A stretch of DNA of 44,656 nucleotides from Cyclobacteriaceae bacterium (GTDB taxonomy: Bacteria; Bacteroidota; Bacteroidia; Cytophagales; Cyclobacteriaceae), in NCBI GenBank assembly GCA_016787605.1, contig JAEUUE010000034.1, forward strand, positions 1 to 44,656, read 5' to 3'. Below, piece after piece: positions 1-44,656 of the stretch (the stretch's first letter is position 1; every line of letters begins with the position of its first letter). The notes beneath the pieces are model-generated. The model was given only the letters and a program-made list of their open reading frames with translations. It made no database searches and had not been told where the DNA came from. The translations under genes and the position numbers were made by a program.

Positions 1-284
1 TTATTGACTTTCAGGGAGGAGGCGTTCATGGCCACCAGCACGTCGATGTAGTCGCCCAGGGTGTGTATGTTGTGGGTGCCGAAGTGAACCTGGAAGGCGC
101 TGACGCCGTAGAGGGTGCCTTCGGGGGCACGGATTTCGGAGGGGTAGTCAGGGAATGTGTTGACTTCATTCCCGGCAAATCCGGAGGTTTCTGAGAATTG
201 GGTGCCGACGAGCTGCATGCCGTCGCCCGAGTCACCGGCAAAACGGATGGTGACGTCCTCGAGATGTTCTATGATCTTGGTCAT
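1..284 (-). CDS. korA: 2-oxoacid:ferredoxin oxidoreductase, alpha subunit (5' part only)
   Basis: Reading the minus strand from ATG at 284-282 gives an open frame of 94 codons that runs off the left edge. The N-terminus reads [20 protein letters not shown] and continues with a [10 protein letters not shown] stretch and a [13 protein letters not shown] stretch. These are characteristic of the gamma-like domain fused at the N-terminus of bacterial 2-oxoacid:acceptor oxidoreductase alpha subunits. The family uses thiamine diphosphate, CoA and ferredoxin to interconvert 2-oxoglutarate (or pyruvate) and the acyl-CoA in the cytoplasm. The beta subunit would be expected further left and cannot be seen. 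The 2-oxoglutarate assignment over another 2-oxoacid is inference; the family call is firm. Confidence 0.85.
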
Positions 285-346
285 TGGCGCTGATTTCTAG
301 GTTCAAAAGCTGTCGAAAATGTAGACCCGTTCCCAGGCTGATAAAA

Positions 347-358
347 TGACATAAATCA
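347..358. promoter_or_regulatory. TGA-N6-TCA dyad upstream of korA (possible CRP/FNR-type site)
   Basis: The dyad TGA-CATAAA-TCA lies about 63 bp upstream of the korA start codon in the 268-bp gap between korA and the aquaporin gene. Its half-site geometry resembles CRP/FNR-family operators, which often control redox and central-carbon genes. A second perfect dyad, TCCTGCGCAGGA, lies at 372-383. Assignment to any regulator is inference, and short dyads occur by chance. Confidence 0.25.
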
Positions 359-552
359 CTTTTGGGCCTAATCCTGCGCAGGACGGCGGTTTGTGGCCGG
401 GCTCGTGTCACCCGGAAAATAGCTTCCTGGGGTCGAATAATGGATAAAGGAGTCCGAAATAGGGGACTCCACTCTTGAACTGTCAATGGCCCGTGGATGG
501 GATTATATAATGACTAAACTGTCGGTCGAACAAGGTCAGGCGATCTGACAGG

Positions 553-1392
553 CTATTTGACGGCCGTTACCTCCCTGCCATCGGTTGGCCCGCTCTTGAC
601 AAATGGGACATTTTCATGAGTGGAATTGGATTTCTTACTGCGCAGCAGTGCGTCCTGCTGGTTGTCAAAGTGGTACAATTTGGCAACGGTTATTTGCTTG
701 GCGACAAAACTCAAGGCGAGGCTGGCAAGGAACGCGCCGGCGAAAGGTCCCACCCAGTAGATCCACCAGTCATGCCACTCACCGGAGATAACCGCCGGCC
801 CGAGGCTGCGGGCGGGATTGGTGCTGGTCCCTGAAATGGCGGCCTCGAGCGGGACCATGATGGCGTAAATGATTGGGAAGATCGCCGGGGTGTACATGCG
901 AAGGTGACGGAACCCAATGAAGAGAACCAATCCCGAGACCATGATGAACGTCGTAATCACTTCACCGGCGAGGGCCATGGTGGTGCTGTAGCCCGTGCCT
1001 ACCGTGGTGGCGCCGAAAGAAAGGCTTCGGCCCATCGATCCCCAAGCCAGTAGGGGAAGGCATCCCACAATGGCGCCAGTGAGTTGCCCAAGTACATAGA
1101 ATCCCGCCGACTTCATCTCAATCTTCTTGAAGAGCAGGAATACCATGGTCACCGCTGGGTTGATATGCGCCCCGCTGACCTTGCCGATGTTGGTCAGGGA
1201 AATGGTGGCTCCCCAGCCTCCAAACAGGAAACCTGTAATGATGCGCCGGGTGGTCACACTCGGAATGATCTCCGCCATCGGGCTGCCGGTGCCAAACATG
1301 AAAATGACCAGGGAAAGGCCAATCAATAGCAGGAGCGCGGTACCGATGAACTCGGAAAGGAATAGTTGGAAGGAGGAGGGTTGATCTTTCAT
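553..1392 (-). CDS. Aquaporin-family (MIP) channel
   Basis: A 279-residue polytopic membrane protein of the major intrinsic protein family, which conducts water or small neutral solutes across the inner membrane. Both signature half-helices are visible: NPA in HINPAVT at residues 78-80, and NPAR in TSTNPARSLGPA at 192-195. The arginine after the second NPA is the conserved selectivity-filter residue. The residue after it is Ser, not the Asp of glycerol facilitators, so a water channel is favoured over GlpF, with moderate certainty. About 40 hydrophilic C-terminal residues follow the last membrane segment, longer than in typical AqpZ. It lies on the same strand as the GH63 glucosidase, but a terminator separates them, so it probably has its own promoter. 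Confidence 0.85.
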   Translation of the reverse strand: MKDQPSSFQLFLSEFIGTALLLLIGLSLVIFMFGTGSPMAEIIPSVTTRRIITGFLFGGWGATISLTNIGKVSGAHINPAVTMVFLLFKKIEMKSAGFYVLGQLTGAIVGCLPLLAWGSMGRSLSFGATTVGTGYSTTMALAGEVITTFIMVSGLVLFIGFRHLRMYTPAIFPIIYAIMVPLEAAISGTSTNPARSLGPAVISGEWHDWWIYWVGPFAGAFLASLALSFVAKQITVAKLYHFDNQQDALLRSKKSNSTHENVPFVKSGPTDGREVTAVK

Positions 1393-1411
1393 AACACACT
1401 TTCTCCTGGCT

Positions 1412-1456
1412 GAATGGAAAAGAAATCAACCGGACCAGGAGGCTGATCCGGTTGAT
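1412..1456 (-). terminator. Intrinsic terminator after the GH63 glucosidase gene
   Basis: Arms ATCAACCGGA (1425-1434) and TCCGGTTGAT (1447-1456) form a perfect 10-bp stem with a 12-nt loop. Read on the minus strand the stem is followed by the T-rich tail TTCTTTTCC. It starts 15 bp after the glucosidase stop and precedes the aquaporin start, so it should separate the two genes. Confidence 0.75.
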
Positions 1457-1471
1457 TGGACTGACTGATCG

Positions 1472-4237
1472 TCAATTCAGCGACAGTTCATGCTTCGGTT
1501 CTTTCTTCTTCCTTTTGGTCCCAACCTCCTTTTCGAAGGCGGCTTTCTTGCCGGCTTCCAGTGAGTTTTGGGCATCCAGGTAGCCGAACAGTTCGATCAG
1601 CTTGGCCACTGCACCTGTCCATCCCGTCTGGTGGCTGGCGCCAAGGCCGGCCCCGTTATCGGCGTGGAAGTACTCGTAGAACAGGAGGTTATCTTTCCAA
1701 TACGGGTCTTTCTGGAACTTCTCAGATCCGCCGAAGACCGGGCGGTTACCGTCCTTGTCGCGCGTGAAGATGCTGATCAGCCGGTTGGCGATTTCCTTGC
1801 TCACTTCAAACAGGTTCATCAGTTTGCCTGAGCCGGTGGGGCACTCGATCTTGAAATTGTCGCCATAATACAGGTAGTACTGCAGCAAGGCGCGAATGAT
1901 CAGCACGTTGACCGGCATCCAGACGGGGCCGCGCCAGTTGGAGTTTCCTCCAAACATGCCGCTGTCGGACTCGGCCGGCAGGTAGTCTACACGGTGCTCC
2001 TGGTTGCCTACGTAGAAGATGTACGGGTTCTTTTCGTGGAATTTGGAGAGAGCCCGGAGACCATGAGGTCCGAGAAATTCATTTTCATCCAGCATCCGGG
2101 TGAGGATGCGGCGCAGCCGGTCCTCGGTGACAAGCGACAACAGGCCTCGGTCGTTTACACCCCGGTGATTGGGGCCGATCGGGTGGATGGAGTCTGTCAG
2201 CGAAGGGATGCGGCGAATTCGCTCCGTCATGCCGGCGATGGCCCGGGGTACGAGGTCGCGCTGTTCTTTATCGATCACGGTGGCGGCACACAAGGGCAAT
2301 AGCCCGACCATAGACCGTACTTTCAGCCGGTGCCCGCTGCCGTCAGGCAGGCGGAGCAAGTCGTAATAGAATCCGTCCTCTTCGTCCCACATGCCCTCCG
2401 CACCCGGGCGGTTCATGGCCGCGGCGATGAAGAGGAAGTGTTCGATGAATTTGAATACCATTTCCTCGTAGGCCGGGTCGTACTTGACGAGTTCTGCCGC
2501 GAGTTCAATCATGTTCTGGCTGAACAATGCCATCCAGGCCGTTCCGTCGGCCTGCTCGAGATGACCGCCGGTAGGCAGGGCCGCACTGCGATCGAAGACA
2601 CCAATGTTGTCGAGACCCAGGAACCCTCCCTCAAAGACGTTCTTTCCGAAGCGGTCCTTGCGGTTTACCCACCAGGTGAAATTGAGCAACAGTTTGTTAA
2701 AGTTCAGTTTCAGGTTATCGAAGTCTTCCGTGCCCTTGATGGCTTTATCGGTCCGGTGTAGGAATAAGGTGGCAAACGCATGGACCGGCGGATTGACATC
2801 GCTGAAGTTCCATTCATACGCGGGCATCTGGCCGTTGGGATGCAGGTACCTGGGGTTGAGCATCAACCGAAGCTGATCTTTGGCAAAGTCAGGATCGACG
2901 ATCGATAAGGGCAGGCAGTGGAAAGCCAGATCCCACGCCGCGTACCAGGGATATTCCCACTTGTCGGGCATGGAGATGATATCTTCATTGAGCATGTGAT
3001 ACCACTCCGAGTTCCGGGCATTGCGATAGCCTGTGTGCAGCGGGTTGGAATTATGTTCGTTGAGCCAGCTGTTCCCGTCAAAGAAGAAATACTGTTTACT
3101 CCACAGCATGCCGGCGAGAGCCTGGCGCATGACGTTGGCTTCATCCTTGCCCACCGAGGCCGGCGTCACGGATTGGTAGAATTCGTCGGCCTCACGCAGA
3201 CGGTCAGCGAAGATCTCATCAAACTTGACGAACGGTTCGGAAAGGGCTGATTCGTCGACATCCGTCAGCCGGAGCCGTATCGATTGCGTCTTGCCGGCCG
3301 GCACGGTCAGTTTGTAATGAGGAGCAACTTTTGTTCCCTTCTGGTCGGGATTCACGGTATTGGATTTGCCCTGCACGACATAATCGTTGATGCCGTCTTT
3401 GACAAAGGGGCTCTCGTTCTTCTGCCCCGGGAACAGGCGCTCGTGGTTGGTCTCGTTCTCACAGAAAAGGAGGGGTACATTGCCCTCACAATACATCTGG
3501 AATGTGCCCAGCTTCGTGTGGCTGGCTTCGACGGTACTGCAGGAAGAGGGACCATTTACCTTGCGGATGATTGGCTTCACGGTGGCCCGGTTGGCTTCAT
3601 GGATCCAGGCGGACCAATCGTTGCGGAACCAAAGGGTGGGAAGCAGGTGAATGTCTGCTGCTTCGGGCCCCCGGTTGGCCACGGATATCCTGATGAGGAT
3701 GTCATCGGTGCCTCCCTTGGCGTAATCGATGAACACATCGAAGTAGCGATTTTCGTTAAAGACGCCGGTGTCGATCAACTCATACTCCATGTCCCGGCGG
3801 TTGCGTTGCCCGTTGACCCTGACCAGGTCCTCGTAAGGGTAGGCGGCATGCGGGTACTTGTACAGGCACTTCATGTAGGAGTGCGTGGGTGTGCTGTCCA
3901 GGTAGAAGTAGTACTCCTTCACATCTTCGCCGTGGTTGCCCTGGCTGTTGGTCAGACCGAAAAGACGTTCTTTGAGAATCGGATCTTTTCCGTTCCAAAG
4001 CGCCAGTGCGAAGCAGAGCCTCTGCTTGTCGTCCGAGATCCCGGCGATGCCGTCTTCCCCCCAGCGGTAGGCGCGGGACCGGGCCTGGTCGTGGGTGAAA
4101 AAGTTCCACGCATCTCCGTTCTCGCTATAGTCCTCGCGGACGGTACCCCATTGGCGGTCGCTCAGGTAAGGCCCCCATTTTTTCCAAAGAGCCTTCTTTT
4201 CCTTGGCTTCATTGAGTCTTGCTTTTTCGGTAGTCAT
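1472..4237 (-). CDS. GH63-type glucosidase (MGH1-like glycoside hydrolase)
   Basis: A 921-residue protein that I recognise as the large bacterial 'glucosidase' related to GH63 mannosyl-oligosaccharide glucosidase. The N-terminal part has WGPYLSDRQWGTVREDYS near residue 20 and the aromatic-rich DAWNFFTHDQARSRAYRWGE. The second half is an (alpha/alpha)6-type catalytic region with WEYPWYAAWDLAFH, NWRGPVWMPVN and GASHQTGWTG. There is no signal peptide, so it is probably cytoplasmic. The expected reaction is hydrolysis of terminal alpha-glucosides from oligosaccharides or glucosylated osmolytes; the actual substrate cannot be read from sequence. The ATG at 4237 opens directly on the conserved N-terminus. 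The gene is divergent from the split membrane-protein gene starting at 4426. Confidence 0.85.
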   Translation of the reverse strand: MTTEKARLNEAKEKKALWKKWGPYLSDRQWGTVREDYSENGDAWNFFTHDQARSRAYRWGEDGIAGISDDKQRLCFALALWNGKDPILKERLFGLTNSQGNHGEDVKEYYFYLDSTPTHSYMKCLYKYPHAAYPYEDLVRVNGQRNRRDMEYELIDTGVFNENRYFDVFIDYAKGGTDDILIRISVANRGPEAADIHLLPTLWFRNDWSAWIHEANRATVKPIIRKVNGPSSCSTVEASHTKLGTFQMYCEGNVPLLFCENETNHERLFPGQKNESPFVKDGINDYVVQGKSNTVNPDQKGTKVAPHYKLTVPAGKTQSIRLRLTDVDESALSEPFVKFDEIFADRLREADEFYQSVTPASVGKDEANVMRQALAGMLWSKQYFFFDGNSWLNEHNSNPLHTGYRNARNSEWYHMLNEDIISMPDKWEYPWYAAWDLAFHCLPLSIVDPDFAKDQLRLMLNPRYLHPNGQMPAYEWNFSDVNPPVHAFATLFLHRTDKAIKGTEDFDNLKLNFNKLLLNFTWWVNRKDRFGKNVFEGGFLGLDNIGVFDRSAALPTGGHLEQADGTAWMALFSQNMIELAAELVKYDPAYEEMVFKFIEHFLFIAAAMNRPGAEGMWDEEDGFYYDLLRLPDGSGHRLKVRSMVGLLPLCAATVIDKEQRDLVPRAIAGMTERIRRIPSLTDSIHPIGPNHRGVNDRGLLSLVTEDRLRRILTRMLDENEFLGPHGLRALSKFHEKNPYIFYVGNQEHRVDYLPAESDSGMFGGNSNWRGPVWMPVNVLIIRALLQYYLYYGDNFKIECPTGSGKLMNLFEVSKEIANRLISIFTRDKDGNRPVFGGSEKFQKDPYWKDNLLFYEYFHADNGAGLGASHQTGWTGAVAKLIELFGYLDAQNSLEAGKKAAFEKEVGTKRKKKEPKHELSLN

Positions 4238-4425
4238 GATATTTTGAGTTAAGAGGAGTTGGGCGAATAGACTATTAAAAGTGCCTCTAGTTCAAATAAT
4301 TAGCCATGACAAGCGTCACTGCAGGGTTGAATTCTGGCCATCGCGGATGATCATGGCCAGGCCGATGATGGCGGTCATTTCCCGACGCTCATCACCTGCG
4401 GATATTCGTCGGTACGCCTTCCGAA

Positions 4426-5040
4426 ATGAACCAGGATGAGTTTCTGAGAGAAAACAAGGATTTTTCGATTGTCCTTGGGGGTCCGTTCTTTCAATTGCTG
4501 CGGAAGGCCCACTTAACAGGTAATACGCTGGAATTGGTGAATCGTCGCGTGGTCGCTTTTGCCGTGTTGACCTGGTTACCATTGCTCGTGTTCTCGGCGG
4601 CCGAAGGACAGGCACTGTCGGGGCACTTAAGGCTCCCGTTCCTGCTGGATGTGGACGTTCATGTTCGGTTCCTGTTGGCTCTTCCCTTGTTGGTTTTGGC
4701 AGAATTGGTCGTTCATGAGCGCCTGTTGATGGTGATTGGTCAGTTCCAGGCCCGCAAGCTGATCCCGGACAGTTCCCTCGACGCCTTCGATGCGGCGCTG
4801 AAGTCTTCCCTGCGATGGAGGGACTCCTATTTTGCCGAAGCATTCATGGTCATCCTGATCTATGTGATCGGGTACCAGGTCGTGTGGCAGGAGGCGGCGG
4901 GGATAGAAGGAGCCACTACGTGGTACTATTCGTCATCCGATTCTGGCGGACATTCCCTGGCGGGCTCCTGGTTTCGCTATGTGAGCTTGCCGGTTTGGCA
5001 GTTCCTATTCCTTCGCTGGTATACCTCTAATGCATTCTGA
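4426..5040 (+). pseudogene. 5' half of a split polytopic membrane-protein gene
   Basis: This open frame codes for 204 residues. The first 199 (4426-5022) are the N-terminal half of a conserved bacterial membrane protein, with hydrophobic segments near residues 43-60, 80-96 and 138-155. At 5011-5022 the codons for LRWY coincide with a 12-bp direct repeat that recurs in frame at 20191-20202. Beyond it only TSNAF and a stop follow. Joining residues 1-199 to the 197 residues coded at 20203-20796 gives one continuous 396-residue protein, with a run of LRWY, YRIFIWARFLF and LNLRPTHPD that I recall as typical of this uncharacterised family. The gene therefore appears to be interrupted by the 15-kb insert. 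Family function is unknown; a truncated product may still be made. Confidence 0.8.
5011..5022 (+). repeat. Left 12-bp direct repeat at island junction
   Basis: CTTCGCTGGTAT is identical to 20191-20202, and both copies are in the reading frame of the split gene. The 12 bases upstream of the two copies also match at 7 positions, so the extended match is 19 of 24. It could be an attachment-site core or a target duplication. Confidence 0.75.
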
Positions 5041-5456
5041 TAGTCATGATCGACGTTGAAATCTCCATCAGGAGCAGGGCAAGCGAAATCATTGTTTCGT
5101 CTGTGTTTGTATTCGGAAAGGCCTCCAGTGGCCAACTCCCTGTCTGTTTTTCCAGACCTTGAAATGCAATGAATTAATTTTTCCATAAGGCACGAAATTA
5201 ATTTCTGCACAATTAAGTGACTAAAGGCGTTGGTCATTTCTAAATTCCTTGATCAAAAGACTTCATCAAGAATTTAGAGATACTTACAATAAAAAAGTTA
5301 GCTTGGTGAAGCTCATTATGCAGAAACTACTTCAATATTATTTATGGAGCTATTATTGTCCTGCTCTAGCGTTCAGGTAGAGAGATTTTCAGTTAAACGT
5401 CACAATATAGATGGGATTTGCAGGCATGTAAAAAACTTAAACCTTGATGGATATAT
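5041..5456. other. Non-coding left end of the island, with a hairpin
   Basis: No convincing gene was seen in 416 bp. Bases 5034-5045 (ATTCTGATAGTC, including the stop codon of the truncated 5' half) are identical to 20790-20801 at the end of the 3' half. A hairpin at 5241-5276 has arms TAAATTCCTTGAT and ATCAAGAATTTA with one bulged base. It has no adjacent gene to terminate and its role is unknown. Confidence 0.4.
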
Positions 5457-6677
5457 ATGATGAAATTAATAAGGCAGCTTTTCAGGTATTTCCTCTGGAT
5501 TTTTCTTGCGATTCTAGCAATCATTATCTCAACTTGGTTTTCATTTTGGATTGAAATACATTCTGATATTTCATTGCCAAGACCTACTGGAAAGTATGAA
5601 GTGGGTCGGACAACATTTCATTGGATAGATACTTTGCGGGTTGATAGCTTATCTACCCCACCATACACGAATAGAGAATTAGTTGTATGGATTTGGTACC
5701 CAGCATCAATTACCAAAGAAGACACAATAGTTGCATATGATCGAGCCCCTTGGGAAAAAGACAATAGTGAACAAGCACCATTACTTTTCAGGGCTATCTT
5801 TGCGAGAGACGGTAAAAAAATACATCCACATAGTTTTCAAGATCCAAGTATTTCACTAGCGCAAGCAAAATATCCAATTGTGTTAATGAAATCCGGAATT
5901 GGCACCTTGGCAACAGACTATTCCACCCTTGCAGAGAATTTAGCGAGTCATGGTTTTATTGTAGTAGGTTCTGATGCGCCTTACAGCACTTTTGCTGTTG
6001 CCTTACCAGATGGCAGGGTAATAAAGAGGACCTTTGAAGGTAATCCCGGAGAAGCTGCAAGTATTACAGAGAGAAGTACTAGGATATTTAACCGTCTTAT
6101 TTCGATTTGGACTGATGATGCTCGGTTTGTATTGGATAATCTTCAACAGATTAGTTCATCTGACAAATCAAGTAAATTCTTTAATCGAATTGATATGAGT
6201 TCAATTGGTGTCTTCGGACACTCCTTTGGAGGAGCGACAGCAGCACAGATTTGTTCTGTTGAACCTCGTTGCAAAGCAGGTATTAATTTAGACGGCTCTC
6301 CTTATGGAAGCGTCATTGAAATGGGAATGGACAAACCGTTTATGTTTTTACTGGCAGACCATGTTAAGGAGACTGATCCTATCAGCATGAAAATAAAATC
6401 AAACATTAAATCCATTTACAACTCAATTACTGCTGACAAATACTGGTTTTATTTAACTGGTTCCCAACATTTTAATTTTAGCGACATTCCCTATCAAAAG
6501 GAATGGCTTATCATGCGGATTTCAGGAGCTACTGGTTCAATCGGACGTAGACAAGGGACAGAATTGATCAATAGTACTGTTCTAAATTTCTTCAACGTTT
6601 ATTTGAAAGGTGAACCAAAGATACAACTAGACAATTTTATAAGAAGCCGGAGCGAGTTAAATGCTGCAATAGAATAG
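5457..6677 (+). CDS. PAF-acetylhydrolase-like alpha/beta hydrolase, membrane-anchored or secreted
   Basis: A 406-residue protein beginning with a hydrophobic segment (about residues 8-30, rich in I, L, F and W) that should act as an uncleaved anchor or signal. The nucleophile elbow GHSFGGATA is the GxSxG serine motif, followed by an NLDGSPYG strand that may carry the acidic residue. A late His in GSQHFNFSD completes a plausible catalytic triad. This arrangement is that of the platelet-activating-factor acetylhydrolase type II group, which cleaves short or oxidised acyl esters; the substrate here is unknown. It is the first complete gene of the AT-rich insert. The alternative start codon two triplets away (ATGATG) makes no difference to the reading. 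Confidence 0.75.
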   Translation: MMKLIRQLFRYFLWIFLAILAIIISTWFSFWIEIHSDISLPRPTGKYEVGRTTFHWIDTLRVDSLSTPPYTNRELVVWIWYPASITKEDTIVAYDRAPWEKDNSEQAPLLFRAIFARDGKKIHPHSFQDPSISLAQAKYPIVLMKSGIGTLATDYSTLAENLASHGFIVVGSDAPYSTFAVALPDGRVIKRTFEGNPGEAASITERSTRIFNRLISIWTDDARFVLDNLQQISSSDKSSKFFNRIDMSSIGVFGHSFGGATAAQICSVEPRCKAGINLDGSPYGSVIEMGMDKPFMFLLADHVKETDPISMKIKSNIKSIYNSITADKYWFYLTGSQHFNFSDIPYQKEWLIMRISGATGSIGRRQGTELINSTVLNFFNVYLKGEPKIQLDNFIRSRSELNAAIE

Positions 6678-6684
6678 AGAAAAG

Positions 6685-6816
6685 ATGGTGTACAATGCAT
6701 TTGGCTCTATGATAGAATGGGGATGTGAACATGGTAAAATTCCACAAGGAATTGCGTCTGTTTTTCCTATTGTAGATTTTTTAGGCATCAACAATCCAAG
6801 GAGTGAATCAATCTGA
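6685..6816 (+). CDS. Unrecognised 43-codon open frame
   Basis: A short open frame starts MVYNAFGSMIEWGCEHGKIP and ends at TGA 6814-6816, just after the esterase gene. I do not recognise it. Its composition looks protein-like, so it may be the remnant of a larger gene, consistent with the decayed surroundings. It could equally be chance. Confidence 0.2.
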   Translation: MVYNAFGSMIEWGCEHGKIPQGIASVFPIVDFLGINNPRSESI

Positions 6817-6894
6817 TAATCTATCCATTAAGCCAGTTTCGGTCTTGGACGCTTCCGTAACTAAATTTATTGATTCTACTTAACTCCAATCAAA

Positions 6895-7152
6895 TTGGGT
6901 TGTATGGGATCGAGAGATGCAATTTGGAATCACCAGAATCTTTTTTCAGCCTATATGGTTGGAGCATATTCTGACAATCTATTGGTAGGCATAGGTTCCA
7001 TCATACTATTCGATTCGTATGTTGAAATCAAGAGAATGTATGTGTTGGAAAAGTTTCGGGGGATGGGTATTTCTGAACGAATACTTTATGCTTTGGAAGA
7101 TTTTGCTGTTCGGAACGGAATGATAAAATTATGTTTGGAGACCGGGTCCTAA
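6895..7152 (+). pseudogene. GNAT N-acetyltransferase remnant
   Basis: The 85-codon frame (TTG start) contains the core of a GNAT acetyltransferase: LVGIGSIILFD, then VEIKRMYVLEKFRGMGISER, which is the acetyl-CoA pyrophosphate-binding R/Q-x-x-G-x-G/A motif, then a helix ending LCLETGS. In intact family members LETG is followed by about 30 more residues that include the last strand and motif B. Here a stop follows at once. The N-terminal strand and helix are also missing or unrecognisable. I read it as a truncated, probably inactive remnant. Confidence 0.65.
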
Positions 7153-7369
7153 TGACGTTAGTATATATTTTGTAGGTCAACAAATTATGAGGTAGCGTAA
7201 CCAGTGCCCGAAATGTTTCGATACATCGTTCCCTTGCTTCTTTCTCTGATAGCCCTGCCTCTATAAGGAGATTGACCTGGATTAATAAAGTCAATGAGTT
7301 AAAGTCTGAGTCTGTAAAATTGGGGACGCATCGTATTCTCATCAACCAATGACGAACGACCTTAATCAT
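7028..7369 (-). CDS. Unrecognised open frame, possibly a remnant
   Basis: A minus-strand frame of 113 codons starts MIKVVRHWLMRIRCVPNFTD and contains a helix-like ...LIEAGLSEKEARERCIETFR stretch. The first 70 residues (roughly 7160-7369) have protein-like composition. The rest lies antisense to the GNAT remnant and is probably not real. No family is recognised. The likely explanations are a small hypothetical protein, a remnant, or a chance frame. Confidence 0.25.
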   Translation of the reverse strand: MIKVVRHWLMRIRCVPNFTDSDFNSLTLLIQVNLLIEAGLSEKEARERCIETFRALVTLPHNLLTYKIYTNVIRTRSPNIILSFRSEQQNLPKHKVFVQKYPSPETFPTHTFS

Positions 7370-7442
7370 TTATACAGACTCATTTGCAACTACTTTTGTA
7401 ACCTTGTTGTCAATGAGGATATAGGATTATAAACATGGTGTT

Positions 7443-7901
7443 ATGAAAACAAGATTGCGATGGTTATTCATTTATTTGATTACAGCCTGTGATTCACCGG
7501 AGCCAGACCTAAAATTGATTTTTGATGGTGGGTGGAATTGGATTGAAACGAGCGGTATAGAATCCGATGGTGCACCTTTTTACAAAGAGCCTGACAGTGA
7601 AGGGTATGACTGGAGTTTTTTATTCTATGATGAACAAAAGACCAAGGGAAAGCTACAGACCTATAAAGATGAAGTTAAAGATGTTCAATACAGCTATGAG
7701 TACACTATTTCAAACGACCCTCTCCAACAGAAGCTCATTCTAATTAACCTTCAAGGAGGTAGTGGATTGCCTGAGATATATTATTGGGAAATTGCCGAAT
7801 CGAACTTTTACACTCATTTGTACTTGAAAAATGTGAATTACTTTTCTGAGGAGTGTTGTAATTTAAAACTCGTTCATCACTTTGTACTGCAGAAAGATTG
7901 A
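7443..7901 (+). CDS. Hypothetical lipoprotein
   Basis: A 152-residue protein with a short signal sequence ending in the lipobox ITAC at Cys16, so it should be lipid-anchored. The mature part is acidic and aromatic-rich (DGGWNWIETSG, YDWSFLFYD), with a pattern of short strands like small Bacteroidota lipocalin-type lipoproteins. No catalytic motif is visible. It ends 12 bp before the M64 peptidase gene and is probably co-transcribed with it. Function is unknown. Confidence 0.6.
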   Translation: MKTRLRWLFIYLITACDSPEPDLKLIFDGGWNWIETSGIESDGAPFYKEPDSEGYDWSFLFYDEQKTKGKLQTYKDEVKDVQYSYEYTISNDPLQQKLILINLQGGSGLPEIYYWEIAESNFYTHLYLKNVNYFSEECCNLKLVHHFVLQKD

Positions 7902-7913
7902 TGGTTTCGAAGA

Positions 7914-9326
7914 ATGAAGCAAATGAAAGAGTTTCTTTTGGCATTCTTAGTCGTTATGCACACTTCCGGTGTTGTTGCTCAAACATCATTGTTATTTCCT
8001 GTTGATACATTAATTAAGAACGGAACTGTTCACGATCGAATTAATCTGGTGTTTGTGAGTGAGGGTTATCAAGTTGAAGAATTGCCAAAATTTAAGGATG
8101 ATGCGCTAAATATTACTCACAAGATATTTAGTCAAACACCATTTAAAGAATATCATAATTATTTTAATGTGTTTGCAATCATGGTTCCGTCTGCCGAATC
8201 AGGAGTCAATCACCAACAACTCTATAAGGACACAAATCCCAACTGCGCGCAAATGCCTGCCAGTGTGGTTGATAATTTTTTTAAAAGTCGATTCGATCAA
8301 GGAATACACCACGCCTTAAGCATTGGCGATTTATGGTTGTTGTTGTATGTATTAGCTGAAAGCTTCCCATATTATGATCAGGTTATTGTGCTTACTAATA
8401 CAACCTACTATGGTGGCGGAGGAAGCGCGGGTGGGGGCACCATATCAACAACCACGGTAAATGAGGCTTCTGGGTGGGTGGCCCTGCATGAATTGGGTCA
8501 TTCATTTGGAGGATTAGCCGATGAGTATTGGTCAGGGTTTGATCAAGAGAGCCCAAATCTAACACAGGAGAATAGTGTCTCGAAAGTGCGCTGGAGGAAC
8601 TGGCTTAATACTAATGGCATTGGAATCTATTCAATTCCTGGAAGTGCAGATGGGTGGTACAGACCCCACCAAAATTGTATGATGCAGGTGCCGGGTTTTG
8701 ATTTTTGCAGTGTTTGTAGTGAGGCCATAACTGAAAAGATCCATTCACTAATATCTCCCGTGACTAATGTAGAACCACCCGGTGGAGCATTATTAAATGT
8801 GGGAACCGAAGATGTTGTACTGAAGTTGACTACGATTCAACCAATACCAAATACATTAAGGATAGTTTGGAAATTGAACAATAAGATTATTGGTAAAAAC
8901 ACATCCAGTATAGCTATACCTCCTGAACAATTAGATGACGGATACCTAAAAGTAGTTAAGGTAGAGGTAATAGATACAACCCACTTAACGCGAAGCGTGA
9001 ATCACTCAACCGGACATCTGTATATATATCAATGGGTAATAGATGGATTGGTTACCTCAGTGGAGAATGAAGAAATAAAATTTGAAGTTATAGTCTGGCC
9101 GAACCCAACTCATGGCAATTTGAATGTAGCATTTGATTTGGAGAAGCAAACGGAAGTTGAGATAAAAATCCTGGACGTGAATGGAGGGCCGATCGCAAAA
9201 ACCGTCGCTGGAAATTATCCAGCAGGAAGACACGAATTGGGCTATAACATCGACAAAAAGGGAATCTTCTTTGTGGTAGTGATTTTTGACGGTACCCCAA
9301 TAAGCTCCAAAATAATAGGGCAGTAG
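7914..9326 (+). CDS. M64-family secreted zinc metallopeptidase with T9SS sorting domain
   Basis: A 470-residue protein. Residues 1-23 are a signal peptide ending VVAQ. The catalytic domain has the zinc motif HELGH at residues 192-196, within HELGHSFGGLADEY, the hallmark of IgA-peptidase-like M64 proteins. Conserved NLVFVSEGY and Cys-rich NCMM...FDFCSVC segments flank it. After an immunoglobulin-like stretch, the last 80 residues (from VWPNPTHGNLNVAFD) form a type A T9SS C-terminal domain, which directs export through the outer membrane. Substrates are unknown; M64 members cleave host or environmental proteins. It probably forms a two-gene unit with the lipoprotein gene just upstream. Confidence 0.85.
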   Translation: MKQMKEFLLAFLVVMHTSGVVAQTSLLFPVDTLIKNGTVHDRINLVFVSEGYQVEELPKFKDDALNITHKIFSQTPFKEYHNYFNVFAIMVPSAESGVNHQQLYKDTNPNCAQMPASVVDNFFKSRFDQGIHHALSIGDLWLLLYVLAESFPYYDQVIVLTNTTYYGGGGSAGGGTISTTTVNEASGWVALHELGHSFGGLADEYWSGFDQESPNLTQENSVSKVRWRNWLNTNGIGIYSIPGSADGWYRPHQNCMMQVPGFDFCSVCSEAITEKIHSLISPVTNVEPPGGALLNVGTEDVVLKLTTIQPIPNTLRIVWKLNNKIIGKNTSSIAIPPEQLDDGYLKVVKVEVIDTTHLTRSVNHSTGHLYIYQWVIDGLVTSVENEEIKFEVIVWPNPTHGNLNVAFDLEKQTEVEIKILDVNGGPIAKTVAGNYPAGRHELGYNIDKKGIFFVVVIFDGTPISSKIIGQ

Positions 9327-9645
9327 ACGGTATGCGTCTTCGTCTTTTTGGCGCAATAGTCGGACACCAATTAGGTAGAATGGTTTATGAGAGGCATTAG
9401 TTGTAAAATAATAATTGCAGACTCATCTCACATAAATGTGATGTTTACTGTCCGTTTAATATCCTGTGCCGATTTCCTCTTCTGTGTTGACTCCTGGAGG
9501 AACAGAATACCCAAAGTTTATTTTTCACGATTTTGCATTACTTTGATGCTTTTACAAGCTTTGCAAGCTCGGCAAGATGGAAAATAAGGAGGTTAGAAGT
9601 AGCAAATTATACCCTGGAATTTCTTTACTGGTGAGTTGTAAAATC
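9327..9645. other. Intergenic stretch without recognised gene
   Basis: This 319-bp gap lies between the convergent M64 peptidase and serine hydrolase genes. A 66-codon plus-strand frame at 9387-9587 has no recognisable features. I see no clear terminator hairpin. Confidence 0.4.
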
Positions 9646-11040
9646 TCATCTTACTCGTTTTGCGGAAATGCCATCATTTCTTCGGGGTGGGTAAATCACA
9701 ATTGACTCTATCTTTCCTGCCTCTTGATTAAAAATGACTTTCATGGGGAGCTCTTTCATAAAGAATTTTGTTTCACTCTCGGGATGAATCGCTAAAACCG
9801 GTAATCCCCAATCCGGGGGTGACTCCAATTGAAGGCTTTCACCCTTCTTTGAGACGGTAAAAACTTCGCCATCGGCTGTTTGGAATTTACCCTCGTAATT
9901 GCTGAGTTTCGAAGGTTCTAGTTTTAGTTGTGTTTGCTTCACAAGTTTAGGAGTGGCAAGTGGAAAGGTTGAATCCAGAAGGTGATGCGCCAGATCACTG
10001 ATATCAGTTGCCTGATTGGATAGAACTACAACACCAATTTGTTTCTTTGGATTGTACATGATGCAGCCCGCGTATCCGGCCGATATTCCATCATGGTAAA
10101 TAAATTGGTCTACTCCTTCATCCAGAATAATCCAACCTAATGCCTGCTTCTTTTTATCGGAAATGGGACGACTACGGGATAAGCTAACCTCAATGGCCGG
10201 TGAAAGGGCATTCCTTTTAATGCCCATACTTATAGTCAGTACCTTTAACAGGTCATTCACGGATGAGTATAAGAGTCCGGCTGCGGGCATAAGTTTGTAA
10301 TTAGGTACATCCACCATCATAGGTGCCTTCTGCAGGCTGGCATCTAGACCAACAGCGAGGTTGGCCCGCATTGAGGGCGAAAGCTTAAACCCCGTACTTG
10401 TTAATTGAAGTGAACTTAGAATTTCCTTTGACATCGCATCTTCAAAAGGAATTCCGGTTTTCTTACTTATAATTTCGCTCATTAACCAATAGCCCGTGTT
10501 TGAATAATCCCAAGTTTTTCCAATTTCAGTATTTAGCTTGCATGACGCTAGGTAGTCATATAGCCCCTTCGAGTTTTCAATGGCTACATCAGGCATAAAA
10601 GCCAAACCGGAAGTATGTGTTGCCAAATCAAGCATAGTAATTTGTTTTCCGTTTTGTTGGGGAAGTTTTACATCCTTCGGCAGATAATTGCTGACTGGGG
10701 TATTGAGATCAATTTCTCCTTTTTGCACCATTTGGGCAAGGAGCAGCCCGCTAAACACTTTGGTCACCGAGGCTATTTCAAAAACGGTGTTGCCATCTGG
10801 TTTTCGAAGACCATTTTCATCGATATAACCTTCTGATATGATGCGAGTTCCACTTGGATTGATTAAGCCAACAATAATCCCCACTTTTTTCTCTCCTCCA
10901 GATAGATCGCTTATTCTTTTACTTAGTAGCGTCCTGATTTCTGCATCACTTGGCGGAGCGCCGACGGCAACCTGCGCTAAAGAGGTAGCACTTATCGATA
11001 GCAACATCAAATGAAGCAGACATTTCAATTTATGGATCAT
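9646..11040 (-). CDS. Beta-lactamase-family serine hydrolase
   Basis: A 464-residue exported protein of the class C beta-lactamase / DD-peptidase fold. With the start at 11040 the sequence begins MIHKLKCLLHLMLLSISATS, a signal peptide ending LAQ. An upstream ATG at 11085 would add 15 non-signal residues and overlap the neighbouring hydrolase remnant, so I reject it. The active-site SVTK is at residues 91-94, YSN at 179-181 and the third motif is HDG in IYHDGISAG. A C-terminal domain of about 100 residues (SNYEGKFQTADGE...) is typical of serine hydrolases with a lipocalin-like tail. Such proteins act on D-amino-acid peptides or esters in the periplasm; true antibiotic hydrolysis is not implied. 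Confidence 0.8.
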   Translation of the reverse strand: MIHKLKCLLHLMLLSISATSLAQVAVGAPPSDAEIRTLLSKRISDLSGGEKKVGIIVGLINPSGTRIISEGYIDENGLRKPDGNTVFEIASVTKVFSGLLLAQMVQKGEIDLNTPVSNYLPKDVKLPQQNGKQITMLDLATHTSGLAFMPDVAIENSKGLYDYLASCKLNTEIGKTWDYSNTGYWLMSEIISKKTGIPFEDAMSKEILSSLQLTSTGFKLSPSMRANLAVGLDASLQKAPMMVDVPNYKLMPAAGLLYSSVNDLLKVLTISMGIKRNALSPAIEVSLSRSRPISDKKKQALGWIILDEGVDQFIYHDGISAGYAGCIMYNPKKQIGVVVLSNQATDISDLAHHLLDSTFPLATPKLVKQTQLKLEPSKLSNYEGKFQTADGEVFTVSKKGESLQLESPPDWGLPVLAIHPESETKFFMKELPMKVIFNQEAGKIESIVIYPPRRNDGISAKRVR

Positions 11041-11082
11041 GGTGAATATGAACTTTTGGTTGTGACAAAGATGAGGATTTAA

Positions 11083-11513
11083 CAACTGTGGATTGCATAT
11101 AATTCACCAGTAATTGATGACGGTCGTTTATCAATCCAATTCAAGTCTACATCCTTATTTGAGCCATGTTGGTATGACGAGCCGGAGAGCCAGTTTAGAA
11201 GGTCTTCTGTTTACCATCATCAAGTTCAACAGCTTAACGTGCATGGCGCCTGGCAAAAAATTGATTTTCCCGTATTGATTGTTTATTGGGAATACGATTG
11301 GATAATGAACCGGGAAAAACTTGAATACATTGTCCATGTGGTTAATTCCAGTCATCCGGGATCTGCGGAATAGAAGATTATTCCTCAAATGGATCACCAC
11401 TTTTCGATTCATAAAACACCCAAAGAAGCCTTGAAGGAAATTACATCAACTATTCTAAAAATGATTTGCCTATCATACAGAAATGGATTAAATCAAAGGT
11501 GGCTGCCAATTGA
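11083..11513 (+). pseudogene. Alpha/beta hydrolase remnant (C-terminal part, stop and frameshift)
   Basis: One plus-strand frame reads SIQFKSTSLFEP, then SSVYHHQVQQLNVHGAWQKI, then DFPVLIVYWEYDWIMNREKL, a typical C-terminal half of an alpha/beta hydrolase whose acidic residue lies in the EYD segment. A TAG at 11371-11373 interrupts it. The same frame then continues KIIPQMDHHFSIHKTPKEALKE, with the expected late His. At about 11440 a frameshift moves the reading to NDLPIIQKWIKSKVAAN and a stop at 11511-11513. The N-terminal half with the nucleophile is absent. It is clearly a dead gene fragment. Confidence 0.7.
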
Positions 11514-11548
11514 AATCAATAAAAATTGGCTAGTTTTGTTCTCGAGCG

Positions 11549-11788
11549 GTGAATCTTCACACCCACGAGATTCGCGGAAATCCCAAGGGGTGGTATCATT
11601 ATTTCATTTGCCCGGTGTTATTGGGTATTCACTGCCAGCAATCATTTGTGGGACTTTCGTACTATTTCTTTAAGCCGTCAGTTACGTCACTAATCGCCTG
11701 CTGGCTTGTGTGTCCTGGTTATTCACAGTTCATTATATCTCTTTTTGGATGGACGTTTCTGTTCCCGTTTTTGAAGTGTGAAATCTGA
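11549..11788 (+). CDS. Unrecognised hydrophobic open frame
   Basis: A 79-codon frame codes for an aromatic, hydrophobic peptide (GWYHYFICPVLLGIHCQQSF and a later CPGYSQFIISLFGW) that could span the membrane. The first codon is a weak start. No family is recognised. Given the surroundings it may be a fragment of a membrane protein or chance. Confidence 0.2.
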   Translation: MNLHTHEIRGNPKGWYHYFICPVLLGIHCQQSFVGLSYYFFKPSVTSLIACWLVCPGYSQFIISLFGWTFLFPFLKCEI

Positions 11789-12747
11789 GCCCTTAGGTGT
11801 CCATTTGATATGTGTATGTTTCGCTTTGTATGAGGCATATCATTTACATACAAGGTATAACACAATAAGGTCAAATAGAAAAACTTCATAGAGTAGTGGC
11901 AAACTCCACACAAATTCACCTTTGAGCCAAGTGTAAGGCGCGGTCAATGAAAAGCTTGATGAGCGTTTCCAGATTTGATATAATTCACAACTAATGCACT
12001 TATATGAATGATCAGACTGTGCAACAAATAGTAGAAGATTGGGACACAACAAATGGTTACAAAGGTATGAGTAAGCATTCCTTTCGCACGCTCGGCATAT
12101 GGCACCAATACGATGATGGGGCCGAGTGCATCATCAGAGACAATTTGGAGGCTGGGTATTTGTTTTGATCTCGCAGTAGTCGCAATAAAAACGGAAGCTC
12201 GGTTTGTTCCGAACGAAATGCGATGATGCCACCAAGAACGATGAATTAAGCCCATCATCGTTGTTCCTTGCGATAGCTGATAAATATACTCCCATACTTT
12301 TCCGAAAGATTCCTGTGCTGTATCTGGGAATAATGTGAATACAAAACCAAAGAGTTGTTGACCAAGGATAATCCCTATCCCGATGAGCGCTATAGTCGGA
12401 GGTATAAATTCACAAACAATGTCAATAGAATCATACACCATCCAAGCATCCAAATTCCACAAAAAAGCGAATTAACGTCAGTTCCAGAATAATGAGGATG
12501 AGTCCACGACTCAATGGAGACTTAATTAGTTTCATGTTTCGATTTTTCCATACAGAAAAGCACTTGTCCCTGCAAGAAAGGCAAGGGCAGGTACACAGAG
12601 GTGTGTTATCCATCGGGCAAAGAAAATAATGGCTGGCTGCGGGCTCCATGAAGGAATGCCCGAATATACCCGAACATGATCAATCGACATTAGGACCATT
12701 ACAAGACCACGGATATAATCTACAGACTGAATTCTTTCACTATTCAT
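11770..12747 (-). pseudogene. DUF1624 / heparan-alpha-glucosaminide N-acetyltransferase-like membrane protein, decayed
   Basis: Fragments in three minus-strand frames line up in family order. They are ERIQSVDYIRGLVMVLMSID and ARWITHLCVPALAFLAGTSA (from ATG 12747), RGLILIILELTLIRF (about 12520), VYDSIDIVCEFIPPTIALIG onward (about 12440), VLVPYAERAKG...FYYLLHSLIIH (about 12080-12000), and a last helix ending LYLVCK with TGA in place of the expected Trp. The family has about ten membrane helices and moves acyl groups across the membrane. At least two frameshifts and the stop make it non-functional. The downstream end is approximate. Confidence 0.7.
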
Positions 12748-12856
12748 GATTTGAAAAATTGGAGAATATAGAATATCAATCAATTCCACTCCGTTAAATG
12801 ACAAATGACGTTAGTCGGTTTGGATAATATGCCTGAACTTAGTGAACTTTACAGTT

Positions 12857-13264
12857 ATGAAAGTTTCAGAGCATTTGATTAAGGGGATGACCCCGCTGCT
12901 TATGGTTTTTGATATGACCAAATCAATTCATTTCTATTGTGGAGTACTTGGCTTCGAGCTTTTTCAATCAGCTGGATTAGCAGATGACATGGGATGGGCA
13001 TACCTAAAATTGGGAGAAATTGAGCTGATGTTAAATACGATGTATGAAAAAGGAGATAGACCGAGTACGATAAACCAGACTCGGATAGGCCATCATGCTG
13101 ATACAGTGCTATATTTTGGCTGCTTAGATGTTAAGGGGCTACACCAGGAGTTCACAACAAGAGGGTTGAAAGTTTCCGAACCATACATAACTAGTTACGG
13201 ATGGATAGCCGTTAGTCTGGAAGATCCTGATGGATATGGACTTTGCTTTCACTCGCCACTGTAA
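12857..13264 (+). CDS. VOC-family (glyoxalase/bleomycin-resistance fold) protein
   Basis: A protein of 135 residues with the start at ATG 12857; a GTG at 12842 would add five residues. Paired beta-alpha-beta-beta-beta modules are visible. The first has LLMVFDMTKSIHFYCGVLGF followed by GWAYLKLGEIELMLN. The second has TVLYFGCLDVKGLHQEFTTR followed by AVSLEDPDGYGLCFHSP. This is the usual single-domain VOC layout that dimerises to build metal-dependent active sites (glyoxalase, fosfomycin or bleomycin resistance, dioxygenases). Substrate is not predictable. It appears intact, flanked by decayed genes on both sides. Confidence 0.75.
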   Translation: MKVSEHLIKGMTPLLMVFDMTKSIHFYCGVLGFELFQSAGLADDMGWAYLKLGEIELMLNTMYEKGDRPSTINQTRIGHHADTVLYFGCLDVKGLHQEFTTRGLKVSEPYITSYGWIAVSLEDPDGYGLCFHSPL

Positions 13265-13519
13265 CTCAACCGAATGTTCGAGAAAGAATACCACATCAGA
13301 TTAGAGATGTCTCGCATCAACACAACTAGTTACAGTGAGATTATGAAGTAAAATTCCATAAAGACACTTAGTATTTAGTGTGAAAAGCATATGTCTTGGC
13401 TTAAAGAGTGTAAAAGCCATCTTCCCCTGGTCACATTTGAAATGATACAATTCCAGTCATAATGACCATCCTGTTGGAATGTGGGAAACTCTTCATCGTA
13501 AGAATTTAGCCTGTGACGT

Positions 13520-13875
13520 TTTCCATGTTTCAACAGGAACTGAGTGGGTGTTAGATAGCCCGGGGAGCTGTAAGGTCTTTCATTGTTATAGATCTACATT
13601 CATGCCTGTGTGCCTAGCCTTGCCTGATTCAGGCTGTCAACTGCAAACAGACCTAGCGCCTAATCTCGGTAAGTCCTGTTAAAGCGTTCGATGTACCCAT
13701 TCTTTTGAGGCTTGCCATTCTGGATGAAGATGAGCTTTACTTGATCTACGCACCAGTCCTACAGGGTCTGAGCGATGAACTCTAGTCCATTGTCAATATG
13801 TAGTTGCTCAGGCCTGCCTCTCCATTCAACCAGTTTGTTCAGTTCGCGAATAACCCGTTGACTTTGCGTATCATA
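13520..13875 (-). pseudogene. IS3-family transposase (orfB, DDE) remnant
   Basis: Minus-strand reading gives the C-terminal half of an rve-type integrase core: QSQRVIRELNKLVEWRGRPE, LHIDNGLEFIAQTL, a stop, DWCVDQVKLIFIQNGKPQKN, GYIERFNRTYRD, a stop, then after more damage IYNNERPYSSPGYLTPTQFL. The second Asp (IDNG) and the Glu (YIERFNRT) of the DDE triad are visible, while the first Asp and orfA are absent. Several in-frame stops show it is dead. It is the only trace of a mobile-element enzyme found in the insert. Terminal inverted repeats were not identified. Confidence 0.8.
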
Positions 13876-14195
13876 CGGTTATCGATGCCTATGGAACAAG
13901 GTTGCTGGTAAAGATACCATGTTGTCAAATTGGGATCGCTATTTTCGGTAGTTTCCGGTTGCAAAATTGGAGTGTCGGATATACTAGGTAATAAAAGATA
14001 TTCGCTACCCTTGGCTTTGCAAGCGGAACCTACTCGCTAAACAAAAGTTTCAAAGCAAATTATTGACATCTTCCTGCTGCGTCGTAAACTGCCATATATC
14101 AAAATGAAATTCAACTATGACAAGTATATGCTCTTACTAAGATTCTCTTTGATATCATGGAAAGGAATAAATGAATCGTAGAAAATCTGAAATTC
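13876..14195. other. Intergenic stretch without recognised gene
   Basis: This 320-bp AT-rich stretch lies between the transposase remnant and the DUF2269 gene. No open frame, hairpin or repeat of note was seen. Confidence 0.4.
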
Positions 14196-14675
14196 TCATT
14201 TAGGCCACTTCATCACCATCATTACCAATGCTAGTATTGGCGCTATAATTGCCACTAAGCCCCAAAGTTCCCATGACTTATACATCTTGTTATAGATATT
14301 CCAATCAAATTCCCTGGTATTGTTCTCTGTGACATCAGTAGCTTGTCTCAATTTCTTTTGAAGCGGGTATAGTATCCACCCGAATACTATACCCGAGAAC
14401 GAAAACAAGACAATTGCCCAAAAAATCCAACCGGTTCGAATCAAAGGAAAGTGCGCTTGAATTGCTCCAATAATTCCTGCTATGGTGATAACTATGACTC
14501 CAGGAATTGTAAAATACTGATCAGACCTGATAAGCGATTTCCAAGTATGGTGTATAAGCATCAAATTTCGAGTTACATGCGCCTGATGCATCCAGTACAA
14601 TCCTGTAAAAATGTTGCCTAAAAAAACAATTACAGCGACAATATGGATTAGTTTATAGATCAGATAGATGTTCAT
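14196..14675 (-). CDS. DUF2269-like integral membrane protein
   Basis: A 159-residue protein with four predicted membrane helices at about residues 5-25, 56-75, 82-103 and 134-156. The N-terminus (KLIHIVAVIVFLGNIFTGLY), with its His in the first helix, and the later SDQYFTIPGVI segment match the DUF2269 group of small predicted membrane proteins. Some related four-helix families bind haem or copper, but nothing here proves cofactor binding. The frame is intact and seems to have its own start. Function is unknown. Confidence 0.65.
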   Translation of the reverse strand: MNIYLIYKLIHIVAVIVFLGNIFTGLYWMHQAHVTRNLMLIHHTWKSLIRSDQYFTIPGVIVITIAGIIGAIQAHFPLIRTGWIFWAIVLFSFSGIVFGWILYPLQKKLRQATDVTENNTREFDWNIYNKMYKSWELWGLVAIIAPILALVMMVMKWPK

Positions 14676-14687
14676 TGTGCTTAACTA

Positions 14688-14945
14688 TTAAGAGAGACTA
14701 CTGACATTTTTTGTAACAAGGCTTCCCGCCATTTCTTTGTCCCACTGAGGGGTAATTGGGTTACTAGACTTATAAGTAGAAAACTTATCAAGGACTAATT
14801 TAGCATGATTCCAAGCCTCTTGTGTTGATGTTCTCATAAACTGAGCCGTACAAAACTATGTTTGTGCCGCAAGCCCCAGAGCACGAGGATTCTCTGGGTT
14901 TAGTGTCAAAGCCTGCCTTTCCAAACCCCTTGTATCTAATAATGA
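14688..14945 (-). pseudogene. TPR-type lipoprotein remnant (C-terminal end)
   Basis: A minus-strand frame reads RGLERQALTLNPENPRALGL then AAQT, a stop, and QFMRTSTQEAWNHAKLVLDK with NPITPQWDKEMA before the final stop at 14690-14688. The ALTLNPENPRAL motif is a tetratricopeptide-like helix pair. The tail matches the end of a Bacteroidota TPR lipoprotein family as I recall it. The upstream part of the gene is not recognisable, so only the last 80-90 codons survive, with an internal stop. Confidence 0.55.
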
Positions 14946-15103
14946 GTAGGAAAACCCAATAGTCAACATTCTTTAGGGTCTGGCTATCGCGCCAAAAGAA
15001 TTCCAAGCCTGTACCATTTCCCATTCCGAAATTAATCAATCAACCCGTGTGACCCGTTGCAGCAAATGCAATAATTCTTGGTAGATGATACTCCATAATC
15101 TAT

Positions 15104-15721
15104 TTAATTGTTTAAACCGAAGGTATAACCAAGCGAAAGGTTGTAGAAGAAACCAATGTTATGCGGCTTATGTACTCTGCTCTTCCCCATATTGTCAATG
15201 TATGCAATCTCACCATTCTCAAGGGTTGAGTAAATATTTTGCCAGTAACGAAAGGAATGCTCAAGGAAGAAAGGTTTTAGTCCATTCTCTTTTCTCCGAA
15301 AAATGTACCTTCTTGAATAAATGCCGAAGCCACAATCCAGATTCGTATACTTCACACTTTGCGTCACATTTAATCCCGCTTCATACTGATGCACCTTTAC
15401 TTCAAAGCGCAAATCAAGTGTCTTCTTGAATCGATAGCCAACCCCCGGTCCGGTTGAGTATAGCGAATTCAGATACGTCAATCCGTTATCCTTGCGAACA
15501 AGGGATGGGTATTTTAAGTACATACCATGCGAGTATTCGAACGTGAACCTCTCACCGAGATACGTTCCGGCTATATTAAAACCTTGGAGTAGTACTGGTT
15601 GAAGAAGTCCACTCAATATTGACCACTTACCTGAGTACTCCATTACTTTCTTTTCATCAGGTTGACTATATAATGATAATGCTGTCAGAAGACCACTGAT
15701 TGTCAATATTGTTTTATTCAT
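15104..15721 (-). CDS. Outer-membrane beta-barrel-like hypothetical protein
   Basis: A 205-residue protein with an N-terminal signal peptide (MNKTILTISGLLTALSLYSQ). The rest alternates polar and hydrophobic or aromatic residues in short strands, and it ends in the strand LSLGYTFGLN, as expected for a small outer-membrane barrel. No enzyme motif is visible. It lies upstream (by map position) of the two LytTR genes on the same strand, so regulation by one of them is possible but unproven. Confidence 0.55.
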   Translation of the reverse strand: MNKTILTISGLLTALSLYSQPDEKKVMEYSGKWSILSGLLQPVLLQGFNIAGTYLGERFTFEYSHGMYLKYPSLVRKDNGLTYLNSLYSTGPGVGYRFKKTLDLRFEVKVHQYEAGLNVTQSVKYTNLDCGFGIYSRRYIFRRKENGLKPFFLEHSFRYWQNIYSTLENGEIAYIDNMGKSRVHKPHNIGFFYNLSLGYTFGLNN

Positions 15722-15941
15722 TTCCTAGATCAATTTGTGTTAATTACCCGGATTGTGAACATGAACGCAAAGTTGAATAGGAAAGTAATCAATGGCCAAC
15801 GTGTTGGGACACATTGGACATTTCTGGGGTAGTCTGGAGTTTGGCAGGCAAGTGGACTACTCATTCGGAATCAGACAAACAAAGTTAAAGCTTCGTTTTT
15901 CTGGAGTGGGATGGAAGCGGTTTGTAATATATTGTCTCAGA

Positions 15942-16259
15942 CTACTTAGAAAGTACCCTTCTTACATATTGCTTGTATGTTTTGCCAATTGGAAGTTTAG
16001 TTTGGTCGTCCATCAAAATCCCATTATCTGTTACAACCTGGATCTTTTGGATATTTACAATATAGGATTTGTGAATTCGGAGGAATAACTCTTCAGGCAG
16101 AGAATCCTCCAATTCCCTTGTAGTAATTTTTGCGACAAGGGTGTTCTTCTGCATGGCTAACTTAACGTAATTGCCATAACTTCTAAAATAGTGGATCTTG
16201 GCAAGCTCGATGGATGCAAAAGTTCCATCAATATATAATGTAATTTCATTGATATTCAT
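15942..16259 (-). CDS. Stand-alone LytTR DNA-binding domain protein
   Basis: The 105-residue protein is almost entirely a LytTR domain: IHYFRSYGNYVKLAM (first strands), TTRELEDSLPEELFLRIHKSY and IVNIQKIQ, ending near LPIGKTYKQYVRR. LytTR domains bind direct-repeat DNA sites and usually sit behind a CheY-like receiver. No receiver is coded upstream in any frame that I can see, so this is either a natural one-domain regulator or the surviving 3' end of a response-regulator gene. The open frame starts with a good Met and is undamaged. Confidence 0.7.
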   Translation of the reverse strand: MNINEITLYIDGTFASIELAKIHYFRSYGNYVKLAMQKNTLVAKITTRELEDSLPEELFLRIHKSYIVNIQKIQVVTDNGILMDDQTKLPIGKTYKQYVRRVLSK

Positions 16260-16523
16260 TTAATAAGGAAGATTGATAAAAGCTGATGATCATCACCGTT
16301 ATGAAAAGAACGGGAAATGGGATATTAAGTCAACTAGGTGGGATAGACTGGCATTATTTGGGGCAAATGGGAAGGAGAGGGCGCTTCAATTAAGTGACTC
16401 TGTCTTGATAGTTCTTACATAAAGTCACTGCGAAATATTGATTCCATGTCATAAGATGCAGTTAGGATTGATCTATCCCTAAACTTAGGACACATGGAAA
16501 AACAACACATTACACTCTGAGAA

Positions 16524-17393
16524 TTACCTATTCTCAAGCCGTATACTAATTTCCTCATTCAATGCCCTTGAGACCGGAATCTCTTCAGGGCAATTCTTCA
16601 ATTTAAGCTTAAGCCCACGGGCATTACCACTAACTGCTTCCACCTTTTCAAGATTAACAATAAAAGCGCGGTGGCAGCGGAAAAACATATGAAAATCTCT
16701 TAGATCATTTTCCACGCGTTTAAGCGTATTTCTTAACATTATTACTTGAAAACGCTCGTTTACCAGAATTCCGATTTTAATGTAGTTGTCGGCTGAAGTG
16801 ATGTAGAAAATTTGATCTGTTCGCCATTTGGCACTCTCCATTTTGTTTTCAGATCGGATAAATACCTCATCGTCTTGTGGGGTTTTCTCAATAAGGGGCT
16901 TTCTTGATGTGTTGATTATATTGGCTTCTTGGATGTTTCTTTTCAAGAGCCGGTTTTCAATAATCAATGTCCAAACGGTAACAGGCACAATGGCCAAAAC
17001 CAAAGTAACAAACTCTAAATAAATGAATCTGCTCAGTGAGGTGGGTATATCAAATACAAGCTGAACAAAAACAGAATTGATAACGCCAATTAAGAAGATA
17101 TGGACCAGGGTAACAAGAATTTCGCGACCGGTTGTCCATTGTTCCTCATCAAAGAATTTATGAAAAACCTTGGGAAGAATAATAAGATTCAGAAGCATAG
17201 TGATAAAGGTAATCGCTCCAAACCCGAGGGAATATAGGGCTGTCGTTGAGTCGCTGAAAGTGTCTAAGCCAAAGGGCCTGAATATTACTAAAAAGAAAAA
17301 GACATAAATACCAAAAGATGCGGCCCAAATCAGCTTTGACATAGGCCCACTTACAAGTGGATATGGTTTCTTAAATATTTTAGCCCCCCTCAT
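16524..17393 (-). CDS. Membrane-anchored LytTR transcriptional regulator
   Basis: A 289-residue protein if started at ATG 17393 (MRGAKIFKKPYP); an upstream ATG at 17429 adds 12 residues and is less likely. Four membrane helices occupy roughly residues 20-150, followed by a linker and a C-terminal LytTR domain (FYITSADNYIKIGI, then FHMFFRCHRAFIVNLEKVEA). This domain order is common in Bacteroidota, where such proteins probably sense a membrane-associated signal and bind DNA directly. The neighbouring one-domain LytTR gene lies downstream on the same strand. A 7-bp palindrome sits about 45 bp upstream of the start (17436-17453). Confidence 0.8.
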   Translation of the reverse strand: MRGAKIFKKPYPLVSGPMSKLIWAASFGIYVFFFLVIFRPFGLDTFSDSTTALYSLGFGAITFITMLLNLIILPKVFHKFFDEEQWTTGREILVTLVHIFLIGVINSVFVQLVFDIPTSLSRFIYLEFVTLVLAIVPVTVWTLIIENRLLKRNIQEANIINTSRKPLIEKTPQDDEVFIRSENKMESAKWRTDQIFYITSADNYIKIGILVNERFQVIMLRNTLKRVENDLRDFHMFFRCHRAFIVNLEKVEAVSGNARGLKLKLKNCPEEIPVSRALNEEISIRLENR

Positions 17394-17694
17394 AACATAG
17401 TACAAATAGAAGTAGACCAGTGAGATCAACTAAAATTGGCTTCTATAAGCCAAAATTAGAAATGTGAATAACCGAATTGTCTAAAAGTAACGATAGATTG
17501 TTCGAGCAATATAATATGGACGAAAGGCGTTTGTCAATCTTACGTCAACTGTTAGTGTTCCTTGACCGATATTTTCAAAATCCTTGTGTTGTTGCCAATG
17601 TCATCCATGACAACAACAGGATACATCAATCCAATTGGGGCTCGGTATTTCAGTATTCCAATTGTCTGTATGATTGGTTGATACGTTCAAACTC
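17394..17694. other. Intergenic stretch with an inverted repeat
   Basis: Arms TTGGCTT (17436-17442) and AAGCCAA (17447-17453) are separated by 4 nt just upstream of the membrane LytTR gene, so this may be an operator or a hairpin in its leader. A 74-codon plus-strand frame at 17477-17701 is not recognisable and is judged to be chance. Confidence 0.35.
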
Positions 17695-18010
17695 TTATTG
17701 AATTGATTTGCTACTCATTGCAAAAGCCTTTGATTTGTCTTGTGCGTCAATATTCCATCGCTTGAGTCTTTTCAAATGATTGTATGCAAGATGAGTTGCA
17801 ATTGGGAATACCCATGTTTTAAGAGAAGACTCACCCCTGAATGTGCGGAGTTTATCGAATGACTTCACAAACACACATTAGGTCTTGTACATCATTTCTA
17901 TCGACGAGAAGCCTATATACAGGAGTGCAATTGACTTTGAAATTCAAGCAAGCAGAGATTGAAATGCTTTAATGTCACCATTAATCACTTTTTTCAATTA
18001 TTCCGCATCA
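17695..18010 (-). pseudogene. ECF sigma-70 factor remnant
   Basis: Minus-strand pieces match the region 2 part of an extracytoplasmic-function sigma factor. VINGDIKAFQSLL is followed by a stop, then in another frame VYRLLVDRNDVQDLM, and after a 1-base shift FVKSFDKLRTFRGESSLKTW, VFPIATHLAYNHLKRLKRW and a stop at 17697-17695. The FRGESSLKTW-F-IATHLAYN block is the well-known region 2.3-2.4 core. Region 4 is missing. At least one stop and two frameshifts are present, so the gene is dead. Confidence 0.75.
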
Positions 18011-18051
18011 GTTGTTTTATGCAACATCAGCGAAAGCGTTGATAAAATGGA

Positions 18052-18924
18052 TTATCTTCCTCTTATTAAATCTCGATTTAGAATAAAACGTCTCAAGTCA
18101 TTGACCAATTTTGCGGGCCGCTCTTCTGGAATAAAATGACCGGTATCCTTATACGTGATCATCGTAGAATATTTAATAGCCATTGCGGATCGATCCCCAA
18201 CTGAAACAGGGAAAAATGGATCCTTGTCTCCCCAAACAATAAGAACAGGTATTTCAATCTCGCCTAATCGCTTTTGAACCTCAGCATAATTCTTCTTTAA
18301 ATCGGCAAGACTTTTATAAAAAATCTTGTATGTGAAGTATTTATTATTACTGGAGATATGTTTGCTAAATTCGGCTAATGTAAATTCCTGCTTGTAATAG
18401 GCGCCCTGCTTGTACATTTGCTTGAACCCAAATGTGGTGCCAGCCATCATCTTAAAAAATAGCTGACCTAATAATGGTACTTTTGCAATCTTCATTGGTC
18501 CTGGTATCGGGGTATCAATAAATAAATTAGTGGCCATTAATGCCATTTTTTTTACCCTTATATCCGGATGTTGTTTAGAAAAGGTCACGGACACCGGTCC
18601 TCCAAAGTCGTGACCAACCAAATAGATGTCTTGTACATCCTTTTTCACTAGCAACTCATACAGGCATTTAGACTGCCCGGTCATATAGTAATCACTTTGG
18701 GGTTTTGAGGATCTCCCAAAACCCATAAGATCCGGGACAATGACATGAAAATCCCTCGACAACTCTTCTGCCACTTTTATCCAACTGTTAGACGACCCAG
18801 GAATGCCATGCAAGAATACAATGGTTTCCCCATTTCCTGCCTCATGATAGTGCATCCTGCCTTGTGAAACATCACAAAATTGACTAGATAACTCAGATTT
18901 GAATTGCGCTTGGGTGTTTGTCAT
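18052..18924 (-). CDS. Alpha/beta hydrolase with Asp nucleophile (haloalkane dehalogenase / epoxide hydrolase type)
   Basis: A 290-residue cytoplasmic protein. The oxyanion-hole motif HGIPGSSNSW begins at residue 39 and the nucleophile elbow is VGHDFGGP with Asp106 in place of Ser. The acid is likely in WGDKDPFFP and the catalytic His in DTGHFIPEERP. An Asp nucleophile marks the haloalkane dehalogenase, fluoroacetate dehalogenase and epoxide hydrolase branch. The cap domain (about residues 135-205) is rich in Phe, Tyr and Lys. The substrate cannot be chosen from sequence. The gene is intact although surrounded by remnants. Confidence 0.75.
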   Translation of the reverse strand: MTNTQAQFKSELSSQFCDVSQGRMHYHEAGNGETIVFLHGIPGSSNSWIKVAEELSRDFHVIVPDLMGFGRSSKPQSDYYMTGQSKCLYELLVKKDVQDIYLVGHDFGGPVSVTFSKQHPDIRVKKMALMATNLFIDTPIPGPMKIAKVPLLGQLFFKMMAGTTFGFKQMYKQGAYYKQEFTLAEFSKHISSNNKYFTYKIFYKSLADLKKNYAEVQKRLGEIEIPVLIVWGDKDPFFPVSVGDRSAMAIKYSTMITYKDTGHFIPEERPAKLVNDLRRFILNRDLIRGR

Positions 18925-18962
18925 AATATGTTAAGCTAGTATAAGAAATGAATGGTTTTAAT

Positions 18963-19126
18963 TTAACCTATTAAAATTGGCTTTCGCATCTTTAAGAACC
19001 TGAATATCGGTTGAAGGATTGTCTCGGCAGATTCATCTTGAACATAGTGGCCGGTTTCAGGTAATTCGATTACAATCGTATTTTTTGGAAAAGACTTGCT
19101 TCCCGCGTCGCTGCCAAGTATATGAT
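18963..19126 (-). pseudogene. C-terminal fragment of an alpha/beta hydrolase
   Basis: A minus-strand frame reads DHILGSDAGSKSFPKNTIVI then ELPETGHYVQDESAETILQP and IFRFLKM before the stop at 18965-18963. The TGHYVQDESAE segment carries the catalytic His typical of the end of an alpha/beta hydrolase. Nothing of the rest of that gene is present. Upstream the frame is closed by TGA and the SDR remnant begins, so a deletion has joined pieces of two genes. Confidence 0.6.
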
Positions 19127-19525
19127 CTAGTCAAAGTCGCGTGTAAAAATAATTACGATTAACAGCCAGCCAATTATGGCACTATGGAGGTTATATAAAT
19201 GTAATGGGATCAAACTTGGGCAACCGTACCCGTTGGAGGTAGGGTTAGGGCCGATGCCATTGAAAACGATATCAATTTTGGCTTCTGTGTCCTTTATCTT
19301 CTTAACGTATGCATCAATACCGTATTCATCGAGGGCATCAATGGTATCTGCCTCCGAACTGCCACCAGTGTCGTTTATTTCATTGGCCACTTTCTGTGCT
19401 TGCTTGAAGTTACGTGCTGAGACATAAACTCTTGCACTATGACGTGCAAATGATCTGGCAACAGCCCCCGCTATTGCACCGCTTGCCGTAAAAACTCCTG
19501 CAACTTTGGTTCTTAGATTATCCAT
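19127..19525 (-). pseudogene. Short-chain dehydrogenase/reductase, N-terminal remnant
   Basis: The 132-codon frame starts MDNLRTKVAGVFTASGAIAG and continues with ARSFARHSARVYVSARN (Rossmann beta-2), DALDEYGIDAYVKKI and KIDIVFNGIGPNPTSNGYG (the NNAG-equivalent). After about residue 108 the similarity stops and a short unrelated hydrophobic tail leads to the stop. The YxxxK catalytic half of the SDR is missing. The Gly-rich loop also departs from TGxxxGxG. It is a truncated, inactive gene. Confidence 0.65.
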
Positions 19526-20154
19526 TTGCTTTAATTTTCTTTACTAATTTAGACAATCAAGTCAGTAAAAATGGTCAGAATGAGAAAGATCTCTCCAGGT
19601 TAGGGTGAGGAAATAAGTGATGAATGTCGTTGATCATTCGTTATGTTACTTCTACTGTGATTAAAGCTGCTCGTCATATAATATGCACAATCCAATCTTT
19701 GGGTATCATTGATGATATTGATCATTATAATCATGAATTCATGCACTCCAGTGAGTGTTTTGGAATTATACCGGAAAGACTATCACACCATGCAGGAACA
19801 GATGATATACGGAGAATCGATCCCCTTTGAGCAGGTAATAGGGCGCCTCAAACCCTACAAGAAAAAATCAGAAATCGTAATTAAAGCATTCCGTAGTTCT
19901 TCCATTTCCATACTGAATGCCCCTCTTTTGAGCATGAATCGTAGGCTGGCATTTTGCATTTGCCTTTATCAAAAAGAGCAAGCAAAGTTAGGCGGGCTTT
20001 CGCATTGTCTTCCCGCTAAGGTCACGCATGGAATTTCCGACATACACTTTTTTTCCCCTTCCAGCAATCCCTTCCAGGACCCCATTTATTCCGTTCCTCC
20101 TTGCGCGTGTTTCTTCCAAAGCCTGCGGGTGCACCATAATTGATTCTAGCGATT
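19526..20154. other. Right end of the island, mostly non-coding
   Basis: No intact gene is seen in 629 bp. A plus-strand frame at 19745-19870 reads PVSVLELYRKDYHTMQEQMI then YGESIPFEQVIGRLKPYKKK. This is protein-like and faintly reminiscent of the C-terminal end of AbiEii-type nucleotidyltransferase toxins, but I could not verify that. The remainder shows only short frames. The junction repeat follows at 20191. Confidence 0.35.
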
Positions 20155-20796
20155 ATGAAAAATGCAAAAGATCCAAAACAGTACGGCTTTCTTCGCTGGT
20201 ATTACCGGATTTTCATCTGGGCGAGGTTCCTGTTCCTCGTTTCCAGGATCCCGCTGAACCTGCGCCCCACGCATCCCGATAATGCGGGCGGGCTTGGATT
20301 CCTGGAGAACACGGTACACGCCATCAAGCCCATCGCCCTGGCTCATGGCGCCATATTGGCGGGAATGATCTCTAATCACATCTTTTACGGAGGTGCTTCG
20401 CTGATGGATTACAAGATTTCCATAGCCCTCATGGCGCTTTGGGTGATGTTGGTAGCACTCATTCCCCTGATGGTATTTTCCGGGGTATTGGCTGATGTGA
20501 AGCGAAAAGGCATACAGGAGTTTGGTTTACTGGCGTCCCGGTTTACAGGAGAATTTGAAGGGAAGTGGATGCGGGAAAATCTTCCGGAGAACCATCCGGA
20601 GCTGGGAGATGATATCCAATCGCTCGCGGATCTTGCCGGCAGCCATGCCGTAGTGGCGAATATGAAGTTTCTCCCCGTCAGCCGGAGTACATTGATTTCG
20701 CTGATCCTTTTCACGTTAACACCGGTCGCACCCCTGGTTCTCACCATGATGCCCTTGAGTGAAGTGCTGAAGATGCTGGCGGGTGTATTATTCTGA
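20155..20796 (+). pseudogene. 3' half of the split polytopic membrane-protein gene
   Basis: From 20191 the frame continues exactly where the 5' half stops: LRWY then YRIFIWARFLFLVSRIPLNL and RPTHPDNAGGLGFLE. Membrane helices follow at about 85-105 residues from the fragment start, with a last helix before the C-terminal VLF. The island supplies an ATG at 20155 (MKNAKDPKQYG) in frame, so a truncated C-terminal protein of 213 residues could be expressed. The THPD and GGLGFL elements are the family's most conserved part as I recall it. Whether either half is functional, or the two halves reassemble as separate chains, is unknown. Confidence 0.75.
20191..20202 (+). repeat. Right 12-bp direct repeat at island junction
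   Basis: CTTCGCTGGTAT is identical to 5011-5022 and coded in the same frame (LRWY). It marks the transition from AT-rich insert to GC-rich flank. Confidence 0.75.
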
Positions 20797-20856
20797 TAGT
20801 CCTGGAATAGGTGTACCTTCCCTGTGGCAATGGGTTGATCAACGAATTCTGTCGCC

Positions 20857-21432
20857 ATGTCGCTTCACAAATGGATCGTGTTTACCTCCCTAGGCTGGAT
20901 CGCTGGAATTCCCTTGTTGATACTGATCGCCGGAGCCCTCGAACCCATCGGTCTTGGGAACACGTCTATTGCACTGGGTATGAGCGCGGCGATTGCCTTC
21001 TTTCAGTGGCTGGTTCTTCGTCGATTTCTGACGCAGGCGTCTCGTTGGATTTGGATCAGTGCATCGGCCTTCATAATCCCGTTCCTTATCGCCGACCTGC
21101 TCGGGGATAAGTTGTTTTCTACTCCTGAAACGGCTATCGTAAGCTGTACGATTGTCTCGTCGGTGCTGCTTGCCATCGGTCAATTTCGTTTCATTCTGAA
21201 AGGGGAGGGTGTCCAGTGGCCTTCCTGGGTCACCGTCAACCTGGTAAGCTACGCGCTGGCCCTTGTTCCTCCTTTTGTGCTTACGGTGGGGCGAATCAGG
21301 GAACTAAACCTTCCCGAAGCGCTTTCCGTGGGGCTATCCTTTCTAACCGTGCTGGCCGGAGGACCGATCATCGGGTGGCTGACCGGGATTATTCTCTGCA
21401 GATACATTCGAAAGGCTGAGCCTAGTCAATAG
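20857..21432 (+). CDS. Hypothetical polytopic membrane protein
   Basis: A 191-residue protein with about six hydrophobic segments: roughly residues 8-28, 38-55, 64-82, 90-108, 125-145 and 158-182. No family is recognised with confidence. The spacing of segments in three similar pairs, and motifs such as GMSAAIAFFQWLVLR, recall small Bacteroidota membrane proteins of unknown function. It follows the split gene by 60 bp and may once have shared its transcript. Its 3' end overlaps the convergent lactonase gene by 11 bp. Confidence 0.55.
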   Translation: MSLHKWIVFTSLGWIAGIPLLILIAGALEPIGLGNTSIALGMSAAIAFFQWLVLRRFLTQASRWIWISASAFIIPFLIADLLGDKLFSTPETAIVSCTIVSSVLLAIGQFRFILKGEGVQWPSWVTVNLVSYALALVPPFVLTVGRIRELNLPEALSVGLSFLTVLAGGPIIGWLTGIILCRYIRKAEPSQ

Positions 21433-22543
21433 CCAGGAACCTTACGCATACCGGTCGGTTGCGATCTTCACGGTCCCACTTCAAGGTCAGGCTGCCTCCG
21501 GGTTCAAGGATAAACAGCGCGAGGTTGTTGCTCTGCTGGTTGGCCACCATCAGCCATTGCCCGGTAGGATCGATTTCAAAATGCCGCGGCCCACGTCCCC
21601 CGCATCCGATCCGGCTTGCAAACGTCAGGCGGCCGTCCGGTTCGATGGCAAAGCTGACCATGCTGTCTTCTCCGCGATTGGAAGCGTACAGGTACTTCCC
21701 GGCCAGACCCAGGACAATCTCGGCTGACGTGTTGACGCCTTTGAAGTCAGGACCGAGAAGTGTCACCGTTTGTATCGGTTCTGTCTTTTCCGAACCGGGG
21801 TCACGGGTAAATGCGGTGATGGTCGAAGTGAGTTCGTTCAGGACATACATTTCCTTACCCTCTGGTGAATACACGAGATGCCGCGGGCCGTCCCCGGGCG
21901 AAAGGGTGATCGCATGGAACTGGCTTGTGTCCAACGTGCCGTTCTTCTCGTCAAACGGGTATACCATCACCTTGTCGATGCCGAGATCAGCCACAGCAAC
22001 ATACCGGTTGTCTGGCGTGGCAACGATGGCATGGGCATGGGGCCCGTTCTGCCGGTTCGGGTCCAGGCTGAAGCCGGTATGCTGGACCAGGGCCGTCGGT
22101 TCGCCCAGTGTTCCGTTTGAGGTGACGGGAAAGATGGCTGCATTTCCACCGACGTAGTTGGCCACCATGAGGTAGCGACCGGTCTGATCGAAAGACAGGT
22201 GACAGGGTGCCGCACCGCGTGAAGAGACTTTTTGAATCAGCGTAAGGGCACCTGATTCATGGTCGATGGCGAAGGCGCAGATCGCTCCGCTGTCGGTCTC
22301 CTGAACCGCATAGAGAAACTTTCGGGCAGGGTCAATAATGAAATACGAAGGATTGGGCGTCCTGGCCGCAAGACCAATAGGGGTGAGGTAACCGTCTGTA
22401 GAATTGAATCGATAGGCATAAATGCCTTCGCTGCCTTCGCCGGTGTACGTACCCACATAAACCAGGTGATCATGGTTGGTCGTGGTACAAGAGTACCACA
22501 CGCTGCTAAGCAGCATGACCCATAGTACTCTGTAGGTACTCAT
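21422..22543 (-). CDS. Lactonase-family seven-bladed beta-propeller protein (6-phosphogluconolactonase-like)
   Basis: A 373-residue protein with an N-terminal hydrophobic stretch ending in Cys19 (SVWYSC), probably a lipoprotein signal although the lipobox is atypical. The body shows repeated propeller blades: HLVYVGTYTGEGSEGIYAYR, PSYFIIDPARKFLYAV, PCHLSFDQTGRYLMVANYVG, then GPRHLVYSPEGKEMYVLNE and a last GPRHFEIDPTGQWLMVANQQ. This is the YbhE-type lactonase family. Cytoplasmic members hydrolyse 6-phosphogluconolactone; an exported one may act on other sugar lactones. Its start overlaps the stop of the GH13 gene by 4 bp (ATGA), so translation is likely coupled. Confidence 0.8.
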   Translation of the reverse strand: MSTYRVLWVMLLSSVWYSCTTTNHDHLVYVGTYTGEGSEGIYAYRFNSTDGYLTPIGLAARTPNPSYFIIDPARKFLYAVQETDSGAICAFAIDHESGALTLIQKVSSRGAAPCHLSFDQTGRYLMVANYVGGNAAIFPVTSNGTLGEPTALVQHTGFSLDPNRQNGPHAHAIVATPDNRYVAVADLGIDKVMVYPFDEKNGTLDTSQFHAITLSPGDGPRHLVYSPEGKEMYVLNELTSTITAFTRDPGSEKTEPIQTVTLLGPDFKGVNTSAEIVLGLAGKYLYASNRGEDSMVSFAIEPDGRLTFASRIGCGGRGPRHFEIDPTGQWLMVANQQSNNLALFILEPGGSLTLKWDREDRNRPVCVRFLAID

Positions 22544-24075
22544 TTTCCAGCCGCTTGCGATACCTTAATGGTCTCTGGTTGGCCCGGGATACGCTTCGGT
22601 TGATCGCCCACCTCAAAGACGTGGAAAGCCCAACCCGGCATGTTGAAATACATTCCTTTGTCCAGCAGTTCGCCGCCGTCACGGTCGTACCGGGCCGTGC
22701 TCAACAGGTCGCGGAAAGGAACCATCTGGTCGGCTAAGTCAGGGTAATGCATACGCACGTAACCTTGACTCTGATGCGGGGCAAAGTTGACGACGATCAA
22801 GGCTCGCGATCCGTCAAGCCCATCCCAGGCGAAAGCCAGGAGCGCGTCATGGGTTTCATTTCCTTCCCAGGCAGGCTGGCACTCCAGCAAGCTCCATTGC
22901 CCATTGCGGAACACAGACTTCTTCAGTACTTCGAGGAGTCGCGTGTAGAACTGCAGGAGATTCGTCCGCAAGGGTTCATGCGGCATCCGAACCAAATGGG
23001 GTGAAATTCTTTTCTTCCGTCCTTCAAATTGTCCTTGGTGGAAGAACCTCAATCCGGGCGTTAGGTAAGTGATGATGGCGGCGGCTTCATGCGGCTTGTC
23101 ATCAAATGTGGAAGCGGCACGAGGCTCGTCGTGGTTCTCCAGGAAACGGGCGAGTCTGTCCTGGAAGTCCAGCCCTGCGCGAAGGTGGTCTCTCACCGGG
23201 CGCGCCGCACCTTCGTGCAGCCGGTCATAAAGTCGCTTGTCGTAAGCATAGTCAAAGCCCTGTTGTTGCATTACCCACTCCAGGTCCCAATACACTTCGG
23301 CCATAAAGACAAAGTCAGGTGACTTTTCGCGAACGGCCTGGATGCTTCCCGGCCAGAACGGTTGTGCCTTCCTGCCCCATGTCCGTTCGAAGATCTCGGG
23401 GAGGATGAGCATGGCCATGTCGCAACGCAGCCCGTCGCACTGCCCGCTGATGCGCAGTAGTTCCTGCTTCATCGCCTCGGCCAGGGCCGGGTTGCTGTAG
23501 TCGAGCTGATAGGTATCGGGCCAGCCGTCGAAGTAGGGGTCACGGCCGTGGGCCAGTACCCGCTCCGATTTTCCGTTGCCCACCCGAGCGAAATTTTGCG
23601 GCTGCCGCTCGAGGTCGGTTTGGCTTCCGGAGACAAAATAGCCGGGGTTGGTTTTCACCCACGGGTGATCCGGTCCCATGTGATTGGGTACGAAATCGAG
23701 CATCAGTTTCAGGTGGCGTGCATGCATGCGCTCCCGCAGTCGCGCGAGTGCTTCATTTCCTCCCAGGTCGGGATGTACCGAGTATCCCGCGATCGAAAAG
23801 CAGGAGCCTCCGATGTCGGATTCCTTCAGGTCCCACAAGGTCTCCTCAAATTCTCGTCTGAACTGTTCATTGCCCCGTGAAATCAGTCTGCCCTGCTCGC
23901 CGGTTTGCCAGACACCGAGGAACCAGATCCAGTCAAAGCCAAGCTCGGCCAGCCGGTCAAGTTCCTGGTTGGGAATGTCATCCAGCGTAGCTTTCCGGCC
24001 CAGGGCCTGGCTCAGTTGGGTCATCCATACCCGGGTATTCACTTCGTACAGCGATGGGTATTTCGGGGTTTTCAT
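22540..24075 (-). CDS. GH13 alpha-amylase-family glycoside hydrolase
   Basis: A 511-residue TIM-barrel enzyme without a signal peptide. The GH13 conserved regions are visible: region I DFVPNHMG (127-134), region II GLRCDMAM with nucleophile Asp219, region III FMAEVYWD with acid/base Glu260, and region IV FLENHDEPR with Asp316. A C-terminal all-beta domain follows (ALIVVNFAPHQSQGYVR). It retains or transfers alpha-glucosyl units; exact specificity cannot be read. It overlaps the lactonase gene by 4 bp and is divergent from the serine-hydrolase/D-aminoacylase fusion gene. Confidence 0.85.
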   Translation of the reverse strand: MKTPKYPSLYEVNTRVWMTQLSQALGRKATLDDIPNQELDRLAELGFDWIWFLGVWQTGEQGRLISRGNEQFRREFEETLWDLKESDIGGSCFSIAGYSVHPDLGGNEALARLRERMHARHLKLMLDFVPNHMGPDHPWVKTNPGYFVSGSQTDLERQPQNFARVGNGKSERVLAHGRDPYFDGWPDTYQLDYSNPALAEAMKQELLRISGQCDGLRCDMAMLILPEIFERTWGRKAQPFWPGSIQAVREKSPDFVFMAEVYWDLEWVMQQQGFDYAYDKRLYDRLHEGAARPVRDHLRAGLDFQDRLARFLENHDEPRAASTFDDKPHEAAAIITYLTPGLRFFHQGQFEGRKKRISPHLVRMPHEPLRTNLLQFYTRLLEVLKKSVFRNGQWSLLECQPAWEGNETHDALLAFAWDGLDGSRALIVVNFAPHQSQGYVRMHYPDLADQMVPFRDLLSTARYDRDGGELLDKGMYFNMPGWAFHVFEVGDQPKRIPGQPETIKVSQAAGK

Positions 24076-24292
24076 CTCTGTGTGATTTGAGTTTTTCGAT
24101 GCGAAAGGCGGAGTCGTCGACTTCAGACTCTTACCTGTTTGCGATAAAGTTCAACGCCAACGCCTTCCTTTTCAATGATTAAAGTCACACGATGCCGAGA
24201 CCTTCGATCGCAACCCGGTCAGTTTGCCCTTGCTTTGTGGCTTACTTCTCTTGAACTTACTCACCTCTAATGTCTTAAAATTACCCCGGGTT

Positions 24293-26791
24293 ATGAAACG
24301 TCGTCTCCTTTTGGTTACCCTTGTTCTGGCAGTAGTTGGACCCGCTGCACGTGCTCAGCGGCCTGTGAGCCCGGTGATCGCGGGTATTGATTCTGCGCTG
24401 ACCTACCTCCATCAGCGCGAGCTGTATAACGGTACTGTTCTCATTGCAGAGAAGGGCAAGGTCCTTTACAAGAAGGCCTTCGGCGTCCGGAATGCCGGGG
24501 GCGAACAATTGACCACGGCCTCGTCGTTCAACCTGGCCTCGGTGTCCAAACAATTCTATGCCATGATGACGATGATGCTGAAGGAGCAGGGCAAATTGGC
24601 CTACGACGATCCGGTGAAGAAATATGTTCCTGCATTCCCTTATCCTACGATCACCATCCGCCACCTGCTCAACCAGACCTCGGGACTGCCCGAATATTTT
24701 GACATTGCGCAGGGAAGAATGACGCTGCTCGATACGCTGACCAATGCCATGATGATCCGCATCCTCGCGGAGCGCAAGCCTCCGCTCGTGTTCGAACCGG
24801 GCACACGGTGGGAGTATTGCAACACGAATTATACGACCCTGGCGTCCGTCATCGAATCGGCGTCGGGGATAACGCCGGAGACTTTATTCCAAAAGTATAT
24901 CACGGGTCCTTTGAAGATGAACGATACGTATATCTATCACCTGAAGCAGAAGACGTATCCTGCCTCCCGCGTTTTTGGCTTCAAGATAGAAGGTGGAAAG
25001 AGGGTGACTGACGACCTGGTGCGCTTAGACGGCATCGTCGGCGATGGGAACGTCTATTCATCGGTGGAGGATCTGCTGAAATGGGACCAGGCGTTGTACA
25101 CGGAAAAGCTGGTGAAGAAGAGTACGCTGCAGGAGGCGTTCACGCCTGCCCGCCTGAAAAACGGCGAGCTGACAGATTATGGATTTGGATGGAGAGTGGA
25201 TGCTGCGGGAGGGAAACTTTCCCATACCGGCGGTTGGGTGGGATTTGCTACAATCATTGTGCGCTACACCGGTAAGAATCAAACACTGATTGTCCTGGAC
25301 AACAGCGGGCAGATGTACGCACACCAGGCCGTCGTGAACCGGTGGGAGGGGAAATCATTCGTATGGCCCAAGACTCAACTGATTACCAATGTCCGCCTGA
25401 TCGACGGCTCGGGACTGCCGGCCACGGCCGAGAGCGTGCGCCTGCTGAATGACCGTATTCACGACCGGGGCTCACTCCGTGCGCAGCCGGGTGAACCAGT
25501 CATCGATGGGAAGGGGCAGGTGCTGTCACCGGGATTCATCGACAGCCATAGTCATCATGATTGGGGCCTGATGGAAAAGCCGTCATGTGTTGCCGCAACC
25601 AACCAGGGGATCACGACGATCGTCATCGGTCAAGACGGTTCATCAACTCCCATTGATTCGCTCCACGCCAGGATGAAGCGCGTGCCCGTGTCGGTCAACA
25701 TCGCCACCTACACCGGTCATGCCACGCTGCGAAGCCGCGCCATGATCGACCTCTCGCGGAACGCCACGGATGCGGAGATCGACAGCATGAGCCGAATGCT
25801 GGTAAGGGAAATGGATAAAGGATCCCTCGGGCTGGCTACCGGCCTCGAATATGAGGCGGCTTTCTACTCCAACCGCGACGAGGTGGTGTCGCTCGCCAAA
25901 ACGGCGGCTTCGAGAGGAGGGCGCTACATCAGTCACATCCGCAGTGAAGATGAGAACATCGAGTCTGCCCTGGAGGAGATTGTGGCCATCGGTCGTGAGG
26001 CGAAGATCCCCGTCCAAATCTCCCATTTCAAAATTGCCATGCGAGGCAAATGGGGCAGCGCCCGGAGGATCGTCGGGATGCTGGACCAGGTGAGGCAGGC
26101 AGGAGTTGAGGTCACCGCTGATGTTTATCCTTATCGTATGTGGCATTCCACGCCCCGGGTACTCTTCCCGCAAAAAGACTTTGAGAGTCTAGCCGCCGCG
26201 GAGAAAGCGTGCCGTGAGTATTTCGATCCCGAGTCGTCGGTGATGACGGAATATCCGGCCAATCGTTCCTATGAGGGCAAGACGGTGGCGGAGATCGGCC
26301 GCATCAATAACGAGACGCCGGCCAAGGCCTTGCTGCGGATCATCCGGGAATCGGCAAAACCGGGCATGGAGTCTGCCATTGTCGGGACCTCCATGAGCGA
26401 GGAAGATATCACCACGCTGCTGCAGTGGGAAAATTCCAATGTTTGCTCCGACGGCGCGATCGACGGACACCCGAGAGGCCATGGCGCCTTCACCCGCATG
26501 CTGGGACGCTATGTGCGCGAACAAAAGATCATGCCCCTGGAAGAAGCGGTGCACAAGATGACGGGACTGACGGCGGAGCACATGGGGATCACGGGACGAG
26601 GGCTGATCGTTCCGGGATACTTTGCGGACCTTGTCCTGTTTGATCCGGATAAAGTCATCGACAACGCCACCATCTCGCAAGCCACCGCGCTGTCGTCGGG
26701 AATTTCCGCCGTCTGGGTCAATGGCCAGCTCGTATTCCGCGATGGCGCCGCAGTATCTAACTTCCCAGGTCAATTTGTGTCCAGAAAATAA
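24293..26791 (+). CDS. Fusion of beta-lactamase-type serine hydrolase and N-acyl-D-amino-acid deacylase
   Basis: An 832-residue exported protein starting at ATG 24293 (MKRRLLLVTLVLAVVGPAAR), a signal peptide ending ARAQ. A GTG/ATG further upstream would add 23 residues before the signal and is rejected. Domain 1 (about 25-350) is a class C beta-lactamase/DD-peptidase fold with SVSK at 83-86, YCN at 175-177 and HTG at 311-313. Domain 2 (about 365-832) is an amidohydrolase of the D-aminoacylase type with HSHHD at 419-423, His548 in SHIRSED, His578 in SHFK and Asp720 in CSDGAIDGH. The position usually held by the metal-ligand Cys is Asp448 (QDG). Together they could release D-amino acids from peptides and then deacylate them in the periplasm. 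Confidence 0.85.
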   Translation: MKRRLLLVTLVLAVVGPAARAQRPVSPVIAGIDSALTYLHQRELYNGTVLIAEKGKVLYKKAFGVRNAGGEQLTTASSFNLASVSKQFYAMMTMMLKEQGKLAYDDPVKKYVPAFPYPTITIRHLLNQTSGLPEYFDIAQGRMTLLDTLTNAMMIRILAERKPPLVFEPGTRWEYCNTNYTTLASVIESASGITPETLFQKYITGPLKMNDTYIYHLKQKTYPASRVFGFKIEGGKRVTDDLVRLDGIVGDGNVYSSVEDLLKWDQALYTEKLVKKSTLQEAFTPARLKNGELTDYGFGWRVDAAGGKLSHTGGWVGFATIIVRYTGKNQTLIVLDNSGQMYAHQAVVNRWEGKSFVWPKTQLITNVRLIDGSGLPATAESVRLLNDRIHDRGSLRAQPGEPVIDGKGQVLSPGFIDSHSHHDWGLMEKPSCVAATNQGITTIVIGQDGSSTPIDSLHARMKRVPVSVNIATYTGHATLRSRAMIDLSRNATDAEIDSMSRMLVREMDKGSLGLATGLEYEAAFYSNRDEVVSLAKTAASRGGRYISHIRSEDENIESALEEIVAIGREAKIPVQISHFKIAMRGKWGSARRIVGMLDQVRQAGVEVTADVYPYRMWHSTPRVLFPQKDFESLAAAEKACREYFDPESSVMTEYPANRSYEGKTVAEIGRINNETPAKALLRIIRESAKPGMESAIVGTSMSEEDITTLLQWENSNVCSDGAIDGHPRGHGAFTRMLGRYVREQKIMPLEEAVHKMTGLTAEHMGITGRGLIVPGYFADLVLFDPDKVIDNATISQATALSSGISAVWVNGQLVFRDGAAVSNFPGQFVSRK

Positions 26792-26807
26792 ATTAATCAC
26801 CTTCCAG

Positions 26808-26834
26808 CTTCTAGATTCTAGCTTCTAGCTTCTA
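26808..26834 (+). repeat. Heptamer tandem repeat (CTTCTAG-type)
   Basis: About four 7-bp units (CTTCTAG, ATTCTAG, CTTCTAG, CTTCTA) fill most of the 48-bp gap between the fusion gene and the M20 hydrolase gene. A similar 7-bp periodicity with a different unit lies at 44621-44656. Confidence 0.6.
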
Positions 26835-26839
26835 CTACT

Positions 26840-28069
26840 ATGATGATCAATTCCCACCGCCTTCAATCCCGCATCCGCCGGATGAATGAGATTGGGCAAC
26901 TGCCTGGAGGTGGCAACCGCAGACTGGCGCTCACCAACGAAGATAAGGCGGCTCGCGACTTGTTGCGACAATGGTTTGAGGAAGAAGGACTGGAAGTACA
27001 GGTGGACGAGGTAGGAAACATGTACGGGTTCCGGGAAGGCCGGAATCCAGGCAAGGCGGTGGCCCTGGGTTCTCACCTGGATACGGTCTCCACCGGGGGG
27101 AAATACGATGGAACCTATGGGGTGCTGGCGGCGCTGGAAGTGATTTCTGTCCTAAACGAAAATAAGGTGGTTACCGACTGCCCGTTGGTGATCGTCAACT
27201 TCACCAACGAAGAGGGAGCCCGGTTTGCTCCCGACATGATGGGCAGTCTCGTGGTTTCAAAGCCGGAGTTGCGCGATGCTGTCTGGGAGGCCAGGGACCT
27301 CAACGATAACCAGGTGACCGTCAAAGCCGAGTTGGCGAGGATCGGGTACCTCGGTACGGTCCGTTGCGGCTCCGTGCCGATTGAATCCTACGTCGAGTTG
27401 CACATTGAACAAGGTCCCATCCTGGAGAAGGAGGGGACGAAAATCGGGGTGGTGGAAAAAGTTCAGGGTATTTACTGGACGGAATATGTACTCACGGGGC
27501 AGGCGGCCCATGCCGGCACGACCCCGATTGAACTCCGCCGGGATCCCGGGCTCTTGGCTTCGCGCATCAATGTTTTTCTCCGGGAGATGGCAATGCGGCA
27601 CCCGCCTCAGTTGGCTACCATCGGGTTGATGGAGTACTATCCCAATGTCATCAACGTGGTGCCGGAGCGGGTGCGGCTGGTGACTGACCTGCGCAACCCT
27701 TTCGTCAAGGGATTGGTGGAATCACAGCGCCAACTCGACGAGTTCGTGTTGGACCAGGCTCTGGCCGCCGGTATTGAAGTTCGGCGCACCGAGCAGGTGA
27801 GGCTTTCACCCGTGGATTTTTCCCAGGAGATCGTTTCTGTCCTGGAGACCTGTGCCGCGGAACGGGGGCTTTCCACCCGACGGATGGTGAGTGGCGCCGG
27901 GCATGATGCCCAGATGATGGCCGCGGTGGCAAAGGCAGCGATGATCTTCGTGCCCAGTGCGGGCGGAATCAGCCACAATGAAAAGGAGCACACATCACCG
28001 GCCGATTTGGAGAATGGGGCAAACCTGTTGCTGGACGTCGCGTTGAGGTTGGCTCGCCAAACCAGCTGA
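26840..28069 (+). CDS. M20-family Zn-dependent hydrolase (N-carbamoyl-L-amino-acid hydrolase / allantoate amidohydrolase type)
   Basis: A 409-residue cytoplasmic protein with the binuclear metal motifs of the carbamoylase branch. GSHLDTV has His79 and Asp81, Asp90 is in KYDGTYGV, Glu124-Glu125 are in NFTNEEGARF, His188 is in ELHIEQGP, and the C-terminal ISHNEKEH motif lies at 377-384. A lid domain with QAAHAGTTP is present. Family members remove carbamoyl, ureido or acyl groups from amino-acid derivatives. It begins 48 bp after the D-aminoacylase fusion gene on the same strand, which suggests a shared role in salvage of N-substituted amino acids. Which derivative is used cannot be told. Confidence 0.85.
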   Translation: MMINSHRLQSRIRRMNEIGQLPGGGNRRLALTNEDKAARDLLRQWFEEEGLEVQVDEVGNMYGFREGRNPGKAVALGSHLDTVSTGGKYDGTYGVLAALEVISVLNENKVVTDCPLVIVNFTNEEGARFAPDMMGSLVVSKPELRDAVWEARDLNDNQVTVKAELARIGYLGTVRCGSVPIESYVELHIEQGPILEKEGTKIGVVEKVQGIYWTEYVLTGQAAHAGTTPIELRRDPGLLASRINVFLREMAMRHPPQLATIGLMEYYPNVINVVPERVRLVTDLRNPFVKGLVESQRQLDEFVLDQALAAGIEVRRTEQVRLSPVDFSQEIVSVLETCAAERGLSTRRMVSGAGHDAQMMAAVAKAAMIFVPSAGGISHNEKEHTSPADLENGANLLLDVALRLARQTS

Positions 28070-28087
28070 GAAGGTTCCTCCGGCTGT

Positions 28088-28924
28088 TCAGGGATTGCAG
28101 TAGTCGCAATACATGGGGTCTTCTTCCTTTTTGCCATTCGGAAAAAACTCCTCCTCGGTAAATGAGCATTTTTGGCATGCCGACACGTAGCTCAGCACGG
28201 ATCGAGTGGCGGCGCCACACAGGCTGCAAGGCAGCCCTTGCCGGTAGTCACTGATTCCAAAGCCCGGGGTGTGACATTGGGGGCATGTGGACTTAACTCG
28301 CTGGATCAGTTTTTCGGCTGCTTTCTGAATGGTCTTCATCCGACTCGGGTTGCAGAACGCCCGCATGTCGGTTTCGGCCTGAACAGGAATCCCTCCGGCA
28401 GAGAGTTGGGTGAAGGCGTTTACCAGCGTTTCCCAGTCCTGTATTCCCTTTCTCAGGTTGGGGGCGTCCCCGGCAAGTGATCTCAGGATCAGTCCGTGCG
28501 AAGGGAACTGAACCTGTCGCGCGAACTCCATCAAGCCGGCCGGGGAATCGATCTTACGGCTGTTGAAATTGGTGTCGGTGGTGATTTCTCTCGCCTTTAT
28601 TTCCAGCTGGTTCTTTCGGTCAAGCAAAAGGACGATCTCTTCGTTGGCGTGCAGGAACGGCAATTCGGGATGGGGCCCAAAGGAACCCTCGCTGGCGACG
28701 GCCAGGTCAGCCCCGGTGATCTCCATCGCCATCTCGCATTTGATGCGAGTCGCGGTAATGGGATCATGCTTTCGCTCGATCTCGCCGGTGAACGTACCCA
28801 GCAGATCAGTGTCCAGCCCTTGAGCCATCAGGCATCGTACGCCGAGTTCTTTCTCCAGCGGGCCAGCCAGCACCTCTTCTTTCCGGTGCTTGGTGGCGAT
28901 CGCCAACATGCGTCCGTTGAACAC
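28088..28924 (-). CDS. DUF6671-like protein with C-terminal zinc ribbons
   Basis: A 278-residue soluble protein. The N-terminal 150 residues are an alpha/beta domain (GRMLAIATKHRKEEVLAGPL, SEGSFGPHPELPF) that I associate with the DUF6671 group. The C-terminal 80 residues hold four Cys pairs in the order CPQC, CSLC, CQKC and CDYC, fitting two zinc ribbons and suggesting nucleic-acid or protein binding. It starts 4 bp after the small membrane-protein gene, which itself starts 3 bp after icd, so the three are probably one transcript. Function is unknown; its 3' end is 18 bp from the convergent M20 gene. Confidence 0.7.
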   Translation of the reverse strand: MFNGRMLAIATKHRKEEVLAGPLEKELGVRCLMAQGLDTDLLGTFTGEIERKHDPITATRIKCEMAMEITGADLAVASEGSFGPHPELPFLHANEEIVLLLDRKNQLEIKAREITTDTNFNSRKIDSPAGLMEFARQVQFPSHGLILRSLAGDAPNLRKGIQDWETLVNAFTQLSAGGIPVQAETDMRAFCNPSRMKTIQKAAEKLIQRVKSTCPQCHTPGFGISDYRQGLPCSLCGAATRSVLSYVSACQKCSFTEEEFFPNGKKEEDPMYCDYCNP

Positions 28925-28928
28925 CCTG

Positions 28929-29147
28929 TTACTCCTTTTCCCTCGAGTAGCTCAGCGCCAGATGTGCGGATAAGCCGCAGATCAGCGAAAGGGACTCAAG
29001 CAAGGGTCGGTGAGTGGGATTGGAAGTGGTGAAGGTATAACCAAGCAGGGCGATGGTGGAGACAAATAAAAGGAGCCCGGCGACTTCGGCATGCTTCATA
29101 GAGGCTGGATAAATGGATCTTTTTGTTTCACGTTGTTCGGTAGCCAC
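28929..29147 (-). CDS. Small two-helix membrane protein
   Basis: A 72-residue protein with two hydrophobic stretches at about residues 22-42 and 50-66 and charged ends. It fits between icd and the DUF6671 gene with gaps of 3 and 4 bp, which argues strongly that it is real. No family is recognised. Confidence 0.6.
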   Translation of the reverse strand: MATEQRETKRSIYPASMKHAEVAGLLLFVSTIALLGYTFTTSNPTHRPLLESLSLICGLSAHLALSYSREKE

Positions 29148-29150
29148 GTG

Positions 29151-30587
29151 TTATTGTCCCTGGCCCAGTGAGTACTTGGCTACGCCGTCGAACTCATACA
29201 GGTTTTCCAGTTTAATGGTGTCGATCTGTTGCTGCATGGATTGCTGGAGGAGGTTGACGATGTGGGATTTCTGAAACGGTGTGCCGTTGACGGGTTTGAA
29301 CCGGCAGCGCCAATGGTCGGTGCAAAAGGTCTCCTTGAATCCGTCGGGCCACACTTTGATGCCGCGGTTGGTGATCATCGACAGCTGGGTTCCCTCCGGC
29401 GCCAGGTTCTTCACTTTCTGGGCGAGTTCGTTGGGATCGGTGCCGCTCCAGTGAACGAACACGTCAACCCCGACGAGTTGTTTGCGGGCAGGAGCCTTGC
29501 GCTTGTATTTCGGAAGATTCATCGTGGTGTGGCCGGAGTAGGAGACCGGCTTCAGGACAGAAGGTTTCTGGCCCAGGTTCTTTATAACGGCCTGCGCAAA
29601 TTCCTTGGTTCCGACTTTTTGCTTGCTCGTGCCTTCCTTGTAGATGTCGTAGGTGTGGATGCCGTCTTCAAGGGTTTTCAGCCAGGCGTTCTGCACTTTT
29701 TCAGCCACCGGCGATTGCCCGATGTGGTTGAGCATCATGATGGCCCCTTGCAGCAGGCCCGACGGGTTGGCCACATTTTGCCCGGCCCGGCGGGGAGCCG
29801 AACCGTGAATGGCTTCAAACATGGCGCACTCTTCGCCGATGTTGGCGGAGCCGGCGAGCCCGACGGAACCGGTGATTTGAGCGGCTACGTCGCTGAGTAC
29901 ATCGCCATAGAGATTGGGCATTACGATTACATCGAAAGCTTCCGGCGTATCGGCCATTTTCGCGGCGCCGATATCGATGATCCAGTGTTCATTCTCGATT
30001 TCGGGGTACTCCTTGGCGATCTCGTCGAAGACCTGGTGAAACAGGCCGTCGGTCTGCTTCATGATATTGTCCTTGGTGAAGCAGGTGACTTTCTTGCGGT
30101 TCTGTTGCTTGGCGTATTCGAAGGCGTAGCGGACGATCTTCTCGCAGCCGGGGCGGCTGATCAGTTTCAGGCACTGTACCACTTCGTCCGTTTGCTGGTG
30201 TTCAATTCCGGCGTACAAGTCCTCTTCATTTTCCCGGATGATGACAATGTCCATGACCGGATGCTTGGTGCTGACAAACGGGTGAAGGCTGCGGCAGGGC
30301 CTCACGTTGGCATAGAGCCCCAGGAACTTGCGCGTGGTCACGTTCAGGCTCTTGTATCCGCCTCCCTGTGGGGTCGTAATCGGTGCCTTGAGGAATACCT
30401 TGTTGCGCCGGATGATGTCCCAGGAGTCGCTGGATATGCCGGAGGTATTGCCGGCGAGGTAGACTTTTTCTCCCACCTCGATTTCTTCCACTTCAATGCG
30501 GGCGCCCGCAGCCATCAGGATATCCAGGGTGGCATCCATAATCTCGGGTCCGATGCCGTCACCTTTTGCAACCGTAATTTTTGTCAT
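29151..30587 (-). CDS. icd: NADP-dependent isocitrate dehydrogenase (Thermus-type, with C-terminal extension)
   Basis: A 478-residue TCA-cycle enzyme that oxidatively decarboxylates isocitrate to 2-oxoglutarate. The beta-decarboxylating dehydrogenase signature is clear: VAKGDGIGPEIMDATL at the N-terminus, substrate loop LGLYANVRPCRS, ENEEDLYAGIEH, and the metal and cofactor region VMPNLYGDVLSDVAAQITGS followed by EAIHGSAPRRAGQNVANP. About 130 residues follow the core (from KYKRKAPARK), matching the long C-terminal extension of the Thermus-type dimeric enzymes. It heads a three-gene operon with a small membrane protein and DUF6671. NADP rather than NAD use is inference. Its product feeds the substrate of the kor-type enzyme coded at the left edge. 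Confidence 0.9.
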   Translation of the reverse strand: MTKITVAKGDGIGPEIMDATLDILMAAGARIEVEEIEVGEKVYLAGNTSGISSDSWDIIRRNKVFLKAPITTPQGGGYKSLNVTTRKFLGLYANVRPCRSLHPFVSTKHPVMDIVIIRENEEDLYAGIEHQQTDEVVQCLKLISRPGCEKIVRYAFEYAKQQNRKKVTCFTKDNIMKQTDGLFHQVFDEIAKEYPEIENEHWIIDIGAAKMADTPEAFDVIVMPNLYGDVLSDVAAQITGSVGLAGSANIGEECAMFEAIHGSAPRRAGQNVANPSGLLQGAIMMLNHIGQSPVAEKVQNAWLKTLEDGIHTYDIYKEGTSKQKVGTKEFAQAVIKNLGQKPSVLKPVSYSGHTTMNLPKYKRKAPARKQLVGVDVFVHWSGTDPNELAQKVKNLAPEGTQLSMITNRGIKVWPDGFKETFCTDHWRCRFKPVNGTPFQKSHIVNLLQQSMQQQIDTIKLENLYEFDGVAKYSLGQGQ

Positions 30588-30656
30588 GGGTTATGCGTTT
30601 ATTCGCCGGCAAAGGTGGGCACAAATAACCATAAGGTTTTATTCAACTTTGTAATG

Positions 30657-30684
30657 CTTATCATAACGATTCGTTATGAATAAG
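30657..30684. promoter_or_regulatory. Near-perfect palindrome upstream of icd (operator candidate)
   Basis: Arms CTTATCATAACGA and TCGTTATGAATAAG meet around a central T, with only one unpaired base over 28 bp. It lies 70-97 bp upstream of the icd start. The sequence between it and icd contains a TTG and a TATTTGTG, close to Bacteroidota promoter boxes, so the palindrome would sit at or just above the -35 region. The regulator is unknown; a transcribed hairpin is the alternative. Confidence 0.6.
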
Positions 30685-30768
30685 AGCCGCCATGGAAGGG
30701 GCCGGGCGGGTTGGGAAAGCAGGTTTTTAAGCAGGAAAAGGCCTACGTATTGCCTTTGGATTCCCACA

Positions 30769-30806
30769 AAAGAAAAACTGGTATGATCCGCAAGGGACCA
30801 TACCAG
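30769..30806 (-). terminator. Intrinsic terminator after the 148-aa barrel-protein gene
   Basis: Arms CTGGTATGATCC (30778-30789) and GGACCATACCAG (30795-30806) pair over 12 bp with one mismatch and a 5-nt loop. On the minus strand the stem is followed by TTTTTCTTTT. It lies 28 bp downstream of the gene at 30834-31280. Confidence 0.8.
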
Positions 30807-30833
30807 TCTGATAGAGCAAATGATGGATGGCGC

Positions 30834-31280
30834 CTACCTGAACACGTAGCGGACGTTGAGTCCGAAGCTGTTGACGAACGCCGTGGTTTCGATCAGAACG
30901 AAGGTCGGGCGGTAGTCGAGACCAATGGCTATGGGTACTTCCTTGAAACGGTACTCGACCCCCACTTCACCCGAAGCGCCGAGGGCGAACGGGCTGGATA
31001 AATACAGGGCCGGGCCGACACCGACGTACCAGTTAACCGGGGAGTCAGGGATCGGGCGATACAGGAAATCCCAAAGGGCCTCCACGGCGACGCCGTTACC
31101 GAAGGCAACGTCAGCATGAATACGGCTGAACTTGCCAAGGGCAAATACTCCGTCGATGGCCACGCTGCTTTTGTTGGCCAGGGCGTCACCGAAACGGATA
31201 CCCAATTCCTGGGCTTGTCCATTATGGACGGCTGCCAGGCTAAGGACGGCCATGGCGAGGGCAATGCGAAGTGTCTTCAT
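30834..31280 (-). CDS. Small secreted or outer-membrane barrel-like protein
   Basis: A 148-residue protein with a clear signal peptide (MKTLRIALAMAVLSLAAVHN, ending GQAQ). The mature part alternates hydrophobic residues in about eight short strands (HADVAFGNGVAVEALWDFLY, PVNWYVGVGPALY, GASGEVGVEYRF) and ends in LNVRYVFR, the aromatic C-terminal strand expected of outer-membrane barrels. No named family is assigned. It has its own terminator downstream. Confidence 0.65.
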   Translation of the reverse strand: MKTLRIALAMAVLSLAAVHNGQAQELGIRFGDALANKSSVAIDGVFALGKFSRIHADVAFGNGVAVEALWDFLYRPIPDSPVNWYVGVGPALYLSSPFALGASGEVGVEYRFKEVPIAIGLDYRPTFVLIETTAFVNSFGLNVRYVFR

Positions 31281-31343
31281 TTTGGGTTTGTTTTTAAGGC
31301 CGCAAGTATAAGGTCGCGGCGCCTGAATTCAAACTTCTTTCGA

Positions 31344-32051
31344 CTAAAGGCCGATTTTCTCGCGCTTCGTCCAGATTTCGTGGATAGGTTCCCCTTTGCT
31401 GCTGAGGCCCTTATGGTGCCATTCGCCTTCAACCAGCGAATAGTCGAAACCGAGGCTCGCGCCAACGCGGGAATTGTCGCGGGAGAAGAAGGCAATATTT
31501 TCTGTGTACTTGCCATCGGCCGTGGTATAGGTGCCGCCTCCCGTGCCGAAGAACTCCTTGGTGTCCACGTTGTACGCGATCCACTGGAAGCGGGTACCCG
31601 ATAGAATTTTCATGGTACGCCGTGCCCCGGGTGTGGAACGCCTGATTTCACCCTTGTCATTGAATCGGCCGGTAATCAGCCAGGCACCTGCCAGCTGGCC
31701 GGGCGTGCCGTCGTCCGACCGGCTGAGCTCCGTAGAGCCGATGATCAGCTTCTTTCCGTCTTTGGAAAGCTTCAGGGTGAGCTTCACTTCCGTCCCCACG
31801 CGTTCCGGGTTCCGGGTGTCGAATTCGATAGTCTCTGTCAGTTGATCCCCGCTCACCGCGTACTTGCCGCCGTAAGTTCCGACAAACTGTTTGCCTTCCT
31901 GGCTGTACAAGGCCACGGAGAAGAAGTTGCCGGCATAAAGCCTCGATTCGGTGGATTCGGCCCCCTTATATTCCCAGGCACCCGTGAGGGGTTGGGCTTG
32001 TGAAAATGAAAGGGTCGCGGCGGTGACGAGGGTGATCCAAATTGATTTCAT
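31344..32051 (-). CDS. Secreted protein with two tandem homologous domains
   Basis: A 235-residue protein with a signal peptide (MKSIWITLVTAATLSFSQAQ). The mature part consists of two related units of about 100 residues, each with the same order of motifs. Unit 1 has LTGAWEYKG, FFSVALY, FVGTYGGKYAVSGDQLTETI and EFDTRNPERVG. Unit 2 has LAGAWLITG, FQWIAYN, FFGTGGGTYTTADGKYTENI and AFFSRDNSRVG. This lipocalin-like beta pattern is common in unnamed Bacteroidota secreted proteins and suggests binding of a small hydrophobic ligand. The function is not known. Confidence 0.7.
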   Translation of the reverse strand: MKSIWITLVTAATLSFSQAQPLTGAWEYKGAESTESRLYAGNFFSVALYSQEGKQFVGTYGGKYAVSGDQLTETIEFDTRNPERVGTEVKLTLKLSKDGKKLIIGSTELSRSDDGTPGQLAGAWLITGRFNDKGEIRRSTPGARRTMKILSGTRFQWIAYNVDTKEFFGTGGGTYTTADGKYTENIAFFSRDNSRVGASLGFDYSLVEGEWHHKGLSSKGEPIHEIWTKREKIGL

Positions 32052-32085
32052 AGGGAGATAGTTTGATCAGTAAATTACTAAATTC

Positions 32086-33588
32086 CTACGGGTTATAGAT
32101 CCACTTCGTGGTCTTGCCCCCGTCCCGGATCAGGTAGATACCGGGGGACGTTGCTTTATCCACTACGATCCGCAGGGTCCGTTCGTCCTCGCGGCTCACA
32201 AACACAGGTACCGGCGTTCCATCGGTTCGGTAAACACCCACCGCAAGAGGATCTGCGGTTTCGCTGGTGTATCGGAATTCCGGAAGGGAGGATGGATTCG
32301 GGTAGGTGAAGGATGGATATTTTTTTTCATCCACCGCGGTGACAAGGCCAGGCATCTGCAGTTGTGCCGATAGCAGTCGTTCATCCAGGTATGGCTTGAT
32401 CCCATACTCGACGTGGTTGTTCATGCGGCTGCTGCCGGAGTTGAGAAAGTCCTGGTACGTGAATCCAAAGGCGCGCGGGAAGTAGGTATCCACAGAAACG
32501 GGAAACTGCAGGATCGACTGATACTGCGAAAGGAGCGGATCAACGTGGGAGTGATTGAAGGTGGTTTCGATCAGTTCCTGCAGGTAGGCCTTGTATTTTT
32601 CGAAGTAGGCCGGCACCGCCAGGATACGGGTGGTCAGCGGCCGGGCCTGGCCAGGCATGTACCAGGCATTGAGGTCATAGATTGCCCAATCCTGGCCGAT
32701 CCAGTCGATCCCCCAGGTATTGTCGACGTCGTAAGGGATGAACTCCACCCTGGCGGTGACGGAGTTATAATAGAGATAGAAGTTATTCTGGTTGAAGCTA
32801 TAGCCGTCCCAATGCCCGATCAGCGCCTCGACGGCGAGCTGACGCAAATAGCGGTCAACTTCGAAGATGGTTTCGATCACCGCCGGAAAATCGGCATCGC
32901 TGGTGGCGTTGAGGGTTGCAATAAACTGGCTGATTTCTGCGCGGGTGTCGGTCGATTTGTTGATCTCCGATTCAAAGAGCACGGCATCCTGCGCCTGGCT
33001 GGGCGACGACAGGCTGGCGCCCCAGTTGCATTTGTACATGTAGCCATTCGAGTGGCCGAACCGCATTTTCAGAAAGACATCGTCGACCTGCTCGATGTTG
33101 AGGTACACGCCCATGTACTCTCCATTGATGTACAGCCTGGCGTGGTGGGTGCGGGCGGCCGGTACTCCGAGTTCCCTGTACTGTTCGAGCGACAAGGCTT
33201 CACGGACAAGGGAGGGATCGTTCACATTGGCCTTCAGGTTGAATTTCTTGTAGTCAAAGAACTTCGGTCCGCCAAATTCCCGGAAGTCAATCTTGAAGGA
33301 TTTCTTCTCGGCGAAACGGGAGGTATTTCCGCGCAGCCGCACGCCCACCGGGAGCCCCAGCGTCGTGTCCATCTGCGTATTCTTCAGCCGGATGGTGGCG
33401 GGAAAATAGGTCTCACTAAGGGCATTGGCGGGATCCTGCAGGAATGACTTGTGGGCAGGGTCCATCTCCAGGAAGACCCACATCACTTCGTCGGGCCGGA
33501 ACACCGCGTCGGCGCCAGGGTTCACCACCTGGGCCGTGAGTCGCAGGACCAGGAAAAGGGTTATCACAGTGATACCAAAGCGTTTCAT
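32086..33588 (-). CDS. CotH-kinase-family secreted protein with C-terminal sorting-like domain
   Basis: A 500-residue protein if started at ATG 33588 (MKRFGITVITLFLVLRLTAQ), which gives a good signal peptide. An upstream ATG at 33708 adds 40 non-signal residues and is rejected. The CotH-type kinase fold is seen in VGVRLRGNTSRFAEKKSFKI, EYMGVYLNIEQVDD, ALIGHWDGYSFNQNNFYLYY and the metal-binding-like FIPYDVDNTWG. CotH proteins phosphorylate spore-coat proteins in Bacillus and act as host-interaction proteins in fungi; the role in Bacteroidota is unclear. The last 80 residues (from YPNPSS) resemble a T9SS type A sorting domain. Confidence 0.8.
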   Translation of the reverse strand: MKRFGITVITLFLVLRLTAQVVNPGADAVFRPDEVMWVFLEMDPAHKSFLQDPANALSETYFPATIRLKNTQMDTTLGLPVGVRLRGNTSRFAEKKSFKIDFREFGGPKFFDYKKFNLKANVNDPSLVREALSLEQYRELGVPAARTHHARLYINGEYMGVYLNIEQVDDVFLKMRFGHSNGYMYKCNWGASLSSPSQAQDAVLFESEINKSTDTRAEISQFIATLNATSDADFPAVIETIFEVDRYLRQLAVEALIGHWDGYSFNQNNFYLYYNSVTARVEFIPYDVDNTWGIDWIGQDWAIYDLNAWYMPGQARPLTTRILAVPAYFEKYKAYLQELIETTFNHSHVDPLLSQYQSILQFPVSVDTYFPRAFGFTYQDFLNSGSSRMNNHVEYGIKPYLDERLLSAQLQMPGLVTAVDEKKYPSFTYPNPSSLPEFRYTSETADPLAVGVYRTDGTPVPVFVSREDERTLRIVVDKATSPGIYLIRDGGKTTKWIYNP

Positions 33589-33742
33589 ATATGGGTTGAA
33601 GGCTGCCGGTAGAACTGCTCCACGCTTCCCTTGACGGCGTTCTGTTGGACGATAAAGGAATACATGCGATAACGGCCAGCTTCCAAATTTAAGGCAAGCT
33701 AAAACCAATCAGGGTCTTTGAAAATACCTTCTGTTTAAGCGG

Positions 33743-34882
33743 TTACAGCCCGAAGCGATATTGCAGCATCCCGATGAACTGGGTGCGGGTGCCCAGGAAT
33801 CCGTATTCGGCCCGAACCATCCAGTGTTTGTTATGCTGATACTGGGTTCCAATAATGAAGTTCCACATGTCCTGCGGCCGTTTGTTGAGGGAATATTGCA
33901 CCGTGGCGAACTGTTCATCGTTGAGCGCGGCATCCATGTTGCCAAGAAATGTTCCAGCCGCATCCAGCGCCTGGTTAGCCGTCTCGTATTTGGCTTTGTT
34001 GACCGGGTTGGCTTGCTCCAGCGGGGTGAGTCCTGTCCACCAGGTTTCAACCTGGGCAGACAAGTTAGTCACGTTCTGAATGCCGTTATCCACTTTGGTT
34101 TGAAGATCCTGCGTGGGAAAAAGATCCTTCAGGTACAGCGATCCATTGGTGCCGCTGTTGAGCATCAACCGGAACCCTCCCGTCCAAAGCGCGATATTTT
34201 GGTCAGGGTTCTTGAGTTTGAACGATTTTCCCAACCGGGGACCGAATACAAATGCAAAGGCAGGGTCTGCCAGTTCGGGAATATCGCTCCACGTCATGTT
34301 CATGTCGAGGGCCAGCCACCCGCCGCCCACGCCAATGGTTGGCGTGATTCCGATGCCCATGGTGGTGGCCTGGAATTCCGCTTTCGAATTCAAGGCGATA
34401 ACCTGGTTCCAGTTGCCGGTTTCATCCGGGACATAAATGCCATAATCCACCGTGGTGGTCGGACTTGCTTTGGCAAAAACGGCATATACATTCAGGAAGG
34501 GGAACAACCAGATGTCGGGCCGGATATTGAGGCCAGATGCTTCGGAGATGGCATTGTCGAACCGGACGACCTGGTCGAGGTTGGTCATGGGGCCATTGTT
34601 GAATCCCACCTGGAGATTGTCGATCACGAGTTGCGAACGCTGCCAGAGATAGTTCACGCCAACGCCGGCGGAATAGGGCAGGTTGAATCCGAGCTTGGTG
34701 GCCTTCGCTCCCCAGATGGGAAGGGCATAGGGATACTCCGTCTTCTTGATACTGTCGGCCAGCGCCTGGTTCTTCTTACCTACTTCTTTGTTAGAATAAA
34801 CTTGTGAAAAGGCGGATGCTGAAACGCAGAGCATGGCGACAAGCAGCACCATGTTTTTGTCATGCCAAGGGAGGGTCTTCAT
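33743..34882 (-). CDS. Conserved outer-membrane protein of unknown function
   Basis: A 379-residue protein with an N-terminal signal (VLLVAMLCVSASAFSQ), many amphipathic strands such as LVIDNLQVGFN, WLALDMNMTW and FAFVFGPRLG, and a final barrel strand TQFIGMLQYRFGL. A helical, Gln- and Asn-rich segment (about residues 255-325: DLQTKVDNGIQNVTNLSAQV) interrupts the barrel, which is unusual and could be an extracellular or periplasmic insertion. No named family is assigned. The neighbouring genes also code for barrel-like proteins. Confidence 0.65.
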   Translation of the reverse strand: MKTLPWHDKNMVLLVAMLCVSASAFSQVYSNKEVGKKNQALADSIKKTEYPYALPIWGAKATKLGFNLPYSAGVGVNYLWQRSQLVIDNLQVGFNNGPMTNLDQVVRFDNAISEASGLNIRPDIWLFPFLNVYAVFAKASPTTTVDYGIYVPDETGNWNQVIALNSKAEFQATTMGIGITPTIGVGGGWLALDMNMTWSDIPELADPAFAFVFGPRLGKSFKLKNPDQNIALWTGGFRLMLNSGTNGSLYLKDLFPTQDLQTKVDNGIQNVTNLSAQVETWWTGLTPLEQANPVNKAKYETANQALDAAGTFLGNMDAALNDEQFATVQYSLNKRPQDMWNFIIGTQYQHNKHWMVRAEYGFLGTRTQFIGMLQYRFGL

Positions 34883-34947
34883 ATGGGATGAAGGTTATTT
34901 CAAAAGGCGAAAGTACCGGATGAGAATGCCTCTACCTATGATAATCG

Positions 34948-35673
34948 TCAGGGCTTGGCGGCTTCTGTCTCGCGCTGCCGGGCCTTTCCAGCCCCAATGG
35001 GAATCCCTATCGTAAAGTACAGCGACTGATTTCGTACCGCTGTGCCAGGATTGTATTCCAGGACATTTACTAATCCTTGATACCCTCTGATTCCAAGGTT
35101 CATTCCGTTACCTTTCATAAGCCTGTACCCAACGCCTGCTCCCAGGCCGGCATCCAACGCACGATATTGGTCGCGAATGGAGCGTGCATACGTGGCGTCT
35201 CCTCCCTGAACGCTGGCCGTAAAGAGGTCCTCCGCGTGGTACAGCAACCCGAGCATAATGCCTCCCTCGACATAGAAGCTGTTGCCCAGTTTTCGCTTGG
35301 CAAATACAGGCACATTGAAATAAGAAAGTGTCCGTTCTATGCTGCCACCCACAAAGGTGTTATCCAGGTCAGGATTATTAAGGGAGTAGACGGGAAGGCC
35401 ATTGGCGCCCATCGTGGACTTTACAATTACACCCGTGTGGAAAAGCCAGTTGGGATTCTTGGTCTTGATATCAAAGTAGAATCCGAGATTAAAAGTGGGT
35501 AGCGCACGACCGTAAGCAACGCCCGTCTGCCAGGAGTAGTTTACCCCGCCATCAAGTCCAAATTCGATTTTGCCAGTGTTGAGTTTGTCTCCGAGCAGGA
35601 GGGAGATAATCACTTGCCCATAACCCGCGGTGGCGAAGCTGAGGAAAGTGAGGGCGAGAAGAATGGACCGCAT
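34948..35673 (-). CDS. PorT-like outer-membrane beta-barrel protein
   Basis: A 241-residue protein with a signal peptide (MRSILLALTFLSFATAGYGQ). The pattern FGLDGGVNYSW, FNLGFYFDIKT, NWLFHTGVIVKSTMG, YFNVPVFAKRKLG, FYVEGGIMLGLLY and GAGVGYRLMKG is the eight-strand porin-family barrel common in Bacteroidota (outer membrane protein beta-barrel / PorT group). A basic C-terminal tail (GAGKARQRETEAAKP) follows the last strand. PorT itself works in T9SS assembly, but most homologues have no assigned role. Confidence 0.7.
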   Translation of the reverse strand: MRSILLALTFLSFATAGYGQVIISLLLGDKLNTGKIEFGLDGGVNYSWQTGVAYGRALPTFNLGFYFDIKTKNPNWLFHTGVIVKSTMGANGLPVYSLNNPDLDNTFVGGSIERTLSYFNVPVFAKRKLGNSFYVEGGIMLGLLYHAEDLFTASVQGGDATYARSIRDQYRALDAGLGAGVGYRLMKGNGMNLGIRGYQGLVNVLEYNPGTAVRNQSLYFTIGIPIGAGKARQRETEAAKP

Positions 35674-35721
35674 ACCGCCCGGTTGTCATATTACCGTGCG
35701 GCAAAGCTACAACTAGAATAA

Positions 35722-35928
35722 TTACTTCTTCGCTACCTGGTAGGCTTTTTGTCCCTGGGCTTCGGTCTCCCGGATAACACCCAATTGTTTCATTTCAGCC
35801 AGCATGGCATGGATGGAGGCCTCGTGCTGGGTACCGAGGTGCTGCAGGAGCTCCTGGTGGGTTTTTACCTGGTTGGGGGCCTTGCGGTAATCGGTGATGA
35901 AATTGAGGATGTCGACTTTTTTCATCAT
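35722..35928 (-). CDS. Small winged-helix-like protein
   Basis: A 68-residue protein from the ATG-ATG pair at 35928 (MMKKVDILNFITDYRKAPNQ). A longer frame to 36144 exists but would overlap the divergent TPR gene and reads as noise. Helices HQELLQHLG and EASIHAMLAEMKQLGVIRET resemble a winged-helix DNA-binding pattern, with a beta wing ending KAYQVAKK. It may be a local regulator, but no family was recognised. Confidence 0.55.
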   Translation of the reverse strand: MMKKVDILNFITDYRKAPNQVKTHQELLQHLGTQHEASIHAMLAEMKQLGVIRETEAQGQKAYQVAKK

Positions 35929-36059
35929 AGGGATGAGAATTTTGAAGGTGGTACGGATAAAACCGCATCCAGGTTGCGTCCAGGTGATTACGTGCTTCCT
36001 TGGTCCATGGCCGGGGCAAGGCAACCGGCGAAAGAGAGGTTTTTTTGTATCTTTTCTAA

Positions 36060-38021
36060 ATGAATCGATTGGTCGGACCGATCGTATCCCTCCTGGTTTC
36101 CTGCCTGGCTGGGGGTGTTTCTGCCCAGTCGGGCTTTGCTTCAATGGCCTCCCAAAGCCAGTTGCATCAGGCGTTGTCTGTCTGGTCGTTTGACAGCATC
36201 AATATCCGCTGGGACCAGTCGGGAAAGGCGCAGGCCGCACTCAACGAAGGCATCAACGAAATTCGCGACGGCCGCCTACCCACAGCCATCCAGCAACTCA
36301 CCGTGGCGATCGAAACGGACGAAAAGGCGTTCCCGGCCTTGTACTACAGGGGTGTCGCGTACAAACTTTCGCGGTCTTACGAACTGGCGGTAGCGGACTT
36401 TATGGAGTTCCTTACGAAAGTGCCGGATAGCTTTGAGGGGCGTGCAGAATTGGGCAAGGTGAACGCTCTGCAAAAGGACTACGTCAAGGCCGAGCGCAAT
36501 TTCAGGAAGTTGATTCAAATGAAACCCGACGATCCCAGGGGGCATTATTACCTGGGGATTTATCATTCGACGAAGCGTGAGCTCAAAAAGGCACAGGCCG
36601 AGTTTCAGAAGTCAGTCTCCCTGGACCCCGGATTCACTTCAGGCCTGGTACAGCTTGGTGCGGTGACCCTCGCGATTGATAAGGATTTTACGAAGGGTCT
36701 CGCGTTCCTGAATGAAGCCCTGAAGATGGACTCGCTTTTTGAAGACGCACGAATGATCCGCTACCTGGTTCGTATGAAGAACGGCGAGACGGCAGCCGCA
36801 CTGGAGGATATTGACTTCCTGGTCAGGTATGCCCCGCTCAACTGGAGGATGCGCGTCGCTCGGGGTTATACGCTGGTCTCCCTCCAGGACTACGACCAGG
36901 CTTTCGCCGAATTCCGCAGGGTGCTGCAAATCACCGCCATTCACGACAGCGTGTTTGTGGGGCAACAAACGGCCCAGGATCGACGGATTGACATCCAAAA
37001 CCTGGGCATCTACATCGTCAAGGGAATCTACGGGCTGGACGAAGTTCAGGCGGCGGCTATTCGAAAGGCATACTGCCAGTTGGTGGTGGGTGATAACGCC
37101 GGCGCAGCAAAGACGGTATCCTCCATCAAGAAGGAATCGGCTATGAGCTACTATATTCTTGCGGTCGCCCTGGAACACAGCGACGACTACCTGGAAGCGC
37201 AGCGGATGTATGCCCGTGTTTTATCGTTGGACGATGACGTCTTCGATGCGCACAAGAAGAGGGGAATCGTGTACACCAACCAGGGCAATTGGAGACAGGC
37301 CATTAAGGATTTCTCCGCGATGGAGCGCATCAACCCCGTGGCGAAGATCACCTATAAACTTAGGGGCGTGGCCTATTTCTTTTTGAAGGATTTTCAACCG
37401 GCGATAGAGGATTTCAACCGCTACCTCGCTCTTGATTCGACAAGCAGCGACATGTTCTACAATCGAGGGATCACCTACATGCGGATGGGAAATATCTGGG
37501 CAGCCGTCAGGGACTGCAACCGGGCGAAGGACTACCGCGACCTGGACTTTAACCTTCTTAACCGGGAGTTTGACCGACTGGAGTTTTCGGGCGATTCGGT
37601 GGCCCTGGGCCAATTCATCAAACTGGTGGACCAAATTCCCCAATCGTTGCGTTATGGCACCAGCTACCAGGTTTTCCTGGTCAGGCTCATGGGACTTAAG
37701 AAGGATTGGAACTTTGTGGAATTCCGGTTACAGAAACTGGTGACAACCGGAAGCTCTCCGGATGACAGTGGGTACATTTCCGTTGTCCTGACGGCAGAGG
37801 CGTCGCGGCTTGTCGCGCAGGAAAAAAAGGAGAAGGCCATCAGGGTTCTGGGGGATGCGATAAAGTATGACAATCGGAACGTGATCGCCTATTTCGAGCG
37901 CGGCAGGTTGCTGGCGGAAAAAGGTGAGAGTAGCATGGCGAAAGCAGACTTGGCCACAGCGGCTGACCTCGGAGATTCACGGGCCACCAAACTTCTTGAG
38001 CAGTTGTCAGGTACTAAATAG
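36060..38021 (+). CDS. Exported tetratricopeptide-repeat protein
   Basis: A 653-residue protein with a signal peptide (MNRLVGPIVSLLVSCLAGGV, ending SAQS). Multiple 34-residue TPR units are visible, for example ALYYRGVAYKLSRSYELAVA, GHYYLGIYHSTKRELKKAQA, AHKKRGIVYTNQGNWRQAIK and MFYNRGITYMRMGNIWAAVR. TPR arrays scaffold protein-protein contacts, here probably in the periplasm. No enzymatic domain is present. It precedes the potassium operon by 186 bp and is not clearly part of it. Confidence 0.8.
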   Translation: MNRLVGPIVSLLVSCLAGGVSAQSGFASMASQSQLHQALSVWSFDSINIRWDQSGKAQAALNEGINEIRDGRLPTAIQQLTVAIETDEKAFPALYYRGVAYKLSRSYELAVADFMEFLTKVPDSFEGRAELGKVNALQKDYVKAERNFRKLIQMKPDDPRGHYYLGIYHSTKRELKKAQAEFQKSVSLDPGFTSGLVQLGAVTLAIDKDFTKGLAFLNEALKMDSLFEDARMIRYLVRMKNGETAAALEDIDFLVRYAPLNWRMRVARGYTLVSLQDYDQAFAEFRRVLQITAIHDSVFVGQQTAQDRRIDIQNLGIYIVKGIYGLDEVQAAAIRKAYCQLVVGDNAGAAKTVSSIKKESAMSYYILAVALEHSDDYLEAQRMYARVLSLDDDVFDAHKKRGIVYTNQGNWRQAIKDFSAMERINPVAKITYKLRGVAYFFLKDFQPAIEDFNRYLALDSTSSDMFYNRGITYMRMGNIWAAVRDCNRAKDYRDLDFNLLNREFDRLEFSGDSVALGQFIKLVDQIPQSLRYGTSYQVFLVRLMGLKKDWNFVEFRLQKLVTTGSSPDDSGYISVVLTAEASRLVAQEKKEKAIRVLGDAIKYDNRNVIAYFERGRLLAEKGESSMAKADLATAADLGDSRATKLLEQLSGTK

Positions 38022-38161
38022 CGATTGGGGCGGCCATCCATTGAGCTCCATCGGTAACAGGCATCCGAACTTCTCGTGACCTATCAGGGTATGACCAGAA
38101 TTGTCTTTACGGCTCGCCCATCTTTATGAAATCCTTATGGCTGTGCATTCCGAATTAACGT

Positions 38162-38189
38162 GGTATTTATACCCTGACACCTACCTTTG
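38162..38189 (+). promoter_or_regulatory. Promoter -7 box and palindrome upstream of the kdpD-like gene
   Basis: TACCTTTG at 38182-38189 matches the Bacteroidota -7 consensus TAnnTTTG, 18 bp ahead of the GTG start. The dyad GGTATTTATACC at 38162-38173 lies just above it, where a regulator could act. A clear -33 TTG was not found at the right spacing. Confidence 0.35.
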
Positions 38190-38207
38190 AATCATTAAAT
38201 CGGAGAC

Positions 38208-39284
38208 GTGAAACGCCTTCTTCCTTTATTGAAAAATCACCCCTTCGTGGTCAGCGTTCTGCTCATCGCTGGCGTGACGTTGGTGGGGTTGGTGGTTCAC
38301 AATTATGTGGGATACCCGGTAGTTGCCTTCATGCTACTGGTGTCAGTGGCGCTCCTGGCCCTGCTCTACGATATTCTTACCGTGGTGATCGCCGCCGTGG
38401 CCAGTGCGTTGATCTGGGACTTCTTCTTTATACCGCCCCGCTTTACCCTGACCATCGGTTCTACAGAAGACCGGATTCTTCTGCTCACTTATTTCATGGT
38501 GGCCCTTGTTCATGGCGTACTCACCCGAAGACTCCGGCATGCCGAGCAGCTGGCCCGCGACAAAGAGGCGCGAGCCGGGCAGGTTAGGTTTTATAACACG
38601 CTGCTTAATTCGTTGTCGCATGAGCTACGAACCCCGATCACGACCATCCTGGGAGCGACCGATTCTTTGACGGATGAGAAGGCGACATTGAGCGAGGCGG
38701 ATCGCAAAGATCTGCTGAAGGAATTGTCGTCGGCGACCCTCCGGCTGAATCGTCAGGTGGAGAACCTCCTGGGTATGTCTCGCTTGGAATCCGGTGCGTT
38801 TGTGGTGAAGAAAGACTGGGTAGATGTTCGGGAACTCATTTATACTACCCTCAGGCAGTTGGAACCTGAGGTAACAAAATTCAGGGTGAGTGTTTTCGCC
38901 CCGGAGAATTTGCCGCTGGTGAAGCTGGATTTCCACCTGATGTCGCAGGTGCTCTATAACCTGATCAACAATATTCTCCAGCACACCCCTGAAGGCACCG
39001 ACGTAGTCATTCGTGCCGAGTACCAGGACGGGCAACTACGTCTCCTGGTAAGCGATACCGGACCTGGATTTCCGGAAGCGGAGATACCGCGGGTGTTTGA
39101 AAAGTTCTACCGCCTCAACCGGTCGCGCCCCGGAGGAACAGGTCTTGGGCTCTCCATCGTGAAGGGATTCGTGGAGGCACACGGCGGAGCAGTTGAACTC
39201 CGCAACCTCCCGTTGAGCGGGGCGGAGTTCGCGATCACCCTGCCTGCCGATGCGACGTATCTAAATGGGCTGAAAAATGAATAG
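38208..39284 (+). CDS. kdpD-like: KdpD-like sensor histidine kinase lacking the cytoplasmic KdpD/Usp domain
   Basis: A 358-residue kinase starting at GTG 38208 after GGAG. Residues 13-105 hold the four-helix DUF4118 membrane module of KdpD (HNYVGYPVVAFMLLVSVALL, LIWDFFFIPPRFTLTIGSTE). They are followed by a dimerisation/phosphoacceptor domain with SHELRTPIT (His138), then an ATPase domain with LINNILQHTP, DTGPGF and GGTGLGLS. The long N-terminal KdpD/Usp part of the E. coli protein is absent, which is the usual short Bacteroidota form. It overlaps the response-regulator gene by 8 bp. It probably senses potassium or osmotic state and phosphorylates that regulator. Confidence 0.85.
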   Translation: MKRLLPLLKNHPFVVSVLLIAGVTLVGLVVHNYVGYPVVAFMLLVSVALLALLYDILTVVIAAVASALIWDFFFIPPRFTLTIGSTEDRILLLTYFMVALVHGVLTRRLRHAEQLARDKEARAGQVRFYNTLLNSLSHELRTPITTILGATDSLTDEKATLSEADRKDLLKELSSATLRLNRQVENLLGMSRLESGAFVVKKDWVDVRELIYTTLRQLEPEVTKFRVSVFAPENLPLVKLDFHLMSQVLYNLINNILQHTPEGTDVVIRAEYQDGQLRLLVSDTGPGFPEAEIPRVFEKFYRLNRSRPGGTGLGLSIVKGFVEAHGGAVELRNLPLSGAEFAITLPADATYLNGLKNE

Positions 39285-39960
39285 CAAGACCACGATATTA
39301 ATTGTTGATGACGAACCTCAAATTCGCCGTCTGCTGGAGATCACCCTGCAACATGATTTTCAGATTGTGGAAGCGATGAACGCACGCGAAGCGCTTCAAC
39401 GGGTGGCCAACCATCCGCCCGACCTGGTGTTGCTGGATCTTGGGTTGCCCGATGAGAGCGGCCATGAGGTGCTCCGGAAACTGAGGGAATGGTATATCAA
39501 ACCGGTCATCATCCTGTCGGTGCAACAGGATGAAGAAGACATCGTCCGTGCGCTGGACAATGGCGCTAATGACTACCTCATCAAGCCTTTCCGTACCGGC
39601 GAACTTCAAGCCCGCATCCGGTCGGCATTGCGTTCTGCAACACCGGAAGAGTCGAGTGCCCGTTTAGACTTTGGAGATGTGTCCATTGATTTTGCCGCAC
39701 GACGCGTGACGAAAGGCGGAGTACCCATCAAATTGACAGCGACAGAGTATTCCTTGCTGGCATTGCTCATGCATAATGAAGGAAAAGTCATGACGCACCG
39801 GCACCTCTTGCAGGAGGTGTGGGGTCCGTCCTATACCGGGGAGTCACAATACCTGCGCGTGTTTATCGCGCAATTGAGAAAAAAAGTGGAAGATGACCCT
39901 AACCGACCGGCACACATCCTCACCGAATCCGGGGTGGGGTACCGGTTCGTAGGAAAGTAG
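39277..39960 (+). CDS. kdpE-like: KdpE-like OmpR-family response regulator
   Basis: A 227-residue protein. The receiver has Asp11-Asp12 (IVDDEPQ), phosphoacceptor Asp54 in VLLDLGLPDESG and Lys in YLIKPFRTGE. A winged-helix DNA-binding domain follows (LTATEYSLLALLMHNEGKVM, GPSYTGESQYLRVFIAQLRK). Similarity to KdpE lies in the LNRPAHILTE- and GVGYRF-type ending. It overlaps the kinase gene by 8 bp and precedes kup by 25 bp, so it presumably controls its own operon. Confidence 0.85.
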   Translation: MNSKTTILIVDDEPQIRRLLEITLQHDFQIVEAMNAREALQRVANHPPDLVLLDLGLPDESGHEVLRKLREWYIKPVIILSVQQDEEDIVRALDNGANDYLIKPFRTGELQARIRSALRSATPEESSARLDFGDVSIDFAARRVTKGGVPIKLTATEYSLLALLMHNEGKVMTHRHLLQEVWGPSYTGESQYLRVFIAQLRKKVEDDPNRPAHILTESGVGYRFVGK

Positions 39961-39985
39961 TACAACCAAAACACGTAAGAACCAC

Positions 39986-41929
39986 ATGAAAAAGTCGAAT
40001 GGACATTCGAACAGGGTTTCTATTGCCTCGTTGCTCGTGGCCCTGGGCATCATTTATGGCGACATCGGCACCAGCCCGCTCTACGTCTTGAAATCCATTA
40101 TCGGCGACAAGCCGATTGACGAGGCATTGGTGCTGGGCGGAATCTCTTGTGTGTTCTGGACGCTCGTGCTCCAGACTACCGTGAAGTATGTCATTCTCAC
40201 GTTAATGGCTGATAACGATGGTGAAGGTGGCGTCTTCTCGCTCTATGCACTCGTAAGGCGTTATGGAAAGGGACTGGTTATACCCACCATACTGGGGGCC
40301 ACTACCTTGCTAGCCGATGGAATTATCACACCGCCCATATCGGTGGCTTCTGCCGTGGAGGGCCTGGAGATGATTGTTCCCGATTTACCGACAGTGCCCA
40401 TCGTAATTGTCATCCTCTCACTGCTGTTCTTCTTCCAGCGTTTCGGCACCCAGCGGGTGGGGGGCACGTTTGGCCCCATTATGGTTGTCTGGTTTTCCAT
40501 GTTGATTGTGCTGGGCGTCGTCCACATCACCGACTATCCGAAGGTGCTCGAGGCGGTGAATCCCCAGTATGCCATTTACTTGCTCACAAAGTATCCACAT
40601 GGTTTCTGGCTGTTGGGTGCCGTCTTTCTCGCCACGACGGGTGCCGAGGCGATGTATTCCGACCTTGGGCATTGCGGAAGGAAAAACATCCGGATTACCT
40701 GGGGCTTTGTGAAGATCGCCTTACTGACCAATTACTTCGGACAGGCGGCGTGGACGCTCTCCGCGGCGGGAGGGTCCCTGGATGGCCGGAATCCCTTTTA
40801 CGAATTGATGCCATCCTGGTTCCTGATCCCCGGCATCGTCATTGCCACCCTGGCCGCCATCATCGCCTCCCAGGCGCTGATCAGCGGATCCTATACGCTG
40901 GTGGCAGAGGCCATGAGCCTGAACTTCTGGCCTCGAGTCAACGTACGGCAGCCCACTGACCTGAAGGGACAAATCTATATCCCCAGCGTCAATACCATCC
41001 TGTGGATCGGATGCGTACTCATGATTCTGTATTTCCGGAATTCAGCGCATATGGAAGCCGCTTATGGTTTTTCCATCACCATTGCCATGATGATGACCAC
41101 CATATTGCTCACTTTCTTCATGCTGTACAAAATGCGGTGGAATCCCTGGATGGTTGGGCTGATTGTTGCCCTGTTCTCGGTCATCGAGTTGTCATTCTTC
41201 ATCACCAATGTAGCCAAGATCAAAGAGCGCTGGATGTTCCTGTTCTTTGAACTCTTCATCTTCCTGGTGATGTATGTATGGTACTATGCCCGCAAGATCA
41301 ACAACCGGTTTGTCAGTTTTGTGGAGTTGGGCAAGTATACCCCGTTGATCCGCGAGTTAAGCGAGGACGACAGCATTCCGAAATTTGCCACTCACCTGAT
41401 TTACCTCACCAAAGCCAACCACCGCGAGCAAATCGAAGAGAAGATCATCAAGTCGATCTTCTCGAAGAAGCCGAAGCGGGCCGACGTGTACTGGTTTCTC
41501 CACCTCAACCGCACGGACGACCCGTATACGCTTTCCTATCAGGTATCTGAGCTGGTAGATGATAAAATCATAAAGGTGACCATCAATCTTGGTTTTCGCA
41601 TCCAGCCTCGATCGGAGCTTTACTTCAAACGGATTGTCCGGGAACTCGTAGCCAATAAGGAGCTCAACCTGCACATGCGACCCGACGGATCGACGAAGTA
41701 TAATCCCGAGCCGGATTTCAAGTTCGTAATTATTGAGAAGTTTCTTTCCGTGGAGAATGAATTCACGGTGCGCGAGGGGTTGCTGCTCAACACATATTTC
41801 TTGCTGAAGCACATGGGTCAAAGTGACGAGAATGCGTTTGGCCTGGATAAGAGCGACGTAATCGCTGAGCATGTGCCGCTGGTGTATCATCCAGCCAATG
41901 AAGTAGCCCTGAAAAGAAATAAGGTATGA
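39986..41929 (+). CDS. kup: Kup/HAK/KT-family potassium uptake transporter
   Basis: A 647-residue secondary K+ transporter (K+/H+ symport) with about 12 inner-membrane helices and a C-terminal cytoplasmic domain from about residue 450. Family hallmarks are visible: LGIIYGDIGTSPLYVLKSII at the N-terminus, DNDGEGGVFSLYALVRRY, LLADGIITPPISVASAVEGL and ATTGAEAMYSDLGHCGRKNI. Length matches the family. It follows the kdpDE-like pair and overlaps the porin gene by 4 bp (ATGA). In E. coli KdpDE controls the KdpFABC pump; here the pair is linked to Kup instead, and no kdpFABC is present in the window. Confidence 0.92.
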   Translation: MKKSNGHSNRVSIASLLVALGIIYGDIGTSPLYVLKSIIGDKPIDEALVLGGISCVFWTLVLQTTVKYVILTLMADNDGEGGVFSLYALVRRYGKGLVIPTILGATTLLADGIITPPISVASAVEGLEMIVPDLPTVPIVIVILSLLFFFQRFGTQRVGGTFGPIMVVWFSMLIVLGVVHITDYPKVLEAVNPQYAIYLLTKYPHGFWLLGAVFLATTGAEAMYSDLGHCGRKNIRITWGFVKIALLTNYFGQAAWTLSAAGGSLDGRNPFYELMPSWFLIPGIVIATLAAIIASQALISGSYTLVAEAMSLNFWPRVNVRQPTDLKGQIYIPSVNTILWIGCVLMILYFRNSAHMEAAYGFSITIAMMMTTILLTFFMLYKMRWNPWMVGLIVALFSVIELSFFITNVAKIKERWMFLFFELFIFLVMYVWYYARKINNRFVSFVELGKYTPLIRELSEDDSIPKFATHLIYLTKANHREQIEEKIIKSIFSKKPKRADVYWFLHLNRTDDPYTLSYQVSELVDDKIIKVTINLGFRIQPRSELYFKRIVRELVANKELNLHMRPDGSTKYNPEPDFKFVIIEKFLSVENEFTVREGLLLNTYFLLKHMGQSDENAFGLDKSDVIAEHVPLVYHPANEVALKRNKV

Positions 41930-43293
41930 GCCGGATGATTCACTATCTGGTCTTGCTGACTGCTTGGATGCTATGGCAGTTACCTGTCGGAGCCCAGTCA
42001 CCATCGAAGGTTCCCTTCCAGGGAATTGATCAAACCTGGCAGAACGGCGCCGATCGCCGCGACTCTTCTGTTTTTTCCGAGGCGAAGTACTTCATTCCCA
42101 GCGTACTGCTGGACATCAACTATAACTATTCTTTCAACGCACCTATCGACAACACGGTTGTTGGCTCCACGGCACTTGCCCGTCACAACGAGGTGCAGTT
42201 ATCGGCCTTGCACGTGGGCGGGGATTTTACCTACGACCATATGCGCGCCAGGGTGATGCTTCAGTTTGGAACCCGGACTACCCTGGTCCCCCGTAACGAC
42301 TACAGCTCGTACCGTGGGCAATATGACCTTGCCTCTGTATACCGTTACCTCAGCGAAGCGTACGCGGGTTACCAGTTTGACGTGGCCTACGGCCTCAACG
42401 TCGATGCCGGCCTCTTTCTGAGTTACATTGGTTTGAATTCGTACTTTCAACAGGAGAATTGGGAGTACCAGGCTTCCTATACCAGCGACAACACCCCCTG
42501 GTTCTTCAACGGTATCCGGATTCAGTTCTACCCCGCCAAGAACCTCAAGATTGAGCCGTGGATCATCAACGGGTGGCAGAGTTATGGCAAATTCAACAGC
42601 ATGCCTGGTTTGGGCGGAAGCATCCTGTGGATGTCGGAAGACAGCAACCTGAAACTGATTACCAACAACTACTATGGGACAGATGCGGCTGGCATTCCCG
42701 ACCGGGTCCGATTTCATTCTGATAACAGTGTTCTTGCGCGGTATCTTCATCGACCTGGCAGCAAAGGAATCAGCCAGATGGCTTTCTCGATTACCGGTGA
42801 TATAGGTTTTGAAAAGGGTGGAGGCGTAAACGGATTCTCCGGAAGCGACCCCGCTAATCCAGCTCAATATTTTACCAGCCTGATGGTGTATCACCGCCTC
42901 TGGTTTGGCGCGAAAAAATATGCCTGGACGGTGGGCGGAGGGTTCATGGAAAACCCCGGCCGATACCTGGTGCTGTTGCCCTCCGGCCAGGCCAGCCCGC
43001 TGCCTGATCCCAACAATCCTTCGGCAACGGCAGGCCAATTTCCTTTTTCGGCGAATCCTGGTGATCCGTTCAGGGCATGGGATGTGTCTACCAACATCGA
43101 CTTTATGCCTAACCCGGGATTGACGCTGCGTGCCGAATGGGTCTACCGGGAGGCTTCCGTTCCCTATTTCGCCGGGCATGGAGGGGTAACGTCCCAAACC
43201 GGGTATGCGACCTCCCCATTGGATCCCTCGTGGCGGCCCGATCTGGTTAAATCGGAGGCCAAAGTGATCGTTGCGCTGCTGTTCAGGATGTAA
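41926..43293 (+). CDS. OmpL-like outer-membrane porin (beta-barrel porin-2 type)
   Basis: A 455-residue protein with a signal peptide (LVLLTAWMLWQLPVGAQS). The mature chain carries many aromatic, amphipathic strands such as FIPSVLLDINYNYSFN, LYGLNVDAGLFLSYIGLNSY-like strands near the middle (with N-E-D-type turns) and WIINGWQSYGKFN, and it ends in KVIVALLFRM. This matches the putative beta-barrel porin-2 family, often found next to potassium-transport genes in Bacteroidota. Its 4-bp overlap with kup implies translational coupling. It may supply K+ passage through the outer membrane for Kup. Confidence 0.75.
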   Translation: MSRMIHYLVLLTAWMLWQLPVGAQSPSKVPFQGIDQTWQNGADRRDSSVFSEAKYFIPSVLLDINYNYSFNAPIDNTVVGSTALARHNEVQLSALHVGGDFTYDHMRARVMLQFGTRTTLVPRNDYSSYRGQYDLASVYRYLSEAYAGYQFDVAYGLNVDAGLFLSYIGLNSYFQQENWEYQASYTSDNTPWFFNGIRIQFYPAKNLKIEPWIINGWQSYGKFNSMPGLGGSILWMSEDSNLKLITNNYYGTDAAGIPDRVRFHSDNSVLARYLHRPGSKGISQMAFSITGDIGFEKGGGVNGFSGSDPANPAQYFTSLMVYHRLWFGAKKYAWTVGGGFMENPGRYLVLLPSGQASPLPDPNNPSATAGQFPFSANPGDPFRAWDVSTNIDFMPNPGLTLRAEWVYREASVPYFAGHGGVTSQTGYATSPLDPSWRPDLVKSEAKVIVALLFRM

Positions 43294-43343
43294 AACCTGG
43301 CTTGGAGAAACCACCGAAGCAGAGAATTCGGTAACTTTCCTAT

Positions 43344-44474
43344 ATGAAAAAGCTGTTTGTTTTCCTGCTGCTCGTCGCTGGTTGCGCCTCGCCCAAAAAG
43401 GAGACACCTTTGTCGGCCGTGCCCAACGTCGACCCGTCTCAACTCAAGCTTTATGTGATGGTTAATGCCAACAAAATGGCCATCGCGGTGACCAATTTTG
43501 GCGGACGCCTCACGTTCCTCCAGGTTCCGGACAAATACGGCCAGTTCGCCGATGTGGTGCTGGGCTATGATTCCCTGGAACAATACCTCAAGGGTAACCC
43601 GTACTTCGGCGCCATGATCGGGCGCTATGGCAACCGCATCGCCAAAGGGATCTTTACCCTGGAGGGAAAAGAATATCAACTCGCCACCAACAACGGGGCC
43701 AACGCGCTGCACGGAGGCCCTAACGGATTCCACAATGTGCTTTGGAACGCAGAGCCCAAGGAGACCGATAAAGGCCAATCCCTGGAACTGACCTACGTGA
43801 GCGCGGACGGTGAAGAAGGTTACCCGGGCAAACTCACTGTAAAAGTTACGTACACGCTGAATGACAACAACGACCTGATCATCGACTACGAGGCGACTAC
43901 CGACAAGACGACGATCGTCAACCTGACTCACCATTCGTTCTTCAACCTGGCTGGCGAAGGATCCGGGGATATTCTCGGTCACGACATCACCCTTTTTGCT
44001 GATCGGTTCTGTCCCATCGATGAGGAACTGATTCCCACCGGCGAACTCCGCAGCGTGAAAGGCACACCGTTTGATTTCCTTTCTCCCCGCCTGATCGGGG
44101 AACGCATCGGAGCCGACGATGAGCAGTTGAAGTTCGGTAAAGGCTATGATCATAACTTCGTGCTGAACAAGTCCGGCAACGAACTCTCCCTCGCCGCCCG
44201 CGTGGTGGAGCCTGTCAGTGGCCGCGTCATGGAAGTGTGGACAACGGAACCTGGACTCCAGTTCTATTCCGGCAACTTCCTCTCGAAGAGTGAAGTCGGA
44301 AAGAAAGGCCACGTCTACGATTTCCGAACCGCCTTCTGCCTCGAAGCCCAACACTTCCCCGACTCACCCAACCATCCGGAGTTCCCTTCCACCTTGTTGA
44401 AGCCAGGGGAAACGTACCGGCAGCAGACGATCTACTGGTTTTCAACTACCACCTCGGAGCCGACGAGACGGTGA
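43344..44474 (+). CDS. galM: Aldose 1-epimerase (galactose mutarotase), lipoprotein form
   Basis: A 376-residue protein with a lipoprotein signal (MKKLFVFLLLVAGC, lipobox VAGC, Cys14). The mutarotase fold is clear: FGGRLTFLQVPDKYG, GRYGNRIAKG, NALHGGPNGFH with a conserved catalytic His, NLTHHSFFNLAG with the second His, GYDHNFVL, TTEPGLQFYSGN, and the catalytic Glu in CLEAQHFPDSPNHPEFPS. It interconverts alpha and beta anomers of galactose or glucose, here anchored to an envelope membrane, where it could feed sugar import. It starts 50 bp after the porin gene; a shared transcript is possible. Confidence 0.9.
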   Translation: MKKLFVFLLLVAGCASPKKETPLSAVPNVDPSQLKLYVMVNANKMAIAVTNFGGRLTFLQVPDKYGQFADVVLGYDSLEQYLKGNPYFGAMIGRYGNRIAKGIFTLEGKEYQLATNNGANALHGGPNGFHNVLWNAEPKETDKGQSLELTYVSADGEEGYPGKLTVKVTYTLNDNNDLIIDYEATTDKTTIVNLTHHSFFNLAGEGSGDILGHDITLFADRFCPIDEELIPTGELRSVKGTPFDFLSPRLIGERIGADDEQLKFGKGYDHNFVLNKSGNELSLAARVVEPVSGRVMEVWTTEPGLQFYSGNFLSKSEVGKKGHVYDFRTAFCLEAQHFPDSPNHPEFPSTLLKPGETYRQQTIYWFSTTTSEPTRR

Positions 44475-44482
44475 CCGGCCTG

Positions 44483-44532
44483 CCCCGACGTAGTGCCTCA
44501 CGCCTGTCCCGATCACATCGGGGGAGTCGGGG
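44483..44532 (+). terminator. Hairpin downstream of the epimerase gene
   Basis: Outer arms CCCCGAC (44483-44489) and GTCGGGG (44526-44532) enclose a tight inner hairpin CCCGAT-CAC-ATCGGG (44508-44522). It begins 9 bp after the epimerase stop. No T-run follows, so termination is plausible but not certain. Confidence 0.45.
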
Positions 44533-44578
44533 TGACCGTAACCAGTAATCGGTAAACTACAAGCAATATGTGGTCGAA

Positions 44579-44606
44579 GTCATGCTGAGCGAAGTCGAAG
44601 CATGAC
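44579..44606. repeat. REP-like palindrome
   Basis: Arms GTCATGCT and AGCATGAC pair perfectly around a 12-nt centre (GAGCGAAGTCGA). The arms and centre resemble interspersed palindromes often seen between genes in many bacterial genomes. Only one copy was found in this window. Confidence 0.6.
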
Positions 44607-44620
44607 GGGAGTGGACGGTG

Positions 44621-44656
44621 ATCGGTAATCCGTAATCTGTAATCGGTAATCTGTAA
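44621..44656 (+). repeat. Degenerate heptamer tandem array (ATCNGTA)
   Basis: Five head-to-tail 7-bp units (ATCGGTA, ATCCGTA, ATCTGTA, ATCGGTA, ATCTGTA) differ only at the fourth base. The array runs to the window edge and may continue. A related piece (AATCGGTAAA) occurs at 44547-44556. Confidence 0.65.

What the first reader, a model, noticed from the sequence alone, without database searches (positions are those of the whole stretch)
4426..20796. A membrane-protein gene split by ~15.2 kb of AT-rich DNA at an in-frame 12-bp repeat
The 199 codons ending at 5022 and the 197 codons starting at 20203 join into one continuous 396-residue membrane protein. Both halves carry CTTCGCTGGTAT (LRWY) in frame exactly at the break, and the upstream 12 bases also partly match. 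This is the signature of insertion into a protein-coding gene with a duplicated core, yet no integrase is visible. The disrupted gene is an unusual integration target, and the cargo is not a typical mobile-element cargo.
Basis: partly seen in the sequence, partly recalled or inferred. Interest (0 to 1): 0.85.

Follow-up and report, generated by a model that had tools for sequence, protein, structure and literature searches.

The report
Foreign DNA splits a membrane-protein gene
A 15-kb piece of foreign, partly decayed DNA sits inside a bacterial membrane-protein gene with a 12-letter copy of the target on each side; it is an unusually readable example of ordinary gene disruption by acquired DNA, with the inserting machinery missing.

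Summary
4426-5022 and 20203-20793 are halves of one gene. Homologues run through the break in one frame in 10 of the 11 other genomes with a match, and 37 of 39 matching plasmid records cover at least 80% of the joined protein in one place. CTTCGCTGGTAT occurs in the 4.0-Mb draft genome only at the two borders. The flanks look like the host (GC 0.548), the insert does not (0.395). The right end of the insert was identified: a repeat of the genus plus the start and about ten codons of a RadC-like gene, cut short where the target gene resumes. None of the congeneric RadC-like ORFs seen has LRWY there, so the 12-mer is most simply a duplication of the target. A six-frame Pfam scan shows no tyrosine or serine recombinase; the ends show no inverted repeat. 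The only recombinase trace is a decayed IS3-type transposase at 13546-13869. The insert holds several gene relics; both target halves are free of stops. Best reading: passive capture of a foreign chromosomal fragment by non-homologous joining, not an active integrative element. No donor and no empty site were found, so the mechanism is inferred.

The parts
4426..5022 (+). 5' half (199 codons) of the interrupted membrane-protein gene; reads on for 5 codons into the insert to a TGA at 5038-5040
5011..5022 (+). left copy of the 12-bp target duplication CTTCGCTGGTAT
5023..20190 (.). inserted AT-rich foreign segment, 15,168 bp, GC 0.395, one copy in the draft genome
5034..5045 (+). 12-mer ATTCTGATAGTC, also present at the 3' end of the interrupted gene (20790-20801)
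   Evidence: 17 of 1000 random 58-mers of the insert share at least 12 bases with the flanks, so weak
5457..6677 (+). open ORF, PAF-acetylhydrolase/PETase-like alpha/beta hydrolase (406 aa)
6895..7152 (+). GNAT acetyltransferase fragment
7914..9326 (+). open ORF, M64 peptidase with Por secretion tail (470 aa)
9646..11085 (-). open ORF, serine hydrolase of Pfam family Beta-lactamase (PF00144), 479 aa
12532..12804 (-). acyltransferase fragment (weak match, below the Pfam cut-off)
12842..13264 (+). glyoxalase-family ORF (140 aa)
13546..13869 (-). decayed IS3-type transposase (rve_3) with in-frame stops; the only rve_3 match in the draft genome
14196..14675 (-). DUF2269 membrane protein ORF (159 aa)
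15942..16259 (-). LytTR DNA-binding domain ORF (105 aa)
16524..17429 (-). LytTR regulator ORF (301 aa)
17695..17874 (-). sigma-70 region 2 fragment
18052..18924 (-). open alpha/beta hydrolase ORF (290 aa)
19127..19525 (-). short-chain dehydrogenase fragment
19709..20143 (+). ORF of which residues 15-53 resemble the C-terminal end of AbiEii (E 1.3e-5)
19894..20154 (+). interspersed repeat of the genus (core ATTTATTCCGTTCCTCCTTGC at 20084-20104), in most listed loci upstream of RadC-like genes
20155..20190 (+). stub of a RadC-like gene: ATG plus codons similar to RadC up to CAGTAC (20184), then GGCTTT, fused in frame to the 3' half of the target gene
20191..20202 (+). right copy of the 12-bp target duplication
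20203..20796 (+). 3' half (197 codons and stop) of the interrupted membrane-protein gene

Best explanation
A 15.2-kb fragment of foreign chromosomal DNA was captured inside a membrane-protein gene. It came from a lower-GC bacterium, probably of the same phylum, and its right end carries sequence typical of the host's own genus. Shown: the gene is interrupted, the insert is compositionally foreign, its right end falls within the first codons of a RadC-like gene, several of its genes are fragments while the target halves have no stops, and a 12-bp direct repeat belonging to the target gene flanks it. Inferred: the two ends were joined without homology at a break with a 12-base stagger that was filled in, which duplicated the 12 bp; the insert was already decaying before it arrived; the gene product is probably lost.
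For: Homologues are continuous across the break. In columns with one residue in at least 9 of 10 rows (one row, L012, was empty), the left half keeps 7 of 7 and the right half 11 of 12, which fits a gene intact until recently. Flank tetranucleotide usage correlates 0.92 and 0.97 with 133 kb from 8 other own contigs; the insert correlates 0.67. The right end matches a repeat in 24 of 61 other congeners, in a few only its 22-bp core; of 29 loci compared, 21 have a RadC-like ORF of at least 146 aa behind it, and the one ORF scanned is RadC by Pfam. None of these has LRWY at that place, and no fetched locus from outside the own genome has the 12-mer. No terminal inverted repeat. No site-specific recombinase in six frames by Pfam. 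Relics: IS3-type transposase, GNAT, sigma factor, dehydrogenase. No match of the insert's DNA in plasmid or phage records.
Against: A 12-bp stagger is long for random breaks (general knowledge). No donor and no empty site were found. Whether the host has Ku and LigD was not tested. A short shared core is also what some tyrosine recombinases leave. The origin of the six bases GGCTTT at the right border is unknown. Tetranucleotide usage of the insert fits none of 12 sampled congeners well (0.51-0.78), so the donor is open.
Confidence: 0.5

Rival explanations
1. The insert is the remnant of an integrative element that entered by a tyrosine recombinase acting on a 12-bp core, and has since lost its integrase and transfer genes.
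For: Exact 12-bp direct repeats at both borders. The right end carries a RadC-like start, an AbiEii-like stretch and a genus-wide repeat; such genes are often seen on mobile DNA (recalled).
Against: The border cuts a RadC-like gene at about codon 10. No site-specific recombinase or relaxase in the Pfam scan. The target halves show no stops, so there was little time to lose an integrase after entry (inference). One copy in the draft genome.
Confidence: 0.3
2. The insert was brought by a transposase that makes target duplications of about 12 bp, acting in trans or on a one-ended substrate.
For: 12-bp duplication of target sequence; a transposase relic inside.
Against: No inverted repeats at the two ends: local score 8, reached by 36.7% of 2000 random pairs. 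The IS3-type relic is internal and decayed.
Confidence: 0.1
3. The contig is mis-assembled.
For: Draft genome of 191 contigs; foreign composition of the insert; reads were not available.
Against: Two false joins would have to return to the same codon of the same gene at the same 12-mer; the window has no N; the flanks on both sides match the genome.
Confidence: 0.08
4. The halves are still expressed and work together as a split membrane protein, the right half being translated from the RadC start codon.
For: Both halves are open; the right half is fused in frame to a start codon with an upstream region that in congeners precedes RadC-like genes; conserved residues are kept in both halves.
Against: Recent insertion explains the open frames equally well; an in-frame fusion has a one-in-three chance; no expression data.
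Confidence: 0.06

Closest known systems
Genomic islands without a recognisable integrase (recalled)
   Same: Foreign composition, sharp borders, short direct repeats
   Different: Target is the middle of a protein-coding gene rather than a tRNA gene or gene end; content is partly decayed DNA without an evident mobility module
Illegitimate capture of foreign DNA by end joining or transformation (recalled; paper listings)
   Same: Ends without homology, an end inside a gene, short junction sequences
   Different: A clean 12-bp target duplication is longer than I would expect; the repair enzymes were not tested here
IS transposition (some families make target duplications of about 12 bp, recalled)
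   Same: Duplicated target
   Different: No terminal inverted repeats, no intact transposase, 15 kb of unrelated genes

Membership tests
Integrative (conjugative or mobilizable) element | site-specific integrase gene | tested here: not met
   six-frame Pfam scan of 5023-20182, E up to 0.01; only an IS3-type rve_3 relic
Integrative (conjugative or mobilizable) element | direct repeats (att cores) at both ends | tested here: inconclusive
   12-bp exact repeats, better explained as target duplication because the right end is a cut RadC-like gene
Integrative (conjugative or mobilizable) element | relaxase or transfer genes | tested here: not met
   (Pfam)
Insertion sequence or composite transposon | terminal inverted repeats | tested here: not met
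Insertion sequence or composite transposon | target-site duplication | tested here: met
   12-bp repeat whose right copy is foreign to RadC relatives; no empty site was seen
Prophage | phage structural or replication genes | tested here: not met
   Pfam, DNA; PHROGs only for 10 selected proteins, where matches were transposase, esterase/lipase, a FabG-like reductase (weak) and families of unknown function
Horizontally acquired genomic segment | composition unlike the host, sharp borders | tested here: met
Horizontally acquired genomic segment | empty site in a close relative | tested here: inconclusive
   right half of the target gene unmatched in 38 of 38 other genomes; homologues elsewhere show no conserved neighbourhood in the three loci compared

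The most novel reading that the evidence does not exclude
The insertion created a working split membrane protein: the left half ends with a short new tail, and the right half is translated from the borrowed start codon and upstream region of a RadC-like gene, so that foreign DNA turned one gene into two without loss of function.
Probability: 0.06. Interest if true: 0.6.

Novelty: new member of a known kind. Interest (0 to 1): 0.3.

Why it matters
It is a readable case of how a large piece of foreign chromosome can sit inside a bacterial gene without any visible mobile element. The identified end inside a RadC-like gene suggests that the second copy of the 12-mer came from the target, which helps separate target duplication from an integrase core. 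If many such cases exist, passive capture contributes more to genomic islands than surveys that look for integrases would count.

Tried and rejected
Scans of genome contigs with the joined protein and with the M64 peptidase found no relative; these scans reach only close relatives, and one search shows M64 peptidase relatives in the order (203 of 390 genomes including the own one match, many only in the secretion tail; best full-length ones 42-43% identical), so no donor. Whole-insert DNA searches gave only short matches: the genus repeat, the IS3-type relic and single-gene stretches (at most 7 and 2 candidates per relative were scored, so weak matches may be missed). The left end (5011-5460) has no match in 294 other family genomes (2 candidates scored per genome in the rows shown). 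IMG/VR scans with the 406-aa hydrolase and the 23-bp repeat core found nothing. I considered an att-like hairpin in the repeat: DNA folding is not clearly better than shuffles (z -0.23 for the window copy; -1.23 and -0.95 for two others). I considered that the left tail copies the gene's 3' end (12-mer ATTCTGATAGTC), as in templated repair; 17 of 1000 random stretches share as much, so it is only a hint. Two congeneric loci (L051, L064) seemed to cut RadC at the same place; they carry a small insertion and RadC continues behind it. No Rfam match at gathering score and no tRNA in the window. One search was a flawed alignment (reverse-strand loci mistranslated) and is replaced, in which one locus, L012, was still left empty by my filter. 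The list of 13 RadC N-termini was pre-filtered for VAEI-like residues; the unfiltered list is.

Papers: only listings were seen; of PMC7719229 I saw passages found by term, one of which says that all Bacteroidetes with end joining harbour the conventional kind. Nothing on this locus was in these five listings. Names recalled and not given by a call: 'IS3-type' for the rve_3 transposase, and the mechanisms in Closest known systems.
Full report
What was checked. The window is the whole contig C117 of a 4.0-Mb draft genome of 191 contigs. The 12-mer occurs only at the two borders in that draft genome; with one mismatch allowed it is expected 0.17 times per window.

The gene. The joined 396-residue protein has one-frame homologues that run through the break in 10 of the 11 other genomes that match, out of 390 searched including the own one; the eleventh matches only residues 338-396; the closest is 51% identical. 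In plasmids, most of them of Burkholderiaceae and rhizobia, 39 records match and 37 cover at least 80% of it in one place. The LRWY motif is part of the family: the closest homologue reads FLRWYFRIFIWARF. In nearly invariant columns the left half keeps 7 of 7 and the right half 11 of 12 residues (9 homologues plus one empty row). The gene is patchily distributed: 0 of 38 other genomes, 24 of them congeners, match the right half. Around three homologues for which 15 to 17 kb were compared, the window's flanking ORFs have no relatives at E up to 1e-6 except one weak match (24224-26791, 25% identity, near one of them).

The insert. GC drops from about 0.55 to 0.38 and stays at 0.37-0.43 to near the right border; overall 0.395 against 0.548 for the flanks. 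Fifteen readable stretches of other own contigs lie at 0.525-0.585; six more read only N. Twelve stretches of twelve congeners lie at 0.411-0.493. Tetranucleotide usage ties both flanks to the genome (0.92, 0.97) and sets the insert apart (0.67); the insert does not fit the sampled congeners well either (0.51-0.78). Ten ORFs that I took for likely genes cover 8,151 of 15,168 bases; other ORFs of similar length exist but had no or only partial family matches. Besides open ORFs for hydrolases, an M64 peptidase with a Por secretion tail, a LytTR regulator, a glyoxalase and DUF2269, there are fragments of a GNAT enzyme, a sigma factor, a dehydrogenase and, weakly, an acyltransferase, an IS3-type transposase with several stops, and a short AbiEii-like stretch.

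The right border. Window 20026-20184 matches a repeat found in 24 of 61 other congeners, at 69-83% over 80 bases or more in many and over 22 to 60 bases only in others. Of 29 loci compared, 21 have a RadC-like ORF of at least 146 aa behind it; the other eight have a broken or interrupted RadC, an HTH gene, or something else. The ORF of L044 is RadC by Pfam (PF04002, E 4e-37) and the gene in L037 is an HTH protein. Similarity of the window to these loci runs through the start codon to CAGTAC at 20184 in the best cases and stops there (two loci align a little further by chance matches in a small insertion). In the RadC ORFs the next residues are VAEI or similar; none has LRWY, and no fetched locus from outside the own genome has the 12-mer. 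So the insert ends inside a RadC-like gene, six bases (GGCTTT) are of unknown origin, and the 12-mer belongs to the target gene. With the left copy also continuing from the target gene, the simplest description is a 12-bp target duplication. The fusion keeps the right half in frame with the RadC start codon.

The left border. After the 12-mer the frame runs five codons to a stop. This end has no match in 294 other genomes of the family. A 12-mer just inside it recurs at the gene's 3' end, but 17 of 1000 random stretches share as much with the flanks.

Mechanism. A six-frame Pfam scan found no tyrosine or serine recombinase, relaxase or phage structural gene, the two ends have no inverted repeat, and the segment's DNA has no match in the plasmid or phage collections. 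The insert holds relics while the target halves are clean, so most decay probably took place before arrival (inference). I therefore favour passive capture of a chromosomal fragment, joined without homology at a staggered break. Bacterial end joining is known in the phylum (PMC7719229, passages); whether this host has it was not tested. An element that lost its integrase is the main rival.

Verdict. The finding is real and its anatomy is clearer than first thought, but it is a new example of a known kind of event.

Noticed in passing
20084-20104 in the window; 29 of 129 loci (some of them overlapping own-genome loci): ATTTATTCCGTTCCTCCTTGC is the exact core of a repeat interspersed through the genus, mostly upstream of RadC-like genes but also in front of an HTH gene (L037) and in other places (L059, L060, L116). 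Its function is unknown; folding of three copies is not clearly better than shuffles.
   Followed up: partly
L051 and L064: Two congeners carry near-identical short insertions in the same place of the RadC-like gene, which continues behind them.
   Followed up: no
genome G000 versus its genus: Fifteen readable sampled stretches of G000 have GC 0.525-0.585 while twelve stretches from twelve congeners have 0.411-0.493: the host looks like a high-GC outlier of its genus.
   Followed up: no
13546-13869: The only PF13683 transposase match in the draft host genome is this decayed copy; related DNA occurs in other genomes of the family at 69-73% identity, with long open frames in the two read (L108, L109).
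   Followed up: partly
24224-26791: One ORF of 855 aa joins a Beta-lactamase-family (PF00144) domain to an amidohydrolase domain.
   Followed up: no
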